DNA from: Chondrosia reniformis | Taxonomy: Eukaryota; Porifera; Demospongiae; Chondrillida; Chondrillidae | DNA length: 64,000 nt | Assembly (NCBI GenBank): GCA_947172415.1 | Contig: OX359190.1 | Location: 372,001-436,000 of the forward strand | Direction of reading: 5' to 3' | In this document: positions 1 through 64,000 of the stretch, piece after piece | Layout of the letters: each line of letters opens with the position of its first letter | How positions within the stretch are numbered: position 1 is the stretch's first letter | Position numbers and translations under genes: made by a program | Notes under the pieces: generated by a model | The model's input: the letters and a program-made list of their open reading frames with translations, nothing else | What the model was told of the DNA's origin: nothing | The model's database searches: none

Positions 1-690
1 GACACATCTCTATGGTGGTTGCGGTTCCCATAGAGGTTGGTAGCGCTTAGACTCTGAAGCTGTCTCCTAATCGGTTGGTGCCATAGAGACGTGCTCACCA
101 ATAATCCGGATTTCGGGGGGGTTCCACGTAATGTGGGATTGGCATCTGATATCTTAGGATTCATATGAGTCGGCCATATCGAGAAGAACTGGTTCTTCTC
201 ACGTAAGTGACACCCAAAGCTCAACTCGGCAGAGCGTTACCACCGATCCCGGCCTCTGAGCGTCGTGGATGGTAGCGTTCGGTATGGTCCAATTTTTTTC
301 CTTTGGAGTTTCTTTAGCAGTCGATTGACGATTTTTCACTTTAGCGACATCCATATATTATAATATGGACAGATACTACTTCAAAACAATCAAGTATTAC
401 AGAGTGAATATCCATGTGTATTAAAATCTTTAAAAGCGTTCTCGTCATTCAAAATATACATATAAAAGTACCGTATTTTCAATATTCCCTTCTCTAGGTC
501 GGCCATTTATATTATTACGAAACTCCCGTACATTAAATTTCTATACAAGAATCTAATGTACATTTAGTGCAATAACTCTGTCAATTGGAAAGATGTGAAG
601 CTGAAACTTCTTGTCAACATTCACAGACATACATAGAGCATATCCAAAGAGTTTTACAAATTTTGATGTTCACTCATATTTGTCCTACGT
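1..690. repeat. Structured repeat unit, copy 1
   Basis: Nearly identical to 2171-2850, so it is a direct repeat about 2.17 kb apart. It contains a perfect 9-bp-arm hairpin at 181-200 and a second hairpin near 7-35 (arms tctctatgg / ccatagag). Around 215-300 a stretch resembles a tRNA box A (agctcaactcggcagagcg) and ends in a run of seven T, as in Pol III terminators. No clear T-arm or cloverleaf is present, so it is not a functional tRNA. The last ~140 bp are one diverged unit of the satellite found on either side. Probably part of a mobile or satellite-associated element, possibly tRNA-derived. Confidence 0.6.
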
Positions 691-720
691 ACGTACTTTA
701 AATTAAGATATAGAAAGTTA

Positions 721-1890
721 ATGTATGGTGAGAGATAGGGCAAATTTTAAGTTTCATCAAAATTTCACAAACCCATTGGACATGCTCTATAGAGATCTGT
801 GAATGCTGACACAAAGGTTTAGCTTCATATCTCTCCATTTGATAGAGTTACAGCCCTCAATGTACATTAACTTCTGGTATAGAAAGTTAATGTATAGTGA
901 GAGATAGGGCAAATTTTAAGTTTCAACAATATTTCACAAACCCATTGGACATGTTGTATAGATGTCTGTGAATGCTGACACAAAGGTTTAGTTTCATATC
1001 TCTCCATTTGATAGAGTTACAGCCCTCAATGTACATTAAATTAAGATATAGAAAGTTAATGTATGGTGAGAGATAGGGCAAATTTAAAGTTTCATCAAAA
1101 TTTCAAAAACCCATTGGACATGTTGTATAGATGTCTGTGAATGCTGACACAAAGGTTTAGCTTCATATCTCTCCATTTGATAGAGTTACAGCCCTCAATG
1201 TACATTAAATTAAGATATAGAAATTAAAGTTAATGTATGGTGAGAGATAGGGCAAATTTTAAGTTTCATCAAAATTTTACAAACCCATTGGACATGCTCT
1301 ATAGAAATCTGTGAATGTTGACACAAAGGTTTAGCTTCATATCTCTCCATTTGATAGAGTTACAGCCCTCAATGTACATTAAATTAAGATATAGAAAGTT
1401 AATGTATAGTGAGAGATAGGGCAAATTTTAAGTTTTATCAAAATTTCAAAAACCCATTGGACATGCTCTATAGAGATCTGTGAATGCTGACACAAAGGTT
1501 TAGCTTCATATCTCTCCATTTGATAGAGTTACAGCCCTCAATGTACATTAACTTCTGGTATTGAAAGTTAATGTATGGTGAGAGATAGGGAAAATTTTAA
1601 GTTTCATCAAAATTTCAAAAACCTATTGGACATGTTGTATAGATGTCTGTGAATGCTGACACAAAGGTTTAGCTTCATATCTCTCCATTTGATAGAGTTC
1701 CAGCCCTCAATGTACATTAAATTAAGATATAGAAAGTTAATGTATGGTGAGAGATAGGGCAAATTTTAAGTTTCATCAAAATTTCACAAACCCATTGGAC
1801 ATGCTCTATAGAGATCTGTGAATGCTGACACAAAGGTTTAGCTTCATATCTCTCCATTTGATAGAGTTACAGCCCTCAATGTACGTATCT
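721..1890 (-). repeat. 169-bp satellite array (left, reverse orientation)
   Basis: Seven tandem units start near 721, 890, 1059, 1233, 1402, 1571 and 1740. The period is 169 bp, with one 5-bp insertion in the third interval. The reverse complement aligns along its length with the 170-bp unit at 2861-4400, so the two arrays are inverted relatives. Units are AT-rich and differ by a few substitutions. No coding capacity is seen. Confidence 0.9.
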
Positions 1891-2170
1891 CACCATACTT
1901 TAAATTTGTATACAAGAATCTAATCTACATTTAGTGCTGTAACTCTGTCAATTGTAAAGATATGAAGCTGAAACTTCTTGGCTGTATGCACATATAGCTA
2001 TACAGTATATCCTGCTAGTTTTGTAAAATTTCAAAAAAGGATACCCGAGTTACTGCAGATCGAAAAATACCCTATTCTAAAGTATTGAAGATTCGCCAAC
2101 CACAAGCGTTTTCATAGGCAATTACTTTATTTAAATAGAAGATAAAACCTTATAATAGTAGGCCTACCTG
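1891..2170. repeat. Diverged satellite unit and AT-rich spacer
   Basis: About 1900-2050 is a single diverged satellite unit in plus orientation, the reverse of the array before it. The remaining bases are AT-rich spacer up to the second copy of the structured unit. No gene is visible. Confidence 0.6.
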
Positions 2171-2850
2171 GACACATCTCTATGGTGGTTGCGGTTCCCA
2201 TAGAGGTTGGTAGCGCTTAGACTCTGAAGCTGTCTCCTAATCGGTTGGTGCCATAGAGACGTGCTCACCAATAATCCGGATTTCGGGGGGGTTCCACGTA
2301 ATGTGGGATTGGCATCTGATATCTTAGGATTCATATGAGTCGGCCATATCGAGAAGAACTGGTTCTTCTCACGTAAGTGACACCCAAAGCTCAACTCGGC
2401 AGAGCGTTACCACCGATCCCGGCCTCTGAGCGTCGTGGATGGTAGCGTTCGGTATGGTCCAATTTTTTTCCTTTGGAGTTTCTTTAGCAGTCGATTGACG
2501 ATTTTTCACTTTAGCGACATCCATATATTATAATATGGACAGATACTACTTCAAAACAATCAAGTATTACAGAGTGAATATCCATGTGTATTAAAATCTT
2601 TAAAAGCGTTCTCGTCATTCAAAATATACATATAAAAGTACCGTATTTTCAATATTCCCTTCTCTAGGTCGGCCATTTATATTATTACGAAACTCCCGTA
2701 CATTAAATTTCTATACAAGAATCTAATGTACATTTAGTGCAATAACTCTGTCAATTGGAAAGATGTGAAGCTGAAACTTCTTGTCAACATTCACAGACAT
2801 ACATAAAGCATATCCAAAGAGTTTTACAAATTTTGATGTTCACTCATATT
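2171..2850. repeat. Structured repeat unit, copy 2
   Basis: Second copy of the unit at 1-690, with the same hairpin at 2351-2370, the same tRNA-like box A and the same T run. Homology runs to about 2850, where it joins the right satellite array. The two copies differ by very few bases, so the duplication is recent or maintained by conversion; an assembly duplication is also possible. Confidence 0.75.
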
Positions 2851-2860
2851 TGTCCTACGT

Positions 2861-4400
2861 ACATTAACTTCATATAGCAGTAATAAAAAGTACACTAAGG
2901 GCTGTAGCTATTCCAAATGAAGAGATATGAATCTGAAACTCTATCTCAATATTCCCAGAGATGTATGAAAGGCATCCAATGAGTTTTTGCAAATTTTGAT
3001 ATTTACTCAAATTTACCCTATATCTCACAATACATTAACTTCATATAGATGTAATTTATAGTACATTAAGTGCTGTAACTCTTCCAAATGAAAAGATATA
3101 AATCTGAAACTCTATCTCAGTATTCACAGAGATGTATGAAAGGCATCCAATGAGTTTTGCAAATTTTGATATTTACTCAAATTTACCCTATCTCTCACCA
3201 TACATTAACTTCATATAGATGTAATTTAAAGTACATTAAGTGCTGTAACTCTTCCAAATGAAAAGATATGAATCTGAAACTCTATCTCAGTATTCCTAGA
3301 GATGTATGAAAGGCATCCAATGAGTTTTGCAAATTTTGATATTTACTCAAATTTACCCTATATCTCACAATACATTAACTTCATATAGATGTAATTTAAA
3401 GTACATTAAGTGCTGTAACTCTTCCAAATGAAAAGATATAAATCTGAAACTCTATCTCAGTATTCCCAGAGATGTATGAAAGGCATCCAATGAGTTTTGC
3501 AAATTTTGATATTTACTCAAATTTGCCCTATCTCTCACAATACATTAACTTCATATAGATGTAATTTAAAGTACATTAAGTGCTGTAACTCTTCCAAATG
3601 AAAAGATATGAATCTGAAACTCTATCTCAGTATTCCTAGAGATGTATGAAAGGCATCCAATGAGTTTTGCAAATTTTGATATTTACTCAAATTTACCCTA
3701 TATATATCTCACAATACATTAACTTCATATAGATGTAATTTATAGTACATTAAGTGCTGTAACTCTTCCAAATGAAAAGATATAAATCTGAAACTCTATC
3801 TCAGTATTCACAGAGATGTATGAAAGGCATCCAATGAGTTTTGCAAATTTTGATATTTACTCAAATTTACCCTATCTCTCACCATACATTAACTTCATAT
3901 AGATGTAATTTAAAGTACATTAAGTGCTGTAACTCTTCCAAATGAAAAGATATGAATCTGAAACTCTATCTCAGTATTCCTAGAGATGTATGAAAGGCAT
4001 CCAATGAGTTTTGCAAATTTTGATATTTACTCAAATTTACCCTATATCTCACAATACATTAACTTCATATAGATGTAATTTAAAGTACATTAAGTGCTGT
4101 AACTCTTCCAAATGAAGAGATATGAATCTGAAACTCTATCTCAGTATTCCTAGAGATGTATGAAAGGCATCCAATGAGTTTTGCAAATTTTGATATCTAC
4201 TCAAATTTACCCTATATCTCACTATACATTAACTTCATATAGATGTAATTTAAAGTACATTAAGTGCTGTAAGTTTGACAAATGGAGAGATACGAATATG
4301 AAACTCTATCTCAGTATTCACAGAGATGTATGAAAGGCATCCAATTAATTTTGCAAATTTTGATATTTACTCAAATTTGCCCTATCTCTCACCATACAAT
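2861..4400 (+). repeat. 170-bp satellite array (right)
   Basis: Nine units start near 2861, 3032, 3202, 3372, 3542, 3716, 3886, 4056 and 4226. The period is 170 bp, with one TA-rich 4-bp expansion. Two unit variants (caccatacatt and cacaatacatt types) alternate through part of the array, which suggests a two-unit higher-order repeat. It is homologous in inverse orientation to the array at 721-1890. Confidence 0.9.
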
Positions 4401-5131
4401 AAGCACCAGGATCTGCAAGGTGTCATTTCAAGACACCTCGATTGAATTTTCCAAAAGTACAAGGTTTGTCGGTGCTTAAGCCAAAAATGGATTAAGCTCC
4501 AGGAGGCCTATTTGTGAATAGTACAAGGCTTGCTGGTGCCTAAGCCAAAAATGGAGTTGAGTTAATACATATATTATACGTATATTGTTTTTGTAGATTT
4601 TAGTATTTTGAATTATGTTTTGTGTTAATATGCTACTAACTACTGCTACTTAAATCATGTGTGCTTAAAACTATTTAAATTGTCCTACCAGTTAGAACTT
4701 GCGTAGTAAAGACAAAGAAAGTCATCGTTGTCTATAACTACGTATATTTGTGCAAACTAACTTTAATTCCAGTTTTGCATCAGTTTCGTTAGCACATGCA
4801 GTTATATTATAGTTAAGCTTTATTGTTTATGTTGCAAACTATTTACTATGGTTCGTATCTATACCAGTGGAAGGTACTGACATGTGTAATATATACGTAT
4901 AAAAAGCTCATTCAACTATCTGAAATAATTCGGAAACATTTTGTTGATATATATCAAAACATTGAATAAAGCTTCTAAATATATTCATTGTACAAGAAAA
5001 TAGAAACTTTTGAAAGTGTAAATGAATTTGTAATTTATGCCCTCAGCAAACGAGAGTAAGGTTTTTCAAGCAACGATATTAGTAGAGCATTTGTAATTAA
5101 GAAAATGGCTGCTGGCTAGTAATTTCAGACG
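4401..5131. other. Satellite boundary and AT-rich spacer upstream of HUS1 copy 1
   Basis: The satellite ends in a segment bounded by inverted short words (aagcacc at 4401 and ggtgctt at 4473). A related second segment follows at about 4490-4555. From ~4570 on the sequence is AT-rich and shares blocks with TRIM-NHL 5' flanks (around 12040-12130) and with the HUS1 upstream region at 35520-35620. No gene is seen. Confidence 0.5.
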
Positions 5132-5462
5132 ATGCGTTTTAGAGGCAAACTTGGAAATGTTGCAAATATTATGCAGTTAACACGTAATTGTTCACTTTCT
5201 GCTCGCGTTTGTGAGTTTGTAGATCGTTTTCTGTTGCTGCAGGAGTTGTGACTTCATTGAGCAAAGCGAAGAAGGACTGCGTTATCAAACTGTCTCTAAC
5301 GAAAGTGTGTTTCATCGGAGTAGAGTCTGGTGTGCTGGGAGGAATCAGTTTGTGGAGCGAGATACAGCAAGTAGGTCTCAGCTGTCCCAACTGCATAGCT
5401 ACGAGTGGTCGTGATGTTAGAGTAGTGATGACCCACCTCCCCTGGGGTAGACACATGACTGA

Positions 5463-5600
5463 TGTTACTATTGCATTGAATAGTATATAAAATGTATGTT
5501 ACTATTGCATTGAATAGTATATAAAATGGATGTTACTATTGCATTGACTAGTATATAAAATGGGTGTTACTATTGCATTGAATAGTATATAAAATGGGTA
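5463..5600. repeat. 34-bp minisatellite in HUS1 copy 1 intron 2
   Basis: Four tandem units start near 5463, 5497, 5531 and 5565 (tgttactattgcattga core). The same repeat, with more units, lies in intron 2 of the second HUS1 copy at 36070-36290. Confidence 0.85.
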
Positions 5601-5804
5601 CATACTCTCTGGACGTGTGTCTCACTGTAGAACAAGTACTTTGATGATTATCATATTGAGGGAAGAGACGAGAGAAATGAGATTTATTTGGAATGCAATT
5701 TAGAGCAGTTGTCTCGCGCTCTTAAATCTGCTCAGAATGCTCAACTGTTAAAAATAAAACTTGCCAGAAAGGAGGGAGCCATTTTATCCATTGAAGTCAT
5801 CCAG

Positions 5805-6300
5805 GTACTCCCACCCCCCTCCCCTGGGGTAGACACACTTCTGTATATAGTCCAGTCATCCAGGTACTCCCACCCCCCTCCCCTGGGGTAGACACACCTC
5901 TGTATATAGTCCAGTCATCCAGGTACTCCCACCCCCTCCCCTGGGGTAGACACAACTCTGTATATAGTCCAGTCATCCAGGTACTCCCACCCCCCTCCCC
6001 TGGGGTAGACACACCTCTGTATATAGTCCAGTCATCCAGGTACTCCCACCCCCCTCCCCTGGGGTAGACACACCTCTGTATATAGTCCAGTCATCCAGGT
6101 ACTCCCACCCCCCTCCCCTGGGGTAGACACACCTCTGTATATAGTCCAGTCATCCAGGTACTCCCACCCCCCTCCCCTGGGGTAGACACACCTCTGTATA
6201 TAGTCCAGTCATCCAGGTACTCCCACCCCCCTCCCCTGGGGTAGACACACCTCTGTATATAGTCCAGTCATCCAGGTACTCCCACCCCCCTCCCCTGAGG
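5805..6300. repeat. ~60-bp splice-donor minisatellite, HUS1 copy 1 intron 3
   Basis: About eight units of 59-60 bp. Each contains gtcatccag followed by gtactccc, which are the last 9 bases of exon 3 and the start of intron 3. The array therefore repeats the exon 3 splice donor. The same array with more units lies at 36500-37345. Confidence 0.9.
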
Positions 6301-6732
6301 TATAGACTACATTTCTCTATCATCCACTGACCTCACTAGACATTTCACACTAACTCTCAATAGATACAGTCAGTTCCACTAAGTTGCTGAAGGTGTTCCT
6401 TCTCTCTCTAGCCTACCCTCTCCAGCACACAGCGTCAGCTGGTCCACGAGGTCCCAGTAGTGCTAGTTCCTCCTCGACTGTGGGGAGACTACCAGGAGCC
6501 AGTAATGCCAGACATCAATGTCAGCATCTACTTACCTCTCCTCAAGTCCATTAAGACACATATCAACCGGATGAAACACATTAGCCCATATTTGATAAGT
6601 CTTTAATTCCATATTTGGAAGGCATAACCATATTTGGTAGCTCATATGAGCTGTTTCCATTTCAGTTTGTTAGTGCCAACATGGCTGGTGAATTTAAACT
6701 CAGAGTGGAGACAGATACAGTTACCGTGGGAA

Positions 6733-8040
6733 GTGATCGATTTTTGTATTTTGTTTTTTGTGTACTTAAATCTTAAATTAAAACTGTTAAACTCGTTTCA
6801 AATTTGCATCAGCACGTTACAGTAAATTGACACGGAAAATATATTCACTTTGCAGATCAAAATGGCAGTCGTCAGGTAAAGTTGTTTGCAAATTGAATAC
6901 GAATTTAATTATAGTGCTTCCTGTTTAAGATTGAAGTTGTTTCATTTCCTACTTGTCTCACACTCGCAACTTGTATTTGTATTAACTTGTATTGTAGTGT
7001 AACCTAGCTAAACGTATATATTCTGCATTATTATATTAAAATTACATTATATGTATGTTACATGTTTCCTTTTGCACTTTAGCAATCTTTTCAGAACGTT
7101 GAGGATATTTAATTGGAGGATTCTCAATAGTTTTTCTAGTTCGCTTTGATGTCTGTTCATTATACATCACTTGGGCACACACACCATATAGTATAGTCAT
7201 ATTGTCTGTTTGTTTGATGAAGTGACATGTTACAAATAGCTCTGGTTTGAGTGTGAGTTTTGACATTTTGGAATATGACAACTGATGTAACATTTTATTA
7301 AATTAATCTGTACGTACTGTAGACATTTCACAAGTACATTTGAATAATACTTTGTAGAAAATTGAGCACATGATATTTGGATTTCAAATTCTGTGTACAT
7401 TGTATGTATGTAAGTTCTAAGAATACCTGCAAAAGTTAATTGTTCAAAAGCTGGACTTTAATTAATCACAGCTGTTACTATGTAGTTTTAGGTGTTGCTA
7501 TAATATTTATTTGTACTTATGAAATTATTGGGAAGGGCAATGTAAAATGTTCATTCTATAGGATGATCATCGGCTATCATAAGTTGTTTATAGAAAAAAT
7601 ACAAGTTTTTTAGAATTATAGAGTGTGTAATTGTTTTCTATATGATCTGTAAAGAGTCTGTGTCATACAGTATTAATTGGAGTGATTTGTATGGTTTAAT
7701 TAAAATTGGTTTGAACAAAGAATCTTTTAAATGTTTGTGGCAATTATTTGACATAAACAATAGCTCCATTTAGAGTTTGTTACAGGTCAAGTGTTTGGAA
7801 CCAATTAGTAACTGATTAACACGTGATAAGGCTAACCATACAGAAGTATAACTACTGAAATTTAAGTGCTTTACTATACACAGCACTTTTATTAAGTGAA
7901 TTTATCCATTATAATTCTGGCAACCATGTCTGGTATAGCAATGGCTAATTTGCCTTTTATACTTGACCACTCCCCCTTGTCCTTGACCACTCCCCCTCTT
8001 ACTTGACCACGCCCTCTACTTGACCACACCCCCTCTTTTT
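6733..8040. other. Amplified spacer block A, copy 1
   Basis: This AT-rich block recurs upstream of the PSMD6-like fragments (homologous stretches at about 18340-19440 and 29680-30735). It begins after the HUS1 break. A short conserved word near 6862 (atggcagtcgtcag, then gtaaag) looks like a start codon plus splice donor, but no downstream exon can be joined to it. An open frame on the minus strand at 7042-7293 is disrupted in the other copies. The end of the block has short C-rich tandem repeats (cttgaccactccccct type, ~7960-8035). Confidence 0.5.
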
Positions 8041-8403
8041 ATATTCCTGGACCGAGACCTCTCCAGATTTGTGGCAATGGGACGTTTGAACTGCAGAATA
8101 GACGGAGTAGCTGGAGTAGTAGAAACTAACAGACCGGACCAGAAGAACTACCACTATCAGGTGAGCACTACTACCGTGAGGCAGACCCTCCAGTCCTCCA
8201 TGTTTTGTTGAGGGGAAATGTCAGATCTAAGAAATCTAATAGTCTTTAAAGTCTTTAAAGTCTTTATATTTGTGGTTACTCCTTCCAGTGAACTATATAC
8301 ATGTAACATTTCCTTCTTCTTGTCCTCTAATTAGGCGACCATCAAGCAGGGAGACTTGTTACTGAACAGATTACAGAAGTTGAGCAGGATTATCAACATT
8401 TAG
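8041..8403 (+). pseudogene. PSMD6: PSMD6 (Rpn7) C-terminal fragment, copy 1
   Basis: Two exons, 8041-8160 and 8335-8403, joined by a GT-AG intron, encode a C-terminus ending in [18 protein letters not shown]. This strongly resembles the end of the 26S proteasome lid subunit PSMD6/Rpn7, including its VETNRPD motif. Only the last ~60 residues are present; the upstream PCI domain is absent and no acceptor precedes the first exon. The frame is open. Called a fragment because it lacks the N-terminal part and recurs at 19440 and 30737. Confidence 0.8.
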
Positions 8404-8660
8404 CAGTTGTTTGACTCTTAAAACTTTGAACTGTCTCTGTGATCATGATAATTTTAGAGTTGTAATGTTCAGTTGACAATTATATGATACATTTACATAC
8501 TGAATACATATTTGCAATATGTGAAAGAATGATTTTAATAAGTTGGTCCTACGTAAGTTATAATGCAACGACTTCTAAATATATATACAACTATTAACCA
8601 TGTACAGTGTATATAGTTTACAAAACTGTATGCTTGTTATACAATAATTTAAAGTATACT

Positions 8661-9424
8661 ATTGAGAAAAGTAAATATTATTCCCTTGAGCCGTGGATGA
8701 GTGGAGTATGTCTGAATGGTCACACTAGGGGGAGGGTGGGAGGAAGTGTCAGGTGAGCTGGGACTAGTAGTACTGTTATTGAGAGTCATGTAAAGGGACA
8801 CTCGTCAGCTGAGACACCATTTGTATATTCTTGTATATTCTTGTATATTCTTGTATATATTTAATTGTATATATTGAAGGGAAAATAAAAGTTATAATTG
8901 ACTGAGGTCATGTATAAATTACTATATATAGAATATTTCCCTACACTTTCTGGAGTGTGTTTATCTGTACTTTAGAGAATGCTGAAATAACAGACTAGAA
9001 ACTCCAACTGATCTTTCTAGTTACTAGTAGAGCTCTCTACTTTAGGTGTCTCTCTGTGACCATGTTGGGAGCAGCCTACGTGCTGAGGTTCCTTGACTGG
9101 TGGATGGCAGAGGAGGGACGCACCACACGACAGGCTGTGACTGCCTTACCAAACCTCCCCCACCCAGGGACACACAGGTAGGATTGTCTTAATGGTTGTT
9201 AGGCAACCATCTAAAACTACTGATTCTTGTGTTTACAGGTCCAGAGTCTCTCTCCTGCAAATGTATGTCCTATGTGCCACAGTTGCCATAGCAACCCCCA
9301 CCCCCTCACTACCTCAGGATATATCTATTACTACTCATGTATAATTCCTCATGTTCTACAGCACCAATCTTGACTGCCTACACTGGAAAGGCAATGTGTT
9401 AGATTATACACTTCCAACACATAG
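8661..9424 (+). pseudogene. PEX12: PEX12 C-terminal fragment, copy 1
   Basis: Two 3' exons of peroxin-12, the peroxisomal RING protein of the PEX2/10/12 ubiquitin ligase, can be read: a transmembrane-end exon with RFLDWWM (from about 9046) and a RING exon starting at 9239. An upstream piece at 8661-8750 continues the frame expected of the middle of the protein. The RING exon carries a small deletion after HQS that makes a stop, removing the last part of the RING. The earlier exons seen at 14160-14717 are absent here. Confidence 0.75.
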
Positions 9425-9687
9425 CTACTGTATAAATATCTATCTTGTCGTGTGACATTAACTATTTCTATGAAACATTTTATTTAATTCCTTTTTTATT
9501 AATTTGTCCATTTCCGACACTGTACTGTATTGAGTGGGTGGTAGGTTACCAAATAAGGAAAACACTTGAATATAATTTGTAAATAAACATATGAATTAAA
9601 TTTTAAATTGAAACTATAATGTACAACTAATAATTTCTATAATTTAAATAAATGTTCAAAGTTAACAAACTTGTTTTCTAAAAGTTC
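9425..9687. other. 3' flank between PEX12 fragment and TRIM-NHL 1
   Basis: AT-rich spacer that recurs with small indels downstream of each minus-strand TRIM gene. It includes AATAAA-like sequences on the minus strand that could serve as polyadenylation signals for the TRIM gene. No other gene is seen. Confidence 0.4.
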
Positions 9688-11871
9688 TCAAAGTACTACT
9701 ACTCTTCTGTTATTACCATCTGCTATGTAAATGAGTCCATCAATATCAACTGCTACACCACAAGGATAATTCAATCCAATATCAGTCACTTCATGGACAC
9801 ACTGTCCATCTTGTGTGAAGATGCTGAGCTTATTAGTACTATATGAAGCGACCACTATATGTCCATCACTTGTGACTGCTATACCTCGTGGACCCTTCAC
9901 AATGCCATTACCAAACTGCCTAATAAACTGACCATTCTGCTGAAACACTTGAATGCGATGATTATCACCATCTGTGACATACACCAAATCATCAGGTGTT
10001 ATGAGAATGTAACGAGGGCAACTAAACTCTCCTTCAGCTTTACCCTTGTGACCAAACCTGTACTGGAATGTACCTTCTTCTGTAAACACAGAAACACAAT
10101 GACCTCCACACTCTGCCACAAATATATGTCCCTCCTTGTTAACTGCCAAACCAAATGGTCCACTAAGTTGACCTTGATCTTTACCTTTTCCTCCAAACTG
10201 CCTTACAAATTCACCAGCTGCTGTGTAGATACTGATGTAGCCATTCCAATAGTCACTAACTATCACATTCCCTGTTCTACTTAGTGCTATTCCATACAAA
10301 CAACCACCATTCTTGACTTTGAAGCTTCTTATAACTTGACCTTGTCTGTTTAGGATAGTCACTTGTCCATTGTTATCTGAACAGTATAGCAAACCATCCG
10401 GACCTACTGCAACACCCAAATACTGAGAACCTGATGGATGCTTGAACTCCTGCTTGACTGCAGTAATTACGCTAGCACCAACTACCTTCACCTCTATTGG
10501 ACTGCCTGCTACATCATGTCCTCCAACAGTCACACTCAGATGGCACTTCTCTGATGGAACAAACTGCACCTCATATGTGCCATCTCTCATGTCTGCTACT
10601 TTACCAAACACAGGAACACCAGCTGTCACAGGACGAAGGACAGCCAACACTTTATCTCCTCCTCTGCACTCATTGCCTCTCTCATCTCTTGTCATCACCT
10701 TCAATTGCAAAGGAGGTTTCTTTATCCAAGGTCTCATTCTGCAGGTAATGACGTTATCCTTCACTTCCACTCCTTCCATAGTGCAGTTTGGTGGATGGGG
10801 ACTGTGATGGATGCTTCCAAGTGATGAGATGTACTTTTCCACTTCTTCTCGATCACAGCTCTTCAGACCAACAGAAGGTTGGATGGAGGCTCTTGGCATT
10901 GAGATACTGCTGCTGAGAGATGACATGCGACTGACAATCTTCTTTGTCACTGATAACTGCTCTTCTGTTGTTCCATTCAAACTCATCTCTTCCGACAGGC
11001 AATGGAATGCATCAAGCTTCTTCAGACTGACCTTCAATTCTCTCTCACGTCTCTCAAGTTCTCTTCTTCCCTTGTCTTCTGCTTTCCTCACTTCAGCAGC
11101 AAGACCATCACAGCGGGCTGTCACCATGGCAAACAGATGCTCCTTCATTCCAGCAATCTCTCCTAACGCATTCTCAGACTGCTGTTGGAGACTAGCTTTG
11201 CTGTCCTGCACTTCTTGGAGAGCAGATCTGATTGCCTTCCTTTGAGTCCTCACGGATGAAAGGCACTGCGTCAGAGTGGTCTTGTTGGACTCTCCCAGCT
11301 CATCGTCAATGTATGAAACTTTGTGGGAACGATGTGGTTCGATAGAAGAGCAAATGTGACAAATCAATTCTTCACAAGTGTGACAGTAAAGTTCACAATT
11401 CTTATTGTGTTTCGAGCATTTGAACAAATCCTCTTTCTTACCGCCTTGCTCAAACACTCCTTGCAACGGCTTTAATTCGTGTTTTTTAAGGAACTTGTGA
11501 GATTTGTGTTCATCGACGCATTCCTGGCAAATGAACGCATCGCAAGTCGAGCAGAAACTTACGGCCGATCTCTCTTCTTCGTGTTCCCCTTGACAGATGA
11601 CGCCTTCCTTCCGGTACTGGTTGCTCAAAGCCTTCCTCAGAGCGAACGGATGGTCAGAAAGATCCTTGAGAGACAAGGAGAACACTTCCTCGCAAATCTT
11701 GCAGGAGATGCTGCGATGGAGAATCTTCTCTCGACATTCTACCTTCTCGCACAAAGCTAATGAGTGGAGACACGGTAGACATTTCAACTCTTCTACTTTC
11801 TCTCCGCAACCGACACAAGAGAGACTAAGCTCGCTGGACTGAAGGGGTGGGACCGCTGGAAGCTCCGCCAT
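9688..11871 (-). CDS. TRIM-NHL protein 1 (727 aa, intronless)
   Basis: Single-exon TRIM-NHL protein. Domains in order: RING-like Cys/His cluster (C19, C22, C34, H36, C41, C46, C57, C60); a B-box-like cluster (C93 to H125); a canonical B-box 2 (C152, H155, C163, C166, C171, C174, H180, H183); a coiled coil at about 190-325; a filamin-type Ig domain at about 358-465; and six NHL blades from about 472 to 727. By family it is expected to be an E3 ubiquitin ligase whose propeller binds RNA or protein; the ligand is unknown. Variable blade residues: G-P-F at 571-573, C-P-R at 618-620, G-P-R at 660-662, Y-P-C at 702-704; loops NN, YWN, CGGH, GDNH, YST, GNNR. Start: ATG of MAELPAV, conserved in the family. 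Confidence 0.93.
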   Translation of the reverse strand: MAELPAVPPLQSSELSLSCVGCGEKVEELKCLPCLHSLALCEKVECREKILHRSISCKICEEVFSLSLKDLSDHPFALRKALSNQYRKEGVICQGEHEEERSAVSFCSTCDAFICQECVDEHKSHKFLKKHELKPLQGVFEQGGKKEDLFKCSKHNKNCELYCHTCEELICHICSSIEPHRSHKVSYIDDELGESNKTTLTQCLSSVRTQRKAIRSALQEVQDSKASLQQQSENALGEIAGMKEHLFAMVTARCDGLAAEVRKAEDKGRRELERRERELKVSLKKLDAFHCLSEEMSLNGTTEEQLSVTKKIVSRMSSLSSSISMPRASIQPSVGLKSCDREEVEKYISSLGSIHHSPHPPNCTMEGVEVKDNVITCRMRPWIKKPPLQLKVMTRDERGNECRGGDKVLAVLRPVTAGVPVFGKVADMRDGTYEVQFVPSEKCHLSVTVGGHDVAGSPIEVKVVGASVITAVKQEFKHPSGSQYLGVAVGPDGLLYCSDNNGQVTILNRQGQVIRSFKVKNGGCLYGIALSRTGNVIVSDYWNGYISIYTAAGEFVRQFGGKGKDQGQLSGPFGLAVNKEGHIFVAECGGHCVSVFTEEGTFQYRFGHKGKAEGEFSCPRYILITPDDLVYVTDGDNHRIQVFQQNGQFIRQFGNGIVKGPRGIAVTSDGHIVVASYSTNKLSIFTQDGQCVHEVTDIGLNYPCGVAVDIDGLIYIADGNNRRVVVL

Positions 11872-12020
11872 TTGTAGACCTCGCCTAGTTGCTGTATTCG
11901 GTAAATGTTTATTCTATCTGTCTGTTGTTTGTCTAATTTTAGTAATCAGTTCAGTTGTTACTATTTTGGTACTTTATGGTTTATGTAGCAATCTATAGAT
12001 CGATTTTAGTTAGGTTTTAT
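11872..12020 (-). promoter_or_regulatory. Conserved TRIM-NHL 5' flank
   Basis: About 150 bp directly upstream of the start codon is nearly identical in all seven TRIM-NHL genes (also 18051-18200, 23279-23415, 29389-29540, 34388-34520, 55310-55456, 61425-61552). It covers the 5' UTR and probably the core promoter. The shared sequence persists on both strands of the window, so the genes are likely co-regulated. No TATA box can be assigned with confidence. Confidence 0.55.
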
Positions 12021-12298
12021 TGTTTATGTAGATCGATTTTTAATATTATTTTGAATTATGTGTTGTGTTAATATACTACTAATTTTAACCATGTGTGCTT
12101 AAAACTATTTAAATTGTCCAACCTGTGAGTTGTGAAACTTTATAGATTGATTTTAGTTAAGCTATAGCAATGGACACTTCAGTTGCTTTCATTTGTAACA
12201 TTTCTATAAAGCAATAGCAGAACTGCCTTTTACTCTGTAAATCTGGTAGCTATAGAACTTTTTAAAGTTTGATTCAAGTGTAAACGTAAAGTGAAGAG

Positions 12299-13965
12299 TT
12301 ACGCATATAAAGTATATCTTTGAATATAACGGATGTCACTCTCATCAATAAAGTGATCTAAAAAGTAACGGAATGGATCCGAGTATATTCCTCCAACAAC
12401 TGGTGGGCGTGTCCCAGGAAAAAGATCTCCACCATACACAACAAGTACTTTAACAAATATTTATTTATAATAACAAAATTATATTATTACCAGGAGGGGG
12501 GAGTATGGTGGGGTGGTGCAACAGGTGGCAGTGTCACACTGTTACTGTACAATTCCATATTTCTGTACAAAATCTCTTTATTCTTCAACATTTCAATCTT
12601 TTGTAAATGTAGCTTTACGTATTTAGACTTCCAATTTACAGTCTTCAATTCCAATTGGGACTTTAACACTATCACATTGAAAATTATGTGTGAGGGTAAA
12701 ATCCTTAATTAGAAACCAATTTGACTTACATTGAGATCCAAAGTCTCTCATTAACAAGTTTTTCCAAAAGAAGTCCTCTTTGCACAGCTGATTGAATTCT
12801 CTGATTACCATTTCCATGGCAACCAAACTCTGACAATCTAAATGCTTCAACACTTTAACTACACAATTGTAAAAATCTGGTTGGAACAATGATTACTGTA
12901 TAACAATGTCAGTACCTTTAGTTCAACGGGAACACTATTTACATCATACTACATACAATCCTATTATTCAATATCCGTAATGGAACTGTACACTTTATTC
13001 TAATAATAATAAAGCATTAATTACAGTCTGTAGAATACCTTTATTAAAGGCTACACTCTCTTCACTAAACTGATTTGGCCTCACTTGACAGCTAAACACT
13101 TGTCATTTCACTTTAACTACAGACACACAAGTACAAGCTGTTTCAGTCTCTCTCTAACTTACCATGGAGGATACAGGTACTGCCTATCGTAGTACAGAAT
13201 ATCTTTCACCTCTGCTGAGATACGCCCTCTTCTGCCACGCCCACTTTATTCTGTCTCTTCATCACACTTATGTAAATGTATTCCATCTGATATAGACCAT
13301 TTGAGGGGAAATCCCTTGGTAATACCCTTCCTTCATTGCTATCTGCTTCAAAACCTCTGTAAATGAGTTCCGCATGAAGGAAAATAAAAATGGCCTCCAC
13401 AGTGTTACGCGGAGGGTTGGACCTGTATACTGATTGAAGGATCTCCCCCTTTCGTGACAGACATGGCACTGCTCTAGAACTGCTCTCAGAGAGGCCATCT
13501 TCACATGCACCACTCAGATATGGACCAGGTGGGAGTGGTTCAGTGACACTGTCCTCTTTGGGGGTGTGTGCTAGTGGGCGTGTCCTATCTCTGGTAGGTG
13601 TGGCAATACTCTGGGGACATGAAGCTATTCCAACCATTTCATCTTGTCCAGCAACCTCTTCACTTTCTGCTGTCCAGTCCTCCAGCACCCAAATCACGTC
13701 CCCGTGCACCAGTCCGAGAGAGACTAGGGACTTTCCCTCGCCACTCAGTACATCTCTTCCGTTGAATGATAATTCGAGTTTGGAACTACCAGATAAGAAA
13801 TTCAAAGTGATGGGCTATTAAAAGGTAATATAAGCGCCTAGCTTACTCTACCTTACTTACCAGTTCCTGGAAAATGTTTCTTTTCAGTTCTCTTAGAGTC
13901 ACCTTGTGATCCACTTGTAAGGAAATGGTTCGTTTGACTCGTTTACTTTTGATCCGAATCTTCAT
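12299..13965 (-). pseudogene. FBXO7: FBXO7 copy A, inactivated
   Basis: FBXO7 is an SCF substrate receptor with a ubiquitin-like domain, an FP (PI31-type) domain and an F-box. Exon 1 (13861-13965) and exon 2 (13163-13814) encode the ubiquitin-like fold and the FP domain (NPPRNTVEAIFIFLHAELIY). A later exon at 12730-12876 has the F-box (VVKVLKHLDCQSLVAME), and 12490-12668 continues it. Faults: TGA at 13206-13208 where copy B has TGC; a second TGA in the next exon where copy B has GGA; loss of the acceptor CAG before the last exon; and an early TAA at 12299. It is probably dead although the F-box exon is whole. Confidence 0.8.
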
Positions 13966-14159
13966 GGCTGCAGAAAAGTAAGGGAAAATCCCGAAATAAA
14001 ATGGCTGACGATACGCCTCTCATGATCAACAGTCGCTTGCTCTCTCTCTCCCCCTCCCAACCTTCTTAGAGCTACTATGAAAGGATGGAAAGGCGCTAAG
14101 AATGGCAGTTCAGTCACTAAAGTAATGTGTTCCGCTTTGGCTGCGATTTACTTTTCCAG

Positions 14160-15560
14160 TACCGAATGGAGTACAGTAAGATCGTTCAAGCAGCAGTTGA
14201 TGGAATCTTCATTTTGACTCAAGGTATGTACGCTACTTGCGAGTCGTGCAATGTAGGAATGTCGCAGTGTTGAAATGTTAGTCAACTGAACAAGGTCTGG
14301 CTGAGCGACGAAATGTTGTAAATAGTACACAAATATTTTAATATTTTAATATCTTAATATTTAGTCTATCTTAATCTTTTTTTTTTATATTTTTCGACAG
14401 TTTTTGTGTTATTAGGAGAATCGTTTGTGGAGTACTTTTACAGTTTAGAAAGATTGAAGCCACTCCCCCAACCACGCCTACCTCTGAGGAACCGCCTGTT
14501 CTCTCTACTCTTTGTGGTTGGTCATTAAACACTTTCAACTTGTGCAGTTCAAATGTAGTGACATTGTCCGTCTCAGTAGGTAGGACTTCCTTATGTCAAG
14601 ATGAAAATGGAGGACATTTATCATCTGTCTTGTGAGCAGCAGGACAGTGGAGAGACTGTACCACATCAGTGGAAGTGGTTTGTGAAGATGTACCCTATCC
14701 TTCATTTCATAGAGGAGGTCAGTTTAAGTTGTTACCATGGCAACCTAGTCCTCGCCCTACTCTCTCTTCTGTGTAGGTTGTAAAATTGTTGTTTATTTTC
14801 TCTTATTTGATTGAGAAAAGTAATATTATTCCCTTGAGCAGTGGATGAGTGGAGTGTGTCTGAATGGTCACACTAGGGAGGGGGTAGGAGGAAGTGTCAG
14901 GTGAGCTGGGACTAGTAGTACTGTTATTGAGTGTCATGTAAAGGGACACTCGCCAGCTGAGACACCACTTGTATATTCTTGTATATTCATGTATATATTG
15001 AAGGGAAAATAAAAGTTATAATTGACTGAGGTCATGTATAAATTACTATATATAGAATATTTCCCTTCACTTTCTGGAGTGTGTTTATCTGTACTTTAGA
15101 GAATGTTGAAATAACAGACTAGAAACTCCAACTGCTCTTTCTAGTTACTAGTAGAGCTCTCTACTTAGGTGTCTCTCTGTGACCATGTTGGGTGCAGCCT
15201 ACGTGATGAGGTTCCTTGACTGGTGGATGGCAGAGGAGAGACGCACCACACGACAGGCTGTGACTGTCTTACCAAACCCTCCCCCACCCAAGGACACACA
15301 GGTAGGATTGTCTTAATGGTTGCTAGGCAACCATCTAAAACTGCTGATTCTTGTGTTTACAGGTCCAGAGTCTCTTTCCTGCAAATGTGTGTCCTATGTG
15401 CCACAGTTGCCATAGCAACCCCACCAGACTCACTACCTCAGGATATGTCTATTGCTACTCATGTATCATTCCTCACATTCGACAGCACCAATCTTGTCCT
15501 CTGACACGACTGCCTACACTGGAATGGCAATGTGTTAGATTATACACTTCCAACACATAG
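14160..15560 (+). pseudogene. PEX12: PEX12 copy 2, most complete copy
   Basis: Peroxin-12, a peroxisomal membrane RING protein needed for PEX5 ubiquitination. Exons: 14160-14223, 14401-14520 (SFVEYFYSLERLK), 14584-14717 (PYVKMKMEDIY), 14777 onward, 15169-15301 (RFLDWWMAEE) and 15363-15560. The last exon holds the RING-like cluster CPMCHSCH...CYSCIIPHIRQHQSCP and ends in TSNT. The middle exon has a 1-bp deletion relative to the fragments at 8661 and 20053 (agtaat for agtaaat), which shifts the frame near 14821. The first coding exon could not be settled; an ATG at 14001 is only 35 bp from the FBXO7 start and may be it. Probably inactive as read. Confidence 0.7.
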
Positions 15561-15863
15561 CTACTGTATAAATATCTATATTGACATGTGATATTAACTC
15601 TTTCTATGAAAGATGTTATTAAATTCATTGTCCTTTTTATTATTTTGTCCATTTTCAATTGAACAAAGTGACGGGCTTTTTGAGGGAAAGTTACCAAATT
15701 AGGAAAACACTTGTAATGTAATTTGTAAATAAAAATATGAATTGATAAATAAATTGAAACTCGTTGTACAACTAATCTAATAATTTCTATGAATCATTAC
15801 ACAATTAATTATTTACTTCTTTAATAATTGTTCACAGTTAACAAACTTGTTCTCTAAAAGTTC
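15561..15863. other. 3' flank between PEX12 copy 2 and TRIM-NHL 2
   Basis: AT-rich spacer homologous to 9425-9687 and to the same place in later units. Apart from possible polyadenylation signals for the flanking genes, nothing is seen. Confidence 0.4.
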
Positions 15864-18050
15864 TCAAAGTACTACTACTCTTCTGTTATTACTATCTGCT
15901 ATGTAAATGAGTCCATCACTATCAACTGCTACACCAAAAGGACAATTTAATCCAATATCAGTCACTTCATGGACACACTGTCCATCTTGTGTGAAGATGC
16001 TGAGCTTATTAGCACCATATGAAGTTACCACTATATGTCCATCACTTGTGACTGCTATACCTTCTGGAACCTTCACAATGCCATTACCAAACTGCCTAAT
16101 AAACTGACCATTCTGCTGAAACACTTGAATGCAATGATTTCTTTCATCTGTGACATACACCAAATCATCAGGTGTTATGAGAATGTAACTTGGGCAATTA
16201 AACTCTCCTTCAGCTTCACCAAAGTGACCAAACCTGTACAGGAATGTACCTTCTTCTGTAAACACAGAAACACAATTACCTCTACACTCTGCAACAAATA
16301 TATGTCCCTCCTTGTTAACTGCCACACCACATGGATAACTAAGTTGACCTTGATCTTCACCTTTTCCTCCAAACTGCCTTACAAATTCACCAGCTGCTGT
16401 GTAGATACTGATGTAGCCATTATTAAAGTCACTAACTATCACATTCCCTGTTCTACTTAGTGCTATTCCTAACAATGAACCACCATTCTTGACTTTGAAG
16501 CTTCTTATAACTTGACCTTGTCTGTTTAGGACAGTCACTTGTCCTCTCTTATCTGAACAGTATAGCAAACCATCCGGACCTACTGCAACACCCAAATACA
16601 CAGAACCTGATGGATGCTTGAATGCCTGCTTGACTGCAGTAATTACGCTACCACAAACTACCTTCACCTCTACTGGACTGCCTGCTACATCATGTCCTCC
16701 AACAGTCACACTCAGATGGCACTTCTCTGATGGAACACTTGCAAACTGTACCTCATATGTGCCATCTCTAATGTCTGCTACTTTACCAAACACAGGAACA
16801 CCTGCTGTCACAGGACGAAGGACAGCCAACACTTTCTCTCCTCCTCTGCACTCATTGCCTCTCCCGTCCTTTGTCATCACCTTCAAGTGAAGAGGTTTCT
16901 TTATCCAAGGTCTCATTCTGCAGGTAATGACGTTATCCTTCACTTCCATTCCTTCCATAGTGCAGTTTGGTGGATGGGGACTGTGATGGATGCTTCCGAG
17001 TGATGAGATGTACTTTTCCACTTCTTCTCGATCACAGCTCTTCAGACCAACAGAAGGTTGGATGGAGGCTCTTGGCATTGAGATACTGCTGCTGAGAGAT
17101 GACATGCGACTGACAATCTTCTTTGTCACTGATAACTGCTCTTCTGTTGTTCCATTCAAATTCATCTCTTCTGACAGGCAATGGAATGCATCAAGCTTCT
17201 TCAGACTGACCTTCAATTCTCTCTCGCGTCTCTCAAGTTCTCTTCTTCCCTTGTCTTCTGCTTCCCTCACTTCAGCAGCAAGACCATCACAGCGGGCTGA
17301 CATCATGGCAAACAGATGCTCCTTCATTCCACCAATCTCTCCTAACGCATTCTCAGACTGCTGTTGGAGACTAGCTTTACTGTCCTGCACTTCTTGGAGA
17401 GCAGATCTGATTGCCTTCCTTTGAGTCCTCACGGATGAAAGGCACTGCGTCAGAGTGGTCTTGTTGGACTTTTCTAGCTTATCGTCAATGTACGACACTT
17501 TGTGGGAATGGTGAGGTTCGATCGATCGACAAATGTGACAAATCATTTCTTCACAAGTGTGACAGTAAAGTTCGCAATTCTTATTGTGCTTCAAGCAATC
17601 GAACAAATCCTCTTTCTTACCGCCTTGCTCAAACACTCTTTGCAACGGCTTCATTTCGTGTTTCTTTAAGAATTTACGCGTTTTATGATGATCAACGCAT
17701 TCCTGGCAAATGAACGCATCGCAAGTCGAGCAGAAACTTACGGCCGATCTCTCTTCTTCGTGTTCCTCCTGACAGATGACGCCTTTCTTCCGGTACTGGT
17801 TGCTCAAAGCCTTCCTCAGAGCGAACGGATGATCAGAAAGATCCTTGAGAGACAAGGAGAACACTTCCTCGCAAATCTTGCAGGAGACGCTGCGATGGAG
17901 AATCTTCTCTCGACATTCTACCTTCTCGCACAAAGCTAACGAGTGGAGACACGGTAGACATTTCAACTCTTCCACTTTCTCTCCGCAACCGACACAAGAG
18001 AGACTAAGCTCGCTGGACTGAAGGGGTGGGACCGCTGGAAGCTCCGCCAT
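15864..18050 (-). CDS. TRIM-NHL protein 2 (728 aa, intronless)
   Basis: Same architecture as TRIM-NHL 1 (RING-like, two B-boxes, coiled coil, filamin-type domain, six NHL blades) and intact from the ATG of MAELPAV to the terminal RRVVVL. The first B-box reads DHHKTRKF and the second CHICRSIEPHHSH; genes 1 and 4 have DEHKSHKF and CHICSSIEPHR. Variable blade residues: Y-P-C, C-P-S, V-P-E and C-P-F in blades 3 to 6; loops KR, FNN, CRGN, ERNH, YGA, SNNR. It lies between PEX12 copy 2 and the next amplified block. Expected to be a ubiquitin ligase with its own ligand specificity; this is inference from family and variation. Confidence 0.93.
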   Translation of the reverse strand: MAELPAVPPLQSSELSLSCVGCGEKVEELKCLPCLHSLALCEKVECREKILHRSVSCKICEEVFSLSLKDLSDHPFALRKALSNQYRKKGVICQEEHEEERSAVSFCSTCDAFICQECVDHHKTRKFLKKHEMKPLQRVFEQGGKKEDLFDCLKHNKNCELYCHTCEEMICHICRSIEPHHSHKVSYIDDKLEKSNKTTLTQCLSSVRTQRKAIRSALQEVQDSKASLQQQSENALGEIGGMKEHLFAMMSARCDGLAAEVREAEDKGRRELERRERELKVSLKKLDAFHCLSEEMNLNGTTEEQLSVTKKIVSRMSSLSSSISMPRASIQPSVGLKSCDREEVEKYISSLGSIHHSPHPPNCTMEGMEVKDNVITCRMRPWIKKPLHLKVMTKDGRGNECRGGEKVLAVLRPVTAGVPVFGKVADIRDGTYEVQFASVPSEKCHLSVTVGGHDVAGSPVEVKVVCGSVITAVKQAFKHPSGSVYLGVAVGPDGLLYCSDKRGQVTVLNRQGQVIRSFKVKNGGSLLGIALSRTGNVIVSDFNNGYISIYTAAGEFVRQFGGKGEDQGQLSYPCGVAVNKEGHIFVAECRGNCVSVFTEEGTFLYRFGHFGEAEGEFNCPSYILITPDDLVYVTDERNHCIQVFQQNGQFIRQFGNGIVKVPEGIAVTSDGHIVVTSYGANKLSIFTQDGQCVHEVTDIGLNCPFGVAVDSDGLIYIADSNNRRVVVL

Positions 18051-19439
18051 TTGCAGACCTCGCCTAGTTGCTGTATTCGGTAAATGTTTATTCTATCTGT
18101 CTGTTGTTTGTCTAATTTTAGTAATCAGTTCAGTTGTTACTATTTTGGTACTTTATGGTTTATGTAGCAATCTATAGATCGATTTTAATTAAGTTTTATT
18201 GTTTATGTAGATCGATTTTAGTATTTGTCGCTTAAATCATTCTTAAAACTTGTAGGAAAGTTTTATTAGTTTTATTATATTAAAGTATAGTATTAGTAAA
18301 TTAGTAAATTGATAAGGAAGAATGTATATTAATATTTGCAGATCAAAATGGCAGTCGTCGGGTAAAGTTGTTTGCAAATGGAATGGTAATTTAATTATAG
18401 CGTTTCTTTTTAAGATTGAGGTTGTTTCATTTCCTTCTACTTGTCTTACACTCGTAAATTTGTAACCTAAACGTTGATAAAGTCTGCATTATTACATTAC
18501 AAGTGTTTCCTTTTGCACTTGTAGCAATCTTTTCAGAACGTTGTGGATATTTCGTTGGAGGATTCTCAATAGTTTTTCTAGTTCACTTTGATGGACCATG
18601 TTTCTTTGTCATGGGCACACACACCATATAGTATAGTCATATTGTCTGTTTGTTTGATGAAGTGACATGTTACAAATGGTTTGAGTGTGAGTTTTGACAT
18701 TTTGGAATATGACAACTGATGTAACATTTTATTAAATTAATCTGTACGTACTGTAGACATTTCACAAGTACATTTGAATAATACTTTGTAGAAAATTGAG
18801 CACATGATATTTGGATTTCAAATTCTGTGTACATTGTATGTATGTAAGTTCTAAGAATACCTGCAAAAGTTAATTGTTCAAAAGCTGGACTTTAATTAAT
18901 CACAGCTCTTACTATGTAGTTTTAGGTGCTAAAGCTATAATATTTATTTGTACTTATGAAATTATTGGGAAGGACAATGTAGAATGTTCATTTTATAGAT
19001 GATCATCGGCTATCATAAGTTGTTTATAGAAAAAATACAAGTTTTTTAGAATTATAGAGTGTGCAATTGTTTTCTATATGATCTGTAAAGAGTCTGTGTC
19101 ATACAGTATTAATTGGAGTGATTTGTATGGTTTAAAATTGGTTTGAACAAAGAATCTTTTAAATGTTTGTGGCAATTATTTGACATAAACAATAGCTCCA
19201 TTTAGAGTTTGTTACAGGTCAAGTGTTTGGAACCAATTAGTAACTGATTAACACGTGATAAGGCTAACCCATACAGAAGTGACTATGAAATTTAAGTGCT
19301 TTACTATACACAGCACTTTTATGTGAATTTATCTTCTGACAACCATGTCTGGTATAGCAATGGCTAATTTGCCTTTTATCCTTGACCACTCCCCTCTTAC
19401 TTGACCACGCCCTCTTACTTGACCACTCCCCCTCTATTT
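18051..19439. other. TRIM 5' flank and amplified spacer block A, copy 2
   Basis: The first ~150 bp are the shared TRIM-NHL upstream sequence. From about 18340 the block matches 6840-8040, including the atggcagtcgtc word followed by a possible donor (gggtaaag). Several indels separate the copies. C-rich short tandem repeats precede the PSMD6 fragment. No intact gene is seen. Confidence 0.5.
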
Positions 19440-19801
19440 ATATTCCTGGACAGAGACCTCTCCAGATTTGTGGCAATGGGATGTTTGAACTGCAGAATAG
19501 ACAGAGTAGCTGGAGTAGTGGAAACTAACAGACCGGACCAGAAGAACTACCACTATCAGGTGAGCACTACTAACGTGAGGCAGACCCTCCAGTCCTCCAT
19601 GTTTTGTAGAGGAGAAATGTCAGATCTAAGAAATCTAATAGTCTTTAAGTCTTTAAAGTCTTTATTTTTGTGGTTACTCCTTCCAGTGTACTATATACAT
19701 GTAACATTTCCTTCTTCTTGTCCTCTCATTAGGCAACCATCAAGCAGGGAGACTTGTTACTGAACAGGTTACAGAAGTTGAGCAGGATTATCAACATTTA
19801 G
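19440..19801 (+). pseudogene. PSMD6: PSMD6 C-terminal fragment, copy 2
   Basis: Exons 19440-19559 and 19733-19801 with a GT-AG intron give the same C-terminus as the copy at 8041, with few substitutions (for example MGC for MGR). The frame and both splice sites are intact. Only the last ~60 residues of the proteasome lid subunit are present. It cannot assemble into a lid alone; a fused or non-coding role is not excluded. Confidence 0.78.
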
Positions 19802-20052
19802 CAGTTGTTTGACTCTTAAAACTTTGAACTGTCTCTGTGATAATCACGTGCACAATTTTAGAGTTGTAATGTTCAGTTGACAATTATATAATACATGCAC
19901 ATACTGAATGCATATTTGCAATATGTGAAAAAATTGATTTTAATAAGTTATAATGCAACAACTTCTAAATATATATACAACTATTAACCATGTACAGTGT
20001 ATATAGTTTACAAAACTGTATGCTTGTTATACAATAATTTACAAGAGTATAC

Positions 20053-20815
20053 TATTGAGTAAAGTAAATATTATTCCCTTGAGCTGTGGATGAGTGGAGT
20101 GTGTCTGAATGTCACACTTGGGAGAGGGTAGGAGGAAGTGTCAGGTGAGCTGGGACTAGTAGTACTGTTATTGAGTGTCATGTGAAGGGACACTCGTCAG
20201 CTGAGACACCACTTGTATATTCTTGTATATTCTTGTATATTCTTGTATATTCTTGTATATTGAAGGTGAAATAAAAGTTATAATTGAGTGAGGTCATGTA
20301 TAAATTACTATATATAGAATATTTCCCATCACTTTCTGGAGTGTGCTTAGCTGTACTTTTGAGAATGCTGAAATAACAGACTAGAAACTCCAACTGCTCT
20401 TTCTAGTTACTAGTAGAGCTCTCTACTTTAGGTGTCTCTCTGTGGCCATGTTGGGTGCAGCCTACGTGATGAGGTTCCTTGACTGGTGGATGGCAGAGGA
20501 GGGACGCACCACATGACAGGCTGTGACTGCCTTACCAAACCCTCCCCCACCCAGGGACACACGGGTTGGATTGTCTTAATGGCAACCATCTAAAACTACT
20601 GATTCTTGTGTTTACAGGTCCAGAGTCTCTTTCCTGCAAATGTGTGTCCTATGTGTCACAGTTGCCATAGCAACCCCACCACCCTCACTACCTCAGGATA
20701 TGTCTATTGCTACTCATGTATTCTTCCTCATGCTCAACAGCACCAATCTTGTCCTCTGACACGATAGCCTACACTGGAATGGCAATGTGTTAGATTATAC
20801 ACTTCCAACACATAG
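20053..20815 (+). pseudogene. PEX12: PEX12 C-terminal fragment, copy 3
   Basis: Matches the 3' part of PEX12 copy 2. Faults: a TAA in the first piece (gagtaaag), a TGA in the RFLDWWM exon (aca tga where copy 2 has aca cga), and a TAG near the end of the RING exon (cga tag for cga ctg). The cysteines of the RING exon are otherwise retained. No 5' exons are present. Confidence 0.75.
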
Positions 20816-21091
20816 TTACTGTATAAATATCTATATTGACATGTGATATTAACTCTTTCTATGAAAGATGTTATTAAATTCATTGTCCTTTTTATTATTT
20901 TGTCCATTTTCAATTGAACAAAGTGACTGGCTTTTTGAGGGAAAGTTACCAAATTAGGAAAACACTTGTAAAATAAATGTAATTTGTAAATAAAAATATG
21001 ATAAATAAATTAAAACTCGTTGTACAACAATAATTTCAATAAACTAATTAAATAATTGTTCACAGTTAACAAACTTGTTCTCTAAACGTTC
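20816..21091. other. 3' flank before TRIM-NHL 3
   Basis: AT-rich spacer of the amplified unit, about 275 bp. It contains possible polyadenylation signals for the minus-strand TRIM gene and nothing else recognisable. Confidence 0.35.
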
Positions 21092-23278
21092 TCAAAGTAC
21101 TACTACTCTACTGTTATTACTATCTGCTATGTAAATGAGTCCATTACTATCAACTGCTACACCAAGAGGAACATTCAATCCAATATCAGTCACTTCATGG
21201 ACACACTGTCCATCTTGTGTGAAGATGCTGAGCTTATTAGCACCATATGAAGCTACCACTATATGTCCATCACTTGTGACTGCTATACCTAGTGGATCCT
21301 TCATAATGCCATTACCAAACTGCTTAATAAACTGACCATTCTGCTGAAACACTTGAATGCGATTATTTCCTCCATCTGTGACATACACCAAATCATCAGG
21401 TGTTATGAGAATGTAAGTTGGGTAATTAAACTCTCCTTCAGCTTTACCTTCGTGACCAAACCTGTACAGGAATGTACCTTCTTCAGTAAACACGGAAACA
21501 CAATGAACCCCACACTCTGCCACAAATATATGTCCTTCCTTGTTAACTGCCACACCTAATGGATTACTAAGTTGACCTAGATCTTTACCTTTTCCTCTAA
21601 ACTGCCTTACCAATTCACCAGCTGCTGTGTAGATACTGATGTAGCCATAATCAATGTCACTAACTATCACATTCCCTGTTCTACTTAGTGCTATTCCAAT
21701 CAATGAACCACCATTCTTGACTTTGAAGCTTCTTATAACTTGACCTTGTCTGTTTAGGATAGTCACTTGTCCTTTGTTATCTGAACAGTATAGCAAACCA
21801 TCCGGACCTACTGCAACACCCAAACACCCATAACCTGATGGATGCTTGAACTCCTGCTTGACTGCAGTAATTACGCTACCACCAACTACCTCCACCTCTA
21901 CTGGACTGCCTGCTACATCATGTCCCCCAACAGTCACACTCAGATGGCACTTCTCTGATGGAAAACTCACAAACTGTACCTCATATGTGCCATCTCTCAT
22001 GTCTGCTACTTTACCAAACACAGGAACACCTGCTGTCACAGGACGAAGGACAGCCAACACTTTCTCTCCTCCTCTGCACTCATTGCCTCTCTCGTCTCTT
22101 GTCATCACCTTAAAGTGAAGAGGTTTCTTTATCCAAGGTCTCATTCTGCAGGTAATGACGTTATCCTTCACTTCCACTTCTTCAATAGTGCAGCTTGGTG
22201 GATGGGGACTGTGATGGATGCTTCCAAGTGATGAAATGTACTTTTCCACTTCTTCTCGATCACAGCTCTTCAGACCAACAGAAGGTTGGATGGAGGCTCT
22301 TAGCATTGAGATACTGCTGCTGAGAGATGACATGCGACTGACAATCTTCTTTGTCGCTGATAACTGCTCTTCTGTTGTTCCATTCAAACTCATCTCTTCT
22401 GACAGGCAATGGAATGCATCAAGCTTCTTCAGACTGACCTTCAATTCTCTCTCGCGCCTCTCAAGTTCTCTTCTTCCCTTGTCTTCTGCTTCCCTCACTT
22501 CAGCAACAAGACCATCACAGCGGGCTGTCATCATGGCAAACAGATGCTCCTTCATTCCACCAATCTCTCCTAACGCATTCTCAGACTGCTGTTGGAGACT
22601 AGCTTTGCTGTCCTGCACTTCTTGGAGAGCAGATCTGATTGCCTTCCTTTGAGTCCTCACGGATGAAAGGCACTGCGTCAGAGTGGTCTTGTTGGACTTT
22701 CCTAGCTTATCGTCAATGTACGACACTTTGTGGGAATGGTGAGGTTCGATCGATCGACAAATGTGACAAATCATTTCTTCACAAGTGTGACAGTAAAGTT
22801 CGCAATTCTTACTGTGCTTCAAACAATCGAACAAATCCTCTTTCTTACCGCCTTGCTCAAACACTCCTTGCAACGGCTTCATTTCGTGTTTCTTTAAAAA
22901 TTTACGCGTTTTATGATGATCAACGCATTCCTGGCAAATGAACGCATCACAGTTTGAGCAGAAACTTATGGCCGATCTCTCTTCTTCGTGTTCCTCCTGA
23001 CAGATGACACCTTCCTTCCGGTACTGGTTGCTCAAAGCCTTCCTCAGAGCGAACGGATGATCAGAAAGATCTTTGAGAGACAAGGAGAACACTTCCTCGC
23101 AAATCTTGCAGGAGACGCTGCGATGGAGAATCTTCTCTCGACATTCTACCTTTTCGCACAAAGCTAACGAGTGGAGACACGGTAGACATTTCAACTCTTC
23201 TACTTTCTCTCCGCAACCGACACAAGAGAGACTAAGCTCGCTGGACTGAAGGGGTGGGACCGCTGGAAGCTCCGCCAT
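21092..23278 (-). CDS. TRIM-NHL protein 3 (728 aa, intronless)
   Basis: Intact TRIM-NHL gene with the family's standard domain order. The first B-box reads CSNCDAF where most copies have CSTCDAF; the second is of the CHICRSIEPHHSH type. Scaffold changes include LRASIQ for PRASIQ and CTIEEVEV for CTMEGVEV before the filamin-type domain. Variable blade residues: N-P-L, Y-P-T, D-P-L and V-P-L in blades 3 to 6; loops NK, IDY, CGVH, GGNN, YGA, SNNS. Blade 1 opens with GYGCLGV rather than GSQYLGV. Two leucines at the second variable position (blades 3 and 6) set it apart from other copies. Confidence 0.93.
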   Translation of the reverse strand: MAELPAVPPLQSSELSLSCVGCGEKVEELKCLPCLHSLALCEKVECREKILHRSVSCKICEEVFSLSLKDLSDHPFALRKALSNQYRKEGVICQEEHEEERSAISFCSNCDAFICQECVDHHKTRKFLKKHEMKPLQGVFEQGGKKEDLFDCLKHSKNCELYCHTCEEMICHICRSIEPHHSHKVSYIDDKLGKSNKTTLTQCLSSVRTQRKAIRSALQEVQDSKASLQQQSENALGEIGGMKEHLFAMMTARCDGLVAEVREAEDKGRRELERRERELKVSLKKLDAFHCLSEEMSLNGTTEEQLSATKKIVSRMSSLSSSISMLRASIQPSVGLKSCDREEVEKYISSLGSIHHSPHPPSCTIEEVEVKDNVITCRMRPWIKKPLHFKVMTRDERGNECRGGEKVLAVLRPVTAGVPVFGKVADMRDGTYEVQFVSFPSEKCHLSVTVGGHDVAGSPVEVEVVGGSVITAVKQEFKHPSGYGCLGVAVGPDGLLYCSDNKGQVTILNRQGQVIRSFKVKNGGSLIGIALSRTGNVIVSDIDYGYISIYTAAGELVRQFRGKGKDLGQLSNPLGVAVNKEGHIFVAECGVHCVSVFTEEGTFLYRFGHEGKAEGEFNYPTYILITPDDLVYVTDGGNNRIQVFQQNGQFIKQFGNGIMKDPLGIAVTSDGHIVVASYGANKLSIFTQDGQCVHEVTDIGLNVPLGVAVDSNGLIYIADSNNSRVVVL

Positions 23279-23600
23279 TTGTAGACCTCGCCTAGTTGCT
23301 GTATTCGGTAAATGTTTATTCTATCTGTCTAATTTTAGTAATCAGTTCAGTTGTTACTATTTTGGTACTTTATGGTTTATGTAGCAATCTATAGATCGAT
23401 TCTAGTTAAGATTTATTGTTTATATATATGTAGATCGATTTTAGAATTTTGAATTACTTTTTTGTTATTATCTTAATGTGCTTAATATGTCCAACCTGTG
23501 AGTTTTGAAACTTTATAGATTGATTTTAGTTAAGCTATAAATTTCAGTTGCTTTCATTTATAACATTTCTATAAAGCTCATTCAATAGCAGAACTGCCTT

Positions 23601-25335
23601 TTACTCTGTAAATCTGGTAGTTATAGAACTTTTTAAAGTTTGATTCAAGTGTAAACGTAAAGTGGAGAGTAACGCATATAAAGTATATCTTTGAATATAA
23701 TGGATGTCACTCTCATCAATAAAGTGATCTAAAAAGTAACGGAATGGATCCGAGTATATTCCTCCAACAGCTGGTGGGCGTGTCCCAGGAAAAAGATCAA
23801 ACTCTCCACCTGCATACACAACAAGTACTTTAACAAATATTTATTTATAATAAAATGAAGTGACAAAATTATATTATTACCAGGAGGGGGGAGTATGGAA
23901 TCTTTACCTATAATCCCAGGGAGTGGGGTGGTGCAACAGGTGGCAGTGTCACACTGTTACTGTACAATTCCATATTTCTGTACAAAACCTCTTTATTCTT
24001 CAACATTTCAATCTTCTGTAAATGAACCTTTACGTATTTAGACTTCCAATTTACATTCTTCAATTCCAATTGGGACTTTAACACTATCACATTGAAAATT
24101 ATGTGTGAGGGTAAAACCCTTAATTAGAAACCAATTTGACTTACATTGAGATCCAAAGTCTCTCATTAACAAGTTTTTCCAAAAGAAGTCCTCTTTGCAC
24201 AGATAATTGAATTCTCTGTTTACCATTTCCATGGCAACCAAAATCTGACAATCTAAATGCTTCAACATGGAGAATGAATATTATCGTCACATTTTAGCTC
24301 AAATTCTTCCGATAATTATCAGCTACGCAATCTTATTATTCAAAATCAAAATCAGTAATGGAACTGTACACTTTATTCTAATAATAATAATGCATTAATT
24401 ACAGTTTGTAGAATACCTTTATTAAAGGCTACACTTTCTTCACTAAACTGATTTGGCCTCACTTGACAGCTAAACACTTGTCCTTTCACTTTACCTGTAG
24501 ACACACAAGTACAAGCTGTTTCAGTATCTCTCTAACTTACCATGGAGGATACAGGAACTGCCCATCGTAGTACAGACTATCTTGCACCTCTGCTGAGACA
24601 CGCCCTCTTCTGCAACGCCCACTTTATCCAGTCTCTCCATCACACTTTTGTAAACGAATTCCATTTGATATAGACCATTTGAGGGGAAATCCCTTGTTAA
24701 TACCCTTCCTTCATTGCTATCTGCTTCAAAACCTCTGTAAATGAGTTCCGCATGAAGGAAAATAAAAATGGCCTCCACAGTGTTACGCGGAGGGTTGGAC
24801 CTGTATACTGATTGAAGGATCTCCTCCTTTCGTGATAGACATGGCACTGCTCTAGAGCTGCTCTCAGAGATGCCATCTTCACATGCACCACTCAGATATG
24901 GACCAGGTGGGAGTGACACTGTCCTCTTTGGGGGTGTGTGCTAGTGGGCGTGTCCTATCTCTGGTAGGTGTGGCAATACTCTGGGGACATGAAGCTATTC
25001 CAACCATTTCATCTTGTCCAGCAACCTCTTCACTTTCTGCTGTCCAGTCCTCCAGCACCCAAATCACGTCCCCGTGCACCAGTCCGAGAGAGACTAGGGA
25101 CTTTCCCTCGCCACTCAGTACATCTCTTCCGTTGAATGATAATTCGAGTTTGGAACTACCAGATAAGAAATTCAAAGTGATGGGCTATTAAAAGGTAATA
25201 TAAGCGCCTAGCTTACTCTACCTTACTTACCAGTTCCTGGAAAATGTTTCTTTTCAGTTCTCTTAGAGTCACCTTGTGATCCACTTGTAAGGAAATGGTT
25301 CGTTTGACTCGTTTACTTTTGATCTGAATCCTCAT
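23601..25335 (-). pseudogene. FBXO7: FBXO7 copy B, frameshifted
   Basis: Second FBXO7 copy, 11.4 kb from copy A. Exon 1 is 25231-25335 and exon 2 is 24541-25184. An 8-bp deletion in exon 2, between short direct repeats (agtg) near 24912, splits the frame between the ubiquitin-like and FP regions. Unlike copy A, exon 2 reads TGC instead of the premature stop, and the next exon keeps its frame. The F-box exon has lost its 5' part: homology begins at LKHLDCQ and the sequence upstream is unrelated. The last exon (GGEFDLFPGTRPPAVGG) is intact with acceptor tatgcag and ends at 23601. The two copies are broken in different places. Confidence 0.78.
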
Positions 25336-25535
25336 GGCTGCAGAAAAGTAAGGGAAAATCCCGAAATAAAATGGCTGACGATACGCCTCTCGAGCTCACG
25401 ATCAACAGTCGCTTGCTCTCTCTCTCCCCCTCCCAACCTTCTTAGAGCTACTATGAAAGGATGGAAAGGCGCTAAGAATGGCAGTTCAGTCACTAAAGTA
25501 ATGTGTTCCGCTTTGGCTGCGATCTACTTTTCCAG

Positions 25536-26920
25536 TACCGAATGGAGTACAGTGAGATCGTTCAAGCAGCAGTTGATGGAATCTTCATTTTGACTCAAGG
25601 TATGTACGCTACTTGCGAGTCGTGCAATGTAGGAATTTCGCAGTGTTGAAATGTTAGTCAACTGAACAAGGTCTGGCTGAGCGACGAAATGTTGTAAAAT
25701 AGTACACGGAATATTTTAATATTTTAATATCTGAATATTTTAATATCTTTAATATTTTTTTATATTTTTCGACAGTTTTTGTGTTATTAGGAGAATCGTT
25801 TGTAGAGTACTTTTACAGTTTAGAAAGATTGAAGCCACTCCCCCAACCACGCCTACCTCTGAGGAACCGCCTGTTCTCTCTACTCTTTGTGGTTGGTCAT
25901 TAAACACTTTCAACTTGTGCAGTTCAAATGTAGTGACATTGTCCGTCTCAGTAGGTAGGACTTCCTTATGTCAAGATGAAAATGGAGGACATTTATCATC
26001 TGTCTTGTGAGCAGCAGGACAGTGGAGAGACTGTACCACATCAGTGAAAGTGGTTTGTGAAGATGTACCCAATCCTTCATTTCATAGAGGAGGTCAGTTT
26101 AAGTTGTTACCATGGCAACCTAGTCCTCGCCCTACTCTCTCTTCTGTGTAGGTTGTAAAATTGTTGTTTATTTTCTCTTATTTGATTGAGAAAAGTAATA
26201 TTATTCCCTTGAGCAGTGGATGAGTGGAGTGTGTCTGCTGAATTAGGGAGGGGGTAGGAGGAAGTGTCAGGTGAGCTGGGACTAGTAGCACTGTTATTGA
26301 GTGTCATGTAAAGGGACACTCGCCAGCTGAGACACCACTTGTATATTCTTGTATATTCTTGTATATTCTTGTATATTGAAGTGGAAATAAAAGTTATAAT
26401 TGAGTGAGGTCATGTATAAATTACTATATATAGAATATTTCCCATCACTTTCTGGAGTGTGTTTAGCTGTACTTTTGAGAATGCTGAAATAACAGACTAG
26501 AAACTCCAACTGCTCTTTCTAGTTACTAGTAGAGCTCTCTACTTTAGGTGTCTCTCTGTGGCCATGTTGGGTGCAGCCTACGTGATGAGGTTCCTTGACT
26601 GGTGGATGGCAGAGGAGGGACTCACCACATGACAGGCTGTGACTGCCTTACCAAACCCTCCCCCACCCAGGGACACACAGGTAGGATTGTCTTAATCGTT
26701 GCTAGGCAACCATCTAAAACTACTGATTCTACTGTTTACAGGTCCAGAATCTTTTTCCTGCCACAGTTGCCATAGCAACCCCACCACCCTCACTACCTCA
26801 GGATATGTCTATTGCTACTCATGTATCATTCCTCACATTCGACAGCACCAATCTTGTCCTCTGACACGATAGCCTACACTGGAATGGCAATGTGTTAGAT
26901 TATACACTTCCAACACATAG
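25536..26920 (+). pseudogene. PEX12: PEX12 copy 4
   Basis: Second multi-exon PEX12 copy, head to head with FBXO7 copy B. It carries the same 1-bp deletion as copy 2 (agtaatatt) and a TGA in the RFLDWWM exon (aca tga). It also lacks about 18 bp in the RING exon that removes CPMC, the first zinc-binding pair, and ends early at cga tag. It cannot encode a working RING. Confidence 0.75.
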
Positions 26921-27201
26921 TTACTGTATAAATATCTATATTGACATGTGATATTAACTCTTTCTATGAAAGATGTTATTAATTTCATTGTCCTTTTTAT
27001 TATTTTGTCCATTTTCAATTGAACAAAGTGACTGGCTTTTTGAGGGAAAGTTACCAAATTAGGAAAACACTTGTAATGTAATTTGTAAATAAAAATATGA
27101 ATTGATAAATAAATTGAAACTCGTTGTACAACTAATCTAATAATTTCAATAAACTAATTAAATAATTGTTCACAGTTAACAAACTTGTTCTCTAAAAGTT
27201 C
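26921..27201. other. 3' flank before TRIM-NHL 4
   Basis: AT-rich spacer, almost identical to the one downstream of PEX12 copy 2 (15561-15863). No gene seen. Confidence 0.35.
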
Positions 27202-29388
27202 TCAAAGTACTACTACTCTACTGTTATTAAGATCTGCTATGTAAATGAGTCCATCACTATCAACTGCTACACCACAAGGACCATTCAATCCAATATCAGT
27301 CACTTCATGGACACACTGTCCATCTTGTGTGAAGATGCTGAGCTTATTAGCACTAGCTGAAGCGACCACTATATGTCCATCACTTGTGACTGCTATACCT
27401 CGTGGATACTTCACAATGCTATTACCAAACTGCCTAATAAACTGACCATTCAGCTGAAACGCTTGAATGCGATGATTTCCTTCATCTATGACATACACCA
27501 AATCATCAGGTGTTATGAGAATGTAACGAGGGTAATTAAACTCTCCTTCACCTTTACCCTTGTGACCAAACCTGTACAGGAATGTACCTTTTTCTGTAAA
27601 CACAGAAACACAATGACCTCCCCACTCTGCAACAAATATATATCCCTCCTTGTTAACTGCCACACCACATGGAAAACCAAGTTGACCTTGATCTTTACCT
27701 TTTCCTCCAAACTGCCTTACAAATTCACCAGCTGCTGTGTAGATACTGATGTAGCCATAATCAATGTCACTAACTATCACATTCCCTGTTCTACTTAGTG
27801 CTATTCCAATCAATGAACCACCATTCTTGACTTTGAAGCTTCTTATAAGTTGACCTTGTCTGTTTAGGATAGTCACTTGTCCTTTGTTATCTGAACAGTA
27901 TAGCAAACCATCCGGACCTACTGCAACACCCAAATACTGAGAACCTGATGGATGCTTGAACTCCTGCTTGACTTCAGTAATTACGCTACCACCAACTACC
28001 TTCACCTCTACTGGACTGCCTGCTACATCATGTCCTCCAACAGTCACACTCAGATGGCACTTCTCTGATGGAACACTCGCAAACTGCACCTCATATGTGC
28101 CATCTCTCATGTCTGCTACTTTACCAAACAGAGGAACACCTGCTGTCACAGGACGAAGGACAGCCAACACTTTCTCTCCTCCTCTGCAATCATTGCCTCT
28201 CTCGTCCCTTGTCATCACCTTCAAGTGAAGAGGTTTCTTTATCCAAGGTCTCATTCTGCAGGTAATGACGTTATCCTTCACTTCCACTCCTTCCATAGTG
28301 CAGTTTGGTGGATAGGGACTGTGATGGATGCTTCCGAGTGTTGAGATGTACTTTTCCACATCTTCTTGATCACAGCTCTTCAGACCAACAGAAGGTTGGA
28401 TGGAGGCTCTTGGCATTGAGATACTCCTGCTGAGAGATGACATGCGACTGACAATCTTCTTTGTCACTGATAACTGCTCTTCTGTTGTTCCATTCAAACT
28501 CATCTCTTCTGACAGGCAATGGAATGCATCAAGCTTCTTCAGACTGACCTTCAATTCTCTCTCGCGTCTCTCAAGTTCTCTTCTTCCCTTGTCTTCTGCT
28601 TCCCTCACTACAGCAGCAAGACCATCACAGCGGGCTGTCACCATGGCAAACAGATGCTCCTTCATTCGACCAATCTCTCCTAATACATTCTCAGACTGCT
28701 GTTGGAGACTAGCTTTGCTGTCCTGCACTTCTTGGAGAGCAGATCTGATTGCCTTCCTTTGAGTCCTCACGGATGATAGGCACTGCGTCAGAGTGGTCTT
28801 GTTCGACTCTCTCAGCTCATCGTCAATGTACGACACTTTGTGGAAACGATGCGGTTCGATAGAAGAGCAAATGTGACAAATCATTTCTTCACAAGTGTGA
28901 CAGTAAAGTTCGCAATTCTTTCTGTGTTTCGAGCATTTGAACAAATCCTCTTTCTTACCGCCTTGCTCAAACACTCCTTGCAACGGCTTTAATTCGTGTT
29001 TTTTAAGGAACTTGTGAGATTTGTGTTCATCGACGCATTCCTGGCAAATGAACGCATCGCAAGTCGAGCAGAAACTTACGGCCGATCTCTCTTCTTCGTG
29101 TTCCCCTTGACAGATGACGCCTTCCTTCCGGTACTGGTTGCTCAAAGCCTTCCTCAGAGCGAACGGATGGTCAGAAAGATCTTTGAGAGACAAGGAGAAC
29201 ACTTCCTCGCAAATCTTGCAGGAGACGCTGCGATGGAGAATCTTCTCTCGACATTCTACCTTTTCGCACAAAGCTAACGAGTGGAGACACGGTAGACATT
29301 TCAACTCTTCTACTTTCTCTCCGCAATCGACACAAGAGAGACTAAGCTCGCTGTACTGAAGGGGTGGGACCGCTAGAAGGTCCGCCAT
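27202..29388 (-). CDS. TRIM-NHL protein 4 (728 aa, intronless)
   Basis: Intact. The N-terminus diverges slightly from the other copies (MADLLAVPPLQYSEL; CVDCGEK for CVGCGEK). B-boxes resemble gene 1 (DEHKSHKF and CHICSSIEPHR), which suggests shared cassettes between non-adjacent genes. Other changes include TLGSIHHSPYPP and NDCRGGEK. Variable blade residues: F-P-C, Y-P-R, Y-P-R and G-P-C in blades 3 to 6; loops NK, IDY, WGGH, EGNH, ASA, LNNS. The blade 4 strand has VIDEG where others have VTD. Same inferred function as the other copies. Confidence 0.92.
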   Translation of the reverse strand: MADLLAVPPLQYSELSLSCVDCGEKVEELKCLPCLHSLALCEKVECREKILHRSVSCKICEEVFSLSLKDLSDHPFALRKALSNQYRKEGVICQGEHEEERSAVSFCSTCDAFICQECVDEHKSHKFLKKHELKPLQGVFEQGGKKEDLFKCSKHRKNCELYCHTCEEMICHICSSIEPHRFHKVSYIDDELRESNKTTLTQCLSSVRTQRKAIRSALQEVQDSKASLQQQSENVLGEIGRMKEHLFAMVTARCDGLAAVVREAEDKGRRELERRERELKVSLKKLDAFHCLSEEMSLNGTTEEQLSVTKKIVSRMSSLSRSISMPRASIQPSVGLKSCDQEDVEKYISTLGSIHHSPYPPNCTMEGVEVKDNVITCRMRPWIKKPLHLKVMTRDERGNDCRGGEKVLAVLRPVTAGVPLFGKVADMRDGTYEVQFASVPSEKCHLSVTVGGHDVAGSPVEVKVVGGSVITEVKQEFKHPSGSQYLGVAVGPDGLLYCSDNKGQVTILNRQGQLIRSFKVKNGGSLIGIALSRTGNVIVSDIDYGYISIYTAAGEFVRQFGGKGKDQGQLGFPCGVAVNKEGYIFVAEWGGHCVSVFTEKGTFLYRFGHKGKGEGEFNYPRYILITPDDLVYVIDEGNHRIQAFQLNGQFIRQFGNSIVKYPRGIAVTSDGHIVVASASANKLSIFTQDGQCVHEVTDIGLNGPCGVAVDSDGLIYIADLNNSRVVVL

Positions 29389-30736
29389 TTGCCGACCTCG
29401 CCTAGTTGCTGTATTTAGTAAATGTTTATTCTATCTGTCTGTTGTTTGTCTAATTTTAGTAATCAGTTCAGTTGTTACTATTTTGGTACTTTATGGTTTA
29501 TGTAGCAATCTACAGATCGATTTTAATTAAGCTTTATTGTTTATGTAGATCGATTTTAGTATTTGTCGCTTAAATCATTCTTAAAACTTGTAGGAAAGTT
29601 TTATTAGTTTTATTATATTAAAGTATAGTATTAGTAAATTGATAAGGAAGAATATGTATATTCATTTATGTACATTAATATTTGCAGATCGTCGGGTAAA
29701 GTTGTTTGCAAATGGAATGGTAATTTAATTATAGCGTTTCTTTTTAAGATTGAGGTTGTTTCATTTCCTTCTACTTGTCTTACACTCGTAAATTTGTAAC
29801 CTAAACGTTGATAAATTCTGCATTATTATATTAAAATTACATTATATGTTACATGTTTCCTTTTGCACTCTTTTCAGAACGTTGAGGATATTTAATTGGA
29901 GGATTCTCAATAGTTTTTCTAGTTCGCTTTGATGTCTGTTTGTTTGATGAAGTGATATGTTACAAATAGCTCTGGTTTGAGTGTGAGTTTTGACATTTTG
30001 GAATATGACAACTGATGTAACATTTTATTAAATTAATCTGTACGTACTGTAGACATTTCACAAGTACATTTGAATAATACTTTGTAGAAAATTGAGCACA
30101 TGATATTTGGATTTCAAATTCTGTGTACATTGTATGTATGTAAGTTCTAAGAAAGTTAATTGTTCAAAAGCTGGACTTTAATTAATCACAGCTGTTACTA
30201 TGTAGTTTTAGGTGATGCTATAATATTTATTTGTACTTATGAAATTATTGGGAAGGACAATGTAGAATGTTCATTCTATAGGATGATCATCGGCTATCAT
30301 AAGTTGTTTATAGAAAAAATACAAGTTTTTTAGAATTATAGAGTGTGCAATTGTTTTCTATATGATCTGTAAAGAGTCTGTGTCATACAGTATTAATTGG
30401 AGTGATTTGTATGGTTTAATTAAAATTGGTTTGAGCAAAGAATCTTTTAAGTGTTTGTGGCAATTATTTGACATAAACAATAGCTCCATTTAGAGTTTGT
30501 TACAGGTCAAGTGTTTGGAACCAATTAGTAACTGATTAACACGTGATAAGGCTAACCATACAGAAGTGACTACTGACATTTAAGTGCTTTACTATACACA
30601 GCACTTTTATGGGAATTCATCATTATAATTCTGACAACCATATCTTGTATAGCAATGGCTAATTTGCCTTTTATACTTGACCACTCCCCTCTTACTTGAC
30701 CACTCCCCCTCTTACTTGACCGCTCCCCCTCTGTTT
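29389..30736. other. TRIM 5' flank and amplified spacer block A, copy 3
   Basis: Begins with the shared TRIM upstream sequence, then repeats the AT-rich block seen at 6840-8040 and 18340-19440. In this copy the atggcagtcgtc word is deleted to gatcgtcgggtaaag. C-rich tandem repeats (cttgaccactcccc type) lie at about 30677-30732. No gene seen. Confidence 0.5.
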
Positions 30737-31088
30737 ATATTCCTGGACAGAGACCTCTCCAGATTTGTGGCAATGGGACGTTTGAACTGCAGAATACTGG
30801 AGTAGTGGAAACTAACAGACCGGACCAGAAGAACTACCACTATCAGGTGAGCACTACTAACGTGAGGCAGACCCTCCAGTCCTCCATGTTTTGTTGAGGG
30901 GAAATGTCAGATCTAAGAAATCTAATAGTCTTAAAGTCTTTAAAGTCTTTATTTTTGTGGTTCCTCCTTCCAGTGTACTATATACATGTAACGTTTCCTT
31001 CTTCTTGTCCTCTAATTAGGCAACCATCAAGCAGGGAGACTTGTTACTGAACAGATTACAGAAGTTGAGCAGGATTATCAACATTTAG
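30737..31088 (+). pseudogene. PSMD6: PSMD6 C-terminal fragment, copy 3, frameshifted
   Basis: Homologous to the fragments at 8041 and 19440. A 10-bp deletion in the first exon (agaatactgg in place of the longer sequence in copies 1 and 2) breaks the frame before VETNRPD. The second exon, ending in RIINI, is unchanged. Clearly a pseudogene. Confidence 0.8.
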
Positions 31089-31330
31089 CAGTTGTTTGAC
31101 TCTTAAAACTTTGAACTGTCTCTGTGTTAATCATAATTTTAGAGTTGTAATGTTCAGTTGACAATTATAAAATACATTTACATACTGAATACATATTTGT
31201 AATATGTGAAAAAATTGATTTTAATAAGTTATAATGCAACAACTTCTAAATATATATACAACTATTAACCATGTACAGTGTATATAGTTTACAAAACTGT
31301 ATGCTTGTTATACAATAATTTACAAGAGTA

Positions 31331-31970
31331 TATTGAGTAAAGTAAATATTATTGAGCTGTGGATGAGTGGAGTGTGTCTGAATGTCACACTAAGGAAAGG
31401 GTAGGAGGAAGTGTCAGGTGAGCTGGGACTAGTAGTACTGTTATTGAGTGACATGTAAAGGGACACTCGTCAGCTGAGACACCACTTGTATATTCTTGTA
31501 TATTCTTGTATATTGAAGGGGAAATAAAGTTATAATTGACTGAGGTCACGTATAAATTACTATAAATAGAATATTTCCCATCACTTTCTGGAGTGTGTTT
31601 AGCTGTACTTTTGAGAATGCTGAAATAACAGACTAGAAACTCCAACTGCTCTTTCTAGTTACTAGTAGAGCTCTCTACTTAGGTGTCTCTCTGTGGCCAT
31701 GTTGGGAGCAGCCTACGTGCTGAGGTTCCTTGACTGGTGGATGGCAGAGGAGGGACGCACCACACGACAGGCTGTGACTGCCTTACCAAACCCTCCCCCA
31801 CCCAGGGACACACAGGTAGGATTGTCTTAATGGTTGCTAGGCAACCATCTAAAACTACTGATTCTACTGTTTACAGGTCCAGAATCTTTTTCCTGCAAAT
31901 GTGTGTCCTATGTGCCACAGTTGCCATAGCAACCCCACCACCCTCACTACCTAAGGATATGTCTATTGCT
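31331..31970 (+). pseudogene. PEX12: PEX12 C-terminal fragment, copy 5
   Basis: 3' PEX12 fragment like copies 1 and 3. The first piece has a TAA (gagtaaag) and a further deletion. The RFLDWWM exon is intact, but the RING exon is interrupted by tacctaagg and homology ends near 31970, so the second half of the RING is missing. Confidence 0.72.
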
Positions 31971-32206
31971 AATAATTCATTCTTCCTTTTTATTAATTTG
32001 TCCATTTTCAATTGAACAAAGTGACATTTTACTGGCTCTTTGAGTGGGTGGTAGGTTACCAAATAAGGAAAACACTTCAATATAATTTGTAAATAAACAT
32101 CATCAATTGAACTTTAAATTGAAACTGAATAATCATTGCACAATTACTCATTTAATAATAAATAAAATCTAAATGTTCAGTTAACAAACTTGTTCTCTAA
32201 AAATTC

Positions 32207-34387
32207 TCAAAGTACTACTACTCTACTGTTATAACTATCTGCTATGTAAATGAGTCCATCACTATCAACTGCTACACCATAAGGACCTTTCAATCCAATA
32301 TCAGTCACTTCATGGACACACTGTCCATCTTGTGTGAAGATGCTGAGCTTATTAGCACTCCATGAAGCGACCACTATATGTCCATCACTTGTGACTGCTA
32401 TACCTCGTGGATACTTCACAATGCCATTACCAAACTGCCTAATAAACTGACCATTCTGCTGAAACACTTGAATGCAATGATTACTATCTGTGACATACAC
32501 CAAATCATCAGGTGTTATGAGAATGTAACCAGGGCAATTAAACTCTCCTTCAGCTTTACCCTTGTGACCAAACCTGTACAGGAATGTACCTTCTTCTGTA
32601 AACACAGAAACACAATTACCCCAACACTCTGCCACAAATATATGTCCCTCCTTGTTAACTGCCACACCAAATGGCTTACTAACTTGACCTTGATCTTTAC
32701 CTTTTCCTCCAAACTGCCTTACAAATTCACCAGCTGCTGTGTAGATACTAATGTAGCCTTTATCAAAGTCACTAACTATCACATTCCCTGTTCTACTTAG
32801 TGCTATTCCGAACAATCTACCACCATTCTTGACTTTGAAGCTTCTTATAACTTGACCTTGTCTGTTTAGGATAGTCACTTGTCCTTTGTTATCTGAACAG
32901 TATAGCAAACCATCCGGACCTACTGCAACACCCAAATACTGAGAACCTGATGGATGCTTGAACTCCTGCTTGACTGCAGTAATTACGCTAACACCAACTA
33001 CCTTCACCTCTACTGGACTGCCTGCTACATCATGTCCTCCAACAGTCACACTCAGATGGCACTTGTCTGATGGAACACTTGCAAACTGCACCTCATATGT
33101 GCCATCTCTCATGTCTGCTACTTTACCAAACACAGGAACACCTGCTGTCACAGGACGAAGGACAGCCAACACTTTCTCTCCTCCTCTGCACTTATTGCCT
33201 CTCTCGTCTCTTGTCATCACCTTCAATTGCAAAGGAGGTTTCTTTATCCAAGGTCTCATTCTGCAGGTAACGACGTTATCCTTCACTTCCATTCCTTCCA
33301 TAGTGCAGTTTGGTGGATGGGGACTGTGATGGATGCTTCCAAGTGATGAGATGTACTTTTCCACTTCTTCTCGATCACAGCTCTTCAGACCAACAGAAGG
33401 TTGGATGGAGGCTCTTGGCATTGAGATACTACTGCTGAGAGATGACATGCGACTGACAATCTTCTTTGTCACTGATAACTGCTCTTCTGTTGTTCCATTC
33501 AAACTCATCTCTTCTGACAGGCAATGGAATGCATCAAGCTTCTTCAGACTGACCTCCAATTCTCTCTCGCGTCTCTCAAGTTCTCTTCTTCCCTTGTCTT
33601 CTGCTTCCCTCACTTCAGCAGCAAGACCATCACAGCGGGCTGTCACCATGGCAAACAGATGCTCCTTCATTCCACCAATCTCTCCTAACGCATTCTCAGA
33701 CTGCTGTTGGAGACTAGCTTTGCTGTCCTGCACTTCTTGGAGAGCAGATCTGATTGCCTTCCTTTGAGTCCTCACGGATGAAAGGCACTGCGTCAGAGTG
33801 GTCTTGTTCGACTCTCTCAGCTTATCGTCAATGTACGACACTTTGTGGGAATGGTGAGGTTCGATCGATCGACAAACAGTACAAATCATTTCTTCACAAA
33901 TGTGACAGTAAAGTTTGCAATTCTCTTTGTGTTTCGAGCATTTGAACAAATCCTGACCGCCTTGCTCAAACACTCCTTGCAACGGCTTTAATTCGTGTTT
34001 CTTCAAGACTTTTCGAGTTTCATGATGATCGACGCATTCCTGGCAAATGAACGCATCGCAAGTCGAGCAGAAACTTACGGCCGATCTCTCTTCTTCGTGT
34101 TCCTCCTGACAGATGACGCCTTCCTTCCGGTACTCGTTGCTCAAAGCCTTCTTCAGAGCGAACGGATGGTCAGAAAGATCCTTGAGAGACAAGGAGAACA
34201 CTTCCTCGCAAATCTTGCAGGAGACGCTGCGATGGAGAATCTTCTCTCGACATTCTACCTTCTCGCATAAAGCTAACGAGTGGAGACACGGTAGACATTT
34301 CAACTCTTCCACTTTCTCTCCGCAACCGACACAAGAGAGACTAAGCTCGCTGGACTGAAGGGGTGGGACCGCTGGAAGCTTCGCCAT
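32207..34387 (-). CDS. TRIM-NHL protein 5 (726 aa, intronless)
   Basis: Intact, with a 3-residue deletion before the second B-box (EQGGQDLF where others have EQGGKKEDLF) and a one-codon deletion in the blade 4 loop (VTDSNHC). The second B-box has CTVCRSIEPHHSH, a variant shared only with gene 7 on the far side of the window; the first has DHHETRKVL. Variable blade residues: K-P-F, C-P-G, Y-P-R and G-P-Y in blades 3 to 6; loops NK, FDK, CWGN, SNH, WSA, SYNS. It is the last minus-strand member before the MDH1B remnant. Confidence 0.93.
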   Translation of the reverse strand: MAKLPAVPPLQSSELSLSCVGCGEKVEELKCLPCLHSLALCEKVECREKILHRSVSCKICEEVFSLSLKDLSDHPFALKKALSNEYRKEGVICQEEHEEERSAVSFCSTCDAFICQECVDHHETRKVLKKHELKPLQGVFEQGGQDLFKCSKHKENCKLYCHICEEMICTVCRSIEPHHSHKVSYIDDKLRESNKTTLTQCLSSVRTQRKAIRSALQEVQDSKASLQQQSENALGEIGGMKEHLFAMVTARCDGLAAEVREAEDKGRRELERRERELEVSLKKLDAFHCLSEEMSLNGTTEEQLSVTKKIVSRMSSLSSSISMPRASIQPSVGLKSCDREEVEKYISSLGSIHHSPHPPNCTMEGMEVKDNVVTCRMRPWIKKPPLQLKVMTRDERGNKCRGGEKVLAVLRPVTAGVPVFGKVADMRDGTYEVQFASVPSDKCHLSVTVGGHDVAGSPVEVKVVGVSVITAVKQEFKHPSGSQYLGVAVGPDGLLYCSDNKGQVTILNRQGQVIRSFKVKNGGRLFGIALSRTGNVIVSDFDKGYISIYTAAGEFVRQFGGKGKDQGQVSKPFGVAVNKEGHIFVAECWGNCVSVFTEEGTFLYRFGHKGKAEGEFNCPGYILITPDDLVYVTDSNHCIQVFQQNGQFIRQFGNGIVKYPRGIAVTSDGHIVVASWSANKLSIFTQDGQCVHEVTDIGLKGPYGVAVDSDGLIYIADSYNSRVVVL

Positions 34388-34739
34388 TTTCAGACCTCGC
34401 CTAGTTGCTGTATTTGGTAAATGTTTATTCTATCTGTGTTGTCTAATTTTAGTAATCAGTTCAGTTGTTACTATTTTGGTACTTTATGGTTTATGTAGCA
34501 ATCTATAGATCGATTTGTAGCTGTATATACAGGATCGATTGTAGTACATATATGATTTTGTATAATTAGCTATACCAATGGACGTTCATTTCACTTGTAA
34601 CATTCTTATTTAAGGGTTATAAGAATACTTTGAAGTTCAGAAGTTTACAATTAACTGAAGAATGAGTCAATTTACTGGTTTGTGATGTGATAATTGTCAT
34701 GTGCTATGTGGAGCTGTTTGATATGAAACTGTCTACTTC
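34388..34739. other. TRIM-NHL 5 upstream flank and spacer
   Basis: About 130 bp of conserved TRIM upstream sequence, then AT-rich sequence up to the stop codon of the MDH1B-like frame. Nothing else seen. Confidence 0.4.
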
Positions 34740-35468
34740 TCATTTGATCAGTTCTATTGAATGTTCCAGTCTCTCTTTGACAGTCTCATCAAGAGCTTGA
34801 TAGCGTTTGAGGTTTAGTTCAAGTTTTCCATCTATCAGACAACATGGAACAGAGATGGCCACATTGGAAGGGAAATCCCCCACATCATTGTAGCTGTGGA
34901 CTACAACGGAGGAGAGGTCCAGTACCGCCTCCCTCCCTCTGGTACCGCCCCACACTGCCACGCCCCTCACATGGGAGGGGTTGATGGACAGCCTCTCTGC
35001 TATAATGGATGCTGCTTGCTGGCAGGTGAGGACGGCCGGGGCCACACACATGTCCACAGCTGGTGAGAGTATAGAGACACCCAACGCAGCAAAAGGACCT
35101 GACACTATCACCTTCCTCGGTTTATCCTTCAGCGAGGACAAGACATCTTTATAGACTTTAAACACCTCTCCAGATTTCTGTAACAATTTCATTTTTTCAT
35201 CACTTGTATCTTTTTGACCTTTGCCCTCTAGATTCTCTTGACCTTTGCCCTCTGACCTCTCCTCCATCTCCTCACTGCAGCTATCAGTTGGACAGCCGAC
35301 ATGATCCAGTACAAATATGACATGTGCTCCTTCAAAGGCCTCTTGCACATCTGAGCACACGTGCACTGACAGGACATGAGACAGTGCCAAGTCTTGCACC
35401 TCCATGGCTACGCCTCTCGCTATCTCCTCCTCCACTGGATCCTCACAGAGGAGACGTAGCTCCATCAT
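34740..35468 (-). pseudogene. MDH1B: MDH1B-like remnant (malate dehydrogenase family)
   Basis: A 242-codon open frame resembles the middle of animal MDH1B: a substrate-binding-fold segment (VAMEVQDLALSHVLSV), the HVIFVLD strand, and PSHVRGVAVWGG matching the MDH1B WG motif. After HSYNDVG it jumps to a segment matching the far C-terminus (NVAISVPC). Roughly 100 residues of the family, including much of the catalytic region, are therefore absent with no visible intron. The N-terminal Rossmann start is also missing: the frame ends where sequence from the TRIM upstream block begins (~35468). The first Met is simply the first ATG in frame. Probably a truncated copy; a shortened active protein is less likely. 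Confidence 0.65.
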
Positions 35469-35738
35469 ACTATTTTGGTACTTTATGGTTTATTTTGCAA
35501 TCTAAAGATTTTAGTATGTTAAATGTAGCTATTTATGTTTATGTAGATCGATTTTTAATAGTATTTTGAATTATGTTTTTGCGTTAATATGCTACTAACT
35601 TAAATTGTCTATTGTTGGAACTTGAAAGTCATCATTGTCCATATATTCCCACAGCAAACAGAGTAAGGTTTTTCAAGCAACGATATTAGTAGAGCATTTG
35701 TAATTAAGAAAATGGCTGCTGGCTAGTAATTTCAGACG
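35469..35738. other. Junction of TRIM-type flank and HUS1 upstream region
   Basis: The first ~45 bp match the TRIM-NHL upstream sequence (actattttggtactttatgg), joined directly to the broken MDH1B frame. From ~35655 it matches the region upstream of HUS1 copy 1 (5041-5131). It probably contains the HUS1 promoter. Confidence 0.5.
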
Positions 35739-38166
35739 ATGCGTTTTAGAGGCAAACTTGGAAATGTTGCAAATATTATGCAGTTAACACGTAATTGTTC
35801 ACTCTCTGCTCGCGTTTGTGAGTTTGTAGATCGTTTTCTGTTGCTGCAGGAGTTGTGACTTCATTGAGCAAAGCGAAGAAGGACTGCGTTATCAAACTGT
35901 CTCTAACGAAAGTGTGTTTCATCGGAGTAGAGTCTGGTGTGCTGGGAGGAATCAGTTTGTGGAGCGAGATACAGCAAGTAGGTCTCAGCTGTCCCAACTG
36001 CATAGCTACGAGTGGTCGTGATGTTAGAGTAGTGATGACCCACCTCCCTCCCCTGGGGTAGACACATGACTGATGTTACTATTGCATTGAATAGTATATA
36101 AAATGTATAGTATATAAAATGTATGTTACTATTGCATTGAATAGTATATAAAATGGGTGTTACCATTGCATTGAATAGTATATAAAATGTATGTGACTAT
36201 TGCATTGACTAGTATATAAAATGGGTATTACTATTGCATTGACTAGTATATAAAATGGGTGTTACTATTGCATTGAATAGTATATAAAATGGGTACATAC
36301 TCTCTGGACGTGTGTCTCACTGTAGAACAAGTACTTTGATGATTACCATATTGAGGGAAGAGACGAGAGAAATGAGATTTATTTGGAATGCAATTTAGAG
36401 CAGTTGTCTCGCGCTCTTAAATCTGCTCAGAATGCTCAACTGTTAAAAATAAAACTTGCCAGAAAGGAGGGAGCCATTTTATCCATTGAAGTCATCCAGG
36501 TACTCCCACCCCCCTCCCCTGGGGTAGACACACCTCTGTATATAGTCCAGTCATCCAGGTACTCCCACCCCCCTCCCCTGGGGTAGACACACCTCTGTAT
36601 ATAGTCCAGTCATCCAGGTACTCCCACCCCCCTCCCCTGGGGTAGACACACCTCTGTATATAGTCCAGTCATCCAGGTACTCCCACCCCCCTCCCCTGGG
36701 GTAGACACACCTCTGTATATAGTCCAGTCATCCAGGTACTCCCACCCCCTCCCCTGGGGTAGACACACCTCTGTATATAGTCCAGTCATCCAGGTACTCC
36801 CACCCCCCTCCCCTGGGGTAGACACACCTCTGTATATAGTCCAGTCATCCAGGTACTCCCACCCCCCTCCCCTGGGGTAGACACACCTCTGTATATAGTC
36901 CAGTCATCCAGGTACTCCCACCCCCCTCCCCTGGGGTAGACACACCTCTGTATATAGTCCAGTCATCCAGGTACTCCCACCCCCCTCCCCTGGGGTAGAC
37001 ACACCTCTGTATATAGTCCAGTCATCCAGGTACTCCCACCCCCTCCCCTGGGGTAGACACACCTCTGTATATAGTCCAGTCATCCAGGTACTCCCACCCC
37101 CCTCCCCTGGGGTAGACACACCTCTGTATATAGTCCAGTCATCCAGGTACTCCCACCCCCCTCCCCTGGGGTAGACACACCTCTGTAAATAGTCCAGTCA
37201 TCCAGGTACTCCCACCCCCCTCCCCTGGGGTAGACACACCTCTGTATATAGTCCAGTCATCCAGGTACTCCCCCCCCCTCCCCTGGGGTAGACACACTTC
37301 TGTATATAGTCCAGTCATCCAGGTACTCCCACCCCCCTCCCCTGGGGTATAGACTACACTTCTCTATCATCCACTGACCTCACTAGACATTTCATACTAA
37401 CTCTCAATAGATACAGTCAGTTCCACTAAGTTGCTGAAGGTGTTCCTTCTCTCTCTAGCCTACCCTCTCCAGCATGCAGCGTCAGCTGGTCCACGAGGTC
37501 CCTGTAGTGCTAGTTCCTCCTCGACTGTGGGGAGACTACCAGGAGCCAGTAATGCCAGACATCAATGTCAGCATCTACTTACCTCTCCTCAAGTCCATTA
37601 AGACACATGTCGACCGGATGAAACACATTAGCCCATATTTGGTAAGTCCATATTTCCATATTTGGAAGGCATAACCATATTTGGTAGCTCATATGAGCTG
37701 TTTCCATTTCAGTTTGTTAGTGCCAACATGGCTGGTGAATTTAAACTCAGAGTGGAGACAGATACAGTTACCGTGGGAACACTCTTTTCCAACTTACAGA
37801 ACCACAGATTTGGTAAGTCATGTCACATGACCCGCATGTGACAGTCATGTGATTGCCTTCTTTACAGATGGTTGTGATGATCAAGGAGATGCAGAATACA
37901 TGTTTGAGGCATGTATTAACGGGAAAAGGTTTTCTTCATTTTTGGGGACACCATTTATACCAAATAAGGCAATTTGTAGTGAGTGGTAATAGCATATGGC
38001 TTGCATGCTCATGTTGTGTGATAATTAACTTGACACTCAAATCCCTTGCATCACATGAGTGTCTCAATCTCTCCCTTCAGATGTGGTGGACGGAAGAGCT
38101 GTTCAGGTGTTTCTATTGCATGATGAAGTTTGCATTCAACTGTACTTTCCTGCAATTGCAAAGTGA
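35739..38166 (+). CDS. HUS1: HUS1 checkpoint protein, intact copy (277 aa)
   Basis: Subunit of the RAD9-RAD1-HUS1 (9-1-1) sliding clamp that signals DNA damage to ATR in the nucleus. Seven exons splice in frame: 35739-35790, 35850-35977, 36326-36499, 37459-37641, 37713-37812, 37868-37978 and 38081-38166. The product has 277 residues, close to human HUS1 (280). Recognisable pieces are MRFRGKLGNVANIM at the start, GGISLWSEIQQ, LSRALKSAQNAQLLKIKL, EPVMPDINVSIYLPLLKS and the C-terminal VQVFLLHDEVCIQLYFPAIA. Introns 2 and 3 carry minisatellites. The start is the first ATG after a run of stops and matches the family N-terminus. A truncated duplicate lies at 5132. The CDK gene starts 120 bp downstream. 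Confidence 0.95.
36070..36290. repeat. 34-bp minisatellite in HUS1 intron 2
   Basis: About six units of the tgttactattgcattga repeat, with some partial units, against four in the duplicate at 5463-5600. Confidence 0.8.
36500..37345. repeat. ~60-bp splice-donor minisatellite, HUS1 intron 3
   Basis: About fourteen units of 59-60 bp start at the exon 3 donor. Each unit ends with gtcatccag and is followed by gtactccc, so each recreates the last bases of exon 3 plus the intron's first bases. The true donor is at 36500. The first copy of the gene has about eight units. Confidence 0.92.
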
Positions 38167-38286
38167 CTTTTTAGTGCATTATATATACTGTATATTGAAA
38201 ATTTATGCATCCGGATATTCTAGTAAAATTACGTAAAACTGGTTTAACTGGCGGGAGTTGGGCGCCTGGAACAAGACTGAAGGGAT

Positions 38287-40637
38287 ATGGTTTCGTTGGA
38301 GGATAAAATGGACAATTACGAGAAGTTGGAGAAGATTGGAGAAGGGACGTACGGGGTAGTGTACAAAGCGAAGGAGAAGAACACCTCCAAACTGGTGGCA
38401 ATGAAAAAGATTCGCTTGGACGTGTGAGGACGCACATTGCGACACTTTGTTAGCAAGGCGAAACGACTGAATAGACTGTCGCCTTTGCTGCACAAAGCCT
38501 TTATTGATGTGGTTATTTTGACGCTTTATACAGTCCTCTTGGACTTGGTATGACTGAACTTGAACAAGTTGAAGAAACTAAAAATTATAAATACATTAAA
38601 TATTATCGTTAAATTTGGTCATGCATGTCAGAAACCTCTTGTATCCTCATCCAAAGCTCTCGCTAAGTTTAATTCCCTATAGGCCTTCTACTGTAGAATG
38701 GATGTAGTATGTAGGAAAGTGTTTTTACTCATAGCTAGTGTATATCTAATACACCATTTTTCTTAAATGCTTCATCTACTCTAGAGTAAAGGCCTATAGG
38801 GAACTAAACCTAGTGAGAGCTTTGGATGAGGATACAAGAGTCTTCTCCTTCAACTTCTCTTCTTCTCCACACAGTGACTTTGAGGGTGTTCCTTCCACCA
38901 CGATACGTGAGATCTCTTTGCTGAGAGAACTGAGTCACCCAAACATAGTGACTCTCTACCAGATCCTACACTTGGACCAGAAACTGTATCTCGTGTTTGA
39001 GTTTCTGGACTACGACCTGAAGCAGTACATTGACAGTTGTGGTGTTGCCGGGATACCCAGCCAACATGTCAAGGTGAGTTGTACTTGTTACAAGCCCTCC
39101 TTACTGAACCACACCCCCTCCTTACTGAAACACACCCCCTCCTTACTGAACCACACCCCCTCCTTACTGAACCACACCCCTTCCTTACTGAACCACACCC
39201 CCACCTTACTGAACCACACCCCCTCCTTACTGAACCACACCCCCACCTTACTGAACCACACCCCCACCTTACTGAACCACACCCCCACCTTACTGAACCA
39301 CACCCCCATCTTACTTGACCACTCCCCCATCTTACTTGACCACACCCCCATCTTACTGAACCACACCCCCATCTCACTGGACCACACCCCCAACTTACTG
39401 GGCCACACCCCCATCTCACTTGACCACATCCCCATCTCACTGAACCACACCCCCATCTTTCTCAATCAGTTAATCTCTTTGTGGAATGTCACATGTGTGT
39501 CATGTGAGACATCTTGTGTACTTTATAGAGCCTGGCGTACCAGCTGATGGACGGAACAGCATTCTGTCACCAGAAGAGGGTTCTTCATCGAGATCTGAAG
39601 CCCCAAAACCTCTTGGTCAGTGTCAAGGGCCAGTCACCAGTCATAAAGCTAGCAGACTTTGGACTAGCTCGCGCATTTGGAGTACCAGTTCGCACTTACA
39701 CTCATGAGGTACTCTCTATGTCACAATCTGTCAAACTGTCACACCACTTGATGGTGTCTGTGTGAGGGTGTATCTATGTAAGGGTGTATCTATGTAAGGG
39801 TGTATCTATGTAAGGGTGTATCTATGTGAGGGTGTATCTATGTAAGGGTGTATCTGTGTGAGGGTGTATCTGTGTGAGGGTGTATCTATGTAAGGGTGTA
39901 TCTGTGTGAGGGTGTATCTGTGTGAGGGTGTATCTATGTAAGGGTGTATCTATGTAAGGGTGTATCTGTATGAGGTTGAGGGTACCAGTATACTAAATTC
40001 AATTGAGTACTACCTCCCTGCAGGTGGTGACGCTGTGGTACAGATGTCCAGAACTGTTACTAGGCTCCCAGTTCTACTCCACTCCAGTGGACCTGTGGTC
40101 CATCGGATGCATTTTCATAGAAATGGTCAACCGTAGGCCAGTGTTTCCAGGAGATTCTGAGATTGACCAACTCTTCAGGATCTTCCGTACACTGGGTACT
40201 CCGGATGAGCAGGTGTGGCCTGGAGTGACAAAGTTACCCGATTACGAAGCAACCTTCCCAAAGTGGAAACCACAAAAGTTATCAAAAGTGATAAAGAACC
40301 TCGAACCAGAAGGAATTGACCTCATCCAGGTGAGACGGCTGTTTGTGACATAATATATAGCTAGTATATAGTAAAATCTCACTTTTTGCTAAATGCTGTC
40401 TGTAATTCACTTGTCAATAGACTTATTACTTGAGGTAGATCTACATATGTATGTAGCTTTATATAAAGTGAGTGGTTATTTATACTAAAATATAGACTAG
40501 CAATCTTTATTCTTTTTACTTCTCTTTAACAGAAACTGTTGACCTACGTCCCCCAAATGAGAATCTCTGCCATGCACGCAAAGAGCCATCCCTACTTCCA
40601 ATCCCTGTTACCAGCGGGAGCAGACAGTGCCGTCTAG
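38287..40637 (+). CDS. Cyclin-dependent kinase, CDK1/2 type (308 aa)
   Basis: Ser/Thr kinase of the cell-cycle CDK1/CDK2/CDK3 group. Exons 38287-38423, 38875-39073, 39529-39708, 40024-40329 and 40533-40637 splice in frame to 308 residues. Visible motifs: glycine loop GEGTYGVV (18-25), catalytic Lys in VAMKKIRL (about 40), a cyclin-binding helix reading PSTTIRE instead of [25 protein letters not shown]-loop TYTHE, then the [18 protein letters not shown] segment typical of CDK1/2. The N-terminus has a few extra residues (MVSLEDK) before [11 protein letters not shown]; the second Met at residue 8 would give the usual length. Introns 1 to 3 hold an inverted-repeat element and two minisatellites. 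CDK1 versus CDK2 cannot be settled by eye. Confidence 0.93.
38630..38865. mobile_element. Inverted-repeat (MITE-like) element in CDK intron 1
   Basis: The arm near 38636-38700 (with tccctataggcctt) is the imperfect reverse complement of the arm near 38775-38850 (aaggcctatagggaac). This gives a foldback element of about 220 bp. The right arm reaches to about 15 bp before the exon 2 acceptor, so its C/T-rich end supplies part of the polypyrimidine tract. A related single arm occurs at 51495-51600. No transposase is present. Confidence 0.7.
39095..39470. repeat. ~21-bp C-rich minisatellite in CDK intron 2
   Basis: About eighteen degenerate units of the type cttactgaaccacaccccc fill most of the intron upstream of the exon 3 acceptor at 39528. 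Open frames across it on both strands are repeat artefacts. Confidence 0.85.
39765..39975. repeat. 16-bp minisatellite in CDK intron 3
   Basis: About thirteen units of gggtgtatctatgtaa, with a variant gggtgtatctgtgtga interspersed. It is G-rich on the sense strand, unlike most intronic repeats in this window. Confidence 0.85.
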
Positions 40638-40800
40638 AGGTTGAAGGACTCTGTCAAATGTATATAATATATATAATATCAATGAAGAGATTTTTAACTG
40701 CATTCATTGAAAGCTATTAAACTCTGTTTACTGAATGTAATATAACACCTCCAACTGATTTCTACAATTACAGTTCTAAAGTGTTTGGTTGCATAAGGAA

Positions 40801-43306
40801 TTAGACAAACTGATCCGGATCATCGTCATCGTCGTACGTTTCATACTGTGCATCACCGCTAAATGCTGCACTGCTAGTGCCACGCCCACTGTCAGAGTCA
40901 AGTGTTGGTTCTGTCTTGAGAGTGGAGCTGTCATCGTCCCCTTCATCACCTTCTCTTGCAGGATCCATCTGTAGCTGGGTGATGGGTGGACGGGTCCTCC
41001 TGACAGGGTTGTTCCAAGGCTGCGGTGGCTCCGCCTCCTTGTCAAAGGTAGGGTTTGCTGTTCCTCCATCACCATCACCAAACACTGGGTTCTGACGTAA
41101 CGTGTTCCCTGGTGTGTTTTTCCTCCTGAACAACAAGAATGAGGAGAGTGTTAATAATCGCACAAAGATATTATGACAATCGATCACTGGTTGTTAAATG
41201 TTTCCAGGTATACCAATGTATATACCAATATGGTAGAGTGTTAAGGAAACTATATAATATGACACCTATTTATTTATATACCAGATCTACACACAATAAC
41301 ATCATGTATGTCTCATACATTGACTATGTTTGGATATTGCACTGTTAAGGTGATTATAGCAACTTGATGGTATAGCCTATAGCAAGGTAACAAAGGTATC
41401 ACAGCCGAGAGGTGATAGCTAATACAGTTATAGTTGGAGTATGTCTACGTGATATATGGAGATCATTACCAGATGTACCTACTGACCTGTAAACAACTGG
41501 CTGGTCTCTGTCTTCTCTGAGCCGACGATGAGCTATTGGCTGGGTTTTGGTGAACTTTACAATGTACACTACTAAAGCAACTGATGCTATGACTAGTGAA
41601 ATGAACACAGTTCCTAGCACACTGCAGACAACAATGACCACTGTAGAGAAAACGATGTTATGTTAGGGGTAGGGAGAGGAGATGAGAGAGGAAGAGGGAG
41701 AGGGGGAGGAGATGGGGAGAGGGAGGGTGAGGAGATGGGGAGAGAGAGAGGAGATGAGAGAGGGGGAGGGAGAGAGAGGGAGAGGGGGAGGAGATGGGGA
41801 GAGGGAGGGGGAGATGAGAGAGGGGGAGGGAGAGGGAGAGAGAGGGGGAGAGGAAACACTCTTCACTTATGGACACTTACCAATAACTGTTTGGGACAGT
41901 CCAGTGTCTAAAGGAGAAAAAAGAATATTATTGTATACTGGCACAGTTGAGATTATCGTGAGCTTGAGGTGATATCTATCACATTCTCCTGCAATGACTC
42001 ACCTCTCTGACAGGAGGACCCACTGAGAATGAAACCTTCCTTGCATTGCAGGCAGTTATCCTGGGAATTACATTTTGTGCACTCTCTTGTAGTGCATGCT
42101 AAAGGAAACAGAGATCAGATGCCATCAGATACCGTAACGACAATTCACTCAACAAGATAATGTCAGTGTTGTGATAAAACTATTTGTTCACTATATTTCA
42201 TTGAGAAGATCTGATTCATCTTCACTTTTGTAACACTTTCTTTTGTTTGCTGTTAAGAGTCGCATTCCTCAATCAAATAATTATTGAGGAGAATTACATA
42301 TTTATCACTATATATTTAGATATATTGTCAAGTGTTCCATTAATGATTCAAGAGGTGCAGTATGAGCCTCAATACAATATTTCAGTGTGTCCTCATGCAA
42401 TGCCAGATTAATGATATTCATAGACAGCCCAACCACACATAAATTTACTCCCACACTTCATTAAAAGATATTCATTATGTGATGGAATGTGCAACTCTGC
42501 ATGATACTCAATCATACAACAAATATGCAAAGGAGCTCAGCTCTGGTCATGATGAAAATGGTAAATGGTAAACTGACCACAGATGCTCAAGTCAGGATTA
42601 GAATTGTTTATTTATTACAACTTTAAACTGAAATAATTGTATTCAGTCTTTAAATGTCAGAAGTTTGTATACAATTTCAATATACTGCACAACTAACTAA
42701 TACCATTTAGTTATTAATAGTTGCCATTCGTCCTCAATTTTAAAGGTTAGATTAATATTCCCTTAGATCTACACAGCAACTTAGTCTGCAAGTGAATTGA
42801 ACTGGAGCTGTCGTACAAGTGACAATCAAATCTCTACATATATACGTGATACATGCATTAAATAGTCACCTTACAATACCTACAATATATAGGTGCATAA
42901 TTAAACACTGCTGCAGTGACTCACGAATGCAGTGTCCAATAGCCTCAGTTCCCTGAGCTGTCTGATCGCACTGGCTGCACCCTCCAATGGAGCTGTTTGC
43001 GTACGTCACAGAAGCAGAACGACTAAACCCTTTATGATTCCATCCTGCATTCTCAAGACTCGTGTTGGAGTTGCAGGTAAAGTCTATAAGATAATCTTCT
43101 ATAAAAGCTGTAGCCTCAACGTATACGGGTTGGTCGTTGAGTATAGCGATACAAGGATAGGTAGCAAATTTATCCGTCGCATTAACACCACCAATAACAG
43201 TAGCATTCATTCTTACAAAGCTAAGATCTATGAACTTTTCGCACGGATTGGGTTGCGCTTGAACGCAAGTGAAGGCTAGGAACAGAGCGAGGAGAAGCAG
43301 CTTCAT
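40801..43306 (-). CDS. Type I membrane protein with Cys-rich ectodomain (327 aa), unassigned
   Basis: Five exons on the minus strand: 42925-43306, 42003-42098, 41881-41907, 41487-41640 and 40801-41125. They splice in frame to 327 residues. Seen: signal peptide MKLLLLALFLAFTCVQA; a ~110-residue ectodomain with N-glycosylation sites; a short Cys-rich segment (CTTRECTKCNSQDNCLQC) like furin or EGF-type modules; a transmembrane helix (VFISLVIASVALVVYIV); and a cytoplasmic tail with two NPxF motifs (NPVF, NPTF) and an acidic end (DDDDDPDQF). NPxF motifs often bind PTB or clathrin adaptors, so an endocytosed receptor is plausible. The family was not recognised. The start is the ATG at 43306; an in-frame GTG upstream is not needed. 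Confidence 0.8.
41655..41860. repeat. GA-rich (sense CT-rich) tract in membrane-protein intron
   Basis: Irregular (GGGAGAG)n sequence on the plus strand, hence pyrimidine-rich in the gene's sense, lying just upstream of the exon at 41487-41640. It extends the acceptor's polypyrimidine tract. Confidence 0.7.
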
Positions 43307-43358
43307 CTTGACCGGCACACCCTATTCTGGTTAGGGGGCGTGACTCTTGGGGAACAAT
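43307..43358. promoter_or_regulatory. Compact bidirectional promoter region
   Basis: Only 52 bp separate the start codon of the minus-strand membrane protein (43306) from that of RNF14 (43359). The 5' UTRs must overlap or be extremely short, and both genes must use promoter elements inside or across each other's transcribed region. Confidence 0.6.
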
Positions 43359-44681
43359 ATGGCGTCGCGAGACACAAGCTTGGAAGACGAGATTGAATTT
43401 CTACAAAGTTTTTATCCTTCAGAGGAAGAGTTTAGTTGGGATGCAAATAACAGACATGGTTCTGTTTGCGTAACAATAGAGGCGGATGGCGGTCTAGATG
43501 TCAGCGTCCAATGGAACAGCTACCCCTTGGAGGGTCATATCCGAGCTCACCTGCTCTACCTCCCGCCAGTTACCCTCTCCTTCTCCCTGCCCCACGGGTA
43601 TCCTCACTCTTGTCCGCCCACGTATACTTTGAGATCCAACTGGCTCAACTTTATCTCATTATCGCAGTTGTGCAAGAAGCTTGATGAGATGTGGGTGGAA
43701 GGTCAAGTGGTCCTGTATGACTGGATCCAGTTCATTTCCGCTGAATCTTTAGATTATCTCTCCATCAGGTCTCCTTACATCATCGATGTCCTGGATCCCT
43801 TCATTGTCCCTCTGGATGTTTGGGATGAACGTGCCATCCAGGATATCTCTGACCCCGCCTCCCTCCTGCCACGCCTCCTTGAGGAGAGCACTCTGAGAAC
43901 GGAAAAGCTCTTTCTCTCTCAGAGGATACAGTGCGAGTTGTGTTGTGAGACAGTGGATGGGTCCAAATGTTGCAGACTATCTTCCTGCGGCCACATATTC
44001 TGCACCTCTTGTATAATCAGATATACCACTGTACGTATCGACAGCGGTCACATCAGCCAAGTCAAGTGTCCCTCCAGCAGGTGTGATCAAGTTGTATCTC
44101 ATAAACTCCTGCAGACAATTTTACCAAAAGAATTGTTTTGTAAATTTGACCACCTCTTGTTGCAAAAGTCACTTGATCAAATGGAGGACGTGGCCTACTG
44201 TCCCCGCCCATCCTGTCACCATGCCAACCTGCGTGACAAAAACTCTGATGCAGTTATATGTGACAATTGTAGATTTTGTTTTTGTGTTTTGTGTCGAAAG
44301 TGCTGGCATGGCAAAGAAACTGGCTGTAAGATCCCAGAGGAGGAGTTTGAGGATATTCGCTTGCGGTATGAAAGTGGCAGCCAATCAGAGAAGGAGGCTT
44401 TGGAGAAAAAGTATGGAAAGAAACTTAAAACTACTTTGGAAATGTTGGCCACTGAAGATTGGATCAATAGCAATGCCAAGCACTGCCCGTGGTGCAAGGC
44501 CACCTGTGAGAAGGTAGACGGTTGCAACAAGATGACTTGTGGATCTTGCAGCAGATACTTTTGCTGGATTTGTTTGGAGAAGTTGGGATCTGCAAACCCA
44601 TATCGTCATTTTGCTTTTAAAGTTGGAAAATGTTCGGGGAAGTTGTTTGAGGGTTCAATAATGTCAGATATTGAAGATTGA
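43359..44681 (+). CDS. RNF14: RNF14-type RBR E3 ubiquitin ligase (440 aa, single exon)
   Basis: RING-between-RING ubiquitin ligase resembling RNF14/ARA54. An N-terminal RWD domain occupies roughly residues 8-130 (LEDEIEFLQSFYPSEEEF; HGYPHSCPP). RING1 begins near residue 189 (CELCCETVDG...CGHIFCTSCI). An IBR region follows (CPRPSCHHANLRD; FCFCVLCRKCWHG). RING2 starts near 373 (HCPWCKATCEKVDGCNKMTC), with the likely catalytic Cys at about residue 394 in KMTC, then the RNF14-like ANPYRHF. Length is close to human RNF14 (474). The start chosen is the ATG of MASRDTS; a longer frame would need TTG. The gene lacks introns, unlike its neighbours, and shares a 52-bp promoter gap with the divergent gene. 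Confidence 0.92.
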   Translation: MASRDTSLEDEIEFLQSFYPSEEEFSWDANNRHGSVCVTIEADGGLDVSVQWNSYPLEGHIRAHLLYLPPVTLSFSLPHGYPHSCPPTYTLRSNWLNFISLSQLCKKLDEMWVEGQVVLYDWIQFISAESLDYLSIRSPYIIDVLDPFIVPLDVWDERAIQDISDPASLLPRLLEESTLRTEKLFLSQRIQCELCCETVDGSKCCRLSSCGHIFCTSCIIRYTTVRIDSGHISQVKCPSSRCDQVVSHKLLQTILPKELFCKFDHLLLQKSLDQMEDVAYCPRPSCHHANLRDKNSDAVICDNCRFCFCVLCRKCWHGKETGCKIPEEEFEDIRLRYESGSQSEKEALEKKYGKKLKTTLEMLATEDWINSNAKHCPWCKATCEKVDGCNKMTCGSCSRYFCWICLEKLGSANPYRHFAFKVGKCSGKLFEGSIMSDIED

Positions 44682-44968
44682 ATAAATTAGTACTTTTCAA
44701 TTTTAATTCATTTTCACACAATATATCTCATTTTGATATAAAATATAAATCCAATCAAACTGGTACATACATGCAAACGTATACGGACTGAACAGTGAAC
44801 TTTTGTAATATTAAATTTTATACTTACAGTATTTTATATAATATTACATTAGCTACAAATAATATTAACACATAGTTTCATAGAGAACTTATTTTCATAT
44901 ATAAAAAGGTTTGATTAATTCCAAATATAGAATTTGTAAAATGTTTCTTTTGACAGATTTTTCAGGTC
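44682..44968. other. Intergenic spacer between convergent genes
   Basis: AT-rich 287 bp between the 3' ends of RNF14 and the R3HDM-like gene. It must contain both polyadenylation regions; no other signal stands out. Confidence 0.4.
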
Positions 44969-49860
<4,892 letters not shown>

Positions 49861-51489
49861 GACAACCTAACTGTGAATGTGCTAAAAGCTATAGAAATAC
49901 AATGTTCCAAACTGAACTTTGAAAACTGAAATGGAAATCAGAACACTACTGTACAACGTGACACTCAAATAAAATCCAAAATGTCCTACAAAATTGAAAT
50001 AAAAAACAATCAAATTTGGACTGTCACAATTAACAATCAACTATATACAGTACAATGGAGATCAGAGAGAAGTAAAGGCCCGGGCACTTATCTAAGAAGA
50101 CACAATAATTATTGCATGAGCTCGTTATCCAATTCCTCACAATGTATTCTCCACTCCGGTCACACTTCAAACAACATCTCCAACGTCCTTGCCAATCTGC
50201 GGAGAGAGAGAGAGTGGCTATCACACAGAATAATCTTAGAGCACTCTTTTCCTTCCCAAGCTACGTTGTGTGCACATAAGGTACACATACAAACGTAATA
50301 GATCGAACATTCTCATGATTGTAACAATACATTATATTTGATATCAGCAAGGAATTCACAATCCTTTGACAACAAAAGTGAGTTCAAATGATGTAATGAT
50401 TGATTAATGAATTGATCCAGTTACTGCTCCAATGGCAGGTCAGAGAAGCCATATCTAATCCAATGGCTCCATCCTATGCCTTGATAATCACAGACTTGAG
50501 CTCAGAAAAGATTATTACTTTAATCCAATATAATTAGCTGTTAATTTGTCCGTTGTTACTATTAAGTACCTCTTTTTTACTTTATTGATGAGCATACAAT
50601 TCTTTCAGTGTACAAAACTAGAGAAAGACCAGCTGGTAAGTACTTACAACTAGTTCTGATACGCTTTCATTGAATACATTTTGACTGCAAATAAATACTT
50701 TCAAAAGGAACCCTTTATTTCAAACAAATGGAAATTAAAATGGCCGATGGCTACGATATTGATTTCTCTAAAAACACATTTTGTATTGATTACTTTGAGC
50801 ATACCCTTTTACAGTTAGTATACGGTTGAAATGGTTTTATATTTTTATTGAATGAATGATTTAATAGAAAATGCACTTTACAAATCTTCTCTAAACTCGA
50901 AACATGACACTATAAATCTAGAAACATGACATGATTAATACAAACAAGATGGACAACAGATGGTAACACATTTAATCATGTGACCAACGTTATCATGAAC
51001 TTTTTGGAGGTAAATCAATTACAAATATACTACACGTACAGTGCACGCCAGAAATGAGGCAACAGTTTGTGCCATCAACGGGTACAGCCGTAAATCATAA
51101 AATGGTAAACGAAACTGTATCAAATGACAAAAAATTAACGCGTCATTAACATAAACACAATTTTTTCTTACAAAATGATTCGACGGGAAACTTTATCCAA
51201 AATGTCCCAATATCTTGTCTGTCGACACGAAACAACAGAAGAACGAATGCGGTCTCCCTTTCACTTTTAACACTTCAAGAGGGAGGCCATTTTGAAATTG
51301 GTCGGTGACGTCATCAATGATCTAATTACTGGTGAATGTCGTAATACTAGGGAATCCCCGTGGACAAACCCAAAAGCGAACACTTGCAGACGCGACCTGC
51401 TTCTCCAAACAGAATCGATGACCTAGTGAATACAGGACCTATGGACTATGCCAGTATTGCATTGCAAGGAAAAGATGGCCAGTTGGAGA
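49861..51489. other. Intergenic region upstream of the R3HDM-like gene
   Basis: 1.6 kb without a confident gene. The minus strand has an exon-like stretch at about 50030-50200 preceded by a good acceptor (ctctctccgcag), but every frame has stops, so it may be a 5' UTR exon of the R3HDM-like gene. The end near 51200-51400 is less AT-rich and could hold a promoter. Otherwise nothing is seen. Confidence 0.4.
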
Positions 51490-51494
51490 AGTAG

Positions 51495-51600
51495 AAGGAG
51501 AAAACTCTTGTATCCTCATCAAAAGCTCTCACTAGATTTAGTTCCCTATAGGCCTTTACTCTAGAGTAGATGCAGCATGTAAGATGGTGTGTTAGACTAT
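51495..51600. mobile_element. Solo arm of the CDK-intron foldback element
   Basis: About 90 bp match the reverse complement of the right arm at 38775-38865, including tccctataggccttt and tatcctcatcaaaagctc. No second arm is found nearby, so it is a partial copy of the same dispersed element. Confidence 0.65.
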
Positions 51601-51724
51601 TCATATATTCATTTTGGAATAATTTTGTATACATACATGTAATTAACATGAAGTGATGTCAAATATACGTATTCCCTTTACTGAATAGTCCCATATATAT
51701 ACTGAATAGTGACATATATAAATA

Positions 51725-53595
51725 TTATGAAGTTGCAACAAAAGTATTTTTCAGTCTTTTCTGTTTCATGCGAGCAGGAGGGACTTTCCCTGCCAGTCTC
51801 CATGACGACCCACTATCAGCGAGGTGTCTCTCCATCACTATATAGTCCACCACCTCTCTGGGGTGGGTGGGGTCTCCCTTGTGGACCGTTCCAGTCTTAT
51901 CATACACAGCAAATATCTGCAGCGTTTTAGAATTGTACATCTCAATAGGTTTACATGGCAACAGAGATAATTACAGGGTTTACCTGTTTACTGCAGATTC
52001 TGACCAACACTTGAGCAAATATATTTTCCTTTGTAGAAAGAGGAGCTAATTTGGCAGCCAATACGCGTGGGCGGTCCAATTCTTCCAACATTTTCCACGC
52101 AAATACTTTTGAGCCAAACTCATGACGTAAACTCTAAAGAAAGGAGGTTGTACTCTGACCTTTGTACCCTGACCCCTCCATGACTGCAATCACCCCTCAA
52201 AACTCACATAGAAAGCATTTTCAGTTGATAATCTTCTCAAAGTTGGTTTGTCCTTATTTTGCAATGCAGCATTCACAGCCACAAACATGTCACATGACAT
52301 CCTGGCAAACTCAATAGTTCTAAATGGATCCATCTTCCTCAAGCTTCTCCTAATGACTGCAATACTGTACAGAGTGTTGAGAGAGTCCTTAAACGAGCTC
52401 CAGAAGTGAGACCTTCCCTGTAGACAAGGAGAGGGAGAGAAGAGGGAGAGGGAAGAGGGAGAGGGAAGAGGGAGAGGGAAGAGGGAGAGAGAAGAGGGAG
52501 AGAGAAGAGGAGAGAGAAGAGGAGAGAGAAGAGGAGAGAGAAGAGGAGAGAGAAGAGGAGAGAGAAGAGGAGAGAGAAGAGGAGAGAGAAGAGGGAGAGA
52601 GAAGAGGAGAGATATAAACCATTTCGGAGCAGACATATTAAGCAACCACTATTTAGGATTTTTATTTTTTTGGACTAACAATGATTGCTGATGACATGCG
52701 GTATTAAAGAGAAAAGATTGTTTATAAAAACATTAGTCTTTACAACATATAAACTGAAGGTCTCCATCAAATGGAAATGGTTTATTACAATAGATCTCTT
52801 TATACGTACATATATATAGATTAGATTTTGAAATTGATTTAAGTTGAAAATAATTGCATGTTTAGAAGTATTTACTGTCTTAATAATAACAATAAAATGA
52901 ATAATAACTAGTTAGTAAACAATTAAATGTACTTTACAGTGTACAAGAGCTGATGTGGTCACTTCTGCATTAACTAACTGCTTTGTAAAGCAAGCTAGGT
53001 CTCTCCTTCTTCTCCAATGGTGCCTCCTCAAATAACAATGTTCCTACATTGTCAACATTTCAGAAAAAAAGTTTAAAAATTTAAATCTATTGAAATTAGA
53101 TAACTCAGACATTCAAACTATTAAGCAATATTCACCAAACAATCATTACATGGATGGACTCACAAAAGATCAAGATGAAGACAAAGATTCCCAGATAGAT
53201 GTGACACTCTCAGATCTCTGTCTAGTCACATATCACGTGACATCTAGCACACATCACGTGATATCTAGCACACAGTGCAAACCGAGGTGCAAACGCTACG
53301 TACCTAAAGATTTCATTGTCAGCGGACGTTCCATTGCCAGCAATCTTTCTGATTCTGTCTGCAGCTTCACTTTGCGATGTTTGGCGGCTTGTTCTCGTTG
53401 CTTTTTCAATTCCCTAGCGGCGTGTGGATCCCTCGATATCCCGCCAAATCCTTTCTTTGTCCGTACCTGCTGCACTTGCAACGAGGCAGACAAGCGCACT
53501 CTACCGCAATAAAGCAATCCATTAGTAGTCAAACCATTCCTCGCTAAGATTTGGTTCTGAGCAATCAATGTAATGAGGTGGGGTGTGGCGGCCAT
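51725..53595 (-). CDS. MRPL45: Mitochondrial ribosomal protein mL45 (310 aa)
   Basis: Protein of the mitochondrial large ribosomal subunit, a Tim44-like fold at the exit tunnel that anchors the ribosome to the inner membrane. Exons 53304-53595, 52979-53043, 52208-52417, 51984-52133 and 51725-51940 splice in frame to 310 residues (human MRPL45 is 306). Seen: a basic N-terminus with VRTKKGFGG, matching VRTKKRF of the family; the central MFVAVNAALQNKDKPTLRRLSTENAF; and the C-terminal IFAVYDKTG...VVDYIVMERHL. The last exon could instead start at 51916, eight codons shorter and in the same frame. The divergent ACBD5 gene begins 17 bp upstream. Confidence 0.9.
52425..52612. repeat. GA-rich (sense CT-rich) tract in MRPL45 intron 2
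   Basis: About sixteen units of gagagaagagg type lie immediately upstream, in sense direction, of the exon 3 acceptor at 52418. They form a polypyrimidine tract of ~190 bases. Confidence 0.85.
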
Positions 53596-53612
53596 TTTAA
53601 GAACATAACAAA
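53596..53612. promoter_or_regulatory. 17-bp gap between divergent start codons
   Basis: Only 17 bases lie between the MRPL45 ATG (ending at 53595, minus strand) and the ACBD5 ATG (53613, plus strand). Transcription of each gene must start inside the other gene's first exon or intron, or with almost no 5' UTR. ACBD5 is peroxisomal and MRPL45 mitochondrial. Confidence 0.55.
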
Positions 53613-55098
53613 ATGGCTACCGTACGAGCAGCAGAAACAGGTGCAAATATTAAAGAAAAATTCGAAAAGGCAGTTTCAGTCATCAAATCTCTTCCTCAAA
53701 AAGGTAAGTTATCATTGAGAGGTAACGTGTATGGAACGCGTATAGTTACAGAAGCGCTATCCTTCCGCAGGTCCGTTTCAGCCGTCCAATGAAGTTAAGC
53801 TAAAGGCGAGTCTTGTCAAAGTGTATTTTGAGAGACGTCACCATATATCACAAACTAACTAATATTCAGTAATTCCAATATTGCAATATTATCACAGTGT
53901 ATTGGTGGTAGATACTTGTGGAAACTGAAGTCACTAGTTGCTGTAATAACACAGTACAGACCAGCTACTGCCGACTTATCAAATGTTTCACGTTTTCTGT
54001 AGTTTTATGCGTTATACAAACAGTCCACAATGGGTCCCTGTGACACAAGTTGTCCCTCCATCTTTGACTATGTTGGGAGAGCCAAGTGGCAGGCGTGGAA
54101 CATGGCAAAGGAGCTGAGCAAGGAGCAGGCGATGCAGCAGTACATTGATGAACTGGGGAAGGTCAGACTGCCCCATGTCACATGACAATCACATGACTTT
54201 AGCTTGCTACTGTAGATAGTGGAGACAATGCCTCAGTCAAATGAGGTTTTGCAGTTTCTTCAAATTATTGGACCATTTTATGAAGAAGTCAGTGAAGAGG
54301 GGGCAGAGTCTAAGGGCGTGTCCAAAGAGCAGTCTACTACAGAGGAGATCCCTGTTAATAAAGAGGGGGCGGAGTCTAAGGGCATGTCCAAAGAGCAGTC
54401 TACTACAGAGGAGATCCCTGTTAATAAAGAGGGGGCGGAGTCTGACACAGGACAAGATGAAGAAGACTATTATGATTCCTTTGATGTACGTGACTTGGAG
54501 AGTGAAGTTGAACGTTCTGAAGTCATTAGACCCAAAATTGCTAAAGTAGGACCAGATGTTGAACAACTGCAGAGGACAGTGGATCGACTGCATGGTGACA
54601 TTCAAGCAATCCTACGTCAACTAAACACTTTAGAAGACCAGCTTAAAATGCACCTAACTTCAGTGAGTCTTGCACAGCCAGACCTGTCAATATGGTAACA
54701 CTAGTGAGTCTTGCACAGCCAGACCTGTCAATATGGTAACACTAGTGAGTCTTGCACAGCCAGACCTGTCAATATGGTAACACTAGTGAGTCTTGCACAG
54801 CCAGACCTGTCAATATGGTAACACTATTGAGTCTTGCACAGCCAGACCTGTCAATATGGTAACACTTGTTATAATATAGCTAAAGCTTTGGAGACAGAAA
54901 TAGAGAATACATTCTTTTTTCCACTTGACCAAGTGTCTCCTCTCCCTTCCCCTGTAGGGTGGGGTTGACAGTGGATCTGAATGGTGTGTTCCATTCATCA
55001 ATGTACCTTGGAGGACATTCGTGCTTGTTATACTGTGGCCATTTTTAATTAGCTTTATACTCAAACTGCTGGGTTATGGAAGAAGGCGGAATCTATAA
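53613..55098 (+). CDS. ACBD5: ACBD5-like tail-anchored acyl-CoA-binding protein (290 aa)
   Basis: Peroxisomal membrane protein binding very-long-chain acyl-CoA. Exons 53613-53703, 53771-53805, 54003-54161, 54216-54662 and 54958-55098 splice in frame. The acyl-CoA-binding domain covers residues ~12-95 (FEKAVSVIKSLPQKG, GPFQPSNEVKLKFYALYKQ, GRAKWQAWNMAKEL). Next comes an acidic region with a tandem 22-residue repeat (ESKGVSKEQSTTEEIPV twice). At about residues 175-185 lies DEEDYYDSFD, a candidate FFAT-like motif for ER tethering through VAP. A coiled coil (EQLQRTVDRLHGDI) and a C-terminal anchor (FVLVILWPFLISFILKLL) ending in GRRRNL follow. Intron 2 uses a GC donor (aag|gcgagt). Duplicated at 59796. 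Confidence 0.9.
54663..54865. repeat. 41-bp splice-donor repeat, ACBD5 intron 4
   Basis: Five units start near 54663, 54704, 54745, 54786 and 54827. Each begins gtgagtcttgcacagcc, the exact start of intron 4, so the exon 4 donor is repeated four more times. The last unit has attgagtc, losing the GT. The duplicate gene has three units (60788-60910). Confidence 0.92.
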
Positions 55099-55456
55099 GC
55101 CCTTCCCAAATTACATATGTACAAGTTTATTTTCATAGCTATTTCTCCATTACTTTATTTAAATTCTTTAATGTATTAAGAAATTAAGTAGAACAACTAT
55201 TTTCATGTACAAATTTTAGTTGTAGAAGTCTTTATTTATTTATTTAATAATTCAAATGCGTGTGTATAATAAAATTAGATTTCTATTATACATGTCCATT
55301 TGTTCATATACAAAAGCATACACTACAATCTATTGATTGCTACATAAACCATAAAGTACCAAAATAGTAACAACTGGACTGATTACTAAAATTAGACAAA
55401 CAACAGACAGATAGAATAAACATTTACCGAATACAGCAACAAGGCGAGGTCTGCAA
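55099..55456. promoter_or_regulatory. ACBD5 3' flank and TRIM-NHL 6 upstream region
   Basis: AT-rich spacer after ACBD5. From ~55310 it is the shared TRIM-NHL upstream sequence (ccataaagtaccaaaatag) leading to the ATG at 55457, here on the plus strand. Confidence 0.5.
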
Positions 55457-57637
55457 ATGGCGGAGCTTCTAGCGGTCCCACCCCTTCAGTCCAGCGAGCT
55501 TAGTCTCTCTTGTGTCGGTTGCGGAGAGAAAGTAGAAGAGTTGAAATGTCTACCGTGTCTCCACTCGTTAGCTTTGTGCGAAAAGGTAGAATGTCGAGAG
55601 AAGATTCTCCATCCCAGCGTCTCCTGCAAGAATTGCGAGGAAGTGTTCTCCTTGTCTCTCAAGGATCTTTCTGACCATCCGTTCGCTCTGAGGAAGGCTT
55701 TGAGCAACCAGTACCGGAAGGAAGGCGTCATCTGTCAGGAGGAACACGAAGAAGAGAGATCGGCCGTAAGTTTCTGCTCGACTTGCGATGCGTTCATTTG
55801 CCAGGAATGCGTCGATCTTCATAAAATACGAAAATTCTTCAAGAAACACGAAATGAAGCCGTTGCAAGGAGTGTTTGAGCAAGGTGGTAAGAAAGAGGAT
55901 TTGTTCAAATGCTCGAAACACAAAGAGAATTGCAAACTTTACTGTCACACTTGTGAAGAAATGATTTGTCACATTTGCTCTTCTATCGAACCGCATCGTT
56001 CCCACAAAGTGTCGTACATTGACGATGAGCTGGGAGAGTCGAACATGACCACTCTGACGCAGTGCCTTTCATCCGTGAGGACTCAAAGGAAGGCAATCAG
56101 ATCTGCTCTCCAAGAAGTGCAGGACAGCAAAGTTAGTCTCCAACAGCAGTCTGAGAATGCGTTAGGAGAGATTGGTGGAATGAAGGAGTATCTGTTTGCC
56201 ATGGTGACAGCCCGCTGTGATGGTCTTGCTGCTAAAGTGAGGGAAGCAGAAGACAAGGGAAGAAGAGAACTTGAGAGACGCGAGAGAGAATTAAAGGTCA
56301 GTCTGAAGAAGCTTGATGCATTCCATTGCCTGTCAGAAGATATGAGTTTGAATGGAACAACAGAAGAGCAGTTATCAGTGACAAAGAAGATTGTCAGTCG
56401 CATGTCATCTCTCAGCAGCAGTATCTCAATGCCAAGAGCCTCCATCCAACCTTCTGTTGGTCTGAAGAGCTGTGATCGAGAAGAAGTGGCAAAGTACATC
56501 TCATCACTCGGAAGCATCCATCACAGTCCCCATCCACCAAACTGCACTATGGAAGGAGTGGAAGTGAAGGATAACGTCATTACCTGCAGAAGCTTTGCAA
56601 AGAAACCTCTTCACTTGAAGGTGATGACAAGAGACGAGAGAGGCAATGAGTGCAGAGGAGGAGAGAAAGTGTTGGCTGTCCTTCGTCCTGTGACAGCAGG
56701 TGTTCCTGTGTTTGGTAAAGTAGAAGACATGAGAGATGGCACATATGAGGTGCAGTTTGCGAGTGTTCCATCAGAGAAGTGCCATCTGAGTGTGACTGTT
56801 GGAGGACATGATGTAGCAGGCAGTCCAGTAGAGGTGAAGGTAGTTGGTGGTAGCGGAATTACTGCAGTCAAGCAGGAGTTCAAGCATCCATCAGGTTCTC
56901 GGTATTTGGGTGTTGCAGTAGGTCCGGATGGTTTGCTATACTGTTCAGATGTCAGTGGACAAGTGACTATCCTAAACAGACAAGGTCAAGTTATAAGAAG
57001 CTTCATAGTCAAGAATTGTGGTTGCTTGCTTGGAATAGCACTAAGTAGAACAGGGAATGTGATAGTTAGTGACATTAGTAATGGCTACATCAGTATCTAC
57101 ACAGTAGCTGGTGAATTTGTAAGGCAGTTTAGAGGAAAAGGTAAAGGTCAAGGTCAAATTAGTAATCCATGTGGTTTGGCAGTTAACAAGGAGGGACATA
57201 TATTTGTGGCAGAGTGGGGAGGTCATTGTGTTTCTGTGTTTACAGAAGAAGGTACATTCCAGTACAGGTTTGGTCACAAGGGTAAAGCTGAAGGAGAGTT
57301 TAATCACCCAACTTATATTCTCATAACACCTGATGATTTGGTGTATGTCACAGATGGTCATAATGATCGCATTCAAGTGTTTCAGCAGAATGGTCAGTTT
57401 ATTAGGCAGTTTGGTGATGGCATTGTGAAGGTTCCAGAAGGTATAGCAGTCACAAGTGATGGACATATAGTGGTCGCTTCATATAGTGCTAATAAGCTCA
57501 GCATCTTCACACAAGATGGACAGTGTGTCCATGAAGTGACTGATATTGGATTGAATCGTCCATATGGTGTAGCAGTTGATAGTGATGGACTCATTTACAT
57601 AGCAGATAGTAATAACAGTAGAGTAGTAGTACTTTGA
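55457..57637 (+). CDS. TRIM-NHL protein 6 (726 aa, intronless)
   Basis: First plus-strand member, with the family domain order. Together with gene 7 it has CRSFAKKPLHL in place of CRMRPWIKKP at the filamin-type domain, a group marker for the plus-strand pair. RING-like region: HPSVSCKNC. The first B-box reads DLHKIRKFF and the second CHICSSIEPHRSH. Variable blade residues: N-P-C, H-P-T, V-P-E and R-P-Y in blades 3 to 6; loops VS, ISN, WGGH, GHND, YSA, SNNS. It lies 3' of ACBD5 in the same orientation, as does gene 7 with the second ACBD5. Confidence 0.93.
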   Translation: MAELLAVPPLQSSELSLSCVGCGEKVEELKCLPCLHSLALCEKVECREKILHPSVSCKNCEEVFSLSLKDLSDHPFALRKALSNQYRKEGVICQEEHEEERSAVSFCSTCDAFICQECVDLHKIRKFFKKHEMKPLQGVFEQGGKKEDLFKCSKHKENCKLYCHTCEEMICHICSSIEPHRSHKVSYIDDELGESNMTTLTQCLSSVRTQRKAIRSALQEVQDSKVSLQQQSENALGEIGGMKEYLFAMVTARCDGLAAKVREAEDKGRRELERRERELKVSLKKLDAFHCLSEDMSLNGTTEEQLSVTKKIVSRMSSLSSSISMPRASIQPSVGLKSCDREEVAKYISSLGSIHHSPHPPNCTMEGVEVKDNVITCRSFAKKPLHLKVMTRDERGNECRGGEKVLAVLRPVTAGVPVFGKVEDMRDGTYEVQFASVPSEKCHLSVTVGGHDVAGSPVEVKVVGGSGITAVKQEFKHPSGSRYLGVAVGPDGLLYCSDVSGQVTILNRQGQVIRSFIVKNCGCLLGIALSRTGNVIVSDISNGYISIYTVAGEFVRQFRGKGKGQGQISNPCGLAVNKEGHIFVAEWGGHCVSVFTEEGTFQYRFGHKGKAEGEFNHPTYILITPDDLVYVTDGHNDRIQVFQQNGQFIRQFGDGIVKVPEGIAVTSDGHIVVASYSANKLSIFTQDGQCVHEVTDIGLNRPYGVAVDSDGLIYIADSNNSRVVVL

Positions 57638-57967
57638 GAACTTTTAGAGAACAAGTTTGTTAACTGTGAACATTTTTTTTAAATTAAAGAATAAATTAAT
57701 TGTGTAATGATTCATTTAAATTAATTTAATATCTTCAAAATTATAAAAATGAGAAGTTTATTTCACTATGAGAAGTTTATTTCACTATAAAGTGTCTCCG
57801 TGTCTGATTCTGTATAATGAAGTTACATATTACAAATAGAAAAATCTATCAAATGATGTTATAAAATTTGAAATAGTAAATTAACTGACTCCTTAACAGA
57901 AATTCCCAAATAAATGTGGAAATCCTTTGCATATATACATTTCCACTTTTTTCACTCTGAAATAAAA
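57638..57967. other. Spacer between TRIM-NHL 6 and ADAR
   Basis: AT-rich 330 bp with a short tandem duplication (gagaagtttatttcacta, near 57750-57790). It should contain the TRIM polyadenylation signal and the ADAR promoter. A similar spacer follows gene 7. Confidence 0.4.
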
Positions 57968-59783
57968 ATGGCGGCCATTGGAAGTGGTTCTAATCCAGTG
58001 GCAATCCTCAACACCTTCTACCCGAAGCTCCCGTACGTGTTTAGGGATCCGATTGGTCCGCCTCACAATCGCGTCTTCTTCTGCTCCGTCACCGTGGAGG
58101 AGAGGGTCTACAGCGGTCACGGGTCCAGCAAAAAGGCGGCGAAACAAGCGGCCGCTCAAGAAGCTTTGAAGGAACTACACAACATGAGACTACGTCTGAG
58201 TTACGGATCACAATGTAAGCGCCCCTGGTCCTTCGTGTCAGATAGAAGCGTTTATATAGAAATTGCAATATTTACCCATTGTATACTGACAAATGTAGAA
58301 AATGAGTAATCCTCTTCAATATAATATTATGTCTTCTGAATGTTTGGTTTTGTAGTTTCTATGACAACCAAATAATCTGTCATCTCTCATGTCTGTAAGC
58401 ACACCTAGGCCTTCATGTATGAAGTATTTGTATAGAAATTACACTAAAAGCCTTTGTCCAAGTAGTAATATTCATTTGGTCAATATTGTACTGTTCCAAC
58501 ATTTGCTGGTCAATATTGTACTGTTCCAACATTTGCTGGTCAATATTGTACTGTTCCAACATTTGCTGGTCAATATTGTACTGTTCCAACATGTGTTGGT
58601 CAATATTGTACTGTTCCAACATTTGCTGGTCAATATTGTACTGTTCCAACATTTGCTGGTCAATATTGTACTGTTCCAACATTTGCTGGTCAATATTGTA
58701 TCCTTAGAGAACGTTCTTGAATCCCCTCAGTGAATATGTTGTTAATGTTTGGTTGTACAGTTTCCATGACAACCATAAAATCTGTCATCTCTCATGTCTG
58801 TAGGTACTGCTGATGATGTGTTGAGTGAAAATTTTGTGGAGAACGAGACAGAAAGGTCTACTCTAAGAGTGGAGGAAGAGGGAGAGAGGGAGGAGGAGGT
58901 AGAGAGGGAGGAGGGGCAGGGAGAGGACTCTGATGAGCCAGCAGCCAAGAGAGCACGTACTGGACCCCCGCCCACATTGGCCCCGCCCACATTGTCCACG
59001 CCCACTCATCCAGTGTCCATTTTAATGGAGTCCTTTCCCACTACAGAGTTTACAGAAAAGTCACAAAAAGGTCCGTCTCACAAGCCGACATTTGAGTACA
59101 GTGTCAAAGTGCAGGGTTGGGAGTTCACTGGAAGCGGAGGAAACAAGAAAGATGCCAAATTAAGTGCTGCTCAGAATGCGCTCGAGTTTCTTGCTCGTCA
59201 AGGTTACCTCAGACACAAGCCCCACCTCCTGAGAGCCATTGGAGTGCCTGAGCTCGGTGAGGTTGCCAGGCAACCACTGCAGGATGCTGCTATGAATGAC
59301 ATGACCATTTCCAAGATTAATAACTTTATCACAAAGACTGCATTCCGTCTCTCCGAAGAGGTTCAGTGTGGACAACCCAAAGTGACTGCTGCTCTAATTA
59401 TGCTGCAGACAGAAGTGTCTCCATGGCAACCTCTAGTAGCCTCACTCAGCCCCCTGGGGGCGGGAGATCAGATCATTGCCATAGCAACGGGTACAAAGTG
59501 CATCAGTGGAATACATCTCAGTGAGGGAGGTTATGCACTGAATGATTGTCATGCTGAGGTTGTGGTTCGAAGAGCCTTTATGCACTTCATGTACCACCAG
59601 TTGGAACTGCACAAGGAGCACAAGGGAGGACAGAGCATTCTAGAAAAACTGGAAAATGGCAAATTTAGTGTCCGCAGAGGTATCACCTTTCACCTCTACA
59701 TCTCCACCTCTCCCTGTGGGGATGGGAGGGTGTTTTCCCCCAATGAAGAGATGTGTACATTTCTCTTTGGGATTCATTTTTAA
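57968..59783 (+). pseudogene. ADAR-type RNA adenosine deaminase, 3'-truncated (408 aa)
   Basis: Adenosine deaminase acting on double-stranded RNA. Exon 1 (57968-58214) has a double-stranded RNA-binding domain (SGHGSSKKAAKQAAAQEAL). Exon 2 (58804 onward) has an acidic linker, a second such domain (SGGNKKDAKLSAAQNALEFL) and the first half of the deaminase domain. The active-site His-Ala-Glu lies in NDCHAEVVVRRAF at about residue 332, and the first zinc Cys in SPCGDGRVFSPNEE at about 386. After NEE the sequence runs into MCTFLFGIHF and a stop, and the second ACBD5 copy begins 13 bp later. The remaining catalytic half, with the second zinc Cys and inositol phosphate site, is gone. It is either dead or a binding-only protein. 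Confidence 0.82.
58478..58700. repeat. 30-bp minisatellite in ADAR intron 1
   Basis: Eight units of ggtcaatattgtactgttcc plus aacatttgct, nearly identical except one unit with atgtgtt. The period of exactly 30 bp leaves all frames open, producing spurious reading frames on both strands. Confidence 0.92.
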
Positions 59784-60787
59784 CAGCATAACAAAATGGC
59801 TACGAGCAGCAGAAACAGGTGCAAATATTAAAGAAAAATTCGAAAAGGCAGTTTCAGTCATCAAATCTCTTCCTCAAAAAGGTAATTTATCATTGAGAGG
59901 TAACGTGTATGGAACGCGTATTGTTACAGAAGCGCTGTCCTTCCGCAGGTCCGTTTCAGCCGTCCAATGAAGTTAAGCTAAAGGCGAGTCTTGTCAAAGT
60001 GTATTTTGAGATAACATGACGTCACGATATCACAAACTAACTAATATTCAGTTATTTTAATAATTCCAATATTGCAATATTATCACAGTAGATACGTGGT
60101 AGATACTTGTGGAAATTGAAGTCACTAGTTGCTGTAATAACACAGTACAGACCAGCTACTGCCGACTTATCGAATGTTTCACGTTTTCTGTAGTTTTATG
60201 CGTTATACAAACAGGCCACAATGGGTCCCTGTGACACAAGTTGTCCCTCCATCTTTGACTATGTTGGGAGGGCCAAGTGGCAGGCGTGGAACATGGCAAA
60301 GGAGCTGAGCAAGGAGCAGGCGATGCAGCAGTACATTGATGAACTGGGGAAGGTCGGACTGCCCCATGTCACATGACAATCACATGACTTTAGCTTGCTA
60401 CTGTAGATAGTGGAGACAATGCCTCAGTCAAATGAGGTTTTGCAGTTTCTTCAAATTATTGGACCATTTTATGAAGAAGTCAGTGAAGAGGAGGCGGAGT
60501 CTAAGGGCGTGTCCAAAGAGCAGTCTACTACAGAGGAGATCCCTGCTAATAAAGAAGAGGTGGAGTCTGACACAGGAGAAGATGAAGAAGACTATTATGA
60601 TTCCTTTGATGTACGTGACTTGGAGACTGAAGTTGAACGTTCTGAAGTCATTAGACCCAAAATTGCTAAAGGAGGACCAGATATTGAACAACTGCAGAAG
60701 ACAGTGGATCGACTGCATGGTGACATTCAAGCAATCCTACGTCAACTAAACACTTTAGAAGACCAGCTTAAAATGCACTTAACTTCA

Positions 60788-60910
60788 GTGAGTCTTGCAC
60801 AGCCAGACCTGTCAATATGGTAACACTAGTGAGTTTTGCACAGCCAGACCTGTCAATATGGTAACACTAGTGAGTCTTGCACAGCCAGACCTGTCAATAT
60901 GGTAACACTT
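60788..60910. repeat. 41-bp splice-donor repeat, ACBD5 copy 2 intron 4
   Basis: Three units beginning gtgagtcttgcacagcc (the second reads gtgagttttg) repeat the exon 4 donor, compared with five units in copy 1. Confidence 0.9.
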
Positions 60911-60975
60911 GTTATAATATAGCTAAAGCTTTGGAGACAGAAATAGAGAATACATTCTTTTTTCCACTTGACCAA

Positions 60976-61090
60976 GTGTCTCCTCTCCCTTCCCCTGTAG
61001 GGTGGGGTTGACATTATTCTCCTCTCCCTTCCCCTGTAGGGTGGGGTTGACATTATTCTCCTCTCCCTTCCCCTGTAGGGTGCGGTTGAC
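60976..61090. repeat. 39-bp splice-acceptor repeat, ACBD5 copy 2 intron 4
   Basis: Three consecutive copies of cttcccctgtagggtg, each with polypyrimidine tract, TAG acceptor and the first bases of exon 5. The first two are followed by gttgacattatt, the third by gttgacagtgga (true exon 5 from 61079). Copy 1 has a single acceptor, so this expansion arose after the gene duplication. Confidence 0.92.
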
Positions 61091-61219
61091 AGTGGATCTG
61101 AATGGTGTTTTCCATTCATCAATGTACCTTGGAGGACATTCGTGCTTGTTATCCTGTGGCCATTTTTAATTAGCTTTATACTCAAACTGCTGGGTTATGG
61201 AAGAAGGCGGAATCTATAA

Positions 61220-61552
61220 GCCCTTCCCAAATTACATATGTACAAGTTTATTTTCATAGATGTCTCTCCATTAAACACTTCTCTCCATTGAATGTATTAT
61301 TTAAGGAATTAAGTAGAACATAGAGATAGTTATCAGTATTTTCATGTACAAATTTTAGTAATTATACTACAAGTTAATTCTTTATTTATTTATTTATTTA
61401 TTCAAATGTGTGTAATAAAATCGATCTATAGATTGCTACATAAACCATAAAGTACCAAAATAGTAACAACTGAACTGATTACTAAAATTAGACAAACAAC
61501 AGACAGATAGAATAAACATTTACCAAATAAAGCAACTAGGCGAGGTCTGCAA
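61220..61552. promoter_or_regulatory. ACBD5 copy 2 3' flank and TRIM-NHL 7 upstream region
   Basis: AT-rich spacer followed from ~61425 by the TRIM-NHL upstream block (ccataaagtaccaaaatag), ending at the ATG at 61553. Confidence 0.5.
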
Positions 61553-63730
61553 ATGGCGGAGCTTCCAGCGGTCCCACTCATTCAGTCCAGCGAGCTTAGT
61601 CTCTCTTGTGTCGGTTGCGGAGAGAAAGTAGACGAGTTGAAATGTCTACCGTGTCTCCATTCGTTAGCTTTGTGCGAGAAGGTAGAATGTCGAGAGAAGA
61701 TTCTCCATCGCAGCGTCTCCTGCAAGAATTGCGAGGAAGTGTTCTCATTGTCTCTCAAGGATCTTTCTGACCATCCGTTCGCTCTGAGGAAGGCTTTGAA
61801 CAACCAGTACCGGAAGGAAGGCGTCATCTGTCAGGAGGAACACGAAGAAGAGAGATCGGCCGTAAGTTTCTGCTCGACTTGCGATGCGTTCATTTGCCAG
61901 GAATGCGTCGATCATCATAAAACGCGTAAAGTCTTCAAGAAACACGAAATGAAGCCGTTGCAAAAAGTGTTTGAGCAAGGCGGTAAGAAAGAGGATTTGT
62001 TCAAATGCTCGAAACACAAAGAGAATTGCAAACTTTACTGTCACACTTGTGAAGAAATGATTTGTACTGTTTGTCGATCGATCCAGCCTCACCATTCTCA
62101 TGAAGTGTCGTACATTGATGATGAGCTGGGAGAGTCGAACAAGACCACTCTGACGCAGTGCCTTTCATCCGTGAGGATTCAAAGGAAGGCAATCAGATCT
62201 GCTCTCCAAGAAGTGCAGGACAGCAAAGCTAGTCTCCAACAACAATCTGAGAATGCGTTAGGAGAGATTGGTGGAATGAAGGAGCATCTGTTTGCCATGG
62301 TGACAGCCCGCTGTGATGGTCTTGCTGCTAAATTGAAGGAAGCAGAAGACAAGGGAAGAAGAGAACTTGAGAGACGCGAGAGAGAATTGAAGGTCAGTCT
62401 GAAGAAGCTTGATGCATTCCATTGCCTGTCAGAAGATATGAGCTTGAATGGAACAACAGAAGAGCAGTTATCAGTGACCAAGAAGATTGTCAGTCGCATG
62501 TCATCTCTCAGCAGCAGTATCTCAATGCCAAGAGCCTCCATCCAACCTTCTGTTGGTCTGAAGAGGTATGATCAAGAAGAAGTGGAAAAATACATCTCAT
62601 CACTTGGAAGCATCCATCACAGTCCCCATCCACCAAACTGCACTATGGAAGGAGTGGAAGTTAAGGATAACGTCATTACCTGCAGAAGCTTTGCAAAGAA
62701 ACCTCTTCACTTGAAGGTGATGACAAGAGACGAGAGAGGCAATGAGTGCAGAGGAGGAGAGAAAGTGTTGGCTGTCCTTCGTCCTGTGACAGCAGGTGTT
62801 CCTGTGTTTGGTAAAGTAGCAGACATGAGAGATGGCACATATGAGGTACAGTTTGCGAGTGTTCCATCAGAGAAGTGCCATCTGAGTGTGACTGTTGGAG
62901 GACATGATGTAGCAGGCAGTCCAGTAGAGGTGAAGGTAGTTGGTGCTAGCGTAATTACTGTAGTCAAGCAGGAGTTCAAGCATCCATCAGGTTCTCGGTA
63001 TTTGGGTGTTGCAGTAGGTCCGGATGGTTTGCTATACTGTTCAGATGTCAGAGGACAAGTGACTATCCTAAACAGACAAGGTCAAGTTATATATAGAAGC
63101 TTTAAAGTCAAGAGTGGTGGTTGGTTGGATGGAATAGCACTAAGTAGAACAGGGAATGTGATAGTTAGTGACTTTAGTAATGGCTTCATCAGTATCTACA
63201 CAGCAGCTGGTGAATTTGTAAGGCCGTTTGGAGGAAAAGGTAAAGATCAAGTTAGTAAGCCATGTGGTGTGGCAGTTAACAAGGAGGGACATATATTTGT
63301 GGCAGAGTGTTGGGGTAATTGTGTTTCTGTGTTTACAGAAGAAGGTACATTCCTGTACAGGTTTGGTCACAAGGGTAAAGGTGAAGGAGAGTTTAATTGC
63401 CCAAGTTACATTCTCATAACACCTGATGATTTGGTGTATGTCACAGATGGTAATAATGGTCGCATTCAAGTGTTTCAGCAGAATGGTCAGTTTATTAGGC
63501 AGTTTGGTAATGGCATTGTTAAAAATCCACAAGGTATAGCAGTCACAAGTGATGGACATATAGTTGTCGCTTCATATAGTGCTAATAAGCTCAGCATCTT
63601 CACACAAGATGGACAGTGTGTCCATGAAGTGACTGATATTAGATTGAATGGTCCTTGTGGTGTAGCAGTTGGTAGTGATGGACTCATTTATATAGCTGAT
63701 CGTAATAACAGAAGAGTAGTAGTACTTTGA
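61553..63730 (+). CDS. TRIM-NHL protein 7 (725 aa, intronless)
   Basis: Second plus-strand member. It has the CRSFAKKPLHL marker of gene 6 but the second B-box variant CTVCRSIQPHHSH, otherwise seen only in gene 5, so it looks mosaic. Other differences: KRYDQEE before the filamin-type domain, one extra residue (QVIYRSF) at the end of blade 1, and loss of two residues (GKDQVSKP) before blade 3. Variable blade residues: K-P-C, C-P-S, N-P-Q and G-P-C in blades 3 to 6; loops VR, FSN, CWGN, GNNG, YSA, RNNR. The blade 6 Asp of VAVDSDG is Gly here. It is intact to RRVVVL. Confidence 0.93.
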   Translation: MAELPAVPLIQSSELSLSCVGCGEKVDELKCLPCLHSLALCEKVECREKILHRSVSCKNCEEVFSLSLKDLSDHPFALRKALNNQYRKEGVICQEEHEEERSAVSFCSTCDAFICQECVDHHKTRKVFKKHEMKPLQKVFEQGGKKEDLFKCSKHKENCKLYCHTCEEMICTVCRSIQPHHSHEVSYIDDELGESNKTTLTQCLSSVRIQRKAIRSALQEVQDSKASLQQQSENALGEIGGMKEHLFAMVTARCDGLAAKLKEAEDKGRRELERRERELKVSLKKLDAFHCLSEDMSLNGTTEEQLSVTKKIVSRMSSLSSSISMPRASIQPSVGLKRYDQEEVEKYISSLGSIHHSPHPPNCTMEGVEVKDNVITCRSFAKKPLHLKVMTRDERGNECRGGEKVLAVLRPVTAGVPVFGKVADMRDGTYEVQFASVPSEKCHLSVTVGGHDVAGSPVEVKVVGASVITVVKQEFKHPSGSRYLGVAVGPDGLLYCSDVRGQVTILNRQGQVIYRSFKVKSGGWLDGIALSRTGNVIVSDFSNGFISIYTAAGEFVRPFGGKGKDQVSKPCGVAVNKEGHIFVAECWGNCVSVFTEEGTFLYRFGHKGKGEGEFNCPSYILITPDDLVYVTDGNNGRIQVFQQNGQFIRQFGNGIVKNPQGIAVTSDGHIVVASYSANKLSIFTQDGQCVHEVTDIRLNGPCGVAVGSDGLIYIADRNNRRVVVL

Positions 63731-64000
63731 GAACTTTTAGATTGAACAAGTTTGTCAACTGTGAACATTTATTCAAATTAAAGAATTTATTTAATAAATT
63801 TATTTAAAAAATTATAATTGAGAAGTAATTACAGTTTATTTCGCTATAAAGTAATAATAAATTCTATCAAATGATGATTTCAAATTTGAAATAGTACATT
63901 AACATATTCAATGTACAGTACAGAGCTGTACTATAGAAATTCCCAAACAAATAACAAATAAATTGAGATACCTGCCATACATACATTTCTACATGAAATA
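63731..64000. other. 3' flank of TRIM-NHL 7
   Basis: AT-rich sequence similar to 57638-57930 downstream of TRIM-NHL 6, so the duplicated unit continues towards the window edge. The window ends just before the position where the ADAR start would lie in the homologous unit. Confidence 0.45.

Follow-up and report, generated by a model that had tools for sequence, protein, structure and literature searches.

Hypervariable positions on one predicted face of the NHL propeller in a TRIM-NHL multigene family of the sponge Chondrosia reniformis: a candidate recognition repertoire

Seven TRIM-NHL genes stand close together in one region of the genome of the sponge Chondrosia reniformis, alike in scaffold and different from one another at recurring places of their NHL propellers. 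This locus raises the question of what the differences represent: a set of binding surfaces kept diverse by selection, the product of a local mutator, or the drift of unconstrained loops. The best reading of the evidence is a diversified recognition repertoire on a TRIM-NHL scaffold. The stretch of DNA analysed, hereafter the window, comprises 64,000 nucleotides (C2:372,001-436,000), and the genome searched comprises 117,379,552 bases in 15 contigs.

Each of the seven genes is a single open frame of 739-742 codons (Table 1), and the residues that an initial annotation had read from blades 5 and 6 are correct for genes 1-7. As that annotation proposed, the reading frames of all seven (7/7) appear to be intronless, judging from the genomic sequence. 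Whole-length identity to gene 4 is 88-92% for the other six window genes. Gene 1 encodes, in order, a divergent RING-like finger, two B-boxes, a coiled coil, a filamin domain and a six-blade NHL propeller, so that the B-boxes, coiled coil and C-terminal NHL repeats of a TRIM-NHL protein are all present. Both B-boxes, filamin and the NHL repeats score above the Pfam cut-off in genes 1 and 4, the two scanned, and the full-length AlphaFold model, which is of low confidence (pLDDT 60), contains a long helix at residues 193-294. No NCBIfam model scored above its cut-off. At the N terminus lies a zinc finger resembling a degenerate RING: its Cys/His residues are invariant in 7/7 window genes, and the best Pfam RING match (PF13920) reaches E 0.03 and a score of 14.5 bits, the cut-off being 27. 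L065, a more distant relative in the same genome, has a clear RING. Residues are numbered throughout on gene 4, from Met=1 to residue 728.

Table 1. Positions of the TRIM-NHL genes and of selected gene 4 features in the window
Feature	Position	Strand	Remark
TRIM-NHL gene 1	Met-stop 9688..11871	-	open frame 9688-11913
TRIM-NHL gene 2	15864..18050	-	open frame 15864-18092
TRIM-NHL gene 3	21092..23278	-	open frame 21092-23320; query of genome search
TRIM-NHL gene 4	27202..29388	-	open frame 27202-29430
TRIM-NHL gene 5	32207..34387	-	open frame 32207-34429
TRIM-NHL gene 6	55457..57637	+	open frame 55415-57637
TRIM-NHL gene 7	61553..63730	+	open frame 61511-63730
NHL propeller of gene 4, as modelled, 272 residues	27205..28020	-	AlphaFold + Foldseek
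Gene 4 segment with 23 hypervariable codons, residues 484 to 721	27226..27939	-	entropy + model
Conserved ~130-base block before gene 4 start codon	29389..29520	-	5' leader and/or promoter

The array switches strand, with genes 1-5 on the minus and 6-7 on the plus strand, across unrelated genes at about 34500-55400 of the window, where GC skew changes sign. Inside the array, positions 43344-44681 (+) carry RWD and IBR domains (Pfam); this gene we take to be an RNF14-like RBR ubiquitin ligase. An ADAR-like frame with a dsRNA-binding motif and an adenosine-deaminase domain lies between genes 6 and 7 (58779-59783, +). At 38750-39547 (+), a kinase-domain fragment precedes a series of near-identical short repeats (LLNHTPS-type). 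A 494-codon open frame (46450-47934, -) has abundant Pro, Gln, Ser and Gly and gave no Pfam match at E 0.001 and no NCBIfam match at E 0.01.

The family extends well past the window. A genome search with gene 3 returned 62 matches, corresponding to at least 61 loci, one locus being split in two pieces. At least 34 loci form one array of about 278 kb (C2:180,015-458,468), and 27 further loci lie outside it, of which C2 holds 12 and other contigs 15. In 57 of the 61 loci, a stop-to-stop open frame spans 720 codons or more. All 61 were inspected and 51 copies aligned; the ten left out are broken or truncated (L036, L045, L055, L060), C-terminally altered (L047), or more divergent or gapped (L058, L059, L061, L062, L063). 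L047 and L060, both on C14, end in the same altered C-terminal reading, as if they derived from one frameshifted ancestor. Upstream homology has a median extent of 136 bases: the block adjoining the start codon shows 86-92% consensus conservation, and for most pairs homology fades beyond about 130 bases. This block contains TACTAAAATTAGACA, and most of the 21 copies listed carry repeated AAAATCGATCT at the block's far edge; in L020, part of the block seems inverted.

Variation among the 51 copies is concentrated at few sites. The hypervariable (HV) set is defined as the 23 propeller positions with entropy of at least 1.7 bits. It holds 21 of 24 motif positions, namely the residues on either side of the Pro in x-P-x-G (x1 and x2) and the first two after the B-strand Asp (D+1 and D+2); blade 3 has Glu and blade 5 Ser in place of this Asp. 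The x1 and x2 residues occupy the DA loops and the beginning of strand A, and D+1 and D+2 the BC loops. The two other members of the set, 610 and 618, are DA-loop neighbours. Among the 22 most variable columns, 20 are Pro-flanking (or equivalent) or D+1/D+2 positions, the remaining two being 610 and 618; next come 383 and 156, which lie outside the propeller and match the weakest HV site in variability, and shortly afterwards 679, a D+2 position. Motif positions 486, 590 and 636 vary less and fall outside the HV set, and D+3 hardly varies.

The initial annotation placed the variation at the Pro-flanking residues and the post-Asp loop of each blade, and this was evaluated with a list of 30 positions (both Pro-flanking residues or their equivalents and D+1 to D+3 in six blades), which follows that description and retains invariable positions but was drawn up after the alignment had been seen and is not blind. 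Across the 44 copies outside the window, median entropy is 2.19 bits at these 30 positions versus 0.16 at the other 696 (Mann-Whitney p 5e-19), and p is 3e-17 against the 229 other NHL positions (median 0.16). The rule is thus upheld, with refinements at D+3, 486, 590, 636, 610 and 618. The accompanying description of a nearly identical scaffold stands only in part: the scaffold is conserved but not identical, an average pair differing by about 17 replacements at the 23 HV codons versus about 20 over the rest of the propeller.

The 51 genes carry 49 distinct HV strings. Compared with residue-blind expectation, HV positions are enriched in F (3.1x), W (2.7x), N (1.65x) and Y (1.55x) and depleted in A (0.14x), P (0.21x) and T (0.22x), which points to selection for contact-making side chains. 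At the codon level, Ala, Thr, Pro and TCN Ser (except at site 525) are scarce, and Gly and AGY Ser are common.

AlphaFold, applied to the seven window propellers (mean pLDDT 91.0, and pTM 0.88 for the gene 4 model), predicts 24 strands in six blades, and the top Foldseek matches are the NHL domains of Thin (E 1.8e-23), TRIM2 and TRIM71, with Brat also matched; both methods thus indicate a six-bladed NHL propeller. The DA and BC loops share one face of a propeller. In the predicted model, the 1.7-bit threshold is reached at 18 of 72 positions in these loops (BC 10/23, DA 8/49) and at 5 of 36 in strand A, all five being the second residue of the strand. It is reached at none of 55 positions in the AB and CD loops (AB 0/30, CD 0/25) and none of 90 in the other strands (B 0/30, C 0/29, D 0/31). 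The AB and CD loops of the opposite face are conserved, with a mean entropy of 0.16-0.17. With every propeller position assigned to strand or loop, the HV sites therefore appear confined, within the propeller, to one face as had been proposed, rather than scattered over the fold. The same arrangement is described for WD40 propellers, whose d-a loop and b-c turn lie on the same (top) face, according to passages of PMC1805685.

Diversity at the codon level indicates that selection acts on these sites. Mean diversity is 0.490 at the first and second bases of the 23 HV codons versus 0.061 at silent third bases (326 conserved four-fold codons), and values of at least 0.45 occur at 30 of 46 of the former versus 6 of 326 of the latter (Fisher p 1e-26). 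A custom FUBAR-type codon model, using a tree built from the part outside the propeller, yields posterior means of 13.6 for beta and 1.5 for alpha at HV sites, compared with 0.79 and 0.92 respectively for the remaining propeller, and gains 268 lnL units over beta<=alpha. All 23 HV sites have P(beta>alpha)>0.95, within a total of 40 such sites; a full-scaffold tree gives 54, again including all 23. In the site-wise dN/dS analysis that the initial annotation had called for, every HV site therefore exceeds 1, though exchange among copies inflates such calls. This exchange violates the model's single tree, so that the codon model alone overcalls.

The extent of overcalling is evident from neutral simulations. 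When all sites shared one tree, none of 700 passed P>0.95 in either of two runs; with a separate genealogy for each site, 20 and 30 of 700 passed, the lnL gains being 47 and 96 and the highest beta 5.9; tripling both rates let 81 of 700 pass, with a gain of 198 and a maximum beta of 24. The HV set nevertheless stands out, because 22 of 23 HV beta values (range 5.9-24) exceed the neutral-exchange control and the propeller scaffold shows no elevated silent rate (alpha 0.92). Site 618 (beta 5.9) fails this bar and 721 (6.5) barely clears it. Five non-HV sites also clear it (156, 382, 467, 486 and 639; beta 7.7-10.0); among them, 486 belongs to the motif and 639 to a BC loop. Positive selection at further sites outside the HV set (5, 27, 138, 191, 260, 389 and others) was dropped, as free-exchange neutral simulation yields similar numbers. 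Statistically, these data show that diversifying selection drives change at the HV codons.

One alternative, that surface loops merely drift under relaxed constraint or that copies are dead or mis-assembled, could draw on the four of 61 loci lacking a 720-codon open frame and on the fairly high scaffold omega of 0.63. An assembly QV of 69.8, given in passages of PMC12181767, speaks against mis-assembly. Relaxed constraint is ruled out by the conserved loops of the opposite face together with HV diversity above silent, since an approximately eightfold excess of HV first and second bases over silent third bases is beyond what relaxation can give. As a whole, this explanation is scarcely credible.

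A targeted mutator would be a different source of such a pattern. Diversity-generating retroelements direct mutation to adenines from a template repeat with a reverse transcriptase; a mutator of this bacterial type, or a deaminase, might write variation into codon bases 1 and 2. Consistent with this idea, the third base stays the same at many HV codons whose first two bases occur in many states (site 484 is NNG in all but one copy, and site 661 always NNT), second-base C is rare at 0.033 versus 0.099 expected, and diversity for third-base A/G reaches 0.135 at HV codons versus 0.031 elsewhere (4.4-fold, 9 sites), compared with 0.050 versus 0.027 for T/C (1.9-fold); both third-base measures are crude and include replacement changes. 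The joint HV fit prefers alpha 2.5 and beta 13, 6.8 lnL units better than alpha 1, with alpha highest at sites 525, 542 and 543. The pooled alpha and the third-base A/G excess indicate that silent-type change is somewhat raised at HV codons. However, it is raised far less than replacement: silent differences in same-residue pairs are 0.065 at HV codons versus 0.042 in the propeller scaffold, and silent diversity is 0.050 within four codons of HV sites, compared with 0.033 at greater distance (p 0.017) and 0.058 beyond the propeller. Since a local mutator should elevate both kinds of change equally, this contrast speaks against it. Each base is present at the first position of 18-21 of the 23 HV codons, so no single-base signature emerges, and site 663 mostly retains its third-base A, making adenine-directed mutation a poor fit. 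A targeted mutator, including one aimed at exact bases, keeps a very small probability. Local hypermutation as the main cause was likewise rejected, silent diversity at or near HV codons being about 1.5 times that elsewhere versus an eightfold replacement-type excess; diversifying selection fits the contrast of 0.49 and 0.06 better.

Selection operates in a family whose members appear to exchange sequence. Across 218 biallelic scaffold sites, mean r2 declines from 0.24 at less than 10 bases to 0.12 at 10-30, 0.056 at 30-60 and about 0.03 beyond 120, and incompatibility at less than 100 bases is 0.344, below each of 500 permutations (mean 0.415). Scaffold linkage weakens within about 60 bases, which suggests short-tract exchange between copies. 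Among HV residues, examined in 48 genes after L019, L030 and L044 were additionally dropped, the ten pairs 1-2 codons apart have a mean z of 2.3, with three of them above 3, whereas group means are 0.2-0.5 for the remaining 243 pairs, of which only 663-703 and 527-637 exceed 3. Eleven loops examined occur in 16-30 versions each, 7-13 of which are common to at least two genes, and recurrent mutation also contributes to this sharing. The decay of linkage is observed, and the pattern fits short-tract gene conversion, its presumed cause, mixing loops as modules. Beside L016, outside its main open frame, lies an NHL fragment with a 233-column match, 78.5% identical to gene 4; fragments of this kind could be conversion donors.

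Individual pairs illustrate the tempo of change. The L018 and L019 propellers are separated by four HV replacements and one silent change, five codons in all, while 45 of 1395 bases differ outside the propeller, so that the propeller seems to have been recently copied between them. A search of the 51 copies yielded no donor for the changed loop of this pair. Between the propellers of genes 1 and 5 there are 12 scaffold replacements, a single silent change in the scaffold, and differences at 15 of 23 HV residues. Two of the closest pairs, L024/L044 (one silent and seven scaffold replacements) and L029/L030 (two silent and two scaffold replacements), have no HV difference, contrary to what would follow if HV sites simply changed first.

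The known TRIM71/LIN41 and Brat are developmental regulators present in few copies. They share the same NHL fold (Foldseek TM-score normalised to query, 0.80-0.89), and LIN41 likewise combines filamin with NHL and has its RNA face where the sponge propeller is variable; the sponge family differs in its at least 61 copies with that face hypervariable. KRAB zinc-finger proteins, which track transposons, offer a comparison for one further explanation, namely RNA-guided control, in which each copy would bind and silence a different endogenous, transposon or viral RNA through a LIN41-like face. The initial annotation held that known TRIM-NHL proteins use such loop surfaces for binding, and for RNA the published contacts of zebrafish LIN41 agree: the excerpted text of PMC5908797 lists C563, R564, R581, S582, R611, K628 and D629, together with Y658, W660, R676, R707, F722, R752 and R770. 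Mapped on the 6fpt chain with a constant offset of 415 set by eye, 13 of these 14 correspond to x1, x2, D+1 or D+2, and C563 to the residue preceding x1. The sponge HV set thus matches the LIN41 contact set by position. The probability of 13/14 by chance is about 1e-16, given 20 such positions in five blades (the contact-less sixth excluded) and an assumed 281 residues. In addition, NHL domains bind RNA via this same face, as stated in passages of PMC9070667, and the mean net charge of the 23 HV residues is positive, +1.4. That charge ranges from -3 to +5, however, so that some copies are net negative, and the HV mix is rich in F, W, Y, N, C and both charges, whereas 8 of the 14 listed LIN41 contacts are Arg or Lys. 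RNA-guided control is judged unlikely.

The closest functional analogue appears to be the HNWD family of the fungus Podospora anserina. Its members, including het-d and het-e, are NACHT-WD40 non-self recognition genes that form a multigene family under concerted evolution, with selected codons at 7 and 9 of the d-a loop, flanking a conserved residue, and at 25 and 27 of the b-c turn, all on the top face (PMC1805685, excerpt). This geometry is that of x1/x2 and D+1/D+2 in the sponge, where selection likewise falls on d-a and b-c loop residues of the putative top face. The two systems differ in that HNWD genes encode WD40 repeats in a fungal NACHT protein, whereas the sponge genes encode NHL repeats in an animal TRIM protein, and in that HNWD exchanges near-identical repeats within and between genes, while sponge blades differ within a gene and exchange is apparently between genes. 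Allorecognition or self-sterility, with the repertoire discriminating conspecifics as het-d and het-e do, gains some appeal from the same general fold and the same two selected loop types. HNWD proteins carry NACHT, however, and no NACHT domain was found in Pfam scans of genes 1 and 4; the sponge family is thus not an HNWD member and the likeness is one of analogy. Allorecognition is judged improbable.

Among TRIM proteins, fish finTRIM, BTR and TRIM35/HLTR form multigene families in which a conserved scaffold bears hypervariable loops under positive selection, and the selected-class omega is about 1.9 to 5.7, with one fragment at 1.0, among the rows listed (PMC3137616, partial text). They use B30.2, with variability mainly in the beta2-beta3 loop, whereas the sponge family uses six blades of one NHL face. 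Like finTRIMs, it joins multigene expansion to positive selection at candidate ligand-binding loops, their role being assigned by position, and it would resemble these fish families in logic without being a member. A comparable principle is known from PRDM9 and KRAB zinc-finger arrays, in which a homogenised scaffold accompanies selected change at ligand-contact codons; those are DNA-binding finger arrays with within-gene repeats, and the sponge protein is a propeller. Among the open-licence PubMed Central matches listed, no report of hypervariable or positively selected NHL propellers was found.

A second family in the same genome, about 55% identical, is a weaker version of the same pattern. 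It comprises 39 loci, 26 of them on C9. In 9 of these 39, mean entropy is 1.11 at the 23 HV-homologous sites versus 0.23 at 246 others (p 2e-13), and nine positions reach at least 1.5 bits, eight in DA/BC loops or strand A and one in the pre-propeller tail; six of the nine belong to the HV set. Two C9 gene pairs with equal scores (7,172,259/7,219,964 and 7,177,614/7,225,319), each 47,705 bases apart, represent either a recent segmental duplication or a retained haplotype copy.

Taken together, the structural and evolutionary half of the interpretation offered in the initial annotation is borne out: within the propeller the variable sites lie on one predicted face, replacement is in excess, and the positions correspond to the RNA contacts of LIN41. 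An immune or self/non-self role, and the ligand, we infer. A recognition repertoire of this kind might work as follows. The more constant half (RING-like finger, B-boxes, coiled coil and filamin) would assemble and signal, by analogy with TRIM biology, while the six-blade propeller, in the predicted model, presents about 23 variable side chains on its top face. Frequent short-tract exchange, presumably conversion, would keep the scaffold alike and re-assort loops into new combinations. The likeliest ligands would be fast-changing foreign molecules, such as viral, bacterial or symbiont protein or RNA, on the face with which TRIM71/LIN41 binds RNA, and binding might lead to TRIM clustering and ubiquitin tagging or to translational silencing. 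An inborn repertoire that combines selection at HV codons, short-tract exchange, foreign ligands and TRIM output is favoured with a probability of roughly 0.6. Against it stand the degenerate RING, overcalling under exchange, the variability of 383 and 156 outside the propeller, and the absence of HV change in L024/L044 and L029/L030. A more specific form is tentative and falls somewhat short of an even chance: an intracellular germline repertoire of twelve loops re-assorted among about 100 loci (two families, 61 + 39) by very short conversion tracts, its positions convergent with HNWD.

Immunoglobulin, LRR, B30.2 and WD40 are scaffolds diversified for recognition, and, if the repertoire reading is true, the TRIM-NHL propeller joins them, in an animal that lacks adaptive immunity and lives with dense microbial symbionts. 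The match with HNWD would then represent a convergent choice of the same propeller positions. The 23 variable codons, set against a conserved scaffold, provide a map of the candidate binding site, and in this way the identity of the ligand becomes testable.
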